Source: Megascapheus bottae (Eukaryota > Chordata > Mammalia > Rodentia > Geomyidae). From it: 64,000 nucleotides of DNA. Numbering within the stretch: position 1 is the stretch's first letter; each line of letters starts with the position of its first letter. A model generated the notes under the pieces. It searched no databases and was not told where the DNA came from. It saw only the letters and a list, made by a program, of their open reading frames with translations. The stretch is from the NCBI GenBank assembly GCA_024803745.1, contig JANJXV010000129.1:310001-374000 (forward strand), in the 5' to 3' direction. Below, one piece after another: positions 1 through 64,000 of this stretch. Made by a program: the position numbers and the translations under genes.

Positions 1-1759
1 CAATGGAGGTGTGTGAAATCTTAGAATGGAGGTTTGTGAAGTCAAAAATGGAGGTATGTGAAGTCATAGAATGGAGGTGTGTGAAGTCATATAATGGATT
101 TTTATGAAATAAGAATGAAGGTGTGTGAAGTCATAGAATGGAGGTGTGTGACGTCACAGAATGGAGTTATGTGAAGTCATAGAATGGAGCTGTGTGAAGT
201 CAGAATGGAGGTGTGTGAAGTCACAGAATGGAGGTGTGTCAACTCAGAATGGAGGTGTGTGAAGTCAAGAATGGATGTGTGTGAAGTCATAGAATGGAGG
301 TGTGTGAAGTCATAGAATGGAGGTGTGTGAAGTCAGAATGGAGGTGTGTGAAGTCACAGAATTGAGGTGTGTGAACACAGAATGCAGGTGTGTGAATCAC
401 AGAATGGAGGTGTGTGAAGTCATAGAATGGATGTTTGTGAAGTAAGAATGAAGGTGTGTGAAGTCATAGAATAGAGGTGTGTGAAGTCAAAGAATGGAGG
501 TGTGTGAAGTCACAGAATGGAGGTGTGTGAAGTCACACAATGGAGGTGTGTGAAGTCTCGAATGGAGGTGTGCGGTCATAGAAGGGAGGTGGGTGAAGTC
601 ATAGAAAGGAGGTGTGGGAAGTCATAGAATGGAGGAGTGTGAAGTCATACAGTGGAGGTGACTGAAGACACAGATTCGAGGTCTGTGAAGTCATAGAATG
701 GAGGTGTGTAAAGTCAAAATGGAGGTGTGTGAAGTCATAGAATGGAGATTTGTGAATTCATAGAATGGAGGTGTGTGACGTCACAATTGAAGTGTGTGAA
801 GTCATAAAATGGAGGTGTGTGAAGTCACAGAATGGAGGTGTGTGAACTCAGAATGGAGGTGTGTGAAGTCATAGATGGAGGTGTGTGAAGTCATAGTATG
901 GAGGTGTGTGAAATCATAGAATGGATTTTTGTGAAGTCACACAATGGAGCTGTGTGAAGTCAGAATGGAGGTGTGTGAAGTCATAGAATGGAGGTGTGTG
1001 AAGTCAGAATGGTGGTATGTGAAATCATAGAATCAAGGTGTGTGAAGTCACAATGGAGGTGTGTGAAGTCATAGAATGGAGGTGTGGAAATCATAGAATG
1101 GAGTTTTGTGAAGTCACACAATGGAGCTCTGTGAAGTCAGAATGGAGGTGTGTGAAGTCACAGAATGAAGGTGTGTGAATCACAGAATGGAGGTATGTGA
1201 ACTCAGAATGAAGGTGGGTGAAGTCACAGAATGGAGGTGTGTGAAGTCATAGAATGGAGGTGTGTGAAGTCACAGAATGGAGGTGTGTGAATTCATAGAA
1301 TGGAGGTGTGTGAAGTCATAGAATGGAGGTGTGTGAAGTCATAGAATGGAGTTGTGTGAATTCATAGAATGGAGGTGTGTGAAGTCACAGAATGGAGGTT
1401 TGTGTACTCCAAATGGAGGTGTTCGAAGTCAAAGAATGGAGGTGTGTGAAGTCATAGAATGGAAGTGTGTGAAGTCATAGAATGGAGGTGTGTGATGTCA
1501 GAATGGACATGTGTGAAGTCACAGAATTGAGGTGTGTGAACCCAGAATGGAGGTGTGTGAAGTCACAGAATGGAGGTGTGTGAAGTCAAAATGGAGGTGT
1601 GTGAACTCATAGAATGGAGGTGTGTGAACTCATAGAATTGAGGTGTGTGAAGTCATGGAATTGAGGTGTTTGAAGTCATGGAATGGAGGTGTGTGAAGTC
1701 CAAGAATGGAGGTGTGTGAAGTCAAAGAATGAAGGTGTGTGAACTCACAGAATGGAGGT

Positions 1760-2077
1760 TGCCGGGGCCAACCGGCGGCAAACCAGGGTTCGCAGATTGG
1801 GGTTCCTGAAATCGGGGGCAAGGACTAGCAAGAAAGAGAATAGAGACAGACACAGCGGGTCCGGGATGTCCGCAGTCCAGGTAAAGACTGCCGAGACTGC
1901 CTGTTTATTTTCCACTCCCCCTTCTTCCCTCCTCCTGACCCAGGAACCTCCAGGTGTTACATTCATATGGTAATTCTCAGGTCATTTACATAGAATAGGG
2001 CCAGAAAGCAATAAGACAATAAAGCCATCGTCTGATGCAAGCCAAGGTACAGATTGATTCCACTCTGGCTCACAACA
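1760..2077 (-). mobile_element. ERV2/ERVK-like solo LTR inside satellite (copy 1)
   Basis: A 318-bp non-satellite block begins TG and ends CA and is flanked on both sides by GGAGGT (1,754-1,759 and 2,078-2,083), which fits the 6-bp target duplication of ERVK-class elements. Read on the minus strand it starts TGTTGTGAGCC and ends GGCCCCGGCA. An AATAAA lies at 1,904-1,909 (complement) and could be the polyadenylation signal or a TATA-like box. No gag, pol or env and no primer-binding site lie beside it, so it is a solo LTR. Orientation and family are inferred from the termini and the AATAAA; a database match could change the family name. Confidence 0.75.
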
Positions 2078-5000
2078 GGAGGTGTGTGAAGTCACAGAAT
2101 TGAAGTGTGTGAAGTCAAAATGGAGGTGTGTGAAGTCACAGAATGGAGGTCTGTGAAGACACAGAATTGAGGTGTGTGAAGTCAGAATGGAGGTGTGTGA
2201 AGTCAGAATGGAGGTGTGTGAAGTCAGAGAATGTAAGTGTGTGAAGTCATAGAATGGAGGTGTGTGAAAACATAGAATGGAGGTGTGTGAAGTCAGAATG
2301 GAGGTGTGTGAAGTCACAGAATTGAGGTGTGTGAATTCACAGAATAGAGGTGTGTGAAGTCAGAATGCAGGTGTGAAGTCACAGACGGGAGGTGTGTGAA
2401 GTCACAGAATGGATGTTTGTGAAGTAAGAATGAAGGTGTTTGAAATCACAGAATGGAGGTGTGTGACCTCACAGAATGGAGGTGTGTGAAGTTATAGAAT
2501 GGAGGTTTGTGAAGTCATAGAATTGAGGTGTGTGAAGTCATACAATGAAGGTGTGTGAAGTCAGAATGGAGGTGTGTGAAGTCACAGAATGGAGGTGTGT
2601 GAACTCAGAATGGAGGTGTGTGAAGTCAAAGATGGAGGTGTGTGAAGACATAATATGGAGGTGTGTGGAATCATAAAATGGAGTTTTGTGCAGTCACAGA
2701 ATGGAGCTGTGTGAAGTCAGAATGGAGTTGTGTGAACTCATAGAATGGAGGTGTGTGAAGTCACAATGGAGGTGTGTGAAATCTTAGAATGGAGGTGTGT
2801 GAAGTCAAAAAATGGAGGTGTGTGAAGTCATAGAATGGAGGTGTGTGAAGTCATAGAATGGACTTTTGTGAAATAAGAATGAAGGTGTGTGAAGTCATAC
2901 AATGGAGGTGTGTGAAGTCACAGAATGGAGTTGTGTGAAGTCATAGAATGGAGCTGTGTGAAGTCAGACTGGAGGTGTGTGAAGTCACAGAATGGAGGTG
3001 TGTCAACTCAGAATGGAGGTGTGTGAAGTCACAGAATGGATATGTGTGAAGTCATAGAATGGAGGTGTGTGAAGTCATAGAATGGAAGTGTGTGAAATAA
3101 TAGAATGGAGGTGTGGGAAGTCACAGAATTGAGGTGTGTGAAGTCAGAATGGAGGTGTGTGAAGTCAGAATGGAGGTGAGTGAAGTCATACAATGGAGAT
3201 GTGTGAAGTCATAGAATGGAGGTCTGTGAACTCAGAATGGAGGTTTGTGAAGTCATAGAATGGAGGTGTGTGAACTCAGAATGGAGGTGTGTGAAGTTAC
3301 AGAATGGAGGTGTGTGAAGTCATAGAATGGAGGTTTGTGAAATCACAGAATGGAGGTGTGTGAATTCATAGAATGGAGGTGTGAAGTCATAGGATCCAGG
3401 TGTGTGAAGTCACAGAATGGAGGTGTGTGAAGTCACAGAATGGAGGTGTGTGAAGTCACAGAATGTAGGTGTGTGAACACAGAATGTAGGTGTGTGAAGC
3501 CACAGAAAGGAGGTGTGTGAAGTCATAGAATGGAAGTGTGTGAAGCCATAGAAAGGAGGTGTGTGAACTCAGTATGGAGGTGTGTGAAGTCACAGAATGG
3601 AGTTTTGTGAAGTCATAGAATGGAGGTGTGTGTAGTCAGAGAATCGATGTTTCTAAAGTAAGTATGAAGGTGTGTGAAGTCAAAGAATGGAGGTGTGTGA
3701 AGTCATAGAAGGGACGTATGTGAAGTCACAGAATGGAGGTGCGTGAAGTCAGAATGGAGGTGTGAAGTCATAGATTGAGGTTGGGTGAAGTCATAGAAAG
3801 GAGGTGTGGGAAGTCATAGAATGGAGGAGTGTGAAGTCATTGAGTGGAGGTGAGTGAAGTCACAGATTCGAGGTCTGTGAAGTCATATAATGTAGGTGTG
3901 TGAAGTCAGAATGCAGATGTGTGAAGTCATAGAATGGAGATGTGTGAACTCATAGAATGGAGGTGTGTGACGTCGTAATGGAAGTGTGTGAAGTCACAGA
4001 ATGGAGGTGTGTGAAGTCATACAATGGAGGTGTGCAAAGTCAGAATGGATGTGTGTGAATTCACAGAATGGAGGTGTGTGAACTCAGAACGGAGTTGTGT
4101 GAAGTCATAGATGGAGGTGTGTGAAGTCATAGTATGGAGGTGTGTCAAATCATAGAATGGAGTTTTGTGAAGTCACAGAAGGGAGCTGTGTGAAGTCAGA
4201 AAGCAGGTGTGTGAAGTCATAGAATGGAGTTGTGTGAAGTCAGAATGGAGGTGTGTGAAATTATAGAATTGAGGTGTGTGAAGTCACAAAATGGAGGTGT
4301 GTGAATTCATAGAATGGAGGTGTATGAAATCATAAAATGGAAGTGTTTGAAGTCACAGAATGGAGGTGTGTGAAGTCTTAGAATGGAGGTGTGTGAAGTC
4401 ACAGAATGGAGGTGTGTGAATTCATAGAATGGAGGTGTGTGAAATCATAAAATGGAAGTGTTTGAAGTCACAGAATGGAGGTGTGTGAAGTCAGAATGGA
4501 GGTGTGTGAAGTCATAGAATTAAGGTGTGTGAAGTCACATTGGAGGTGTGTGAACTCATAGAATGGAGGTGTGTGAAATCACAGTGGAGGTGTGTGAAGT
4601 CACAGAATGGAGGTGTGTGAAGTCATAGAAAGGAGGTGTGTGAAAACATAGAAGGGAGGTGTGTGAAGTCAGAATGGAGGTGTGTGCAGTCACAGAATTG
4701 AGGTGTGTGAATTCACAGAATAGAGGTGTGTGAAGTCAGAATGCAGGTGTGAAGTCACAGAGGGGAGGTGTGGGAAGTCACAGAATGGATGTTTGTGAAG
4801 TAAGAATGAAGTTGTTTGAAATCATAGAATGGAGGTGTGTGACGTAACAGAATGGAGGAGTGTGAAGTTATAGAATGGAGGTGTGTGAAGTCATAGAATT
4901 GAGGTGTGTGAAGTCATACAATGAAGGTGTGTGAAGTCACAGAATGGAGGTGTGTGAACTCAGAATGGAGGTGTGTGATGTCATAGATGGAGGTGTGTTC

Positions 5001-5250
5001 ACACATAGTATGGAGGTGTGTGAAGTCATAGAATGCATTTTTGTGAAATAAGAATGAAGGTGTGTGAAGTCATAGAATGGAGGTGTGTGACGTCACAGAA
5101 TGGAGTTGTGTGAAGTCAGAATGGAGTTGTGTGAACTCATAGAATGGAGGTGTGTGAAGTCACAATGGAGGTGTGTGAAATCTTAGAATGGAGGTGTGTG
5201 AAGTCAAAAATGGAGGTGTGTGAAGTCATAGAATGGAGGTGTGTGAAGTC

Positions 5251-8200
5251 ATATAATGGATTTTTATGAAATAAGAATGAAGGTGTGTGAAGTCATAGAA
5301 TGGAGGTGTGTGACGTCACAGAATGGAGTTGTGTGAAGTCATAGAATGGAGCTGTGTGAAGTCAGAATGGAGGTGTGTGAAGTCACAGAATGGAGGTGTG
5401 TCAACTCAGAATGGAGGTGTGTGAAGTCACAGAATGGATGTGTGTGAAGTCATAGAATGGAGGTGTGTGAAGTCATAGAATGGAGGTGTGTGATGTCAGA
5501 ATGGAGGTGTGTGAAGTCACAGAATTAAGGTGTGTGAACACAGAATGCAGGTGTGTGAATCACAGAATGGAGGTGTGTGAAATCATAGAATGGAGGTGTG
5601 TGAAGTCATAGAATGGATGTTTGTGAAGTAAGAATGAAGGTGTGTGAAGTCATAGAATAGAGGTGTGTGAAGTCAAAAGTGGAGGTGTGTGAAGTCACAG
5701 AATGGAGGTGTGTGAAGTCACACAATGGAGGTGTGTGAAGTCTCGAATGGAGGTGTGCGGTCATAGAAGGGAGGTTGGTGAAGTCATAGAAAGGAGGTGT
5801 GAAAGTCATAGAATGGAGGAGTGTGAAGTCATACAGTGGAGGTGACTGAAGACACAGATTCGAGGTCTGTGAAGTCATAGAATGGAGGTGTGTGAAGTCA
5901 GAATGGAGGTGTGTGAAGTCATAGAATGCAGATTTGTGAATTCATAGAATGGAGGTGTATGACGTCACAATTGAAGTGTGTGAAGTCATAAAATGGAGGT
6001 GTGTGAAGTCACAGAATGGAGGTGTGTGAACTCAGAATGGAGGTGTGTGAAGTCATAGATGGAGGTGTGTGAAGTCATAGTATGGAGGTGTGTGAAATCA
6101 TAGAATGGATTTTTGTGAAGTCACACAATGGAGCTGTGTGAAGTCAGAATGGAGGTGTGTGAAGTCATAGAATGGAGGTGTGTGAAGTCAGAATGGAGGT
6201 ATGTGAAATCATAGAATCAAGGTGTGTGAAGTCACAATGGAGGTGTGTGAAGTCATAGAATGGAGGTGTGGAAATCATAGAATGGAGTTTTGTGAAGTCA
6301 CACAATGGAGCTGTGTGAAGTCAGAATGGAGGTGTGTGAAGTCACAGAATGAAGGTGTGTGAATCACAGAATGGAGGTATGTGAACTCAGAATGAAGGTG
6401 GGTGAAGTCACAGAATGGAGGTGTGTGAAGTCATAGAATGGAGGTGTGTGAAGTCACAGAATGGAGGTGTGTGAATTCATAGAATGGAGGTGTGTGAAGT
6501 CATAGAATGGAGGTGTGTGAAGTCATAGAATGGAGGTGTGTGAATTCATAGAATGGAGGTGTGTGAAGTCACAGAATGGAGGTTTGTGTACTCCAAATGG
6601 AGGTGTTCGAAGTCAAAGAATGGAGGTGTGTGAAGTCATAGAATGGAAGTGTGTGAAGTCATAGAATGGAGGTGTGTGAAGTCAGAATGGACATGTGTGA
6701 AGTCACAGAATTGAGGTGTGTGAACCCAGAATGGAGGTGTGTGAAGTCACAGAATGGAGGTTTGTGAAGTCATACAATGAAGGTGTGTGAAGTCATAGAA
6801 TGGAGGTGTGTGAAGTCAAAATGGAGGTGTGTGAACTCATAGAATGGAGGTGTGTGAACTCATAGAATTGAGGTGTGTGAAGTCATGGAATTGAGGTGTG
6901 TGAAGTCATGGAATGGAGGTGTGTGAAGTCCAAGAATGGAGGTGTGTGAATTCAAAGAATGGAGGTGTGTGAACTCACAGAATGGAGGTTGCCGGGGCCA
7001 ACCGGCGGCAAACCAGGGTTCGCAGATTGGGGTTCCTGAAATCGGGGGCAAGGACTAGCAAGAAAGAGAAGAGACACAGACACAGCGGGTCCGGGATGTC
7101 CGCAGTCCAGGTAAAGACTGCCGAGACTGCCTGTTTATTTTCCACTCCCCCTTCTTCCCTCCTCATGACCCAGGAACCTCCAGGTGTTACATTCATATGG
7201 TAATTCTCAGGTCATTTACATAGAATAGGGCCAGAAAGCAATAAGACAATAAAGCCATCGTCTGATGCAAGCCAAGGTACAGATTGATTCTACTCTGGCT
7301 CACAACAGGAGGTGTGTGAAGTCACAGAATTGAAGTGTGTGAAGTCAAAATGGAGGTGTGTGAAGTCACAGAATGGAGGTCTGTGAAGACACAGAATTGA
7401 GGTGTGTGAAGTCAGAATGTAGGTGTGTGAAGTCAGAATGGAGGTGTGTGAAGTCAGAGAATGTAAGTGTGTGAAGTCATAGAATGGAGGTGTGTGAAAA
7501 CATAGAATGGAGGTGTGTGAAGTCAGAATGGAGGTGTGTGAAGTCACAGAATTGAGGTGTGTGAATTCACAGAATAGAGGTGTGTGAAGTCAGAATGCAG
7601 GTGTGAAGTCACAGACGGGAGGTGTGTGAAGTCACAGAATGGATGTTTGTGAAGTAAGAATGAAGGTGTTTGAAATCACAGAATGGAGGTGTGTGACCTC
7701 ACAGAATGGAGGTGTGTGAAGTTATACAATGGAGGTGTGTGAAGTCATAGAATTGAGGTGTGTGAAGTCATACAATGAAGGTGTGTGAAGTCAGAATGGA
7801 CTTGTGTGAAGTCACAGAATGGAGGTGTGTGAACTCAGAATGGAGGTGTGTGAAGTCAACGATGGAGGTGTGTGAAGACATAATATGGAGGTGTGTGGAA
7901 TCATAGAATGGAGTTTTGTGCAGTCACAGAATGGAGCTGTGTGAAGTCAGAATGGAGTTGTGTGAACTCATAGAATGGAGGTGTGTGAAGTCACAATGGA
8001 GGTGTGTGAAATCTTAGAATGGAGGTGTGTGAAGTCAAAAAATGGAGGTGTGTGAAGTCATAGAATGGAGGTGTGTGAAGTCATAGAATGGACTATTGTG
8101 AAATAAGAATGAAGGTGTGTGAAGTCATACAATGGAGGTGTGTGACGTCACAGAATGGAGTTGTGTGAAGTCATAGAATGGAGCTGTGTGAAATCAGAAT

Positions 8201-9713
8201 GGAGGTGTGTGAAGTCACAGAATGGAGGTGTGTCAACTCAGAATGGAGGTGTGTGAAGTCACAGAATGGATATGTGTGAAGTCATAGAATGGAGGTGTGT
8301 GAAGTCATAGAATGGAGGTGTGTGAAGTCAGAATGGAGGTGTGTGAAGTCAGAATGGAGGCGTGTGAAGTCACAGAATTGAGGTGTGTGAACACAGAATG
8401 CAGGTGTGTGAATCACAGAATGGAGGTGTGTGAAATCATAGAATGGAGGTGTGTGAAGTCATAGATTGGATGTTTGTGAAGTAAGAATGAAGGTGTGTGA
8501 AGTCATAGAATAGCGGTGTGTGAAGTCAAAGAATGGAGGTGTGTGAAGTCACAGAATGGAGGTGTGTGAAGTCACACAATGGAGGTGTGTGAAGTCTCGA
8601 ATGGAGGTGTGCGGTTATAGAAGGGAGGTGGGTGAAGTAATAGAAAGGAGGTGTGGGAAGTCATAGAATGGAGGAGTGTGAAGTCATACAGTGGAGGTGA
8701 CTGAAGACACAGATTCGAGGTCTGTGAAGTCATAGAATGGAGATGTGTAAAGTCAGAATGTAGGTGTGTGAAGTCATAAAATGGAGATTTGTGAATTCAT
8801 AGAATGGAGGTGTGTGACGTCACAGTTGAAGAGTGTGAAGTTATAAAATGGAGGTGTGTGAAGTCACAGAATGGAGGTGTGTGAAGTCATACAATGGAGG
8901 TGAGTGAAGTCAGAATGGAGGGGTGTGAAGTCACAGAATGGAGGTGTGTGAACTCAGAATGGAGGTGTGTGAAGTCATAGAATGGAGGTGTGTGAAGTCA
9001 GAATGGAGGTATGTGAAATCATAGAATCAAGTTGTGTGAAGTCACAATGGAGGTGTGTGAAGTCATAGAATGGAGGTGTGTGAAATCATAGAATGGAGTT
9101 TTGTGAAGTCACACAATGGAGCTGTGTGAAGTCAGAATGGAGGTGTGTGAACTCATAGAATGAAGGTGTGTGAATTCACAGAATACAGGGGTGTGAAGTC
9201 AGAATGCAGGTGTGAAGTCACAGAAGGGAGGTGTGTGAAGTCACAGAATGGATGTTTGTGAAGTAAGAATGAAGGTGTTTGAAATCACAGAATGGAGGTT
9301 TGTGACCTCACAGAATGGAGGTGTGTGAAGTTATAGAATGGAGGTGTGTGAAGTCATAGAATTGAGGTGTGTGAAGTCATACAATGAAGGTGTGTGAAGT
9401 CAGAATGGAGGTGTTCGAAGTCAAAGAATGGAGGTGTGTGAAGTCACAGAATGGAGGTTTGTGTACTCCAAATGGAGGTGTTCGAAGTCAAAGAATGGAG
9501 GTGTGTGAAGTCATAGAATGGAAGTGTGTGAACTCATAGAATGGAGGTGTGTGAAGTCAGAATGGACATGTGTGAAGTCACAGAATTGAGGTGTGTGAAC
9601 CCAGAATGGAGGTGTGTGAAGTCACAGAATGGAGGCGTGTGAAGTCAAAATGGAGGTGTGTGAACTCATAGAATTGAGCTTTGTGAACTCATAGAATTGA
9701 GGTGTGTGAAGTC
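5251..9713 (+). repeat. Higher-order module, tandem copy I (about 4.46 kb)
   Basis: The order of variant units, including the LTR, the GATTCGAGG marker units and the TTTTTATGAAATAAG unit, is repeated at 9,714-14,287. The first bases after the junction (ATATAATGGA at 5,251 and 9,714) are 4,463 bp apart. Copy I lacks about 112 bp present in copy II near 13,440. Confidence 0.85.
6990..7307 (-). mobile_element. ERV2/ERVK-like solo LTR inside satellite (copy 2)
   Basis: Same 318-bp element with the same termini and the same GGAGGT flanks as the copy at 1,760. Diagnostic differences (CTCATGACC, GATTCTACTC, GAGACACAGACAC) are shared with the copy at 11,452, so these two descend from one amplified module. 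Confidence 0.75.
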
Positions 9714-12700
9714 ATATAATGGATTTTTATGAAATAAGAATGAAGGTGTGTGAAGTCATAGAATGGAGGTGTGTGACGTCACATAATGGAGTTGTGTGAA
9801 GTCATAGAATGGAGCTGTGTGAAGTCAGAATGGAGGTGTGTGAAGTCACAGAATGGAGGTGTGTCAACTCAGAATGGAGGTGTGTGAAGTCACAGAATGG
9901 ATGTGTGTGAAGTCATAGAATGGAGGTGTGTGAAGTCATAGAATGGAGGTGTGTGATGTCAGAATGGAGGTGTGTGAAGTCACAGAATTAAGGTGTGTGA
10001 ACACAGAATGCAGGTGTGTGAATCACAGAATGGAGGTGTGTGAAATCATAGAATGGAGGTGTGTGAAGTCATAGAATGGATGTTTGTGAAGTAAGAATGA
10101 AGGTGTGTGAAGTCATAGAATAGAGGTGTGTGAAGTCAAAAATGGAGGTGTGTGAAGTCACAGAATGGAGGTGTGTGAAGTCACACAATGGAGGTGTGTG
10201 AAGTCTCGAATGGAGGTGTGCGGTCATAGAAGGGAGGTTGGTGAAGTCATAGAAAGGAGGTGTGAAAGTCATAGAATGGAGGAGTGTGAAGTCATACAGT
10301 GGAGGTGACTGAAGACACAGATTCGAGGTCTGTGAAGTCATAGAATGGAGGTGTGTGAAGTCAGAATGGAGGTGTGTGAAGTCATAGAATGCAGATTTGT
10401 GAATTCATAGAATGGAGGTGTATGACGTCACAATTGAAGTGTGTGAAGTCATAAAATGGAGGTGTGTGAAGTCACAGAATGGAGGTGTGTGAACTCAGAA
10501 TGGAGGTGTGTGAAGTCATAGATGGAGGTGTGTGAAGTCATAGTATGGAGGTGTGTGAAATCATAGAATGGATTTTTGTGAAGTCACACAATGGAGCTGT
10601 GTGAAGTCAGAATGGAGGTGTGTGAAGTCATAGAATGGAGGTGTGTGAAGTCAGAATGGAGGTATGTGAAATCATAGAATCAAGGTGTGTGAAGTCACAA
10701 TGGAGGTGTGTGAAGTCATAGAATGGAGGTGTGGAAATCATAGAATGGAGTTTTGTGAAGTCACACAATGGAGCTGTGTGAAGTCAGAATGGAGGTGTGT
10801 GAAGTCACAGAATGAAGGTGTGTGAATCACAGAATGGAGGTATGTGAACTCAGAATGAAGGTGGGTGAAGTCACAGAATGGAGGTGTGTGAAGTCATAGA
10901 ATGGAGGTGTGTGAAGTCACAGAATGGAGGTGTGTGAATTCATAGAATGGAGGTGTGTGAAGTCATAGAATGGAGGTGTGTGAAGTCATAGAATGGAGGT
11001 GTGTGAATTCATAGAATGGAGGTGTGTGAAGTCACAGAATGGAGGTTTGTGTACTCCAAATGGAGGTGTTCGAAGTCAAAGAATGGAGGTGTGTGAAGTC
11101 ATAGAATGGAAGTGTGTGAAGTCATAGAATGGAGGTGTGTGAAGTCAGAATGGACATGTGTGAAGTCACAGAATTGAGGTGTGTGAACCCAGAATGGAGG
11201 TGTGTGAAGTCACAGAATGGAGTTTGTGAAGTCATACAATGAAGGTGTGTGAAGTCATAGAATGGAGGTGTGTGAAGTCAAAATGGAGGTGTGTGAACTC
11301 ATAGAATGGAGGTGTGTGAACTCATAGAATTGAGGTGTGTGAAGTCATGGAATTGAGGTGTGTGAAGTCATGGAATGGAGGTGTGTGAAGTCCAAGAATG
11401 GAGGTGTGTGAATTCAAAGAATGGAGGTGTGTGAACTCACAGAATGGAGGTTGCCGGGGCCAACCGGCGGCAAACCAGGGTTCGCAGATTGGGGTTCCTG
11501 AAATCGGGGGCAAGGACTAGCAAGAAAGAGAAGAGACACAGACACAGCGGGTCCGGGATGTCCGCAGTCCAGGTAAAGACTGCCGAGACTGCCTGTTTAT
11601 TTTCCACTCCCCCTTCTTCCCTCCTCATGACCCAGGAACCTCCAGGTGTTACATTCATATGGTAATTCTCAGGTCATTTACATAGAATAGGGCCAGAAAG
11701 CAATAAGACAATAAAGCCATCGTCTGATGCAAGCCAAGGTACAGATTGATTCTACTCTGGCTCACAACAGGAGGTGTGTGAAGTCACAGAATTGAAGTGT
11801 GTGAAGTCAAAATGGAGGTGTGTGAAGTCACAGAATGGAGGTCTGTGAAGACACAGAATTGAGGTGTGTGAAGTCAGAATGTAGGTGTGTGAAGTCAGAA
11901 TGGAGGTGTGTGAAGTCAGAGAATGTAAGTGTGTGAAGTCATAGAATGGAGGTGTGTGAAAACATAGAATGGAGGTGTGTGAAGTCAGAATGGAGGTGTG
12001 TGAAGTCACAGAATTGAGGTGTGTGAATTCACAGAATAGAGGTGTGTGAAGTCAGAATGCAGGTGTGAAGTCACAGACGGGAGGTGTGTGAAGTCACAGA
12101 ATGGATGTTTGTGAAGTAAGAATGAAGGTGTTTGAAATCACAGAATGGAGGTGTGTGACCTCACAGAATGGAGGTGTGTGAAGTTATACAATGGAGGTTT
12201 GTGAAGTCATAGAATTGAGGTGTGTGAAGTCATACAATGAAGGTGTGTGAAGTCAGAATGGAGGTGTGTGAAGTCACAGAATGGAGGTGTGTGAACTCAG
12301 AATGGAGGTGTGTGAAGTCAACGATGGAGGTGTGTGAAGACATAATATGGAGGTGTGTGGAATCATAGAATGGAGTTTTGTGCAGTCACAGAATGGAGCT
12401 GTGTGAAGTCAGAATGGAGTTGTGTGAACTCATAGAATGGAGGTGTGTGAAGTCACAATGGAGGTGTGTGAAATCTTAGAATGGAGGTGTGTGAAGTCAA
12501 AAAATGGAGGTGTGTGAAGTCATAGAATGGAGGTGTGTGAAGTCATAGAATGGACTATTGTGAAATAAGAATGAAGGTGTGTGAAGTCATACAATGGAGG
12601 TGTGTGACGTCACAGAATGGAGTTGTGTGAAGTCATAGAATAGAGCTGTGTGAAGTCAGAATGGAGGTGTGTGAAGTCACAGAATGGAGGTGTGTCAACT

Positions 12701-14287
12701 CAGAATGGAGGTGTGTGAAGTCACAGAATGGATATGTGTGAAGTCATAGAATGGAGGTGTGTGAAGTCATAGAATGGAGGTGTGTGAAGTCAGAATGGAG
12801 GTGTGTGAAGTCAGAATGGAGGCGTGTGAAGTCACAGAATTGAGGTGTGTGAACACAGAATGCAGGTGTGTGAATCACAGAATGGAGGTGTGTGAAATTA
12901 TAGAATGGAGGTGTGTGAAGTCATAGATTGGATGTTTGTGAAGTAAGAATGAAGGTGTGTGAAGTCATAGAATAGCGGTGTGTGAAGTCAAAGAATGGAG
13001 GTGTGTGAAGTCACAGAATGGAGGTGTGTGAAGTCACACAATGGAGGTGTGTGAAGTCTCGAATGGAGGTGTGCGGTTATAGAAGGGAGGTGGGTGAAGT
13101 AATAGAAAGGAGGTGTGGGAAGTCATAGAATGGAGGAGTGTGAAGTCATACAGTGGAGGTGACTGAAGACACAGATTCGAGGTCTGTGAAGTCATAGAAT
13201 GGAGATGTGTAAAGTCAGAATGTAGGTGTGTGAAGTCATAAAATGGAGATTTGTGAATTCATAGAATGGAGGTGTGTGACGTCACAATTGAAGAGTGTGA
13301 AGTCATAAAATGGAGGTGTGTGAAGTCACAGAATGGAGGTGTGTGAAGTCATACAATGGAGGTGAGTGAAGTCAGAATGGAGGGGTGTGAAGTCACAGAA
13401 TGGAGGTGTGTGAACTCAGAATGGAGGTGTGTGAAGTCATATTTGGAGGTGTGTGAAGTCATAGTATGGAGGTGTGTGAAATCATAGAATGGATTTTTGT
13501 GAAGTCACACAATGGAGCTGTGTGAAGTCAGAATGGAGGTGTGCGAAGTCATAGAATGGAGGTGTGTGAAGTCAGAATGGAGGTATGTGAAATCATAGAA
13601 TCAAGTTGTGTGAAGTCACAATGGAGGTGTGTGAAGTCATAGAATGGAGGTGTGTGAAATCATAGAATGGAGTTTTGTGAAGTCACACAATGGAGCTGTG
13701 TGAAGTCAGAATGGAGGTGTGTGAACTCATAGAATGAAGGTGTGTGAATTCACAGAATACAGGTGTGTGAAGTCAGAATGCAGGTGTGAAGTCACAGAAG
13801 GGAGGTGTGTGAAGTCACAGAATGGATGTTTGTGAAGTAAGAATGAAGGTGTTTGAAATCACAGAATGGAGGTGTGTGACCTCACAGAATGGAGGTGTGT
13901 GAAGTTATAGAATGGAGGTGTGTGAAGTCATAGAATTGAGGTGTGTGAAGTCATACAATGAAGGTGTGTGAAGTCAGAATGGAGGTGTTCGAAGTCAAAG
14001 AATGGAGGTGTGTGAAGTCACAGAATGGAGGTTTGTGTACTCCAAATGGAGGTGTTCGAAGTCAAAGAATGGAGGTGTGTGAAGTCATAGAATGGAAGTG
14101 TGTGAACTCATAGAATGGAGGTGTGTGAAGTCAGAATGGACATGTGTGAAGTCACAGAATTGAGGTGTGTGAACCCAGAATGGAGGTGTGTGAAGTCACA
14201 GAATGGAGGCGTGTGAAGTCAAAATGGAGGTGTGTGAACTCATAGAATTGAGCTGTGTGAACTCATAGAATTGAGGTGTGTGAAGTC
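9714..14287 (+). repeat. Higher-order module, tandem copy II
   Basis: Near-identical repeat of 5,251-9,713, differing by scattered single bases and by unit-sized indels. It ends where the flank changes from GAAGTCATATAATGG to GAAGTCATGGAATTG, leading into the LTR at 14,393. Confidence 0.85.
11452..11769 (-). mobile_element. ERV2/ERVK-like solo LTR inside satellite (copy 3)
   Basis: Matches the copy at 6,990 at every diagnostic site. It lies 4,462 bp downstream, which is the period of the tandem duplication of this part of the array. Confidence 0.75.
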
Positions 14288-14392
14288 ATGGAATTGAGGT
14301 GTGTGAAGTCATGGAATGGAGGTGTGTGAAGTCCAAGAATGGAGGTGTGTGAAGTCAAAGAATGAAGGTGTGTGAACTCACAGAATGGAGGT

Positions 14393-14710
14393 TGCCGGGG
14401 CCAACCGGCGGCAAACCAGGGTTCGCAGATTGGGGTTCCTGAAATCGGGGGCAAGGACTAGCAAGAAAGAGAATAGAGACAGACACAGCGGGTCCGGGAT
14501 GTCCGCAGTCCAGGTAAAGACTGCCGAGACTGCCTGTTTATTTTCCACTCCCCCTTCTTCCCTCCTCCTGACCCAGGAACCTCCAGGTGTTACATTCATA
14601 TGGTAATTCTCAGGTCATTTACATAGAATAGGGCCAGAAAGCAATAAGACAATAAAGCCATCGTCTGATGCAAGCCAAGGTACAGATTGATTCCACTCTG
14701 GCTCACAACA
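14393..14710 (-). mobile_element. ERV2/ERVK-like solo LTR inside satellite (copy 4)
   Basis: Same element; its diagnostic bases match the copy at 1,760 (AATAGAGACAG, CTCCTGACC, GATTCCACTC) rather than its neighbour at 11,452. Modules of different types are therefore interleaved. Confidence 0.75.
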
Positions 14711-17700
14711 GGAGGTGTGTGAAGTCACAGAATTGAAGTGTGTGAAGTCAAAATGGAGGTGTGTGAAGTCACAGAATGGAGGTAGGTGAAGACACAGAAT
14801 TGAGGTGTGTGAAGTCAGAATGTAGGTGTGTGAAGTCAGAATGGAGGTGTGTGAAGTCAGAGAATGTAAGTGTGTGAAGTCATAGAATGGAGGTGTGTGA
14901 AAACATAGAATGGAGGTGTGTGAAGTCAGTATGGAGGTGTGTGAAGTCACAGAATTGAGGTGTGTGAATTCACAGAATAGAGGTGTGTGAAGTCAGAATG
15001 CAGGTGTGAAGTCACAGACGGGAGGTGTGTGAAGTCACAGAATGGATGTTTGTGAAGTAAGAATGAAGGTGTTTGAAATCATAGAATGGAGGTGTGTGAC
15101 CTCACAGAATGGAGGTTTGTGAAGTTATAGAATGGAGGTGTGTGAAGTCATAGAATTGAGGTGTGTGAAGTCATACAATGAAGGTGTGTGAAGTCAGAAT
15201 GGAGGTGTGTGAAGTCACAGAATGGAGGTGTGTGAACTCAGAATGGAGGTGTGTGAAGTCAAAGAAGGACGTGTGTGAAGACATAATATGGAGGTGTGTG
15301 GAATCATAGAATGGAGTTTTGTGCAGTCACAGAATGGAGCTGTGTGAAGTCAGAATGGAGTTGTGTGAACTCATAGAATGGAGGTGTGTGAAGTCACAAT
15401 GGAGGTGTGTGAAATCTTAGAATGGAGGTGTGTGAAGTCAAAAAATGGAGGTGTGTGAAGTCATAGAATGGAGGTGTGTGAAGTCATAGAATGGACTTTT
15501 GTGAAATAAGAATGAAGGTGTGTGAAGTCATACAATGGAGGTGTGTGACGTCTCAGAATGGAGTTGTGTGAAGTCATAGAATGGAGCTGTGTGAAGTAAG
15601 AATGGAGGTGTGTGAAGTCGCAGAATGGAGGTGTGTCAACTCAGAATGGAGGTGTGTGAAGTCACAGAATGGATATGTGTGAAGTCATAGAATGGAGGTG
15701 TGTGAAGTCATAGAATGGAAGTGTGTGAAATAATAGAATGGAGGTGTGGGAAGTCACAGAATTGAGGTGTGTGAAGTCAGAATGGAGGTGTGTGAAGTCA
15801 GAATGGAGGTGAGTGAAGTCATACAATGGAGATGTGTGAAGTCATAGAATGGAGGTGTGTGAACTCAGAATGGAGGTGTGTGAAGTTACAGAATGGAGGT
15901 GTGTGAAGTCATAGAATGGAGGTTTGTGAAATCACAGAATGGAGGTGTGTGAATTCATAGAATGGAGGTGTGAAGTCATAGGATCCAGGTGTGTGAAGTC
16001 ACAGAATGGAGGTGTGTGAAGTCACAGAATGGAGGTGTGTGAAGTCACAGAATGTAGGTGTGTGAACTCAGAATGTAGGTGTGTGAAGCCACAAAAAGGA
16101 GGTGTGTGAAGTCATAGAATGGAAGTGTGTGAAGTCATAGAAAGGAGGTGTGTGAACTCAGTATGGAGGTGTGTGAAGTCATAGAATGGAGTTTTGTGAA
16201 GTCATAGAATGGAGGTGTGTGTAGTCAGAGAATGGATGTTTCTAAAGTAAGTATGAAGGTGTGTGAAGTCAAAGAATGGAGGTGTGTGAAGTCATAGAAG
16301 GGACGTATGTGAAGTCACAGAATGGAGGTGTGTGAAGTCAGAATGGAGGTGTGAAGTCATAGATTGAGGTTGGGTGAAGTCATAGAAAGGAGGTGTGGGA
16401 AGTCATAGAATGGAGGAGTGTGAAGTCATTGAGTGGAGGTGAGTGAAGTCACAGATTCGAGGTCTGTGAAGTCATAGAATGGAGGTGTGTGAAGTCAGAA
16501 TGCAGGTGTGTGAAGTCATAGAATGGAGATGTGTGAAGTCATAAAATGGAAGTGTGCAAAGTCAGAATGGATGTGTGTGAATTCACAGAATGGAGGTGTG
16601 TGAACTCAGAATGGAGTTGTGTGAAGTCATAGATGGAGGTGTGTGAAGTCATAGTATGGAGGTGTGTCAAATCATAGAATGGAGTTTTGTGAAGTCACAG
16701 AAGGGAGCTGTGTGAAGTCAGAAAGGAGGTGTGTGAAGTCATAGAATGGAGGTGTGTGAAGTCAGAATGGAGGTGTGTGAAATTATAGAATTGAGGTGTG
16801 TGAAGTCACAAAATGGAGGTGTGTGAATTCATAGAATGGAGGTGTGTGAAATCATAAAATGGAAGTGTTTGAAGTCACAGAATGGAGGTGTGTGAAGTCT
16901 TAGAATGGAGGTGTGTGAAGTCACAGAATGGAGGTGTGTGAATTCATAGAATGGAGGTGTGTGAAATCATAAAATGGAAGTGTTTGAAGTCACAGAATGG
17001 AGGTGTGTGAAGTCAGAATGGAGGTGTGTGAAGTCAGAATGGAGGTGTGTGAAGTCACAGAATGGAGGTGTGTGAAGTCATAGATGGAGGTGTGTGAAGT
17101 CAGAATTGAGGTGTGTGAAGTCAGAATGGAGGTGTGTGAAGTCACAGATGGAGGTGTGTGAAGTCATAGAATGGAGGTGTGTGAAAACATAGAATGGAGG
17201 TGTGTGAAGTCAGAATGGAGGTGTGTGCAGTCACAGAATTAAGGTGTGTGAATTCACGGAATAGAGGTGTGTGAAGTCAGAATGCAGGTGTGAAGTCACA
17301 GAGGGGAGGTGTGGGAAGTCACAGAATGGATGTTTGTGAAGTAAGAATGAAGGTGTTTGAAATCATAGAATGGAGGTGTGTGACGTAACAGAATGGAGGA
17401 GTGTGAAGTTATAGAATGGAGGTGTGTGAAGTCATAGAATTGAGGTGTGTGAAGTCATACAATGAACGTGTGTGAAGTCAGAATGGAGGTGTGTGAAGTC
17501 ACAGAATGGAGGTGTGTGAACTCAGAATGGAGGTGTGTGAAGTCATAGATGGAGGTGTGTTCACACATAGTATGGAGGTGTGTGAAGTCATAGAATGCAT
17601 TTTTGTGAAATAAGAATGAAGGTGTGTGAAGTCATAGAATGGAGGTGTGTGACGTCACAGAATGGAGTTGTGTGAAGTCAGAATGGAGTTGTGTGAACTC

Positions 17701-19207
17701 ATAGAATGGAGGTGTGTGAAGTCACAATGGAGGTGTGTGAAATCTTAGAATGGAGGTGTGTGAAGTCAAAAATGGAGGTGTGTGAAGTCATAGAATGGAG
17801 GTGTGTGAAGTCATATAATGGATTTTTATGAAATAAGAATGAAGGTGTTTGAAGTCATAGAATGGAGGTGTGTGACGTCACAGAATGGAGAGCTGTGTGA
17901 AGTCAGAATGGAGGTGTGTGAAGTCACAGAATGGAGGTGTGTCAACTCAGAATGGAGGTGTGTGAAGTCACAGAATGGATGTGTGTGAAGTCATAGAATG
18001 GAGGTGTGTGAAGTCATAGAATGGAGGTGTGTGAAGTCAGAATTGAGGTGTGTGAAGTCATAGAATTGAGGTGTGTGAACACAGAATGCAGGTGTGTGAA
18101 TCACAGAATGGAGGTGTGTGAAATCATAGAATGGAGGTGTGTGAAGTCATAGAATGGATGTTTGTGAAGTAAGAATGAAGGTGTGTGAAGTCATAGAATA
18201 GAGGTGTGTGAAGTCAAAGAATGGAGGTGTGTGAAGTCACACAATGGAGGTGTGTGAAGTCACACAATGGAGGTGTGTGAAGTCTCGAATGGAGGTGTGC
18301 GGTCATAGAAGGGAGGTGGGTGAAGTCATAGAAAGGAGGTGTGGGAAGTCATAGAATGGAGGAGTGTGAAGTCCTACAGTGGAGGTGACTGAAGACACAG
18401 ATTCGAGGTCTGTGAAGTCATAGAATGGAGGTTTGTAAAGTCAGAATGGAGGTGTGTGAAGTCATAGAATGGAGATTTGTGAATTCATAGAATGGAGGTG
18501 TGTGACGTCACAATTGAAGTGTGTGAAGTCATAAAATGGAGGTGTGTGAAGTCACAGAATGGAGGTGTGTGAACTCAGAATGGAGGTGTGTGAAGTCATA
18601 GATGGAGGTGTGTGAAGTCATAGTATGGAGGTGTGTGAAGTCAGAATGGAGGTACGTGAAATCATAGAATCAAGGTGTGTGAAGTCACAATGGAGGTGTG
18701 TGAAGTCATAGAATGGAGGTGTGGCAATCATAGAATGGAGTTTTGTGAAGTCACACAATGGAGCTGTGTGAAGTCAGAATGGAGGTGTGTGAAGTCATAG
18801 AATGGAGGTGTGTGAAGTCAGAATGGAGGTACGTGAAATCATAGAATCAAGGTGTGTGAAGTCACAATGGAGGTGTGTGAAGTCATAGAATGGAGGTGTG
18901 GCAATCATAGAATGGAGTTTTGTGAAGTCACACAATGGAGCTGTGTGAAGTCAGAATGGAGGTGTGTGAAGTCACAGAATGAAGGTGTGTGAATCACAGA
19001 ATGGAGGTATGTGAACTCAGAATGAAGGTGGGTGAAGTCACAGAATGGAGGTGTGTGAAGTCATAGAATGGAGGTGTGTGAAGTCACAGAATGGAGGTGT
19101 GTGAATTCATAGAATGGAGGTGTGTGAAGTCATAGAATGGAGGTGTGTGAAGTCATAGAATGGAGGTGTGTGAATTCATAGAATGGAGGTGTGTGAAGTC
19201 ACAGAAT
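14711..19207 (+). repeat. Higher-order module of the GGATCC type, copy I (4,497 bp)
   Basis: Starts right after the LTR at 14,710 and is repeated from 19,208 with an offset of 4,497 bp. The marker AGGATCCAGG (about 15,978) recurs at about 20,475. A related module after the first LTR carries the same marker near 3,391. This copy holds an extra 177-bp internal duplication (18,652 onward). Confidence 0.85.
18652..19005 (+). repeat. 177-bp direct duplication inside one module
   Basis: The block containing GGTACGTGAAATCATAG and the GTGTGGCAATCATAG unit starts at 18,652 and again, displaced by 177 bp, at 18,828-18,829. The sister module at 23,280-23,460 has a single copy, so this expansion is young and module-specific. 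Confidence 0.8.
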
Positions 19208-22200
19208 GGAGGTGTGTGAAGTCACAGAATTGAAGTGTGTGAAGTCAAAATGGAGGTGTGTGAAGTCACAGAATGGAGGTAGGTGAAGACACAGAATTGA
19301 GGTGTGTGAAGTCAGAATGGAGGTGTGTGAAGTCAGAATGGAGGTGTGTGAAGTCAGAGAATGTAAGTGTGTGAAGTCATAGAATGGAGGTGTGTGAAAA
19401 CATAGAATGGAGGTGTGTGAAGTCAGAATGGAGGTGTGTGAAGTCACAGAATTGAGGTGTGTGAATTCACAGAATAGAGGTGTGTGAAGTCAGAATGCAG
19501 GTGTGAAGTCACAGACGGGAGGTGTGTGAAGTCACAGAATGGATGTTTGTGAAGTAAGAATGAAGGTGTTTGAAATCATAGAATGGAGGTGTGTGACCTC
19601 ACAGAATGGAGGTTTGTGAAGTTATAGAATGGAGGTGTGTGAAGTCATAGAATTGAGGTGTGTGAAGTCATACAATGAAGGTGTGTGAAGTCAGAATGGA
19701 GGTGTGTGAAGTCACAGAATGGAGGTGTGTGAACTCAGAATGGAGGTGTGTGAAGTCAAAGAAGGACGTGTGTGAAGACATAATATGGAGGTGTGTGGAA
19801 TCATAGAATGGAGTTTTGTGCAGTCACAGAATGGAGCTGTGTGAAGTCAGAATGGAGTTGTGTGAACTCATAGAATGGAGGTGTGTGAAGTCACAATGGA
19901 GGTGTGTGAAATCTTAGAATGGAGGTGTGTGAAGTCAAAAAATGGAGGTGTGTGAAGTCATAGAATGGAGGTGTGTGAAGTCATAGAATGGACTTTTGTG
20001 AAATAAGAATGAAGGTGTGTGAAGTCATACAATGGAGGTGTGTGACGTCTCAGAATGCAGTTGTGTGAAGTCATAGAATGGAGCTGTGTGAAGTAAGAAT
20101 GGAGGTGTGTGAAGTCACAGAATGGAGGTGTGTCAACTCAGAATGGAGGTGTGTGAAGTCACAGAATGGATATGTGTGAAGTCATAGAATGGAGGTGTGT
20201 GAAGTCATAGAATGGAAGTGTGTGAAATAATAGAATGGAGGTGTGGGAAGTCACAGAATTGAGGTGTGTGAAGTCAGAATGGAGGTGTGTGAAGTCAGAA
20301 TGGAGGTGAGTGAAGTCATACAATGGAGATGTGTGAAGTCATAGAATGGAGGTGTGTGAACTCAGAATGGAGGTGTGTGAAGTTACAGAATGGAGGTGTG
20401 TGAAGTCATAGAATGGAGGTTTGTGATATCACAGAATGGAGGTGTGTGAATTCATAGAATGGAGGTGTGAAGTCATAGGATCCAGGTGTGTGAAGTCACA
20501 GAATGGAGGTGTGTGAAGTCACAGAATGGAGGTGTGTGAAGTCACAGAATGTAGGTGTGTGAACTCAGAATGTAGGTGTGTGAAGCCACAAAAAGGAGGT
20601 GTGTGAAGTCATAGAATGGAAGTGTGTGAAGTCATAGAAAGGAGGTGTGTGAACTCAGTATGGAGGTGTGTGAAGTCATAGAATGGAGTTTTGTGAAGTC
20701 ATAGAATGGAGGTGTGTGTAGTCAGAGAATGGATGTTTCTAAAGTAAGTATGAAGGTGTGTGAAGTCAAAGAATGGAGGTGTGTGAAGTCATAGAAGGGA
20801 CGTATGTGAAGTCACAGAATGGAGGTGTGTGAAGTCAGAATGGAGGTGTGAAGTCATAGATTGAGGTTGGGTGAAGTCATAGAAAGGAGGTGTGGGAAGT
20901 CATAGAATGGAGGAGTGTGAAGTCATTGAGTGGAGGTGAGTGAAGTCACAGATTCGAGGTCTGTGAAGTCATAGAATGGAGGTGTGTGAAGTCAGAATGC
21001 AGGTGTGTGAAGTCATAGAATGGAGATGTGTGAACTCATAGAATGGAGGTGTGTGACGTCGTAATGGAAGTGTGTGAAGTCACAGAATGGAGGTGTGTGA
21101 AGTCATACAATGGAAGTGTGCAAAGTCAGAATGGATGTGTGTGAATTCACAGAATGGAGGTGTGTGAACTCAGAATGGAGTTGTGTGAAGTCATAGATGG
21201 AGGTGTGTGAAGTCATAGTATGGAGGTGTGTCAAATCATAGAATGGAGTTTTGTGAAGTCACAGAAGGGAGCTGTGTGAAGTCAGAAAGGAGGTGTGTGA
21301 AGTCATAGAATGGAGGTGTGTGAAGTCAGAATGGAGGTGTGTGAAATTATAGAATTGAGGTGTGTGAAGTCACAAAATGGAGGTGTGTGAATTCATAGAA
21401 TGGAGGTGTGTGAAATCATAAAATGGAAGTGTTTGAAGTCACAGAATGGAGGTGTGTGAAGTCTTAGAATGGAGGTGTGTGAAGTCACAGAATGGAGGTG
21501 TGTGAATTCATAGAATGGAGGTGTGTGAAATCATAAAATGGAAGTGTTTGAAGTCACAGAATGGAGGTGTGTGAAGTCAGAATGGAGGTGTGTGAAGTCA
21601 CAGAATGGAGGTGTGTGAAGTCATAGATGGAGGTGTGTGAAGTCAGAATTGAGGTGTGTGAAGTCAGAATGGAGGTGTGTGAAGTCACAGATGGAGGTGT
21701 GTGAAGTCATAGAATGGAGGTGTGTGAAAACATAGAATGGAGGTGTGTGAAGTCAGAATGGAGGTGTGTGCAGTCACAGAATTAAGGTGTGTGAATTCAC
21801 AGAATAGAGGTGTGTGAAGTCAGAATGCAGGTGTGAAGTCACAGAGGGGAGGTGTGGGAAGTCACAGAATGGATGTTTGTGAAGTAAGAATGAAGGTGTT
21901 TGAAATCATAGAATGGAGGTGTGTGACGTAACAGAATGGAGGAGTGTGAAGTTATAGAATGGAGGTGTGTGAAGTCATAGAATTGAGGTGTGTGAAGTCA
22001 TACAATGAACGTGTGTGAAGTCAGAATGGAGGTGTGTGAAGTCACAGAATGGAGGTGTGTGAACTCAGAATGGAGGTGTGTGAAGTCATAGATGGAGGTG
22101 TGTTCACACATAGTATGGAGGTGTGTGAAGTCATAGAATGCATTTTTGTGAAATAAGAATGAAGGTGTGTGAAGTCATAGAATGGAGGTGTGTGACGTCA

Positions 22201-23662
22201 CAGAATGGAGTTGTGTGAAGTCAGAATGGAGTTGTGTGAACTCATAGAATGGAGGTGTGTGAAGTCACAATGGAGGTGTGTGAAATCTTAGAATGGAGGT
22301 GTGTGAAGTCAAAAATGGAGGTGTGTGAAGTCATAGAATGGAGGTGTGTGAAGTCATATAATGGATTTTTATGAAATAAGAATGAAGGTGTTTGAAGTCA
22401 TAGAATGGAGGTGTGTGACGTCACAGAATGGAGAGCTGTGTGAAGTCAGAATGGAGGTGTGTGAAGTCACAGAATGGAGGTGTGTCAACTCAGAATGGAG
22501 GTGTGTGAAGTCACAGAATGGATGTGTGTGAAGTCATAGAATGGAGGTGTGTGAAGTCATAGAATGGAGGTGTGTGAAGTCAGAATTGAGGTGTGTGAAG
22601 TCATAGAATTGAGGTGTGTGAACACAGAATGCAGGTGTGTGAATCACAGAATGGAGGTGTGTGAAATCATAGAATGGAGGTGTGTGAAGTCATAGAATGG
22701 ATGTTTGTGAAGTAAGAATGAAGGTGTGTGAAGTCATAGAATAGAGGTGTGTGAAGTCAAAGAATGGAGGTGTGTGAAGTCACAGAATGGAGGTGTGTGA
22801 AGTCACACAATGGAGGTGTGTGAAGTCTCGAATGGAGGTGTGCGGTCATAGAAGGGAGGTGGGTGAAGTCATAGAAAGGAGGTGTGGGAAGTCATAGAAT
22901 GGAGGAGTGTGAAGTCCTACAGTGGAGGTGACTGAAGACACAGATTCGAGGTCTGTGAAGTCATAGAATGGAGGTTTGTAAAGTCAGAATGGAGGTGTGT
23001 GAAGTCATAGAATGGAGATTTGTGAATTCATAGAATGGAGGTGTGTGACGTCACAATTGAAGTGTGTGAAGTCATAAAATGGAGGTGTGTGAAGTCACAG
23101 AATGGAGGTGTGTGAACTCAGAATGGAGGTGTGTGAAGTCATAGATGGAGGTGTGTGAAGTCATAGTATGGAGGTGTGTGAAATCATAGAATGGATTTTT
23201 GTGAAGTCACAAATGGAGCTGTGTGAAGTCAGAATGGAGGTGTGTGAAGTCATAGAATGGAGGTGTGTGAAGTCAGAATGGAGGTACGTGAAATCATAGA
23301 ATCAAGGTGTGTGAAGTCACAATGGAGGTGTGTGAAGTCATAGAATGGAGGTGTGGCAATCATAGAATGGAGTTTTGTGAAGTCACACAATGGAGCTGTG
23401 TGAAGTCAGAATGGAGGTGTGTGAAGTCACAGAATGAAGGTGTGTGAATCACAGAATGGAGGTATGTGAACTCAGAATGAAGGTGGGTGAAGTCACAGAA
23501 TGGAGGTGTGTGAAGTCATAGAATGGAGGTGTGTGAAGTCACAGAATGGAGGTGTGTGAATTCATAGAATGGAGGTGTGTGAAGTCATAGAATGGAGGTG
23601 TGTGAAGTCATAGAATGGAGGTGTGTGAATTCATAGAATGGAGGTGTGTGAAGTCACAGAAT
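19208..23662 (+). repeat. Higher-order module of the GGATCC type, copy II, LTR lost at its left edge
   Basis: It begins with the post-LTR sequence (GGAGGTGTGTGAAGTCACAG then AATTGAAG), but no LTR precedes it. The left neighbour is the unit that lies 730 bp before the equivalent point at 24,392. An in-register deletion between satellite units therefore removed the LTR and about 410 bp of pre-LTR satellite. Confidence 0.8.
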
Positions 23663-24074
23663 GGAGGTTTGTGTACTCCAAATGGAGGTGTTCGAAGTCA
23701 AAGAATGGAGGTGTGTGAAGTCATAGAATGGAAGTGTGTGAAGTCATAGAATGGAGGTGTGTGAAGTCAGAATGGACATGTGTGAAGTCACAGAATTGAG
23801 GTGTGTGAACCCAGAATGGAGGTGTGTGAAGTCACAGAATGGAGGTTTGTGAAGTCATACAATGAAGGTGTGTGGAGTCATAGAATGGAGGTGTGTGAAG
23901 TCAAAATGGAGGTGTGTGAACTCATAGAATGGAGGTGTGTGAACTCATAGAATTGAGGTGTGTGAAGTCATGGAATTGAGGTGTGTGAAGTCATGGAATG
24001 GAGGTGTGTGAAGTCCAAGAATGGAGGTGTGTGAAGTCAAAGAATGGAGGTGTGTGAACTCACAGAATGGAGGT

Positions 24075-24392
24075 TGCCGGGGCCAACCGGCGGCAAACCA
24101 GGGTTCGCAGATTGGGGTTCCTGAAATCGGGGGCAAGGACTAGCAAGAAAGAGAAGAGAGACAGACACAGCGGGTCCGGGATGTCCGCAGTCCAGGTAAA
24201 GACTGCCGAGACTGCCTGTTTATTTTCCACTCCCCCTTCTTCCCTCCTCCTGACCCAGGAACCTCCAGGTGTTACATTCATATGGTAATTCTCAGGTCAT
24301 TTACATAGAATAGGGCCAGAAAGCAATAAGACAATAAAGCCATCGTCTGATGCAAGCCAAGGTACAGATTGATTCCACTCTGGCTCACAACA
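24075..24392 (-). mobile_element. ERV2/ERVK-like solo LTR inside satellite (copy 5)
   Basis: Same element with GGAGGT on both sides. It is a third sequence type (GAAGAGAGACAG but CTCCTGACC). It is the last LTR before the array ends 1.2 kb further on. Confidence 0.75.
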
Positions 24393-25579
24393 GGAGGTGT
24401 GTGAAGTCACAGAATTGAAGTGTGTGAAGTCAAAATGGAGGTGTGTGAAGTCACAGAATGGAGGTCTGTGAAGACACAGAATTGAGGTGTGTGAAGTCAG
24501 AATGGAGGTGTGTGAAGTCAGAATGGAGGTGTGTGAAGTCAGAGAATGTAAGTGTGTGAAGTCATAGAATGGAGGTGTGTGAAAACATAGAATGGAGGTG
24601 TGTGAAGTCACAGAATGGAGGTGTGTGAACTCAGAATGGAGGTGTGTGAAGTCATATTTGGAGGTGTGTGAAGTCATAGTATGGAGGTGTATGAAATCAT
24701 AGAATGGATTTTTGTGAAGTCACACAATGGAGCTGTGTGAAGTCAGAATGGAGGTGTGTGAAGTCATAGAATGGAGGTGTGTGAAGTCAGAATGGAGGTA
24801 TGTGAAATCATAGAATCAAGGTGTGTGAAGTCACAATGGAGGTGTGTGAAGTCATAGAATGGAGGTGTGTGAAATCATAGAATGGAGTTTTGTGAAGTCA
24901 CACAATGGAGCTGTGTGAAGTCAGAATGGAGGTGTGTGAAGTCATAGAATGAAGGTGTGTGAATCACAGAATGGAGGTATGTGAACTCAGAATGGAGGTG
25001 GGTGAAGTCACAGAATGGAGGTGTGTGAAGTCACAGAATGGAGGTGTGTGAAGTCACAGAATGGAGGTGTGTGAATTCATAGAATGGAGGTGTGTGAAGT
25101 CATAGAATGGAGGTGTGTGAAGTCATGGAATGGAGGTGTGTGAATTCATAGAATGGAGGTGTGTGAAGTCACAGAATGGAGGTTTGTGTACTCCAAATGG
25201 AGGTGTTCGAAGTCAAAGAATGGAGGTGTGTGAAGTCATAGAATGGAAGTGTGTGAACTCATAGAATGGAGGTGTGAAGTCAGAATTTACATGTGTGAAG
25301 TCACAGAATTGAGGTGTTTGAACCCAGAATGGAGGTGTGTGAAGTCACAGAATGGAGGTTTGTGAAGTCATACAATGGAGGTGTGTGAAGTCATAGAATG
25401 GAGGTGTGTGAAGTCATAGAATGGAGGTGTGTGAAGTCATAGAATGGAGGTGTGTGAAGTCAAAATGGAGGTGTGTGAACTCATAGAATGGAGGTGTGTG
25501 AACTCATAGAATTGAGGTGTGTGAAGTCATGGAATGGAGGTGTGTGAAGTCCAAGAATGGAGGTGTGTGAAGTCAAAGA

Positions 25580-26188
25580 ATGGAGGTGTGGGAACTCACA
25601 GAATGGAGGTGGCCTGAAGTCCAATGGAGTAGAACTGCGGACCCATATATTAAACCACAGACCTATGGCCACCTAATCTTTGACCAGGGAGCCAAAAAAA
25701 TAGAATGGAAGAAAGATAGCCTCTTCAACAAGTTGTGCTGGCAGAACTGGTTAAGCACCTTCAGAAAACTAAAGTTGGATCCTTCTTTGTCACCTTGCAC
25801 TAGAATTAACTCCAAATGGATCAAAGACCTGGAGGTAAAAGCTGACACACTGAAAAGTTTACAGGAAGGAATAGGAGATACACTAGGCCTCCTTGGCACA
25901 GGTCGAAACTTTCTTAATAAGGACCAAGAATCACAAGAAATCAGAGAAAGGCTGGATAAGTGGGACTGCATTAAACTGCAGAGCTTTTGTATGGCAACGG
26001 ATATAGCTAGTAAACTAATCAGGAAGCCTACAGAGTGGGAGAAGATCTTCACCAACCAAACAACAGACAAAGGCCTCATATCTAAAATATATCAACAACT
26101 CAAAAAATTGAATCACTCCAAAACTAACCTCCAAAGTAACACCCATTCCATTAAAAATGGGCCAAAGATTAAAGAGAGTCTTCTCTGA
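25580..26188 (+). pseudogene. L1 ORF2 C-terminal fragment fused in frame to satellite codons
   Basis: A 202-codon open frame starts at an ATG in the last satellite units. After about ten satellite codons it reads into the L1 ORF2 C-terminal region (WIKDLEVKADTLKSLQEG). It lies downstream of the reverse-transcriptase core and has no catalytic residues. The frame breaks at 26,188 and continues displaced at 26,157. The chimeric start is an accident of the junction; I see no promoter that would make it a gene. Confidence 0.7.
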
Positions 26189-27186
26189 AGAAGAAACAAA
26201 AATGGCCTATAGACACATGAAGAAATGCTCCACATCTCTGGTCATAAAAGAAATGCAAATCAAAACAAGTCTAAGATTCCACCTAACTCCAGTTAGAATG
26301 GCCAGGATCAGGAAAACGAATGACAACAGATGCTGGAGGGGATGTGGCCAGGAGGGATCACTACTACACTGTTGGTGGGAGTGCAAACTCATTCAACCAC
26401 TATGGAAAGCAGTGTGGCAGTGCCTCAAAAGGCTAAACGTACAACTCCCCTATGACCCAGCAATTCCACTATTGGCATTTACCCAACAATCCAGAAACAA
26501 GGGCATACTAAACCGACTAGCACAACAATGTTCATTGCAGCACTATTCACCATAGCAAAGATATGGAACCAACCCAGATGTCCCTCAGTTGATGAGTGGA
26601 TCAACAAGTTGTGGTATTTGTACACAATGGAATTCTATGCTGCTGTCAGAAAGAATGACATCGCCCCATTTGTTAGGAAATGGAAAGACTTAGAACAAAT
26701 CATATTAAGTGAAGTAAGCCAGACTCAAAGGAACTTAGGCTCAGTGGATTCCATCATTCGTCATAATCAGTAGAAACCTTGGGCTCTACTAGGAGAGATT
26801 TGCAATAGAGCAAAAGGCCATATATAAGGCCATATAATGTGAAGCTAATTGAAAGGACCTCCAGGATACTAAACAAAAGCCATATAATTAATGATTGTTG
26901 TCCTTAATGTATTATGTTGTCTCTCATCTCCTTTGCTGTCCCTTGGTTATCCCATATTGGTATAGTATCTCACTTTGTTATCCGATATATTGAATTTATT
27001 TGTATTTGGATATTTGAAATTTGATAGGGAAGGGAAAACCAAGACGGGTGGGGGGTGTGGGGTTGGAGGGAAATGGGTACCAAGACTTGTGAAAGGGTAT
27101 CAATGTATGTGAATTAATGCACCTTCTATCTGGCAAATATCATGTAACCCTTTTACTGATTACAATAAAAAATTAAAAAAAATAAT
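25611..27186 (+). mobile_element. LINE-1 3' end, 5'-truncated (L1-1)
   Basis: From GGCCTGAAGTCC onward the sequence matches the 3' half of L1 ORF2 and the 3' UTR of the element at 59,521-61,064. It ends at AATAAAAAATTAAAAAAAATA. The ORF2 C-terminal part is broken into three frames (25,611-26,188; 26,157-26,555; 26,528-26,773) by small indels. The 3' UTR has the usual G-rich polypurine tract (27,046-27,076). No target-site duplication is seen: the left side is satellite, the right side starts AATTTGGTAACG. Confidence 0.9.
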
Positions 27187-27811
27187 TTGGTAACGTGTGG
27201 GGAGGATGATGGGGTTAAATACATTTCTTCTTAGAAATATACCTCATCTGGTTGCCCTGGATTTTCGTGGCCTTCTTCTTAGAGAAAGGCCTGTTATACT
27301 GGGTTTGTGGCTTGGCAATGATCTAGCATGTACATCTACGAGTAAGACATCCACAAATTCCATGCCTGAGACTCGAGTTTCCTGACCTTTGGCAACAGCA
27401 CAGCAACATCTTTCTTCCTCCTGAGCCACAGGCCATGTGAGTTGGCTTGAGTTGGTTGTTAGTTACAGTGGCTTGGTTACCAGGGTTCCATATTCTGTTC
27501 CATTGTTAGAGAGGCAGGGTCACCTTTCAGGGCCTAATGACCAAAGATCCTTGCTCACAGAAGACCTCACCAAAGACATACTGGAGGCTGAATCTCTCCT
27601 CCAATCTCACAATATACATGTGGATGTAGTAAGCAGTACACCTTATTTGTCCAATCCCAATGTCTTCCACTACACCCAACTGCCAGTCTGGTCTCAGGCT
27701 CAAGGGGCCTTTCTTAGGTAAGATCCAAACTTACGGGTCAATATTGCCCTCATCCTTTACAAAACATTTGTTTCACAGTGCTTTCTCTGCCTGCGTTTTG
27801 CCCCTTGTTGA

Positions 27812-28010
27812 ATTTTTTTTTGTTTTTGCTAGTCTTGGGACTTGACCTCAGAGTGTGAACATTGTTCTTGGGCTTTCTTTAGGCTTTAGCCGTCCCACCA
27901 AGCCACAGCACCACTTGCAGCGTTTTCTATGCATGTGTTAATGAGGAATCAAACCTGAGTCTTTTTGGGTTGTAGCCAAGGACTCTACCACTAGGTCAAA
28001 CACACAGGGC
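27812..28010 (-). mobile_element. IDL-Geo SINE
   Basis: Minus-strand dimer: T-rich complement of the A tail at the left, then the Geo-like half (complement of GTTCAAGTCC type), then the ID-like half ending near GGTAGAGT complement. Also present in the inverted arm at about 46,191-46,383. Confidence 0.7.
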
Positions 28011-28211
28011 ATCTTGCACATATTTTTGTATCCTAATTAATTTTTTCCTGATGATTAGCTTTGCTGTCATGTGTATAAAATGCAAGAGGGAAAAACACAG
28101 AAGAATTAGTGAAATTTAAAAAAAAGCATTACACACATAGATAAGTGTTCATTCTTTGTAGGAGAAAGGATATTTTGAAATGATGATGATGACTTTATAA
28201 TTACTATGTCA

Positions 28212-28419
28212 GGGCTGAGAGTTTGGCATAGTGGTAGAGTGCTTGCCTAGCATCCATGAAGATCTGGGTTTGATTGCTCAGTATCACATAGATAGAAAAT
28301 CTAGATGTGGCACTGGGGCTCAAGTGGCAGAGGGCTAGACTTGAGAAAACCCGAGGACAGTGCTCAGGCCCTGAATTCAAGCCCCAAGACTGGCAGAAAG
28401 ATAAAAGAAAATAAAAATG
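28212..28419 (+). mobile_element. IDL-Geo SINE
   Basis: The ID-like left half has the tRNA box A region (AGTGGTAGAGTGCTTGCC) and a decayed box B. The right Geo half (GGCTCAAGTGGCAGAGGGC through CCAAGACTGGCA) is followed by an A-rich tail. The Geo half alone recurs at 61,081 next to the second L1. Confidence 0.8.
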
Positions 28420-29078
28420 CTTTTTACGAGCTAATTCACTCACAGCATTAGCTTCTGAAATCTTCGCTTCTGCATCTTGTGAAATACCCCTTTCCCTCAA
28501 CGTAGACAAGAAAAACAGATCCATCCCATGGTCCACTGTGAGGCCACTGGTTGGGCTAAGATCTAGTCGTGCAGCAACACATAGGTTTTATTCTAATACT
28601 TTCAAAACTTTGTACTCAAATATGCTACTACTTACCAACTTAGATCAGTTATTCTTATGCTATACCTTTTCTTCATTACTACAATATTCTTACACTCCTA
28701 CGTTAATCCTCTTGTACCTCCCCTGACCTCTCTCATTCTTCTTTTCTATCTCTGGACCTCTGCAGGTCTTTCAACCCTTATACTGCACGGATCTACACTT
28801 GATGGCTGTTGAGCAATATTGTATATGTAGGTGGTTAATTATTCTCTAGGCTCAGAGGGACATAAGACAATAGAGACTGGATTGAGAGGCTTATTGTTTT
28901 GGGTATAATTCGCTTATCAGTGGTTGTATTAGACTGGTCTGTCAGTGCACAAAAAGAAAGAGTGATAATACCAATCGAAACTTGTGAACATCTAGTGTCT
29001 GCCAGCTACAGAGGTCTAGGTTGGTTATATCTGAAAAACTATAATCGTATTTAGTAGTAATCTTGCTCCCATTTTCAA

Positions 29079-30083
29079 ATGGGCAGAACAAGAAACTCAA
29101 GAAAAATGTCAAATCAAGAAACAACAACCCCCACCCAATGTAAAAAGGCAATGGAACAGTTACTGGCAAACCTAGAGGAGAGTCTTCCAAGTGCTACACA
29201 AATGCAATTGATAAACATCATTAATGGAAAATGTGAAAATATAAAGAAAGAGATAATGGAGGAAGCCATACCTGAACAAGAGGAAAGCAAAAACAAGGTG
29301 ATAAGTGAAAAAGAAGAAGCCATAAAGGAGGCCATAATAAAGGTTTTTCAAAGAAAGATGGATGAATTCATAGAATCCCCAAATAAAAACGTGACCAAAC
29401 TCCAGCAAATGTCCAAAGAAAATAAAGCTACTGAGCTAACCACTCCAAAGGAAATCAAGCAGATAAAGAAATCCATACATGATCTAAATCAGGAGATGCA
29501 AGGCATCAAAAATGAGCAATTAGAAGCAAGGGAGATGAAAAATAAAGTAGATAGCTTTGATAGCAGGTTAGACAATGCAGAGGAGAGAATTTCCGGGGCT
29601 GCAGATAATTTAGGTATTATAGAGAAAGAACAGAAAATGAGTCAATCCAAATCTAGGAAATATGAGAGAGCGCTTAAGGAGGTCCAAGATGCAATTAGGA
29701 AGCCTAATTTAAGGCTAGTTGTTATTGAGGAGGGCGTGGAGAAAGAGGTCAATGGTATTGGAAATATACTTCAGGGAATCATCTCAGAGTATTTCCCAAA
29801 TATCCAGAAGGCCAGGCCCATCCAGATACGAGAAGCTTTTAGAACCCCAAACAGACCTGACCAGAAAAGAACATCGCACCGCCACATTGTGATCCGAACT
29901 GGATCAATAGAAACGAAAGGAAAGATCCTAAAGGCAGTCAGGGAAAAGGGATCAGTAACTTATAAAGGCAAACCAATCAGAATAACCCCAGATTTCTCAG
30001 CAGAGACCATGCAAGCACGAAGTGAGTGGAAGCATATATGTCATGCCCTTAAATCAAATAAATACCAACCAAGAATACTGTAG
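29079..30083 (+). CDS. LINE-1 ORF1 protein (RNA-binding chaperone), ended by an in-frame TAG
   Basis: This frame encodes the L1 ORF1 nucleic-acid chaperone, which trimerises and coats L1 RNA in cytoplasmic RNPs. It starts MGRTRNSRK, like other L1 ORF1s. Residues about 30-165 are charged and heptad-like (coiled coil). An RRM-like domain follows from about 205 (PNLRLVVIEEG), and the C-terminal domain has RHIVIRTGSIETKGK and RITPDFSAETMQARSEW. The frame ends in TAG at 30,081-30,083, but 60 further codons (PAKLSFITEGTIKTF onward) stay open to TAA at 30,264-30,266, so the full gene would have about 395 codons. The same TAG stands at 62,859-62,861 in the second copy. ORF2 begins 48 bp after the TAA. 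It is a retrotransposon gene, not a host gene. Confidence 0.85.
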   Translation: MGRTRNSRKMSNQETTTPTQCKKAMEQLLANLEESLPSATQMQLINIINGKCENIKKEIMEEAIPEQEESKNKVISEKEEAIKEAIIKVFQRKMDEFIESPNKNVTKLQQMSKENKATELTTPKEIKQIKKSIHDLNQEMQGIKNEQLEAREMKNKVDSFDSRLDNAEERISGAADNLGIIEKEQKMSQSKSRKYERALKEVQDAIRKPNLRLVVIEEGVEKEVNGIGNILQGIISEYFPNIQKARPIQIREAFRTPNRPDQKRTSHRHIVIRTGSIETKGKILKAVREKGSVTYKGKPIRITPDFSAETMQARSEWKHICHALKSNKYQPRIL

Positions 30084-30314
30084 CCAGCTAAGCTCTCATT
30101 CATAACTGAGGGAACAATAAAAACATTCCATTCCAGGGAAAAGCTGCAACAATATGTTGAAACAAGACCAACACTACAGAGAATTCTCAAGGAGGCTCTA
30201 TACATAGAAAACCAAAATAAATGCAATATAGGGAAAGAAATGGCACCTAAACAGCATACCATCTAAGGACCACAAGAACTGTCAAGACACAGGCCCTACT
30301 AAAAGCTTTTAAAA

Positions 30315-30664
30315 ATGGTAGGAACTAGTAAATATCTCTCAATTCTATCTGTCAATATCAATGGACTTAACTCTCCAATTAAACGGCATAGGCTGTCTAG
30401 TTGGATCAAAAACAAGAGCCATCGTTCTGCTGTCTTCTAGAGACACATCTTATCCAAAAACAATCATCTTTTGAAAGTGAGAGGTTGGAATAAACTCTAT
30501 CAAGCTAACTGCCCCCATAAACAGGCTGGAGTTGCCATCCTCATATCAGGTAAAATAGACTTCAAACTAAAATTAGTAAGAAAAGACAAAGAAAGTTACT
30601 ACATACCACTAAAGGGATCTTTCCTCCAGAAAGACATAACGATCCTAAATATTTACACACCCTT
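30315..30664 (+). pseudogene. LINE-1 ORF2 start, endonuclease fragment
   Basis: The ATG follows ORF1 by 48 bp. The N-terminal endonuclease signature LSVNINGLNSPIKRHRLSSW is present, including the catalytic-loop Asn. A one-base deletion (about 30,411) and a stop at 30,438-30,440 break it; the remaining endonuclease reading (VRGWNKLYQANCPHKQAGVA) lies in another frame. Sequence is lost after 30,664, so no reverse transcriptase is present. Confidence 0.8.
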
Positions 30665-31015
30665 TTGAAGATTCTCAAAAGATTGAAGATTCTGCCAGTG
30701 TAAGTTAGATTCCGGCATTGATATTAAATAATCAATGAGTAGGGATTTATATTCGAAATATCACTGTTGACAAAATCTAACACACATTTGCTTAGTATTT
30801 GCTTTTGATTTCCCAAGAAGTTCAGTACAAGCTAACATGTGTGGCATATATTGACTGGGAGAAATGATTCAGAATATGTGACTTATTTGAACAGGAGTCA
30901 GTGAAAGATACAGAAGCAGGATACCCATATTGTGATAATTTGTATCTTTTGCATATTTTGTGTTTATTATTAATTTCATTTGTAGTGTACATTTCCAAAT
31001 TTTTCCATATTATTT
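30665..31015. other. No gene seen; unique AT-rich sequence
   Basis: This is sequence right of the L1-2 break. It matches neither L1 nor the region beside the inverted arm. Only short frames occur, without recognisable domains. Confidence 0.5.
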
Positions 31016-31016
31016 T

Positions 31017-31255
31017 TTGTTTTTTGGGTTTTTTTTGGTGGGTTATAGATCTTGAACTCAGCCTGCGCACTATCCCTGAGCTCTTCAGCTCCAGGCTACC
31101 ACCTTACCCTGGAGCCAAGCCCTCTTCCCATTTTCTAAAGGTAATTTGGAAATAAGAGTCTCATGTCTTTTTGTGCCAGGATGGCTTTAAACCTTGATCC
31201 TCAGATCTCAGCCTCCTGAGTAGCTAGGATTATAGAAGTGAGCCACCACCCCATC
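31017..31255 (-). mobile_element. B1-like/Geo dimeric SINE
   Basis: Minus strand: a Geo half at the left (complement of GAGCTGAAGAGCTCAGG type) and at the right a B1-like half with AGCCTCCTGAGTAGCTAGGA, the complement of the Alu/B1 box region, between T-runs. Confidence 0.75.
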
Positions 31256-31269
31256 ATGCTCAGCTCTCT

Positions 31270-31457
31270 GTTTTTTTTTTAAATAAGCCCTTTGGCTGGA
31301 ACTCGGTCTGAGCACTGTCCTTCAGCTTTCCTCAAGCCTAGTGATCTTCTACTTGAGCCACAGCACTACTTCTGGTTTTTTCTGTGTATGTGGTACTGCG
31401 GAATTGAACCTTCGTCTTCATACAAGCACTCTACAAATATGCCAAACTCCCAGCCCC
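31270..31457 (-). mobile_element. IDL-Geo SINE
   Basis: Starts with a T10 run (A tail complement), then the Geo half and the ID-like half ending CCAAACTCCCAGCCCC. It is inserted right beside the previous SINE. Confidence 0.75.
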
Positions 31458-32279
31458 TCCACATTAGTTTTTATGATAGATCTTTCCATGCATCCAGGAT
31501 GGCTAGAAATCCTTCTTGAGTTTCCCAAGATCAGGGAGTATAGGTGTGTCCTATCCTGTGTGGCTACATAACCATTGTTTATTGTACAGTTCTCTCTTCA
31601 TTCTACCCATCTAGAGCAATTTTCATCTTCCATGTATAATCATTAAACATTCAGCTCCTGTTCCTCTCTACTCCATTCTCTGGAACCATCGTGCTTTTAG
31701 GCTCTATGGGTTTGTTGAACCTTGGAAGCTCTGGAAGGGAAAACATACCCTAGCTCTTCCTTTATCACTGCTGTATTTTTAGTTTACTCTAATCAAGATT
31801 CACCTGTAAAATATAGTAAAATGTTCTTCCTTTTCAATGCATTGTTTTGCATATTTCTATCTTTGGATTATTATTAATGGTTGTGAATGGATTCTCCACA
31901 TATTTGTTCTAGTCTCTGCTTTCTCTTCCGTTAGGTACAAATCTAGAAATAGAAGTGTTGGACCATATTTCTATGTAATTCTATATTTAGTACTTTTTTA
32001 GCACTCCTTGCAGAACTATTCCAAAGTTCTACTTCTTCTCACTACCTTCCCAGTAATAGTTAGACTTTGAAAGTTGTTTTTTTGTATGCGTGTGTGTGTG
32101 TGTGTTTGCGTGTGTATGTGGATCTTTTTGTTTAAAACTATATTTATATTAACATATTTAAAGTAATGATTTCATTGTAATTTTAATTTTTCTCATGACT
32201 GTTAATATTGAACTTCTTTCTACATTTTGAACTACTATTTCTATATATTCTTTTTAGAAAATCCTCTCCAATCTCCAAT
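31458..32279. other. No gene seen; AT-rich sequence with a GT microsatellite
   Basis: No frame with a recognisable domain. A short GT-rich tract (about 32,088-32,117) is the only obvious structure. Confidence 0.5.
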
Positions 32280-32412
32280 TTTTTTCCCTTTATTTGGTGG
32301 GGTAGTGGGGAAAGTCATGGGGCTTGGACCTTGGGCCCTGAGCTCTTTAGTTTAAGGCTATTGTCCTACCCTGAGTATTGCCCCTCAGTTCTTCTGCTCA
32401 CAGCTCCCTACA
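32280..32412 (-). mobile_element. Decayed Geo SINE half
   Basis: Has the minus-strand Geo pattern (GGACCTTGGGCCCTGAGCTC) with many substitutions. Family assignment is weak. Confidence 0.45.
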
Positions 32413-32514
32413 CCTCTTCCCATTATATACAGAACAAAGGTCATCCTCAGTCTTTTTGAAAAAGTAAAACATACAGTAAATTTGTAGTATAAAACAGCAA
32501 GAAATAAATTTCTT

Positions 32515-32762
32515 GCCAGGTGCAGTGACTTCTACCTGTAATCCTAGCTACTCAGATATCAGGCTGTTATCTAAAGATTTGGTTCAAAGCCAGCCTGGGC
32601 ATTAGAAAGTCTATGAGACTCTCATCTACAGTTAACCACTAGAATATGGGAAATGGCACTGTGGCTTCATAGGTAGGGTGATAGCCTTGAGTTGAAGAGC
32701 TCAGGAACAGTGCTCAGGCCCAGAGTTCAAGCCTTACAAATCCCCCAGCCAAAAAAAAGAAA
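32515..32762 (+). mobile_element. B1-like/Geo dimeric SINE
   Basis: Left half with CCTGTAATCCTAGCTACTCA, right half with CCTTGAGTTGAAGAGCTCAG, and an A-rich tail. Confidence 0.8.
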
Positions 32763-33021
32763 AAAAATTTCTTCCCCAAGTGATTATTATGCCAGACATA
32801 GAACATTAACATTCTGGGTGTACTTCACAGTATTATTACTTGATACCCTAAGATTTTGCAATATTCTCACAGAACCAGCATATGTCATCATATAATGTAG
32901 TTCCTTTTCAATGGAATAATTCCATTTATAACCTAAATCTACTCCCCCGACTTATTTTTGTCGATACCACAATTGCTCTACCATGATATGCCACAAGCCA
33001 TTAAACATTTTATGGTGGGTA

Positions 33022-33212
33022 ATTGGAAAGGAGTCTCATGGAATATTGTGCCAGGCTGGCTTTGAACCATGGTCCTCAGATCTCAGTCTCCTGAGTAGCT
33101 AGGATGACAGGCGTGAGCCACCAACACCTGGCTTGCCTTTTTATTTTTTTGTGGGTCTTGGGACTTGAACTCTGGGCCTAGGCACCATCCCTAAGCTTTT
33201 CAGGTCAATATT
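33022..33212 (-). mobile_element. B1-like/Geo SINE pieces
   Basis: Minus-strand B1-like half (TCTCCTGAGTAGCTAGGATG complement pattern) followed by a Geo-like piece (GGGACTTGAACTCTGGGCC). Confidence 0.7.
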
Positions 33213-33305
33213 TCATGTAAGTCTAAACATTTAAGTAAAGGAATACAATTCCAACAAAAAAGAGAATAAAATTCCAGACATGGTGTGTTTATAACTCAGT
33301 GCTAA

Positions 33306-33545
<240 letters not shown>

Positions 33546-33624
33546 TAAATGAAAGATTCCAAGCCCTGAGAAGTATCATTACTTTCTAAAGAAAAGCTAA
33601 GGTAATTTTGTACTCATTCTTCAG

Positions 33625-33705
33625 GATACCTTCAGGATCCTTTGACAACAGTTCTAAATTATGTTTCCTCTAATGGAGACGACATTCCAAACTTACACAG
33701 TAATT
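33625..33705 (+). CDS. Possible 81-bp exon of the KRAB locus
   Basis: Bounded by TTCTTCAG and a strong GTAAGT donor, phase 1 in and out, 27 codons without a stop. Its peptide (GYLQDPLTTVLNY) is not a recognisable KRAB-B box, so use of this exon is uncertain. Confidence 0.4.
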
Positions 33706-33794
33706 GTAAGTGGATAAACCATCCAGAATAGAATATATATCATTATTGGAAATAGGATCTACAAATCACTAAACAGTGAGTTTATAATGGAAAC

Positions 33795-33925
33795 CTGGCA
33801 CAAGGTGCAATGTTTCATGCCTGTAATCTTAAAATATTCAGGAGGAAGAAATCTAAGAATTCTAATTTGAAGCCAGCAATGGCATAAAAATTGCCATGAA
33901 ACTCTATAACTCCAAGTAACCCCTC
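33795..33925 (+). mobile_element. Decayed B1-like SINE half in intron
   Basis: The CATGCCTGTAATC motif and the GCCATGAAACTC end resemble the left half of the dimeric SINE. Confidence 0.55.
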
Positions 33926-33945
33926 AAAAATGTTAGTGGAGTGTC

Positions 33946-34065
33946 AAGAGTTTGACTTTGTGGTTGAGTGCTTGCCTAGCATGCATGAAGACCTATGCAT
34001 GTAAGTGGAGCTGGGACTCAAACTGGTATTTTTCTAGCCTTGAGCAAGACAGCTAAGTTTATGCC
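33946..34065 (+). mobile_element. ID-like (IDL) SINE part in intron
   Basis: Has GTGCTTGCCTAGCATGCATG and then a compressed Geo half (CTAGCCTTGAGCAAGAC). Confidence 0.6.
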
Positions 34066-34221
34066 ATACAAAATGAATCCAGAGCTGGGGAAAATTCAAC
34101 CATGGAGCCAGTGAGAAATGAGAAAAAAATTTAATAGATAACTTGTGAGTACGATGTCTGCGAACTTAAAGCAATGATGACACAGCATAAGCAATAATTC
34201 TCTACTGTTTCTAATTTACAG

Positions 34222-34311
34222 GGCCCTGTGTTCCCAAACCTGTATTAATTGACAAGCTAGAGCACTGTGCAGAACTCTCGATAGGAAATTCCTCTGACAA
34301 GAATATCACAG
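34222..34311 (+). CDS. KRAB-B-like exon
   Basis: Bounded by TTTACAG and GTGAGT, phase 1 to phase 1. The peptide CVPKPVLIDKLEHCAEL follows the KRAB-B pattern (C-x-x-KP-x-x-I-x-KLE). It keeps frame with the KRAB-A exon directly or through the 81-bp exon. Confidence 0.65.
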
Positions 34312-34377
34312 GTGAGTGAATGCATCTTCATATTGATGTTGGAGCCTGAGCCCCATTGGTAAGTTCATGTTGTGATG

Positions 34378-34543
34378 TGTGTTTGGACTCTGGGACTGAG
34401 CATGGTCCTTGGGTTTTCTCAAGGCTAGCTCTCTACTTCTTGAGTCATAGCACCACTTCTGGCTTTTTCTTTGTATGTAGTACCAAGGAACTGAACCAGG
34501 TCTTTGTGCATGCTAGCCCAAACCACCGGCACCAAGAATCATA
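34378..34543 (-). mobile_element. IDL-Geo SINE in intron
   Basis: Minus strand: Geo half (GGACTCTGGGACTGAGCATG) and ID-like half ending in TGCATGCTAGCCCAAACC. Confidence 0.7.
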
Positions 34544-34627
34544 GGGTGATATGATGAATTCTATGTGGCAGTAGAGTTAAAGTTAGATTTCTCTGTCGAA
34601 ATCACTGAAACAAAATAAAATGAGATA

Positions 34628-34856
34628 GCCATGAGCCCGTGGCTCATGCCTGTAATCCTAGCTACTTAGGAGGCTGAGAACTGAGGATCAAGGTTCAAAG
34701 ACTGACCTATCACAAAAACACCTTAGACTCTTCTCTCCAATGAACCAATAGAAAATGAGAAGTGGGGTTGAGGCTAAAGACATAGGGCAGTAGCCTTGAG
34801 CTGAAGAGCTCAGGAAGAACAGCCAGGTCTAGAATTCAAGTCTCATGACCTCAAAA
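34628..34856 (+). mobile_element. B1-like/Geo dimeric SINE in intron
   Basis: CATGCCTGTAATCCTAGCTA at the left, GCCTTGAGCTGAAGAGCTCA at the right. Its A-rich tail has grown into the adjacent AAAG microsatellite. Confidence 0.8.
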
Positions 34857-34857
34857 C

Positions 34858-34929
<72 letters not shown>

Positions 34930-34961
34930 AGAAAGAGGGAAGAAAGAGGGAAGGAAGGAAA

Positions 34962-35015
<54 letters not shown>

Positions 35016-35016
35016 A
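34857..35016 (+). repeat. (AAAG)n microsatellite
   Basis: About 160 bp of AAAG/GAAA repeats, with a short AAGAGGG/AAGG interruption near 34,930-34,965. It directly follows a SINE tail. Confidence 0.95.
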
Positions 35017-35159
35017 TGATATTTCATTTCTTTAAAACTAAGACTATAAATGATTGAGCAAACAAGGAATAAGTCAGGGCATTATTCTCTGATAAGGATA
35101 ATATCTTTTTGCTGGTAGGAAGAGACTGGTATTCAGAACCAGACCTTTCCACCAGAAAT

Positions 35160-35325
35160 TGAGCCTAGTGGTAGAGTGCTTGCCTAGCATGCACAAAGAC
35201 ACAGGTTTGATTCCTTACTACCACATACATAGAAAAAGCCAGAAGTAATGAATTCATTGGTAGGGTTCTAGTCTTGAGAAAACCCAAGGACAGTGGTTAG
35301 GTCCTAAGTTCAAACCCAGGAATGG
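35160..35325 (+). mobile_element. IDL-Geo SINE in intron
   Basis: CCTAGTGGTAGAGTGCTTGC (box A), GGTTTGATTCC (box B), then a Geo half and A tail. Confidence 0.8.
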
Positions 35326-36129
35326 AAGGAAAAAAAACAACAAAGTTTCAATCAACATAAGAAAATTAACTAGACAATGAGCTGGGGATTTTCTGGTCTT
35401 CCATGGTTCTGAGGGACAGGAGTGTTAGAAAAGGAATTTTTATAAGACTTCAAATGGAAAGAAACAAATTTCAAAATTCCCACAAATACCTAAATTGAGA
35501 CTTTAGTGAGAAGTTGTAACTGAAGGGATATAGGTGTAAGTCCTTACTCTCAAGAATCGTTCTTGCTTGGATCAAAGGCAAACAGACATATAAATCAAAC
35601 TTGTGGCCGTTGAATCTAGAAAAAATTCGTGTTCCTCACTTAATGGTTAATAAGCAAACATCATTGAAGTGTTCAGGGACAGGGCCGAGGCCTATGAACT
35701 ACAAAAAAAAAAAAGAAAAGAAAAGAATGTTTTAAAAAGATGCAAAACAGCACAATATTTAGATTATTTCTCAAAAATAAAAGAAAGGCAGCTATTCCTC
35801 AATGTATAAACAAAACAGTATTTGAAAAAAAAACAGCTGCAGGTATAGTATAGGTAGTACTCAGCTTAAAACTGTAGCAATACATAGTTGGGTAATTTCA
35901 ATAAATATTTCCTGTGATATAAAAAGAGAACTAAAACACAGAAAAACATTATTGGTCATTGTAAAATATCATTTTCTTAATAGGTTAGGGAGAAAAGCAT
36001 ATATTTCTCACAAATCAATTTCCACTTTTATATTTTAAAATATCTAACACTGAGGATGGGAAAGTAAAGTCGTTACCTTTACAGTAAGGAATATTTGTAT
36101 CTCATGTATGTTTGTGTCTTTTTTTCTAG
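35326..36129. other. Intron sequence, no gene seen
   Basis: AT-rich stretch with short A-runs, ending in the pyrimidine tract of the terminal-exon acceptor. No domain-bearing frame. Confidence 0.5.
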
Positions 36130-36371
36130 GACTCATTTTAGATGTCCAGGTAAAGGAAAATGTGTTCAAGACCTGCCAGGAAAGTCCACATGAATGTCTT
36201 TGTGAAGTAGCAGTTGCAAGTAGTATCGAAGTGGAGGAAAACGTGAGATTAGCAACAACTTTAAATTTGAGCTCTACACATAATCCAGAGATGAATAGTA
36301 ATAATGGTAACAGCTTAGGGGTGAGGACTGAGGAGTTCATTAAGTGGTCAGAACATGCTTCTGTCTCCTAA
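36130..36371 (+). CDS. Start of terminal exon in KRAB frame, ends in premature stop
   Basis: Follows a pyrimidine tract and CTAG acceptor. The KRAB phase reads LILDVQVKENVFKTCQESPH and onward, an acidic linker typical between KRAB and fingers, and stops TAA at 36,369-36,371 before any finger. A spliced product would be KRAB plus linker only, about 180 residues. Confidence 0.5.
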
Positions 36372-36939
36372 GCCTGATGAGATGCATGCTGCATATAGAT
36401 CTCGTATGTCTCCTGTTCTTAAAAAATCCATAGGCTATTCAGAGCATTTTATTCATGATTGTGACAGTCCAAAAAATCTGCAGTATCATAATTCTGTTCT
36501 CCCTGCCCAAGAAATTCTTCAGGGAGGGAGGAAAACTGCTAAATGTACTGTGTGATGAAAAATATTGTACTTAACACCGACCATCACTACACATCTGAAA
36601 ATGTACACAGGAGAGACTCCTCATACATGTAGTGAATGTGAGAAATCTTTCAGTAATGAAATACGCCTTACAATACCTCAGAGCAAATATCCTGAGATAT
36701 GTGATGCATACATCAAGTGTGAAAATTAATTTCTGAGAAGTCAGAACTGACGCTCCAACCTCGATCTCCAAGAGAAGACAAACCTTATGAATATGAGGAA
36801 CGTAATAAAATTTCTGCCCAGAATTCAGCTCTCAGCACACATCAGAGATCTCACACAGAAGAGAAATCTTATGAATGGGATAAATGTGGGAAGACTTTTA
36901 GACTGAAATCATACCTCACTTTGCACCAGAGAAGACACA

Positions 36940-37619
36940 CAGAAGAGAAACCTTATGAATGTAACAAATGTGAAAAGTCTTTCACCCAGAAGATACATCT
37001 TCGAGTTCATCAAATAACACACACAGGAGAGAAATCTTATAAGTGTAATGAATGTGGAAAGTCTTTCCAAGGGAAGGGAAAACTTCGTGTTCATCAGAGA
37101 ATACACACAGGAGTGAAACCTTATGAATGTAACCAATGTGTAAAGTTTTTCCGACAGAAATCTTCCCTCAAATTGCATCAAAGAACACACACAGGAGAGA
37201 AACCTTATGTGTGCAACAAATGTGGAAAGACCTTCAAGTGGAAGTCATACCTTGATGGGCATAATAGAACACACACAGGAGAGAAAACTTATGCATGTAG
37301 TGAATGCGGAAAGTCTTTCAAATGGAAGGTAAAACTCCATGTTCATCAGAGAATATACTCAGGAGAAACACCTTATGAGTGTAACATATGTGGAAAGTCC
37401 TTCACACAGAAGCCAAACCTCAACATGCATAAGACAATTCAAACAGGAGAAAAACCTTATGAATGTAACCGATGTGGAATGTCTTTCAAATGGAAGTCTT
37501 CCCTCAAATTGCATCAGAGAACACACACAGGAGAGAAACTGTACGAGTGCATCAAATGTGGTAAGACCTTCAGATGGAAGTCACATTACAGGAGGCATAA
37601 CAGAATTCACACATATTAG
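36940..37619 (+). pseudogene. Eight-finger C2H2 zinc-finger block
   Basis: Eight consecutive C-x2-C...H-x3-H fingers with TGEKPYEC-type linkers run from about 36,955 to the TAG at 37,617. Finger 5 ends RIY and finger 6 ends TIQ, each losing its last zinc-binding His; finger 8 has Tyr for the hydrophobic Leu. A ninth finger upstream has YEWDKC, losing the first Cys. Predicted helix residues -1,2,3,6 are QIHV, GGKV, QSSL, WSYG, WVKV, QPNM, WSSL, WSHR. A Trp at -1 followed by Lys in four fingers is an unusual recurring feature. Confidence 0.8.
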
Positions 37620-38357
37620 AAACCTTAGGAATATAACCAAAGTTGAAAGTCTTTCGTGCAGTATTCACCCTTCAGGAAGCGTAAGAGAGTTCACACATAT
37701 GAGAAGCCTTAGCAATGTAATAAATAGGAATGACTTTTTAGTCTGTGGAAGGAAACTCAGCTTGTGTCACAGAACCAACACAAGATAAAACCCTTAATGA
37801 ATGTAGCAAATGTTCAGTCTTTTCCCCAGAAGGCACAAGTCAAGATTCATCACTAAACACCCACAGGATAGAATCCTATGAATAAATGAAAGGGAAATTT
37901 TTTTGAAGAACTCATAGTTGAGTTTGCATGATACCACACAGACACAGGATAAAAATCGTATGAATATAAGAATATGAAAAATCCATCATGAACGCATGAC
38001 TAAGTATAAAATGCACATAGGAGAGAAAAACCTTATGAATATTACAAATGTGGAAAGTGTTTGACATGGAAGGCATACTTCTGTGTTCATCACAAACCTG
38101 ATTCCCATAGAAGAAAAGAAAACTAATGAATAGAACAAATGTGCACTGACTTTTAATCAGAAGTCAGTCTTCAGTACATTTCAGAACATACACAATAGAG
38201 AAATTCTGAGTAATGAAAAACATTTAGCTATATATAGAATCTCTGTATATGGGAGCATTAGGGTAAGTCTTCTAAACAAAGTCAACCTTCAGCAAGCATT
38301 AAGAGCACTCACAGAAGAAATAATAGCATGTAGGAAAACCTTTGTCAGAAACCTCTA
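37620..38357 (+). pseudogene. Degenerate zinc-finger remnants
   Basis: After the TAG, finger-like words (AAACCTTAGGAATATAACC, CTTTCGTGCAG, GAGTTCACACATATGAGAAG, GGAGAGAAAAACCTTATGAA) continue at finger spacing to about 38,100 but are full of stops and frameshifts. The ancestral array was longer than eight fingers. Confidence 0.65.
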
Positions 38358-38532
38358 AAAGCTGACTGTGTGGCTTAGTGGTAGAGTGCTAACCTATCAA
38401 GGATGAAGGCCTGGGTTAGATCCCTCAATACTACGTGAAAATAGCAAGCCAGAAGCAGCACTGTGTTTCAAATGGTAGAGTGATAACCTTGAGCAAAAGT
38501 AGCTCAGGCCCTGAGTTCAAGCCTAGGGATTG

Positions 38533-38534
<2 letters not shown>
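38358..38534 (+). mobile_element. IDL-Geo SINE
   Basis: AGTGGTAGAGTGCTAACC left half, Geo right half ending GAGTTCAAGCCTAGGGATTG; it runs directly into the GA tract. Confidence 0.75.
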
Positions 38535-38608
<74 letters not shown>

Positions 38609-38690
38609 AGAGAGAAAGAGAGAGAAACAGGAACTTCTAAATTTTACAGAGATAGAGAAGGAGAGAGAGAAGGAGACAGAAACTAATTTC
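38535..38690 (+). repeat. (GA)n microsatellite
   Basis: About 70 bp of pure GA, then an impure GA/AGAAA/GGAGA tail. It begins exactly at a SINE 3' end. Confidence 0.95.
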
Positions 38691-38702
38691 TAAACTTTAC
38701 AG

Positions 38703-39092
38703 TCTTTCTATTTCCTTACAAATTCGTCTATGTCATTCTTTCTGACAGAAGCACAGAATTCCATTGTGTAAAAATACCATATTTGATCTACTCATCAACT
38801 GAGGGGCATCTGGTTTGGTTGCATACCTTTGCTATAGTAAATAGTGCAGTGATAAATGTTATTGTTCTAGTGAATTTAGTATGTCCTATCTGGACGATTG
38901 GCAAGTAGTGAAATTGCTGGATCACAGGGGAGCTCTATGTTTAGTCTTTTTGGGATACTGCCATAGGGCTTTCCACAGTGGTTGAACGAGTTTGCAATCC
39001 CACCAGCAGTGTAGTAGTGATCCCTCCTGGCCACATCCCCTCCAGCATACGTTATTAGATTTCTGCATCTTGGCCATTCTAACTGGAGTGAG
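38703..39092 (-). mobile_element. LINE-1 ORF2 3' fragment, inverted part
   Basis: The reverse complement matches the L1 segment around 26,290-26,690: TGGCCAGGAGGGATCA, GTGGGATTGCAAACTCG, and the asparagine-rich C-terminal end near ATTCTGTGCTTCTGTCAG. Truncated on both sides, no poly(A). Confidence 0.8.
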
Positions 39093-39583
39093 GAGGAAAA
39101 GGGAAAGAGGAACTGAAACTTTCTCTCCTTACAGATGACATGATTCTGTATTTAAAGAACCCTATAGACTCTACTCCAAAGCTGCTTGAGCTGATATAAA
39201 CCTTTGGTAAGGTAGCAGGGTATAAAATTAACCCTCAATGTCAACTGCCTTCCTATATGCCAACAAATGAGAGGAATGAGGCAAGAATCAGGATAGCAAC
39301 TCATTTTGCTATCAAAGAAAATAAATACCTAGGAATTAACTTAGAATGTAAAGCACCTTTTTGATGGAACTATAAAACCTGGAGAAGGAAATTAACGCAG
39401 AACTGAGGAAATGCAAAAACCTATGCTCCTGGTTTGGAAGAAGTAATATTGTAAAAATGGCAATCTTGATAAGGACTATCTACAAATTCAGTGCAATATT
39501 CATCAATATCCCAATGTCATTCTTTAAAGAAACAGAAGAGGAAATCCAAAATTTCACTTGGAATAATAAAAGACCCCTTATAG
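39093..39583 (+). mobile_element. LINE-1 ORF2 fragment, forward part
   Basis: Starts near the reverse-transcriptase catalytic region ([10 protein letters not shown], here preceded by Thr instead of Ala/Ser) and continues through KLLELI..., GYKINPQ and KYLGINL to the RPL region, with frameshifts. It abuts the inverted fragment head to head and ends abruptly at AAAAGACCCC. The upstream DD pair is readable, but the element is far too short and broken to be active. Confidence 0.8.
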
Positions 39584-39966
39584 TCTGTCTTCTTGCATGA
39601 TACATAATGTTTAATCTCACCTTCTCCACCAAAATCTCACCTTTCTCATTGAGACATAGGTGGCCCTGTTTACTAGCAGCAAAGGCTCAAACGCGCAGTT
39701 TCAGGTGTCACCACTGCCTCCGTTACTGGGTAGATCCAACTCTGTCATCGATTCTGAGGTCTGCTCTGAGAGTCTTGGTCACAAGTTGTTCTGTGGCATC
39801 TGCTGCCAGCCTGTGCCTATTTGCTTCCTTTTCCTCCAGCAGCCTACATCAGGGAATGAAGTTCAGGCGCTGATGCTCTCCTTCATATGCAGGGCAGGAT
39901 GAGTCCAACCCTCCCTCATCTTCCTCTTCCAATTTTTGGGAAAAAATGTGCTGGCAGAAGTCCTCA
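39584..39966. other. Unassigned sequence
   Basis: Two overlapping 80-88 codon frames are open here, but I recognise no domain. GC content is a little higher than in the neighbours; possibly the remnant of a host exon. Confidence 0.3.
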
Positions 39967-40187
39967 GGTGTGGTGCATGGCTGATCCACACTTTTAATCC
40001 AGGCTGGTCAGGAGGCTGAGATCTGAGTATGGAAGTTCCAAGTCACCTAGAACAGGAAAGTCTGATAGATTCTTACTACCAAAAATAAAAACAGCTGGGA
40101 ATGGAATTTGGGCTCAAGTGGTAAAGGGCTAGTCTTGAGTACAAATGCTTAGTGCCCAGGTCCCGAGTTCAGGCTCCAGCACTGCCA
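39967..40187 (+). mobile_element. Dimeric SINE (B1-like/Geo)
   Basis: Decayed left half (TTTTAATCCAGGCTGGTCAG) and a clear Geo half (GGGCTCAAGTGGTAAAGGGC to GAGTTCAGGCTCCAGCACTG). Confidence 0.7.
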
Positions 40188-41137
40188 ACAACCTCACTTT
40201 AGTGAGATTTTAGCTTTATCCATGTAGGCACATCTCACTGGAATCTTTGCTGGTAGAGATAGTCTTCATAATTTTGTCTCAAGGTAAAGGTCCTCCTGGG
40301 GTAGTACACAAAAGGTGTCATGGAGAGAGGAGCCCCACTTGCTCCAGGTTTGAAGATGGCATAGGTCAAGCCAGCATGGAGTTGGCACATCAGTCTTTTT
40401 CCTAGCACCACCTACCAGTGAATGTCAAATGACATTGATTGTTGTGGGATTGTGTGATTGAAGTGCCCCATTAAGGGCAGTGTTAGCACATCCAAACTTG
40501 GATACCAGGAATGCTGAAATCTCAAAGCTAAGATTTCTGTTGGCTACAGAAATGCTGGTGTGTCTGTGATTCACTAAAAGTTCAGGTGCAAAGATTCTGA
40601 AGCTTGATGCCATGTGTTTATTCCATTTAGTAAAATTATTTTAATGCACTGTATAAGTTAAAACATTTGATAAGCGTCAGGGGTAGTGAAAACATTGTTC
40701 TTGAATTCAGGTGTCTGGCAGGGTAATGGGGGGGTGTTGGTGGTTGGGACTATGAAGCTGGAGCTGCTATCAAACCATGAATCATGTTCCTCTTTGTCTG
40801 GGAGAAATGACTCCAAAGATGAAATTTGAATGGTGAGGAAAAGATGATGATGTACTCAGGAAATTTCTCCTAAACAAATGCTCATGTGGAAGTGGGATGG
40901 GGGCTGGGCATATCTGAGGCAGAGCTTAAGGGGGCTTCTCATGGCGTTGAGAATGTTCCTTGCGACTTCAGGCATGCAGCAGGGTGTTTTAGATGACCAT
41001 TGTGAGATGGATGGAATAAGACTGGAGACAAGATGAATGCTGGGATCCTGCAATGCTCTTGCATGAGTGGCTGGTGGCTCACCTGAAAGAACTAATTATG
41101 TCTAAAAAAGAAATCAGGAATTTGTTTTGATTAGATA
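40188..41137. other. No gene recognised
   Basis: Mixed-composition sequence. The longest frames (62-65 codons, minus strand) have no identifiable motif. Confidence 0.4.
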
Positions 41138-41348
41138 ATACCTGTAATCCGAGGCATATTCAGAATCCTGATCTTAGTATTGTGGTTTAAAACCAACCCA
41201 GCAAAGGGAAAAATGCATGAGACTCATACTCCCAGTTTAGAGCAAGAACAAAGATTGAAGTAGAGCTGTGGCTCAAGAGCTAGAGTGCTACCTTGAGCAA
41301 AGAAAAGCTAAGAAAAAGCTCCAGGTCTTGAGTTCAAGGCCAGGAATG
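41138..41348 (+). mobile_element. Decayed dimeric SINE
   Basis: Has ACCTGTAATCC and, 130 bp on, GAGCTGTGGCTCAAGAGC and GAGTTCAAGGCCAGGAATG. Confidence 0.65.
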
Positions 41349-42587
41349 AAAGAAGGAAGGTAAAAAAGGGAAGTATGTGAGGAAGGGAAATATATAAATG
41401 AAAGAGAGAAGGAACTAGGAATTTAAAACTAGAGAATATTTAAAAGTCATCAGTCCTTCTAAGAAAAGTGTTGGAGTATGGGTTCTATATGTGGTGAACT
41501 GGAAGCCCAGCAGTGACTTGTTAACCAAAGAGTCACCATGATGAGCAAAGGATAGAAATCTGCATGAGCCTCTTAGCGGATGGAGTCACAGAAGAGAACC
41601 TCAGCTCCCATCCCATAGTTAGAAGTATATAGAGATGGGGAAGTTGGCATCACCTTGATGTCATTGTGTCCATGGAGACTGGAAGCATGGCTCTATGAAA
41701 GCACAATGTTCTGGTTACTGAGCTGAGAGGCTGAGGAGAGCCAAGTCCTGGCCATGAAGAAATCAGGGTGGCTGCAGAGCAACTCTGCTGCAGTGTGTGC
41801 CTGCTTGGCTGTTCTTATTCTGTGGTGGATCCGGCTGGAGCGGGTGATAGTAACTGTTTTGTGGTCACAAGCCCTTCACCAAGAGCTTCCTCTGGGATCC
41901 TCATAAGCTACAGGGTGGCTGGTGGTGGGATGTGTGTGGGGTGGAAGTGACAGAGGGATGGATGCATGGCAAGGTGGGTGAAGAGAGGAGAGGAATGATA
42001 AGAGCCCAGTTCATTGGTTTCCAAGGTTAATGGGTGGGAGGTAGAGAGGCATGCTGGAGGAATGATGGAGGCAGGGGAAGGTGGTGACAGAGTGAGGCCA
42101 TCTGTAGTGCCAGCCTGGCCATCATCTGAAGCCCATAGGCAGCTTCCTGATCCTTCACTTAGTCCTGCTCCTTGTGGGGGGAATGTCACGTGTACCCAGA
42201 GCTAGGGGTGGGGCAATGTTAGTACCACCTGGAGAACCATTGGCCTCTACCTGGGTGAGGGGTCGTTATGGCTCCCATGCTGGTTGGGCTGAAAGCTATG
42301 GAACAGATCTCTCCTTAGCTACCACAGTCAGTGGCTGCTCTCCCACTAGGGTTAGGGCACCTGCTCAGCCATCAGGACATCCCATGCCAGGACAGAGGCC
42401 TACAATTCAGGTGGCAGCACAGGGGTGAAGATGATCTCACCGTAGCCCTAGTTACATGGCTGTCCCTGAATGCAGGACAGGATGAGCTGGGGGAAGATGT
42501 TCTCTGTGTTTTTCCACAGCCTATCCCGGCCTCTTCTTGTGTCTGATTAGACCAAGAGAGTACCAGGTTCCCTCTCATAGTCCTGGT
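41349..42587. other. GC-richer unassigned stretch
   Basis: More GC-rich than its surroundings, with several overlapping 60-110 codon frames on both strands and no recognisable domain. Could be an old gene or pseudogene fragment; nothing proves it. Confidence 0.3.
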
Positions 42588-42722
42588 TCTTTTTCTTTTA
42601 CAGTCATGAGGCTTGAACTCAGGTCCTGGGTACTGTCCCTGAGCTCTTTTGCTCAAGGTGGACGCTCTACCATTTGAACCATAGTGCCATTTCCAGCTTT
42701 TCCTTTTCATGTGGATCTCTGA
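42588..42722 (-). mobile_element. Geo SINE half
   Basis: Minus strand: GGCTTGAACTCAGGTCCTGG, then CTCTACCATTTGAACCATAG, then the CAGCTTTTCCTTTTCATGTG tail. Confidence 0.7.
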
Positions 42723-44488
42723 TATGTCCAGTGCTGTGCCTGTAGGGAGGCACTCACCCCACAGACAGAGCCACCTCTGCCATGACTGTGACTGCCCACA
42801 ACCCTCACACCCACTCCTTGCACACCCCTCGACTCCAGTTTTAGCTCCTCTTGGACTGGGTGTCCAGCCTACCCCTTCCTACACTCACAAAGGGTCTACA
42901 ATTGTCTTCCCAGGGTCCTTTCTTCTGCCAGCCAGAGTACAGACTGTGCACATCTTGACTATCACAGAGCTCAAAGCCAAAGGCTGAGATGCAGAAGGGG
43001 TGACCCAGTAGCTGCACAGCGCCCATGGATCATCCTGTGCATCCCCCAGCCTGTGACTTCCCCCACCCCCTTGGCAGGGAAGCTCCATGCCCACATCCTG
43101 ATCCCTGGTCCCCTCCAATTCCATTCTCCCTTGGATTTTGCAGACTGTCTACCATCAGGATCTAAAATTCTATTCATCACTTTATGTCCTAATCACTGAT
43201 TTGCTACTTTGGCAGGATCTCCCCGTGCCTGGAGAGTGGGCATGTCATGTACTCTCTGTGGAGAAGTTGCCCCAGGAGAAGAAATATGCACTTCATGTGA
43301 ATGTTGGACAGGGCAGGAGGGCTCCCTAGGATCAGAAGCCACAGGAGGGGTGCAGATGGGGGAATGCTAGGGGCCCCAGGGGACAGTGGGAGTTAGGGCA
43401 CAGTTGGTTCCTTCTGCAGGGTTGACACCGCTTCACACACCCAACAGAATGAGGTTCACATTACAGATATCAGAGACAGTGCAGATTGCCAATGGGCACA
43501 GGGGTCACTGTCGCCCCCAGATGCTGGCTGTATGCTGGGATGCACGCAGAGATGTTTTCAAGATCAGATAATGAGGATGTTGCAGGGTGTAACCATTCTT
43601 TTCAGATGGCTCTCTAGCTCTCTTGAGCTTCATCTCTATCTTTGGCTTTTACTTGGCAGTTAACTGGAAATGAGGGTTTCATGGACTTTCCTTTCTGGAC
43701 TGGCTTCAAACAGAAGCTATGCACAGTTTTCAAACCATACCCTACTGAAGAAGGGAAGCTTGATTTGGTGCTTAACTGGGTTGCACTTTGGCTCCGTTTG
43801 CTATGCCTCACGGGAGGGGGCTCATCATTTGTAGACTAAGATCTCATGACCTTCAAAGCCAAATGCTACCTGAAAGTTCACGGTCCCAGCCTATGTGTTG
43901 GGCCGGGGTGAATACATTCTCTGTTATGCTGGGTCGTCAACCCATGTTTTAAGCTGGAAGTAGGTAGTGCCACATTTGATAAGAACATCTGCCAGAGATT
44001 GTCACCTCATGAAAGCAGATTCTAAATTTGTATTCCATTGCCTGTGGTGGAGAAATCCCCTCCAACTTAGACAGGCTCACATCCACCTGCAGGTCACACT
44101 CCGAACGCACCCTTGAGTGTCCTCATGGTATTGGGATCTAAGTTTGTAGGGAATGCTGGTTTATTCCATGAATTAGCTGGACAAGTGATGACAAACGTGT
44201 TGTGGATTAATATGAGAACAATTTAAGAAGCCCTGGAGGAGCATCAACCTGACCCTCTGTGGTGCTATAAATCTGATAGGATGCTCCAGACTGTGAAACA
44301 GTCACATGGCTTTCTGTTTGGCATCCAGACATGTGAATGCATGTCTTAGCTGTCAGCCAGTACAGAGGAGGACATGAATAAGTGGGTGGAAAGCATCTGT
44401 CAGACCCCTGTCTTGGGGCAGGTGGAGAGAACATAGGAAGGTAGATACCATGGCTGTGGTGGGGCCAAAAAAAGTGTAAAAGAGGCAA
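42723..44488. other. Unassigned stretch, possible gene remnant
   Basis: Several 60-105 codon frames, for example 43,138-43,329 and 43,642-43,839. None has a domain I can name. No splice-consistent series was found. Confidence 0.3.
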
Positions 44489-44684
44489 AGGAACCAGGTA
44501 CTGGTAGCTCAAGACTGTCATCCTAGCTACTCAGGAGTTTGAGATCTGAGGATCACAATTCAAAGCCAGCCCAGGACAGAAACTCCATGAGACTCTTATC
44601 TGCAATAAACTACTGAATGCAAGAAGCTCAAGCTCAGTGACAGCATCCAGGCCTAGCGTTCAAAACCCAGGACTGGCAGAAAAA
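44489..44684 (+). mobile_element. B1-like/Geo dimeric SINE
   Basis: TCATCCTAGCTACTCAGGAG, then CAAAGCCAGCCCAGGACAG, with a short Geo half ending CCCAGGACTGGCAGAAAAAA. Confidence 0.75.
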
Positions 44685-45636
44685 AGTTTCAAAGGACAAG
44701 AAGCTGGCCAAAAGTTAGAGGGACTCTATCTTGACAAACAATACAATGGTAAGTTGCACTCAGAAGACTTGCACAAAATCTGGAAATGCCTGAGACCTAT
44801 CTATGTATGTTTCCTGTTTGTCTAAATACATATGTTTATGCATTTATATATTAGTATAGAGAGACAGATCAATACATATGACTATACATATATACATAGC
44901 CAGACACTTATGGGTGGGTGGTATACTGTGTGAGAGTTTGTGTTTGTGTTTTGTGGATGGCTATCTCGGTTTAAGAAAGATAGAAAATATGTAAATATCT
45001 TTAAAAAAACTTGATAAAATATAGAGAGACCTAAGCCCTTGAGGGAATCTGAAATGACAAGATTATTCACAGGCACGTTTATCCTTATGGATTCCTCAGC
45101 AAGTTTTAATTTTTTTCATTATTTTCTTTCTTTTTTTGAACCAGTGCTAAGGATTTCTCTCAGGGACCAGGTGCTGCCAATTACTAATTTTCTCATGGCT
45201 GCTACAAGAGGAACTGAGCCACAGTTCCACTTTTGCCTTATTTATTCATGCTTAACTGAAGATAAAGATTTCTATCAGTGACTTTCTTTCATGGGCTGGA
45301 TTCTAACGAGGATCCCCAGACCTCAGGCTTCTCTATAGCTACAATTAACAATATGAGAACCCAGCACTGGGTTCCAATGCACAGGGCAAGAAATTGAGTG
45401 AATCTCTCAACTCCAATTAGCTATAATAAGCTACAAGTGAAAGACCAATACCTTTGAGGAAAAGATGCTGAGGGTTATCACACAGGCCCTAGGAGTAAGC
45501 CCTAAACCCTGTACACATGTGTGCATGCACACATTGGCAGATACACACACACACATGCACACACACAATATCACAGGCAATATTGTATTTTGAATTAATA
45601 TCCAAAGATTGGACAACAGGATAGCAAGTAATAAAA
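44685..45636. other. No gene seen
   Basis: AT-rich sequence. A faint decayed minus-strand SINE may lie at 45,130-45,370, and a short CA-rich tract at 45,541-45,567. Confidence 0.4.
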
Positions 45637-45741
45637 TCTGTTTTTCTTGTCTACATTGAGGGAAAGGGATAAGTCACAAGATGCAGAAGCGAAGAATTCA
45701 GAGGCAAATGCTGTGAGTGAATAACTTGTAAAAAGCACATT

Positions 45742-45962
45742 TCTTTTCTTTTCTTTTCTTTTCTTTTGTTTTTCTGCCATTCTTGGGGCTTGAACTCAGG
45801 GCCTGAGCACTGCTCTTGGCTTTTCCCAAGTCTAGCCCTCTGCCACTTGAGCCACATTGCCATATGGGTTTTTATATCTGTGTGATATTAAGGACTCAAA
45901 CCTAGATCTTCATGGATGCTAGGCAAGCACTCTACCACTGGGCCAAACTCTAAACCCCGATA
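45742..45962 (-). mobile_element. IDL-Geo SINE with TTTTC tail expansion
   Basis: TTTTC repeats (A-tail complement, 45,746-45,769), then Geo and ID-like halves. It is the partner of the SINE at 28,212-28,419. Confidence 0.8.
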
Positions 45963-46190
45963 AAGTATTTATAAATAGTCATCATCATCATATCAAAATA
46001 TCCTTTCTCCTACAAAGAATGAACACTTATCTATGTCTGTAAGACTTTTTTTATGTCACCAATGCTTCTGTGATTTTCCCACTTGCATTTTTACAGATGA
46101 CAGCACAGATATTCATCAGGAAGAAAAATAGATTAGGATACAGAAACCTAACAACGTCCTAGTAGATTGAAGTGAAAAATATGTGCAAAA

Positions 46191-46383
46191 TGGCCTGGGT
46201 GTTTCATCTATTTGTAGAATGCTTGGCTACCACACAAAAAGACTCCAGTTTGATTCTGCAGTACCATATACATAGAAAACGCCAGAAGTGGTGCTGTGGC
46301 TTGGTGGGACAGCTATAGCCTAAAGAAAGCCTAAGAACAATGGTCAGGCTCTGAGGTCAAGTCCCAGGACTAGCAAAAAAAAT
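46191..46383 (+). mobile_element. IDL-Geo SINE
   Basis: Partner of the SINE at 27,812-28,010. ID-like half (GTAGAATGCTTGGCTACC) and Geo half ending CAAGTCCCAGGACTAGC with an A tail. Confidence 0.75.
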
Positions 46384-46992
46384 GTGCAAGAGGCAAAATG
46401 CAAGCTGAGAAGGCACTGTGAAGCAAAATGTCTTGTGAAGTCTAAGGGGAATAGTGACAGGTAAGTTTGGATCTTACCTAAGAAAGGCTCCTTGAGCCTG
46501 AGACCAGGCTAGCACTTACGCCTATTTAATGACTTGGGATTTGAACAAAAAGGTGTGCTGTTTACTACATCCATATGTGAGGTGGGAAGGGAGATTCAGC
46601 CTCCAGTAAGTCTTTGGGGAGGTCTTCTGTGAGCAAGGAGCTTTGGTCATTGGGCCTTGAAAGGTGACCCTACCTCCCTCACAATGGAACAGAATATGGA
46701 ACCCTGGTAACCAAGCCACTGCATGTGACAACCAGCTCAAGCCAGCTCCCTTGGCCTGTGGCTCAGGAACCAGAAAGATGTTGCTGTGCTGTTGCCAAAG
46801 GTCAGGAGGCTAGGATCTCAGGCATGAGAAATATGGATGTCTCACTTGAAGAAATAGATGCTGGATCAGTGCCAAGCCAAAATTCCCGTATATCAGGCAT
46901 TTCTCGAGGAAGAAAGCCAGGAAACTCCAGGGCAACTCAGATGAGGTATATTGAGAGGAAACCTATTTGAACCCATCATCCTGCCCACACAC

Positions 46993-47771
46993 TACAATCT
47001 TCTTGTGTGCTTTGAAGTGACTATACTGAGATTAGAGTGTGTCATTTCCAATCTACTCTATTCCAGTTCTTCTGTGTGAAGTGTGGTCCCATTCCTACAT
47101 TTGAAATATCCACTGTTTTGCCAACATAGTGTGATGGTAAGTCAGGTCAGACTCTGAATGAGCCTTGTAACCTATGGATCCTGGAGGAAGGCCTGTTGCA
47201 GATGCTGCTGACAAAGCTGACCCCTGCCTACCAGATAGGTGATCTCTTTTATGTGGGAAACTTCCTGCACAATTTCAAATAGTGGAGGACAATGTAGTAG
47301 TTGCTGGAAATTCTCTTGAAAAAGTGAGTGTTCCCCCTCCAAACCCAGGTTTGCTCACCCCTCCTGGCCAAGTCTTGGAATACTTGGCTCATCTCTGAGC
47401 CTGATCGGTTCACTGGGGTGTACATAGCGGAGCTAAGCATGATACAAGTGCACAAACTACTTTATTATGACTGGGACACCATGCCATTTCATTTCCCTCA
47501 CAAGCTACTGGAGTCTCAACAGTGTGCTTACTGAGAAGTTGGATTTCAGGCATGTGTAAGTGGCTCCCAACTGCAGCCCTCACCTAGGTGACATCCTAGG
47601 AAATCCCATTTCCCAGTAAGAAATGAGGTGTCAGTACTAATGGCAGAGGCCTGTGAAATACTGGAGTCAGAGGAAAAGCTGGGGGCTGAATCACTTTTGA
47701 GCCATCAGGGAGGGATTGTGATAGCTTTGCCTGTTAGAACCTGAAAGCATTTACATTTTGGTGTGTGGTCC
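46993..47771. other. Unassigned stretch with an exchange-factor-like remnant
   Basis: Apart from the coding-like stretch annotated separately (47,175-47,534), I see no structure here. Confidence 0.4.
47175..47534 (+). pseudogene. Possible RalGDS-family (Ras-exchanger N domain) remnant
   Basis: Codons from 47,175 read GLLQMLLTKLTPAYQIGDLF, then YVGNFLHNFK, then stops. The spacing resembles the REM domain of RalGDS/RGL exchange factors, where a leucine-rich helix precedes a DxxYVxxFL segment. After a frame change, 47,328-47,534 reads FTGVYIAELSMIQVHKLLYY, like the start of the CDC25 domain. Stops at 47,271 and after, and the frameshift, make it a pseudogene if the match is right. The judgement rests on memory of the family pattern. 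Confidence 0.3.
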
Positions 47772-47988
47772 AGTGCTGCCACTTGAACCTGAACCCAGGT
47801 CTAAATGCCATCCCTTTGGTGTTCAAAAATTAGCACTGTACCATTTGAGTCATGGGTCAAGTTCTGGCTTTTGCTGCCTAATTGAAGACAAGTGCCTTTA
47901 GACTTTTACTGACTAGACTGGCTTTCCACTGTGATGTTCAGAGCTCAGCCTGCTGGGTGGCTAAGATTAGAGGAATGAGCATTTAGTT
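47772..47988 (-). mobile_element. Decayed dimeric SINE
   Basis: Minus-strand Geo half (ACTTGAACCTGAACCCAGG) and B1-like half (CTCAGCCTGCTGGGTGGC). Confidence 0.6.
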
Positions 47989-49855
47989 CTTTATTTAGAG
48001 CATTCACTTATTGATTTATTTAGAGCATTTACTTAGTTAATTTAAGGTGCGTTTACTTTGGACAGATGCATAGAGGCCTCTCTCAGAAGCTTCTGGAAGT
48101 GGGGTGTAAAAGTCCTCCTGTTCTCGAGTGTCTCTTACCCCCCTCCCAGCACATAAGTGCACATCTCTGCAGGACAGCCACAGCATTAGAGTCCTGCAAG
48201 AAAGGGGCTTTGGTAGAAGGCTCAGGATGGAGAGAGAAGGCTCTCACTTTCCTTGTACCGAATGTGCCCACAGCATCATGTGTTCCATCTATACGATGTG
48301 AATGGACTTCTACCCCAGTGATTTCTACGAGTTCAAGAACTGCCACACCCTGACACAACCCAAGCTCTATATGAGGCTCCACATGCCGGCTTTGGACCTG
48401 CTCTTCTAAACACATACTTTTTGACCAGCTGGAGGAATGTGTGACCAGTAAGACCAAGAAAAAGTAGAAGTCCTGGTGTGGGTGCCTCAGAGCCTGTGAG
48501 TAGGAAGCCCATGTCGTCTAGATATTGGTTGGCCCTTACTTCTACAGAGCTTGGCAAAATGCCCTTTATGGGTGGTGTCAGCCAGGTAATGTCTGTCCTC
48601 TGAAAGGACTCGGGAATAAGCACTCATTAGAAAGACCCTACACCTCCTCAGTGTTCAGTCCAAATTCCAGTTCTACAGGTTCCTCCATTAGATCCTCATG
48701 GAAGTTAAGTGACACTTCAACTTGCAGAGTCCACTCTGTCCACTCTGTACCTATTTCCATTCTTAGGTTTGGGTCATCGTGGAAGAGCTTATCCTGAACT
48801 CCGGATGAAAAACCCACCAATGGAGCTGGTGACTGATGGAGACTGAGAATCATCACTACACTCCAGAAACCATAGGCCTTCTGTAGAAATTACCAAACAG
48901 GTTTAGAGTTCTGTGAATATACCTTTTGCTCTGAACCCCATGTGTGACACAGTTGAACCTGCAGATACTATGGAGGAAGAAAAAGAGCAGCCAGATTTCC
49001 ATCCGTCTCCTTTCACATTCCTCCCAGAGACAGTCCATCTGAGTCAGAGTAACACTCCATTTATTGTGCAAGCTGAAGGGGCACATGCTGGGCTCATGGA
49101 AAATGTCCCCATGGGAAGCAGCAAGTGTACTCTCAATACTGGATTCATTGGAGGAAAATGAATCCATCCTCACAGAATATCCAGACCCATCCATCTCACT
49201 AAAAGAGACTCAATCTGCATTCGACAAACCAGAATCCATCCCCCTCTTAACTCAGGAAGGACATTCTGTTTCTCATGAGGAAGGAGACCCTTCTGAGGAC
49301 TCTGAAGGAGAATTACTGTCTGAAGGCAACTTGGAGGCCAGTCTGGATTTAGAGCTTCCCTGTCCCCTTCCTACAAAGACATCTCTTTATCTTGCTCTCA
49401 TGATTCTTGTCAAGTATTCATTGTATTTACTTTGCTAACTATTAAACTCTCATTGTTAATATTATGGTGTGCACTTCTTCAGTGCTTATTATATTGTGTT
49501 TTATTTTCCACTTATAATGTGAGACCTCAGACACATAGGTCCTGGGTGGGCCTAAAACCAGACAGGTCTGGTCCCATAGAAGACAACCTTACTGGATATA
49601 CAGGGAACTATGAAATGCATGGAATCACCAGGAATCCAGGCCAGGCCTCCATGGAAAGACAAGTCAGCTACCAAAGCTTAAGGACAGAGCAGATGCCTGG
49701 AAATGTGTTTTGTCAATCGGGAGAAGTGCCAGAGTACCTGTAATATTATGTGGGACTCTGTTCTGTGAGTTCAAGTCTGTTTATATATCCATTGTGCTTT
49801 GTACAAATATTTAAGAAAATTAAAACTCCACAATAGCATCAAAAATCTACTTTGG
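47989..49855 (+). pseudogene. Gene-like but broken stretch, family not recognised
   Basis: Overlapping frames of 80-125 codons occur on both strands, broken by stops. The best is 49,064-49,438 (124 codons): an acidic segment EEGDPSEDSEGELLSEGN followed by a hydrophobic C-terminus (LYLALMILVKYSLYLL) just before TAA. An adjacent frame, 48,913-49,161, is also acidic. It may continue the possible exchange-factor remnant upstream, or be unrelated. No splice sites or domain could be fixed. Confidence 0.25.
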
Positions 49856-50046
49856 CTTTGAATGTGGCCTACTTGTAGAGTGCTCGCCTAGTATACAAGA
49901 AGACCTTGATTCAATTCCTCGACCCTGCATACACAGAAAAATCAGATGGGGCACTGTGGCTCAGGTGTCAGAGTGCCACCCTTGAACAAATGTGGCCAAG
50001 GACAGTTCCTGGTCCCTCAGTTCAAGCCCCAGGACTAGAAAAACAA
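49856..50046 (+). mobile_element. IDL-Geo SINE
   Basis: TTGTAGAGTGCTCGCCTAG, TTGATTCAATTCCTCGACC (box B region), then Geo half GGCTCAGGTGTCAGAGTGCC. Confidence 0.8.
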
Positions 50047-50620
50047 GAAATCATACCATTTTCCACACATTTGGAAATAAATCTGTTTTATCTAACCCTA
50101 CTTCTTTTTTGCCAGTCCAGGGTGTGTGCCACCAAGCCAAACTACTGGCCCCCAACCTTACTATTTTTAATCATTTAATTTTTTTACATAATCATATTTC
50201 ATGCTGTCTGTATTAATACCATAAACAGCATGCTTAGTGTAATAATGTTAAAGGTAAAACATAAGAAATTAATAACTAAAATTCCTTTTTTATTAGTTTT
50301 ATAGCATTACTACAATTTTATGAGAAAAATTACCTAGAAGGTTTATTTTACAGTTCAAGTAATCGATTTTGATAAATATATCAACCTACATCATTTATTT
50401 GAACACATTTTAAACTATTTTTTTCAGGAATGAAAATACATATATATTTGTTGTAAATGAAATTTATGACGTGGGGAGATGGGAAAGAGAATAGGGGAAG
50501 GGGGTAACAGTGCTTACAAGAAATGTACTCATTACATATGTAACAGCAATCTCTTTGTATATCACCTTGACAACACATTTTTTGAAAAGTACAATAAGTT
50601 TAAATGTCTACTTTGGGCAG
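50047..50620. other. AT-rich sequence with an old L1 3' end
   Basis: At 50,470-50,580 a G-rich patch, GTGCTTACAAGAAATGTACT and CAATCTCTTTGTATATCACC resemble the end of an older rodent L1. Nothing else is recognised. Confidence 0.45.
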
Positions 50621-50826
50621 AATTTTTTTTGCCAGTACTGGGCTTAGACTCAGGACCTGAGCACGATCCTTGTTTTTGTTTTTGTTTATTGTTAAGGCGC
50701 AAGTTCTATCACATGTGCCACAGCACCACTTTATATTTTTTTATCTATGTCCTGCTGAGGAATTGAACTTGGGTCTTCATTCATGCTCGGCAAGAACTCT
50801 TCCACTAGGCTTAACTTATGGCCCCA
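50621..50826 (-). mobile_element. IDL-Geo SINE
   Basis: T-run, GCCAGTACTGGGCTTAGACT, an internal TTTTTG repeat, and the ID-like half ending CTCTTCCACTAGGCTTAAC. Confidence 0.75.
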
Positions 50827-50929
50827 GTGGGAAGGAAGTTTTCCATAAAATATGTAGGAAATAGGTACACTAAGGAAAAGCCATCAAAAATAGAAGAAAA
50901 ATTATATACTTAGATAACGACATGCCAGT

Positions 50930-51073
50930 ATTATGGCAGATCTCTGTAATTCTAGCTTCAAGAGTGGCCTATTTGGACCGGGAGTTGGCTGGCTGAAGTA
51001 AAGTGCTATCCTTGAGCAAGCCCTAGGACAGTGCTCTGGCCATGAGTTGAAGCCATAGGACATGCAAAAAATA
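50930..51073 (+). mobile_element. Partial SINE with Geo half
   Basis: AGTAAAGTGCTATCCTTGAGC to ATAGGACATGCAAAAAATA matches the Geo half; the left part is badly decayed. Confidence 0.55.
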
Positions 51074-51086
51074 ATAATTTAATGCC

Positions 51087-51315
51087 CGTGACTGGTGGCT
51101 CACCCTGGTAATCCTAGCTACCCTGGAGGATCGAGGTTCAAAGATGGCCCAGGCATAAAAATCTGTGAGAATCTTATTTCCAAATAAGCCAGAAAATTCA
51201 AAATGACAATGTGCCTCAAGTGGTAGAGCTCTTGCCTTGAGCTGAAGAGCTTAAGGTAAACATCCAGGCCCAGAGTTCAAGCCCCATGAGTGAAAAAAAG
51301 AAAAAGAAAAAGAAA
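51087..51315 (+). mobile_element. B1-like/Geo dimeric SINE
   Basis: GGTAATCCTAGCTACCCTGG and CCTTGAGCTGAAGAGCTTAA, ending in an AAAAAG tail. Confidence 0.8.
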
Positions 51316-51326
51316 GCCCTTATCTA

Positions 51327-51418
51327 AGGCTGGAGTGCACACTAGTGGTAGTTTGCTTGCCTAGTATGCACAAAGCCCTGTGTTCAATTACTCTGTACCA
51401 CTTACACCAAAAAAAAAA
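51327..51418 (+). mobile_element. ID-like SINE monomer
   Basis: CTAGTGGTAGTTTGCTTGCC and TGTTCAATTACTC, ending in a pure A-run: the left half on its own. Confidence 0.7.
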
Positions 51419-51618
51419 GCTGGAAATGATCTCAGAAGGTTGGGTTCTGAGGATCACAGTTCAAAGCCAGGCCAGACACTAAAGTCCATGAAACTGTTAC
51501 TTCCACTTGAGCACCAGAAAACCAGAAGTGACACTGTGGCTCAAGGTGTTTAAGGTTGTAGCCTTGAGCTGAAGAGCCCAGCGACACTGCCCAGGTGCAC
51601 AATTAAAGTCTTTCAACC

Positions 51619-51621
<3 letters not shown>
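51419..51621 (+). mobile_element. B1-like/Geo dimeric SINE
   Basis: GAGGATCACAGTTCAAAGCC and GCCTTGAGCTGAAGAGCCCA. Its 3' end is continuous with the following GA tract. Confidence 0.75.
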
Positions 51622-51682
<61 letters not shown>

Positions 51683-51817
51683 GAGAGAGACAGACAGACA
51701 GAGAGACAGAGAGAGAGACAGAGAGACAGAGAGAGAGACACAGAGACAGAGAGAGAGAGACAGACAGACAGGCAGACAGACAGAGACAGACAGAGACAGA
51801 GAGACAGAGACAGAGAC
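51622..51817 (+). repeat. (GA)n / (GACA)n microsatellite
   Basis: About 50 bp of pure GA followed by mixed GAGACA and GACA units. It starts at a SINE end. Confidence 0.95.
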
Positions 51818-51829
51818 ATCAAACAGTCA

Positions 51830-52066
51830 GGCACTGCTGGCTGAAGCGTGTAATTCTACCTACTATGGAGGCTGAGATTGGAGGATCTTGGCTCAAAGCC
51901 CAAAGCCAGCCTGCACACATATGTTTGTGATACTTACATCACCAATTAACTACCAGAAACCAAAAATGGAGCTGTAGAGGAAGAGCGCTAGCCTTGAGCT
52001 GAAGAGCTCAGGGACAGTGTCCAGGCCCAAAGTCCAAGCACCATGATGAATCAATAATAATAAAAG
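51830..52066 (+). mobile_element. B1-like/Geo dimeric SINE
   Basis: GTGTAATTCTACCTACTATG, GCCTTGAGCTGAAGAGCTCA, then an AATAAT tail. Confidence 0.75.
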
Positions 52067-52097
52067 AAGATAGCTAATAGTAATGATGAATAATTTG

Positions 52098-52375
52098 GGG
52101 CTGGGAGTTTGGCCTAGTGGTAGAGTGCTTGCCTAGCATGCACGAAGACCTGGGTTCAATTCCTCAATACCACATACATAGAAAAATGCTGGAAGTGGTG
52201 CTGAGGCTGAAGTGGTAGAGCCCTAGCCTTGAGAAAATATAAGGACAGTGCTCAGTCCCTGAGTTCAAGCCCAGGACTGGCCAAATCAAAAGTAGTAGAG
52301 CACTGGCATTGAACTGAAGATCTGAGGAACAGCCCAGGCACAGAGTTCAAGCACCGCAAACAACAACAACAAAAT
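52098..52375 (+). mobile_element. IDL-Geo SINE plus an extra Geo half
   Basis: The best-preserved copy here. Box A is TGGCCTAGTGG (52,110-52,120) and box B is GGTTCAATTCC (52,153-52,163), both tRNA-type polymerase III promoter elements. The Geo half ends CCCAGGACTGGCC, and a second, more decayed Geo half (GTAGTAGAGCACTGGCATTG) follows. Confidence 0.85.
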
Positions 52376-52730
52376 CTATGAAATGGCAGTGGTGGTTGTA
52401 AGCTAAGCAAAAATAGAGTAGAAACTGGTAAAATATATATTTGTGTGTAAGCAAAATAGCCAGACTTATGCATTAGAACAGGATAGCAACTTGAAAAAAA
52501 ATTTTGTTTTCCATCTCACTAGGTCCTATCTCTTAATTTATTGAAGTAAGTAAAATGCTGGGTTTAATAATCGTTGCTCTGAATATTAGAAAATCATAAT
52601 ATCTCTCATTAACCAACAAAGACCAGGAACTGGGGCTTCGTTCAAATGGCAGAGTATCAGGCAAGAGAAGAAAAAATTTAAGTAAGAACTTGAAGTTCTT
52701 GATCCAGAACCTGCATAGTAACAGAGCAGC
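52376..52730. other. No gene seen
   Basis: AT-rich sequence; a remnant of a Geo half may lie near 52,621-52,660. Confidence 0.4.
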
Positions 52731-52945
52731 AGCCTGGTGATGGTAGCTCACACCTATAATGTTTGCTAATCAATAGGCTAAGATCTGAGAATACAAGTTT
52801 AAAGCCAGCCAAAGTACCCAGTTAACTGCCAGAAAAACCAGAAGTGGCATTGTGGCTCACAGATTAAAGCTCTAGCCTTGAGCTGAAGAGCTCAGGGACA
52901 GTGCCCAGGCCCAGAGATCAAGCCCCACAATTGACAAAAATCAAG
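52731..52945 (+). mobile_element. B1-like/Geo dimeric SINE
   Basis: GATGGTAGCTCACACCTATA, GCCTTGAGCTGAAGAGCTCA, GAGATCAAGCCCCACAATTG. Confidence 0.8.
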
Positions 52946-53162
52946 CAAGCAAACAAAACTCACAAAGAAGCCTGCAGACCACAGTGGTTCTGCTGAGTCT
53001 CTTCTCCATGGGGATCAGGAAACATTTCACTTTTTCTGTCTCTTCCCATCTCAACATTCATACTAAAATAAGACTGTGTCGAAAGTTTCAATTTATAAAA
53101 ATGTTTTTCATGAAGCACCCTGAAATATTCCTCGCTTATATCTCAATTGAAGATAGTTGATT

Positions 53163-53255
53163 TGGGGCTGCATTGGTAGAGTGCTAGCCTTGAGCAGAAA
53201 AGGTCAGGGATAGAGCTGAAGCACTCAATTGAAGACCCAGTGCCAACACACAAAA
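53163..53255 (+). mobile_element. Geo SINE half
   Basis: GGTAGAGTGCTAGCCTTGAG, then decayed sequence. Confidence 0.6.
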
Positions 53256-53352
53256 GAAATTATGCACTTTATACATATATTCTAATTTCTTAATGAATTT
53301 TTCAGTCTGTATAAATATAGGGTACATTCCTTGTTACTTAAGTAAGATTGCT

Positions 53353-53561
53353 CTTTTTTCTTTCTTTTTGCCAGTCCTAGGGCTTGGACTCAGGGCCTAG
53401 ACATTTTCATTGGACTCGCTTGCCCAAGGTCAGTGCTCTGTCTCTTGAGACACAGCGCCACTTCTAGCTTTTTTCTGAGTATGCGGTACCGGTGAATAGA
53501 ACCTAGGTCTTCATGCATTCTAGGTGAGCACTCTACCATTAGGCTACATTCCCAGGCAGTG
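53353..53561 (-). mobile_element. IDL-Geo SINE
   Basis: TTTGCCAGTCCTAGGGCTTG, CTCTTGAGACACAGCGCCAC, and an ID-like half ending GAGCACTCTACCATTAGGC. Confidence 0.8.
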
Positions 53562-53584
53562 AGATTCCTCTTACAGTCATTGTA

Positions 53585-53700
53585 TGTTCACAGAGTTTGA
53601 TCTCACACACTCTAGGGCCCTGGTTGGCTTTGACCTGTGATCCTAAGCCCTGAGCCTCCTAAGTAGCTGAAATTAAGTTGTGAGCCAGCATGACGGCTTC
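53585..53700 (-). mobile_element. B1-like SINE half
   Basis: GGTTGGCTTTGACCTGTGAT and GAGCCTCCTAAGTAGCTG, the complement of the left half of the dimeric family. Confidence 0.65.
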
Positions 53701-53754
53701 CATTCTATTTTCTTCAAAAATATATGTAGTTATCTAAAATATATCTATAGCTGA

Positions 53755-54863
53755 AAAAAATGAATCTCTCCCAAACAAATCTTCAAAGAAACAACCATCC
53801 TATTAAAAGGTGGGCTAAAGACTTAAAAGAGTATTCTCTGAAGAAAAAATTAAAATGGGCTTTAGACACATCAAGAAATGCTCCATATCTCTAGAAATAA
53901 GGGAAATGAAAATCAAAACAACTTTGAGATTCCACCTGACTCCAGTCAGAATGGCCATTATCAAAAAATCTAATAAGAGATACTGGTGGGGAAGTGACCA
54001 GGGGGGATCACACCTACACTGTTGGTGTGAGTGTAAACTCGTTCAACCACTAGGGAAAGCAGTGTGGTGGTTCCTCAAAAGACTGAACATAGAGCTCCCC
54101 TATGATCCAGCAAATCCACTACTTGGCATCTACCCAATTGTCCAGAAACAAGGACATACTAAAGCCACTACCACAATGATGCTCATTGCAACACTATTTA
54201 CCATAGCAAAGCTATGAAACCAACCCAGATGCCACTCAGTAGATGACTGAATCAAGAAGATGTGGTAATTATACACAATGGAATGCTATGCTGCCATCAG
54301 AAGGAAAGATATCGCCCAATTTGTAAGGAAATGGAAAGACTTGGAAAAATTCATATTAAGTGAAGCAAGCCAGACCCAAAGAAACATAAGCTCAATGGTT
54401 TCCCTCATTTGTAATAATTAGTTCACATCTAGGACTCTCCTAGCAGAGGATTACAATAACTCAAAAACCTAGGTATATAAGGTCATATAGGATGAGACTA
54501 AATGAAAGGATCTCTAGGATATGGGAACAAGAGCTATATCTGTGTCATCGTTGCTCTTAATCTTGTGTGATTTTTGTCCTTAATCTACTATGTTATTTCT
54601 CATCTCTTATTTTGCCCTTTGGTTAATGTCAGATTGTTACTGTATCTGATGTTTTCCCTGGCATATTGTATATATGTTTATTTGTTTATGTCAAATAGGA
54701 AAGGGAAGGGGGGAAACAAGATGACTGGGAAGGGGAGGGGAGAGGGAACTGGGGACAAAAACATGTGGAGTGGAATAAATGTGTGAGAAGTAATGCAGTC
54801 CACTACCTGTAAATGTAATCGTAACCCCTCTATACATTACCCTGAAAATAAAAAAGAGACTAT
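53755..54863 (+). mobile_element. LINE-1 3' end, 5'-truncated (L1-4)
   Basis: Begins in the ORF2 C-terminal region (CATCCTATTAAAAGGTGGGC) and includes a frame at 53,855-54,217 with [20 protein letters not shown]. It carries the G-rich 3' UTR tract (54,699-54,760) and ends in an A-rich tail. AAATATATCTATAG (53,737) before it and AAAAATATCTGTAG (54,864) after it may be a diverged target-site duplication. More diverged than L1-1 and L1-6. Confidence 0.85.
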
Positions 54864-54877
54864 AAAAATATCTGTAG

Positions 54878-54935
54878 AAAATGAGGCTGGATGATGGAAA
54901 CAACCAGATGCCCTACTACAAAAATGTGATACACG

Positions 54936-54985
<50 letters not shown>

Positions 54986-55531
54986 GGAATGATACATAGC
55001 CAACCGACAAGATAAAATAATGGCATTCTCGGGGAAGTGGATGAAAAGGAAAAAAATCATATTAAGTGAAGTAAGCCAAACTCAAAGGAACATAGGCCCA
55101 AGAGTCTCCCTCATTTGTCAAATTCAGTAGAAACCTTGGGCTCTGCTACCAGAGATTTACAATAGAACAAAATCTAGAGACATCGTGACAAATAGTATGA
55201 CACTAAATGTAAGGACCTCAAGATAAAGAAACAAAACTCATATAATGAGTGATTGTTGTCCTTAATGAACTATGTGATCTCTTATCTCTTTTGCTATCCC
55301 TTGGTTATATCATATTGTTACAATATTTCACCTTGTTTTCTGATATATTTCATATGTGCCTAATTGGTTATTTGAAATTGGATAGGGAAGGGGGGAAATG
55401 AACATGAGTGGGGGTAGGGGAAGGGAAATGGGGACCATATCATTACATGGGGTATCAAAGTTTGAGAAGTAATGCACCTTCTATCTGGTGAATATAATGT
55501 AACCCTTCTATAAATTACAATAAAAATAAAT
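54878..55531 (+). mobile_element. LINE-1 3' end with internal CA tract (L1-5)
   Basis: ORF2 end (CAACCAGATGCCCTACTAC), a CA microsatellite, then AAAATCATATTAAGTGAAGT, the 3' UTR with G-rich tract (55,380-55,430), and AATAAAAATAAATACATAAA. Directly follows L1-4 in the same orientation. Confidence 0.8.
54930..54983 (+). repeat. (CA)n microsatellite
   Basis: ACACGCACGC followed by an uninterrupted CA run, inside the L1-5 fragment. Confidence 0.95.
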
Positions 55532-56357
55532 ACATAAAAGAAGATCTGCACAGAAAAAAATAATAATGGCATTTTTGCTGTAGTGGATGAAATTAGAGTG
55601 AATCCTGTTGAGTGAGATAAGTGAAGAAGAAGGAAAAAAATTACATGGTATCCTTAATATATGGATATTAGTTTCAAACAGTAGTAGAGCGATGATTGAA
55701 TAGTTGATACCCAAAGTTCTGGTCATAATTTTGGAGATATAAACATAACTACATAGACATAAAAATCTAGGATAGACTATACACTCTATAGACATGTGTT
55801 TTATTATAGATTAATCTGTATCTATGACATACAAAGACTCAGCTTAATTTTTACTATATTCTAAAATCTATGTGCCAATGATTGTATAGCGATTCCCTTC
55901 TTGAATACTTGTTGGTTAAACATGACATTTGAAATATGATGTAAAATTTAATGTTAATAAATATTTTTTAAAAAAGAGGCTAGAGGTAAATACCACTAAT
56001 GTACTTGCTCTAAGTGGTACAGAAATTTTCTTAATGAATCAAGGGGTTTTATTACATCTTTATGCAATTATTTTAGTTCTGAGTGTTCTACACTTAATGA
56101 TACTTCTGGAAAGATGATATAGCTGACTGTGTAGATGGTATGAAGACATACTGGCCTAAACGGAGAATAACGCATTGGTAAGTGGCTATTAGCTGTCCAG
56201 ATTCTACTGGAATATGTGGAATGAATTTATTAAGCACAATGTAGTCTCTTAGTCAGGTCAGGATCAAGATTATGTGGTTCCATCAGATGAATGAGGAAAG
56301 ATCAGAAAAATCTACTAAGATATGTAGATATACTTTTGAAACTAAGGTATCTGGACT
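55532..56357. other. AT-rich sequence, probable old L1 3' remnant
   Basis: 55,560-55,700 (GTGGATGAAATTAGAGTGAA, GAGTGAGATAAGTGAAGAAG) resembles the extreme ORF2 end and 3' UTR of an ancient L1. The rest is AT-rich without a recognisable gene. Confidence 0.5.
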
Positions 56358-56482
56358 CCTTTTTTTTTTCTTTCTTGGTGGGGAGCTTGAACTTTGGACC
56401 TGGGCAAGGTCTCTTAGTTCTTCTTCCTCAAGGCTAATGCTGTACCAGTTTTAGCCACAACTCCACTTAGTTTTTGGGTGAA
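56358..56482 (-). mobile_element. Geo SINE half
   Basis: T-run, then GAGCTTGAACTTTGGACCTG, then TAGCCACAACTCCACTTAG. Confidence 0.6.
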
Positions 56483-56699
56483 TAAGTGGAGAGAAGAATC
56501 TTACAGTTTTTTTGTTTTCGTTTTTTTGCTTGCAAAGGCTTTAAATTACCTTCTCCCTGGCTAGTAGAATGACAATTATGACCTTCCAGCGCCTGGCTAG
56601 TGATTTTTTGAAAATTGGACTTTCTTCCAAATCACGTAACTGGTTCCTAGCAAAGTTTTGAAGCCTGACTTAAATGTGACAGATTTTTGTCACTTGGAG

Positions 56700-56828
56700 A
56701 CACTCTGTGCTGAACGTTAGAAATCTACCAGCTGAGTCACAGTGGCACTTCCAGTTTTTGTTTATGTGGTGCTGAGGAATGGAATCCAGGGTTTCATACA
56801 TGCTAGGCAAGCTTCATTTTCAGCCCAA
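56700..56828 (-). mobile_element. Decayed IDL-Geo SINE
   Basis: GAGTCACAGTGGCACTTCCAG and TTTCATACATGCTAGGCAAG on the minus-strand pattern. Confidence 0.6.
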
Positions 56829-57252
56829 GGTTTTATGTTTTGTTTTTTCGGTGTTGTTGCTTCTAAGGTACTGTATGATGTTCTTTCATTTTCTTTGCTT
56901 TTTACCTCTTTTCTTCTTTTTCCCTTTAGTTTTATTCTCTGTAGTCATTGTGTTGAATTCGGGTACCCTGTGTCTTGTACATAGGTTTATGTGATTTGGG
57001 GAATGGAGAGGGTATAATAAAATGGTAAAAAAAAAAAACAAAGGAAAAAGGGTGAACCAATTGAACAGTGATACTTGGAAGACACTAAATGGAAATGAAC
57101 TGAACAATCTGGGTGGAGAGGGGGCTGAGGGTAGGAAAACAGACAAAATTGAGAGAGGGGATAACAATTTTCTTAAGAAATGTGTTCATTACTTATGTAA
57201 CCGTATGCCAACTATATATTGACTTAACAAAAAAATTAACTTAAAAAATAAT
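56829..57252 (+). mobile_element. Old LINE-1 3' UTR remnant
   Basis: GGATAACAATTTTCTTAAGA, TGTGTTCATTACTTATGTAA and CCAACTATATATTGAC resemble the terminal L1 3' UTR, ending A-rich. The left half (56,829-57,050) is TC-rich and unassigned. Confidence 0.5.
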
Positions 57253-57479
57253 TTAGCCGGGTATGGTGGCTCACACTTGTAAATGTAGCTACTCAAGAGG
57301 CTGGGATCCAAGGATAGCAGTTCAAAGTCAGCCTGGGCATTGAAGTCCATGTGACTCTTATCTGCAATTAACCACCAGAAACCCAGAAGTGGCCCTATGG
57401 CTCAAGGGATAGGGCAGTAGTCTTGAGCTGAAAAGCTCAGTGACAAGACCCAGGTGCAGAATTGCAGTCCCATGACTTG
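57253..57479 (+). mobile_element. B1-like/Geo dimeric SINE
   Basis: GCCGGGTATGGTGGCTCACA, GCAGTTCAAAGTCAGCCTGG, GTCTTGAGCTGAAAAGCTCA. Confidence 0.85.
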
Positions 57480-57496
57480 AATGATGAATGATACTA

Positions 57497-57715
57497 GCAA
57501 GGCTCTGTGCGCTCACACTTGGAATCCTATCTACACAGAATCAGGTTTGAATCCAGCCCAAACAAATTGCATGATATTCTGATTTACAGTTCATTACCAA
57601 AAATCTGGAGGTGGAGCTGTGGGTCAAGTGGTAGAACACTAGCCTGAAGCAAAGAAAAAAACATATAAGGACAGTTCCCAGGCCCTGGGTTCAAGTCCCA
57701 GGACTTGCATAAAAC
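57497..57715 (+). mobile_element. B1-like/Geo dimeric SINE
   Basis: GCTCACACTTGGAATCCTAT and a clear Geo half (GGGTTCAAGTCCCAGGACTTG). Confidence 0.75.
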
Positions 57716-58413
57716 AAACAAAATGTGACGCTGAGTCCTCCATCATTTGGTGTTATAGTTCAATATTCTTGATATGCGTCTTAGAAATTAAGTCCCTAGC
57801 AAATACTCTCCCCTGAAATTCTGCTTCATAGCTGATTCATAGAATTTCAGCATCATTACTATCACCTTCCCGTTAGCATAGCAGTCTACTACTGAAAATT
57901 TGAAGAAAACTTTTGAGTAATCCTAATAAATCTGTGTATCATCTGCACACACATCAAATCAGCAGCAGCTATGATCTACTAGTATCTAAATGTATTTAAT
58001 CCCTTCTTGAGTTAATGAGCATTAAAGAGTAAAACATATGAAATAGTTATGAAACAAACAGTCACCATTCTTCTACCTAATATTGTAATATAAGTTTATA
58101 AATGCAAGGACTATTCTGAAGTGTGCAGAAGATAGCTTCTAATTATAATATTCTCATGAAGTATAGTTTTAACAAACATGTTGCTTGCTTTGGGAAAGCA
58201 AATGCAAGGAAAAATGATATAAGTAAGTTCCCTATTTATCAGAAGGAAAATACTATTGGGTTTAGATCAACTTTCATTCAATCCGTGCTTATGAAACAAA
58301 TATTTGCAATTCCTGAGGCCAATCACTTCATTGTGATGCACAATCAGCCAGCTTAGATCAATCTTCCAAAAAAGGAAAGAACAAATGAGAAGCAATTAAG
58401 GTTTCCAAAATGA
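57716..58413. other. AT-rich sequence, no gene recognised
   Basis: A 77-codon frame at 58,123-58,356 has no recognisable domain. Confidence 0.4.
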
Positions 58414-58505
58414 ACCAGGTGGTGGTGGCAGCTCACACTTGTAATTCTATCTACTCAAGGCCTGAAATCCAAGGATCTGGATTAAGTCTGTCTGGGATGA
58501 AATTA
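58414..58505 (+). mobile_element. B1-like SINE left half
   Basis: GGCAGCTCACACTTGTAATTC and TCTACTCAAGGCCTGAAATC; no right half follows. Confidence 0.65.
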
Positions 58506-58813
58506 TTCCTGTGTGAGACATCATCTCTGTTATCACAGCCCAGCTGATACACTCTGCCCAACTGGTTCCAAACACCAATCCCATCTCCTATCTGAAATAC
58601 TAGCAAATGTACTCACACATTATTTCCTCCTTGGGAGATAGTTGAAACATGTACCAGAAACATTTCCCTGGCTTCAGAGTGGAAGTGGAAATATATACTC
58701 ACTAGAAGCCCATCTAGTAAATTACAGTCAATCATCTTTCCTCACATCTTGTTAGTTAAATTGAACAATGAGTGTTTGGATCAGAAGCAATGTGTATGAG
58801 CATACAGGTTGTA
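58506..58813. other. No gene seen
   Basis: Unique-looking AT-rich sequence between SINE pieces. Confidence 0.4.
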
Positions 58814-58987
58814 AAAGTACTGTAATCCTAGCTACTCAAGATAAGCTGAGACCTGAGGATTCCAGTTCAAAATCAGATATGCAATAAATTCCATAAAATT
58901 TTTACCTCTAATTAACCAACAAAAAACAGAGCGTTGAATTGTGCTTAAAATGCCACAGGCCTAAGCTTTGCATAAAGTGCTAAGGGG
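58814..58987 (+). mobile_element. Decayed dimeric SINE
   Basis: TGTAATCCTAGCTACTCAAG, then TCTAATTAACCAAC; it meets the L1 at about 58,990. Confidence 0.65.
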
Positions 58988-59276
58988 TAGCATTCAGGAT
59001 GCCCACTCTCTCCACTCCTTTTTCACATAGTACTAGAATTCTTAGGGAGTGCAATAAGGTAAGAAGCAAGCATACAGTGAGAGGAATGAGGCAATAATCA
59101 GGAAAGAAACTCCTTTCACAATAGCCTCAAAGAAAATACAGTACCTAGGAATTAGCTTAACTAAGAATGTAAAGGACCGTTTAGATGAAAACTTTAAAAC
59201 CCTAAAAAAGGAAATTAAAGCAGAACTAAGGAAATGGAAGAACCTCCCATGCTCCTGGATTGGAAGAATCAACATT

Positions 59277-60683
59277 GTGAAAATGACACTTTTGCCAAGG
59301 GCTATCTACATATTCAGTGTAATACCAATCAACATTCCAATGTCATTCTTTAAAGAAATAGAAGAGGCAATTCAAAATTTCATATGGAATAATAAAAGAC
59401 CCCGTATAGCAAAAACACTTCTTTGCAGAAACAACAGCGCTGGAGGAATTTCAATTCCAAACTTTAGATTCTATTACAGAGCTATAATTCTCAAAACAGC
59501 TTGGTACTGGCACAAGAACAGGCCTGAAGTCCAATGGAGTAGAACTGCGGACCCAGATATTAAACCTCAGACCTATGGCCACCTAATCTTTGACCAGGGA
59601 GCCAAAAAAATAGAATGGAAGAAAGATAGCCTCTTCAACAAGTTGTGCTGGCAGAACTGGTCAAACAACTGCAGAAAACTAAAGTTGGATCCTTCTTTGT
59701 CACCTTGCACTAGAATTAACTCCAAATGGATCAAAGACGTGGAGGTAAAAGCTGACACACTGAAAAGTTTACAGGAAGGAATAGGAGATACAGTAGGCCT
59801 CCTTGGCACAGGTCGAAACTTTCTTAATAAGGACCAAGAATCACAACAAATCAGAGAAAGGCTGCATAAGTGGGACTGCATTAAACTGCAGAGCTTTTGT
59901 ACGGCAACGGATATAGCTAGTAAACTAATCAGGAAGCCTACAGAGTGGGAGATCTTCACCAACCAAACAACGGACCAAGGCCTCATATCTAAAATATATC
60001 AACAACTCAAAAAATTGAATCACTCCAAAACTAACCTCCAAAGTAACACCCATCCCATTACAAAATGGGCCAAAGACTTAAAGAGATTCTTCTCTGAAGA
60101 AGAAACAAAAATGGCCTATAGACACATGAAGAAATGCTCCACATCTCTGGTCATAAAAGAAATGCAAATCAAAACAACTCTAAAATTCCACCTCACTCCA
60201 GTTAGAATGGCCAGGATCAGGAAAACGAATGACAACAGATGCTAGAGGGGATGTGGCCAGGAGGGATCACTACTACACTGTTGGTGGGAGTGCAAACTCG
60301 TTCAACCACTATGGAAAGCAGTGTGGCAGTGCCTCAAAAGGCTAAACATAGAACTCCCTTATGACCCAGCAATTCCACTACTTGGCATTTACCCAACAAT
60401 CCAGAAACAAGGGCATACTAAACCCACTAGCACAACAATGTTCATTGCAGCACTATTCACCATAGCAAAGATATGGAACCAACCTAGATGTCCCTCAGTT
60501 CATGAGTGGATCAACAAGTTGTGGTATTTGTCCACAATGGAATTCTATGCTGCTGTCAGAAAGAATGACATCGCCCCATTTGTTAGGAAATGGAAAGACT
60601 TAGAACAAATCATATTAAGTGAAGCAAGCCAGACTCAAAGGAACTTAGGCTCAATGGTTTCCCTCATTCGTCATAATCAGTAG
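59277..60683 (+). pseudogene. LINE-1 ORF2 C-terminal half, one nonsense codon
   Basis: One reading frame runs from before 59,277 to the natural stop at 60,683, interrupted only by TAG at 60,243-60,245, where the L1-1 copy has TGG (DNRCW). It covers the region after the RT palm (SWIGRINIVKM, FIWNNKRPRIAK) and the C-terminal zinc-knuckle-like stretch (CLKRLNIELPYDPAIPLLG downstream of CWWEC). The catalytic DD is missing upstream through deletion, so no enzyme can be made. Confidence 0.85.
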
Positions 60684-60937
60684 AAATCTTGGGCTCTACT
60701 AGCAGAGATTTGCAATAGAGCAAAATCTTGATACATAAGGACATATAATGTGAAGTTGATTAAAAGGACCTCCAGAATAGTGAAACAAAAGCCATATAAT
60801 GAATGATTGTTGTCCTTAATGTACTATGTTGTCTCGCATCTCCTTTGCTGTCCCTTATAATCTCATATTGGTAGAGTATCTCACTTTGTTATCGGATATA
60901 TTGAATTTATTTGTATTTGGATATTTCAAATTTGATA

Positions 60938-60963
60938 GGGAAGGGGGGTGTGGGGAGGGAGGG
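60938..60963 (+). promoter_or_regulatory. G-quadruplex-capable tract in L1 3' UTR
   Basis: Four or more runs of at least three G separated by one to three bases. Equivalent G-rich tracts occur in L1-1 (27,046-27,076), L1-4 and L1-5. G4-forming 3' UTR tracts are a known L1 property; folding here is inferred. Confidence 0.6.
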
Positions 60964-61080
60964 AAACGGGTACCAAGACATGTGAAAGGGTATCAATGTA
61001 TGTGAATTAACGCAACTTCTATCTGGCAAATATCATGTAACCCTTTTACTAATTACAATAAAAAAGAAAAAAAAGAAAAT

Positions 61081-61300
61081 ATAGATGTGGCACTGTGGCT
61101 CAAGTGGCAGAGGGCTAGACTTGAGAAAACCCGAGGACAGTGCTCAGGCCCTGAATTCAAGCCCCAAGACTGGCAGAAAGATAAAAGAAAATAAAAATGC
61201 TTTTTACGAGCTAATTCACTCACAGCATTTGCTTCTGAAATCTTCGCTTCTGCATCTTGTAAAATACCCCTTTCCCTCAACGTAGACAAAAAAAACAGAT
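61081..61300 (+). repeat. Copy of the L1-2 upstream flank (Geo SINE half plus unique 100 bp)
   Basis: Almost identical to 28,304-28,519. It includes the Geo half (61,081-61,195) and the unique segment with CTTCGCTTCTGCATCTTGT. Here it follows directly on the tail of L1-6; in the first locus 1.1 kb of other sequence intervenes. Confidence 0.85.
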
Positions 61301-61860
61301 CCATCCCATGGTCCACTGTGAGGCCACTGGTTGGGTTAAGAGCTAGTCGTGCAGCAATACATAAGTTTTATTCTAATACTTTCCAAACTTTGTACTCAAA
61401 TATGTTACCTACTTACGAACTTAGGTCAGTTATCCTTATGCTATACCTTTTCTTCATTACTACAATATTCTTACACTCCTACGTTAATCCTCTTGTACCT
61501 CCCCTGACCTCTCTCATTCTTTTTTTCTATCTCTGGACCTCTGCTCGTCTTTCAACCCTTATACTGCACGGATCTACACTTGATGGCTGTTGAGCAATAT
61601 TGTATATGTAGGTGATTAATTATTCTCTAGGCTCAGAGGCACTTAAAGTCAATAGAGATTGGATTGAGAGGCTTATTGTTTTGGGTATAAATCGCTTATC
61701 AGTGGTTGTATTAGACTGGTCTGTAAGTGCACAAAAAGAAAGAGTGATAATACCAATCAAAACTTGTGAACATCTAGTGTCTGCCAGCTGCAGAGGTCTA
61801 GGTTGGTTATATCTGAAAAACTGTAATCACATTTAGTAGTAATCTTGCTCCCATTTTCAA

Positions 61861-62861
61861 ATGGGAAGAACAAGAAACTCAAGAAAAATGTCAAATCAAG
61901 AAACAACATCCCCCACCTAATGTAAACAGACAATGGAACAGTCACTGGCATACCTATAGGAGAGTCTTCCAAGTGCTACACAAATGCAATTGATAAACAT
62001 TATTAATGGAAAATGTGAAAATATAAAGAAAGAGATAATGGAGGAAGCCATAGCTGAACAAGAGGAAAGCAAAAACAAGGTGATAAGTCAAAAAGAAGAA
62101 GCCATAAAGGAGGCCATAATAAAGGTTTTTCAAAGAAAGATGGATGAATTCAAAGAATCCACAAATAAAAACGTGACCAAACTCCAGCAAATGTCCAAAG
62201 AAAATAAAGCTACTGAGCTAACCACTCAAAAGGAAATCAAGGAGATAAAGAAATCCATACATGATCTAAAACAAGAGATGCAAGGCATAAAAAGTGAGCA
62301 ATTAGAAGCAAGGGAGATGAAAAATAAAGTAGATAGCTTTGATAGCAGGTTAGACAATGCAGAGGAGAGAATTTCCGTGGCTGCACATAATTTAGGTATT
62401 ATAAAGAACAGAAAATGAGTCAATCCAAATCTAGGAAATATGAGAGAGCGCTTCAGGAGGTCCAAGATACAATTAGGAAGCCTAATTTAAGGCTAGTTGG
62501 TATTGAGGAGGGCGTGGAGAAAGAGGTCAATGGTATTGGAAATATACTTCAGGGAATCATCTCAGAGAATTTCCCAAATATCCAGAAGGGCAGGCCCATC
62601 CACATACGAGAAGCTTTTAGAACCCCAAACAGACCTGACCAGAAAAGAACATCCCACCGCCACATTGTGATCCGAACTGGATCAATAGAAACGAAAGGAA
62701 AGAGTCTAAAGGCAGCCAGGGAAAAGGGATCAGTAACCTATAAAGGCAAACCAATCAGAATAACCCCAGATTTCTCAGCAGAGACCATGCAAGCACGAAG
62801 TGACTGGAAGCATATATGTCATGCCCTTAAATCAAATAACTACCAACCAGGAATACTGTAG
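61861..62861 (+). pseudogene. LINE-1 ORF1, broken
   Basis: The start codon is kept, but TAA appears at codon 20 (61,918-61,920). A four-base loss near 62,400 shifts the frame between 61,984-62,418 (coiled-coil part) and 62,415-62,861 (RRM and C-terminal domain, NLRLVGIEEG and RHIVIRTGSIETKGK). It ends at the same TAG as the copy at 29,079. No functional chaperone can be made. Confidence 0.85.
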
Positions 62862-63090
62862 CCAGCTAAGCTGTCATTCAAACTGAGGGAACAATAAAAC
62901 ATTCCATTCCAGGGAAAAGCTGCAACAATATGTCGAAACAAAACCAACACTACAGAGAATTCTCAAGGAGGCTCTATACATACAAAAGCAAAATAAATGC
63001 ATTATAGGGAAAGAAATGGCACCTAAACAGCATACCATCTAAGGACCACAAGAACTGTCAAGACACAGGCCCTACTAAAAGCTTTTAAAA

Positions 63091-64000
63091 ATGGTAGGAA
63101 CTAATAAATATCTCTCAATCCTAACTCTCAATATCAATGGACTTAACTCTCCAATTAAACGGCATAGGCTGTCTACTTGGATCAAAAAGCAAGAGCCATC
63201 GTTCTGCTGTCTTCAAGAGACACATCTTACCCAAAAACAATCATCTTTTGAAAGTGAGAGGTTGGAATAAACTCTGTCAAGCTAACTGCCCCATAAACAG
63301 GCTGGAGTTGCCATCCTCATATCAGACACAATAGACTTCAAACTAAAATTAGTAAGAAAAGACAAAGAAGGTTACAACATAATACTAAAGGGATCTTTCC
63401 TCCCGGAAGACATAACGATCCTAAATATTTACACACCCAATCCCGGAGCTCCAAACTTCATCAAGCAAACTTTACTTACACTGAAACCATACATAGATCG
63501 AAACACAGTGATTGTTGGTGAGTTTAACACACGAACCTCACCTATGGACAGATCAACAAGGCAAAAACTCAAAAGAGAATCCTTAGAAGTGAGCAACTAT
63601 ATAGACCAACTAGATCCAACAGACATCTGCAGAATATTCCACCCAGTAACACCACAATATACGTTTTTCTCAGCAGCACATGGAACATTTTCCAAAATAG
63701 ACCACATCTTAGGCCATAAAGCAAACCTGGACAGATTCAGAAATACTGAAATTATTCCATGCACACTCTCAGACCATAAAGGCATCAAATTGGAGCTGAA
63801 CACACATCTCCACCAAAGAAAACCCTGTAACTCATGGAGACTGAACAACACATTGTTGAATCAAAAACAATGGGTAATCGAAGAGATCAGAACAGATATC
63901 CAACTGTTTATGAAATTTAACAATAAGGAGCACAAATATATCAACTCCTTAGGGACACAACAAAGGCAGTACTCTGAGGAAAATTTATAGCATGGAGTGC
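63091..64000 (+). pseudogene. LINE-1 ORF2 endonuclease part, cut by window edge
   Basis: ATG at 63,091 with the LNINGLNSPIKRHRLSTW start. Frameshifts near 63,290 separate it from the long frame 63,508-63,990. That frame has GEFNTRTSPMDRST, YTFFSAAHGTFSKIDHILGH and TLSDHKGIKLEL: the catalytic SDH and KIDH motifs are present, but the usual GDFN reads GEFN, replacing a metal-binding Asp. It stops TAG at 63,988-63,990. Confidence 0.85.

What the first reader, a model, noticed from the sequence alone, without database searches (positions are those of the whole stretch)
1754..24398. One LTR insertion captured and co-amplified inside a minisatellite higher-order repeat
Five 318-bp LTR copies (1,760; 6,990; 11,452; 14,393; 24,075) share the same termini, the same GGAGGT on both sides and the same neighbouring units (CAAGAATGGAGG, then AACTCACAGAATGG before; CACAGAATTGAAG after). 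Five independent insertions at one base are not credible, so one insertion became part of the repeating module. The 6-bp flank fits an ERVK-type target duplication, although every unit contains GGAGGT, so the flank alone is weaker proof. A retroviral promoter spread as part of a satellite unit is uncommon and gives a datable tag for satellite turnover.
Basis: partly seen in the sequence, partly recalled or inferred. Interest (0 to 1): 0.8.

Follow-up and report, generated by a model that had tools for sequence, protein, structure and literature searches.

The report
Viral fragment copied within satellite DNA
A leftover end of an ancient retrovirus landed once inside a 23-base repeat of this mammal's genome and was then copied along with the repeat more than a thousand times, leaving unfilled, filled, shortened and lost versions that let its history be read.

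Summary
Confirmed, and the reading is largely right. Five 318-bp LTR copies sit at one base of a 23-bp satellite's higher-order repeat, with flanks mostly 96-100% alike for 1 kb or more (copy 5: 0.2 kb on its right), against 83-86% between other stretches. In the window's own genome the LTR end joined to GGAGGT occurs 1,302 times exactly; 20 of 20 that I read are LTRs in the same satellite context. All 55 full-length copies from nine contigs share the insertion unit. Of 92 LTR-less right flanks I read 16; three are intact empty sites with one GGAGGT, so a 6-bp target duplication is shown. A 79% relative outside satellite is followed by a primer-binding site: the element is an LTR, read on the minus strand. 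The module at 19,208 lost its LTR, which explains the long gap between copies 4 and 5; a 111-bp remnant appears to repeat elsewhere; the array ends on the LTR's left edge, to the base, at seven duplicated loci, unexplained. Such capture is a known kind of event.

The parts
2..25611 (+). 23-bp minisatellite array (unit AATGGAGGTGTGTGAAGTCATAG), organised in HORs of about 4.5-5.2 kb; it continues to the left of the window
   Evidence: upstream LTR copy at C129:303044
1760..2077 (-). LTR copy 1 (solo LTR, 318 bp); GGAGGT flanks 1754-1759 and 2078-2083
6990..7307 (-). LTR copy 2; GGAGGT flanks 6984-6989 and 7308-7313
11452..11769 (-). LTR copy 3; GGAGGT flanks 11446-11451 and 11770-11775
14393..14710 (-). 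LTR copy 4 (identical to copy 1); GGAGGT flanks 14387-14392 and 14711-14716
24075..24392 (-). LTR copy 5; GGAGGT flanks 24069-24074 and 24393-24398; right flank shared with the others for only about 220 bp
5209..13449 (+). two successive HOR copies, offset 4,462-4,464 bp, about 98.5-99% identical, each containing one LTR
14711..23682 (+). two successive HOR copies (14711-19207 and 19208-23682), joined directly without an LTR
19208..19213 (+). LTR-loss junction: the right flank begins at the GGAGGT of the right target copy, while the left sequence is the one lying about 393 bp upstream of the LTR in other copies
   Evidence: nested among LTR-bearing copies, sister to LTR4 with local support 0.82
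25605..25610 (+). array end: this GGAGGT is the unit that precedes the LTR in the other copies; the satellite stops at the base where the LTR would begin
   Evidence: same junction at seven loci including this one
25611..27181 (+). 5'-truncated L1 abutting the array, 94% identical to 59521-61074

Best explanation
A class II (ERVK-like) endogenous retrovirus inserted once into the GGAGGT of one unit of a 23-bp satellite, duplicating 6 bp, and collapsed to a solo LTR. The LTR-bearing module then multiplied by unequal exchange and by segmental duplication of the block that holds it, giving more than 1,300 copies on many contigs. Later exchanges between units removed the LTR from single modules (19,208 here) and elsewhere cut it to a 111-bp remnant that appears to be repeated in turn. 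Shown: LTR nature, one shared insertion site, target duplication, co-amplification, spread to many contigs, one secondary loss. Inferred: solo formation before amplification, unequal exchange as the engine, that the satellite was already in HORs at the time, and the absence of any function.
For: Shared flanks and termini. 55 of 55 full-length LTRs on nine contigs in the same unit: left 18-mer exact in 47 and with one change in 8, right 20-mer exact in 44 and a close variant in 11. 1,302 exact LTR-GGAGGT junctions, control 0; 20 of 20 read are in the same context. Seven older copies, 95-96% alike, in the same context on seven further contigs. Intact empty sites L120, L121, L122. Dispersed relative with primer-binding site. 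The LTR-less module at 19,208 is nested among LTR-bearing ones. Sequence beyond the array 99.2-99.4% alike on three other contigs.
Against: No Dfam or Repbase match and no pol gene could be tested, so 'ERVK' rests on the 6-bp duplication and on the primer-binding site of one relative only 79% alike. The right target copy begins with A, T or C instead of G in some branches. Only 111 bases of each empty site, overlapping the 51-base pattern, were read, and 13 of the 16 LTR-less sites read are not intact empty sites. An empty site could in principle be restored by deletion between the two GGAGGT copies. The tree of LTRs rooted on L056 resolves little: its two basal groups have supports 73 and 71. 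Exchange between copies blurs LTR divergence.
Confidence: 0.93

Rival explanations
1. Independent insertions of the same LTR family at a preferred target base in the satellite.
For: Most units offer GGAGGT (658 in the window's array), so a motif-preferring integrase would have many equal targets.
Against: All 55 copies lie in one unit out of roughly 212 in the reference HOR, and in the window the flanks beyond that unit are shared for about 1 kb or more. Two of the five LTRs are identical. The 20 further ones read are in the same context.
Confidence: 0.01
2. The LTR arose as filler at a tandem-duplication breakpoint (aberrant integration joining two sites): the array end at 25,610 and the junction at 19,208 would be the two original parent ends.
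For: The LTR's left edge equals the array end to the base, and its right edge equals the start of the 19,208 junction.
Against: Intact empty sites with both flanks contiguous exist. The 19,208 junction is nested among LTR-bearing copies. The array end carries AAC, while the older LTR-bearing branches and the empty sites have AAG.
Confidence: 0.04
3. The LTR-less copies on C1293, C1585 and C1694 are not pre-insertion sites but were restored by deletion between the two GGAGGT copies; the insertion then preceded all HOR amplification.
For: A loss by exchange is documented at 19,208.
Against: The known loss removed about 17 units as well. Exact restoration on several contigs needs a 6-bp exchange with no trace. 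The three sites differ from filled copies at several positions, as older relatives would; no rooted test was made.
Confidence: 0.1
4. The 318 bp is not an LTR but a piece of unique DNA captured by the satellite.
For: No library match could be run here.
Against: TG...CA ends and 6-bp duplication; AATAAA at position 169 on the minus strand; a 300-bp relative outside satellite has what I recall as a lysine-tRNA type primer-binding site 2 bp after its end on the same strand.
Confidence: 0.02

Closest known systems
Rye pSc200/pSc250 subtelomeric arrays with co-amplified transposable elements (PMC4857426; abstract and outline seen)
   Same: Tandem repeats and neighbouring transposable elements, with solo LTRs enriched, are said to expand together.
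   Different: There many elements lie next to arrays; here one insertion inside one HOR unit is followed through empty, filled, truncated and lost states, in a mammal.
RPCS satellite of Ctenomys rodents (passage in PMC3648361; table rows in PMC9659126 and PMC6947457)
   Same: A rodent satellite family that carries retroviral LTR sequence.
   Different: In RPCS the 348-bp monomer itself resembles an LTR; here the monomer is an unrelated 23-bp unit and the LTR is one insert per module.
walbRep satellite of the red-necked wallaby (passage in PMC10815390)
   Same: A mammalian satellite built from an endogenous retrovirus, including its LTR.
   Different: walbRep consists of LTR plus internal region; here a solo LTR rides in a foreign satellite.
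TR-MTA tandem repeats of mouse (passages in PMC3218096)
   Same: LTR-retrotransposon sequence as part of a tandem unit in a rodent.
   Different: The unit is built of the element; it is not a single insertion in a foreign minisatellite.
ERVs carried by segmental duplication in young mouse KRAB-zinc-finger gene clusters (passages in PMC12575710)
   Same: ERV copies multiply by duplication of the surrounding block rather than by new insertion; this window also has a C2H2 zinc-finger reading frame 11 kb from the array.
   Different: The word satellite does not occur in its main text.

Membership tests
LTR of an endogenous retrovirus | TG...CA termini | tested here: met
   5 of 5 in the window
LTR of an endogenous retrovirus | target-site duplication against an empty site | tested here: met
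   one GGAGGT in empty sites L120-L122, two in filled sites
LTR of an endogenous retrovirus | polyadenylation signal in the sense strand | tested here: met
   AATAAA at position 169 of the minus-strand LTR
LTR of an endogenous retrovirus | primer-binding site directly after the U5 end in a non-solo relative | tested here: met
   TGGTGCCTGAACAGGGAC 2 bp after the end of the 79% relative L056; one relative only; tRNA-Lys assignment recalled
ERVK (class II) | 6-bp target duplication | tested here: met
   some branches have A, T or C as first base of the right copy
ERVK (class II) | class II pol phylogeny or curated library match | not testable with these tools
   solo LTR, no internal region read; no Dfam or Repbase here; a viral-contig scan with one U5 word found nothing
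Solo LTR | single LTR, no internal region, same duplication on both sides | tested here: met
   satellite on both sides of 55 of 55
Higher-order satellite repeat | multi-unit blocks far more alike than neighbouring units | tested here: met
   98.5-99% between HOR copies against about 83-86% between stretches out of register
LTR-derived satellite of RPCS type | the monomer itself is LTR sequence | tested here: not met
   the LTR matches only the five insert copies in the window, not the 23-bp unit; the 111-bp remnant on C241 may be nearer to this state

The most novel reading that the evidence does not exclude
The captured LTR changes how the satellite evolves: its two edges are where the satellite's homology ends, and exchanges tend to resolve there. 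They thereby set module boundaries, the array's end and the losses, and LTR-bearing modules have largely replaced the older empty ones. In the window 2 of roughly 8 to 15 rearrangement junctions (my tally by eye) fall on an LTR edge unit, and the array end does so to the base at seven duplicated loci.
Probability: 0.12. Interest if true: 0.75.

Novelty: new variant of a known kind. Interest (0 to 1): 0.55.

Why it matters
Satellite turnover is usually inferred from copies that all look alike. Here one marked insertion splits a satellite family into before and after: pre-insertion modules, filled modules with a shared birth point, truncated modules that seem to be repeated anew, and a module that lost the mark. 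That lets the direction, routes (within an array, between contigs by segmental duplication) and breakpoints of satellite exchange be read in one mammalian genome. It also shows that a retroviral LTR present more than a thousand times can come from one insertion, so counts of LTRs are not counts of insertions.

Tried and rejected
Five independent insertions: rejected by shared long flanks and identical LTRs. LTR as duplication filler, with the array end and the 19,208 junction as parents: entertained, then rejected when the tree, the AAC base and the empty sites spoke against it. L1 retrotransposition of a composite satellite-L1 element as the way of spread: rejected, because in three loci homology runs 4.5-5.1 kb past the junction, that is about 2.9-3.5 kb past the L1's end, at 99.2-99.4% and up to the limit of what was fetched. 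A paper search for the 10-mer ACACAGCGGG (recalled as the Dipodomys HS-beta unit, present in all five LTRs) gave no satellite paper. A viral-contig scan with a U5 word found nothing. Rfam and tRNA scans of the window found nothing. One search printed nothing (unsuitable BLAST settings; rerun). The flank patterns were too loose to be of use and were replaced. The pattern with up to 3 mismatches for empty sites matched 6,047 places, many of them other satellite units (among the first 100 listed), so it gives no count of empty sites. The counts 1,302 (21-mer) and 92 (51-mer) come from patterns of different length and must not be read as a ratio; the matching LTR-bearing 51-mer did not complete. 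A genome search for dispersed relatives of L056 did not complete.

Full report
OBSERVATION. The window's first 25.6 kb is a 23-bp minisatellite. Copies 1 and 4 are identical, copy 5 differs from them at one site, copies 2 and 3 at four. Outside the LTR the flanks remain 96-100% alike in most 150-bp bins for 1.5 kb to the left (seven bins at 88-95%, six of them in pairs with copy 4), and for 1.05 kb to the right in copies 1-4; copy 5 keeps only about 220 bp on the right. Long alignments of the same array out of HOR register run at about 83-86%. So the LTR and its surroundings were multiplied together.

HIGHER-ORDER STRUCTURE. Diagonal scans show HOR copies offset by 4,462-4,464, 4,497 and 4,543-4,564 bp. 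With 19,208-24,074 as reference (4,867 bp, LTR position at its ends), the array reads as whole, shortened and shuffled HOR copies. The 9,682-bp distance between LTR4 and LTR5 holds two HOR copies with no LTR between them: at 19,208 the right flank starts at the GGAGGT of the right target copy (99.0-99.5% over 400 bp to copies 1-4), but the left sequence is the one found about 393 bp upstream of the LTR elsewhere. About 17 units plus the LTR are absent.

THE LTR-LESS MODULE IS A LOSS. On the right flank, copy 4 and the 19,208 module share six changes that the diverged half-HOR relatives lack, while copies 1-3 group apart. In a tree of 56 right flanks (52 behind LTRs from nine contigs, being those of the 55 with 420 bp available; the 19,208 module; three half-HOR relatives) it is sister to copy 4 with local support 0.82, deep among LTR-bearing copies, the farthest of which differ from it by 13.7%. 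So this module lost the LTR.

BEYOND THE WINDOW. The window is part of contig C129 of a 2.84-Gb, 2,786-contig genome. The LTR's right end followed by GGAGGT occurs 1,302 times exactly (554 forward, 748 reverse, control 0 and 0). The 100 places listed run in contig order and begin at C52, so apparently none lies in C1-C51. I picked 20 of those 100 listed places: 20 of 20 hold this LTR with the same satellite unit on the right; 18 were fetched far enough to show the left side, with the same adjoining unit apart from point variants, and two were cut by my short request. Earlier loci, which were found by similarity to LTR1, give 55 distinct full-length LTRs on nine contigs: mean pairwise difference 1.05%, maximum 5.3%, 21 haplotypes; left 18-mer exact in 47 of 55 and one change in the other 8; right 20-mer exact in 44 of 55 and a close variant in the other 11. 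Overlapping loci were merged before this count. In those loci and the window, 250-bp flank matches of at least 93% gave, with overlaps not merged: right flank 51 behind an LTR, one LTR-less at 99.2% (19,208) and nine others at 93-94%; left flank 44 before an LTR, six array ends and one other at 93.1%.

OLDER BRANCHES AND REMNANTS. The LTR end followed by another base than G occurs 116 times. I fetched 18 of these places: seven hold older satellite-borne LTRs (95.0-96.2% alike), one holds a relative outside satellite (L056), nine show no LTR match, and one (L070, C241) was too short to tell. Of 18 stretches fetched (17 of them at such places), nine hold full or near-full LTRs in the same satellite unit, four hold a shortened LTR (L071 on C241, L085 on C387 and L086 on C65 with 111 bp left in satellite; L079 on C272 with 127 bp and other DNA on its left), four hold 74-79-bp matches at about 85% outside satellite, and one, not at a hit, has none. 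The 111-bp form shares one left junction on three contigs, and C241 has 23 listed hits of the pattern between 779 and 978 kb, so a remnant seems to have become a module of its own; only one of those C241 hits was read to that length.

EMPTY SITES. The right flank directly preceded by a satellite unit instead of the LTR occurs 92 times exactly. I read the left side of 16 of the 92, on 12 contigs. Three (L120 on C1293, L121 on C1585, L122 on C1694) have, in the 92 bp to the left, the unit string that precedes the LTR: against 6,786 other GGAGGT sites in the held loci (overlaps not merged), the four best shown are one LTR whose first bases are mutated and array ends, which carry the same left flank, and the best LTR left flanks score as high. 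They have one GGAGGT and no LTR. L123 is ambiguous; the other 12 belong to other junction types. Filled against empty gives a 6-bp duplication, GGAGGT. Only 111 bases of each were read, overlapping the 51-base pattern.

IS IT AN LTR. The 300-bp relative L056 on C9 lies outside satellite DNA, is 79% identical over positions 33-318, and on the minus-strand sense is followed after 2 bp by TGGTGCCTGAACAGGGAC, which I recall as a lysine-tRNA type primer-binding site. AATAAA lies at position 169 on the same strand; no TATAA was found; CpG observed/expected is 0.48 in the LTR, 0.13 in a stretch of the satellite and 0.16 in the rest of the window. So the element is an LTR read on the window's minus strand; ERVK is the likely class, but pol and libraries could not be tested.

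SPREAD. The satellite-L1 junction that ends the array (25,610/25,611) occurs at seven loci, the window's included, five exact and two with one mismatch. In three of them (C230, C417, C157) homology continues for 4.5-5.1 kb beyond the junction, to the end of what was fetched, at 99.2-99.4%; the other four, one being the window's own, were read for 1.5 kb only, at 99.3-100%. The arrays were therefore carried between contigs inside segmental duplications. A C2H2 zinc-finger frame lies at 36,723-37,619. In mouse, young zinc-finger clusters carry ERV copies by segmental duplication (PMC12575710, passages).

THE ODD EDGE. The array ends on the unit that precedes the LTR elsewhere, and the L1 begins at the base where the LTR would begin. 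All seven loci have AAC in that unit, where the seven older LTR copies and the three empty sites have AAG, so this end is most likely a post-insertion breakpoint. Together with the 19,208 junction, 2 of roughly 8 to 15 rearrangement junctions in the window (my tally by eye) fall on an LTR edge unit. With about 212 units per HOR and two edges, about 0.15 to 0.3 would be expected, so two or more would happen by chance in roughly 1-3% of cases; this is my own estimate after seeing the data. I leave it unexplained.

DATING. LTR copies differ by 0 to 6.6% in the sets compared. I give no age: no rate was measured, and exchange blurs the record. LTR1 and LTR4 are identical, although at the divergence of their right flanks (15 of 950) five differences would be expected. 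A tree rooted on L056 resolves little (supports 71 and 73 at the base).

NOVELTY. Satellites with retroviral sequence are known: RPCS of Ctenomys (PMC3648361, PMC9659126, PMC6947457; passages), walbRep of wallaby (PMC10815390, passage), mouse TR-MTA (PMC3218096, passages), and rye arrays with co-amplified elements (PMC4857426, abstract and outline). My ten searches listed no report that I recognised as this satellite or this capture, but they cover only the held library and I saw only the listings and the passages named. This is a new variant of a known kind.

Noticed in passing
window 25605-25611 and six other loci (L031, L033-L037): The satellite array stops at the exact base where the LTR begins in other copies, and an L1 follows directly; unexplained.
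   Followed up: partly
window 1850-1859 and the same place in the other four LTRs: The LTR contains ACACAGCGGG, which I recall as the unit of the kangaroo-rat HS-beta satellite; a paper search for the 10-mer gave no satellite paper.
   Followed up: partly
L071 (C241), L085 (C387), L086 (C65): A 111-bp piece of the LTR with one shared satellite junction, apparently repeated many times on C241: a second, truncated module.
   Followed up: partly
window 36723-37619: C2H2 zinc-finger reading frame near an array that lies in segmental duplications; possibly a zinc-finger gene cluster.
   Followed up: no
L050-L052 (C105:390362-414712): Seven LTR copies spaced 4,058 bp apart (one spacing 4,060), a very regular HOR.
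   Followed up: no
L082, L083, L087, L088: 74-79-bp stretches about 85% like the LTR's right end, outside satellite, on four contigs with the same neighbour sequence: probably another repeat family related to the LTR.
   Followed up: no
whole genome: A satellite pattern with up to 3 mismatches matched 6,047 places, so the 23-bp satellite itself is very abundant in this genome.
   Followed up: no
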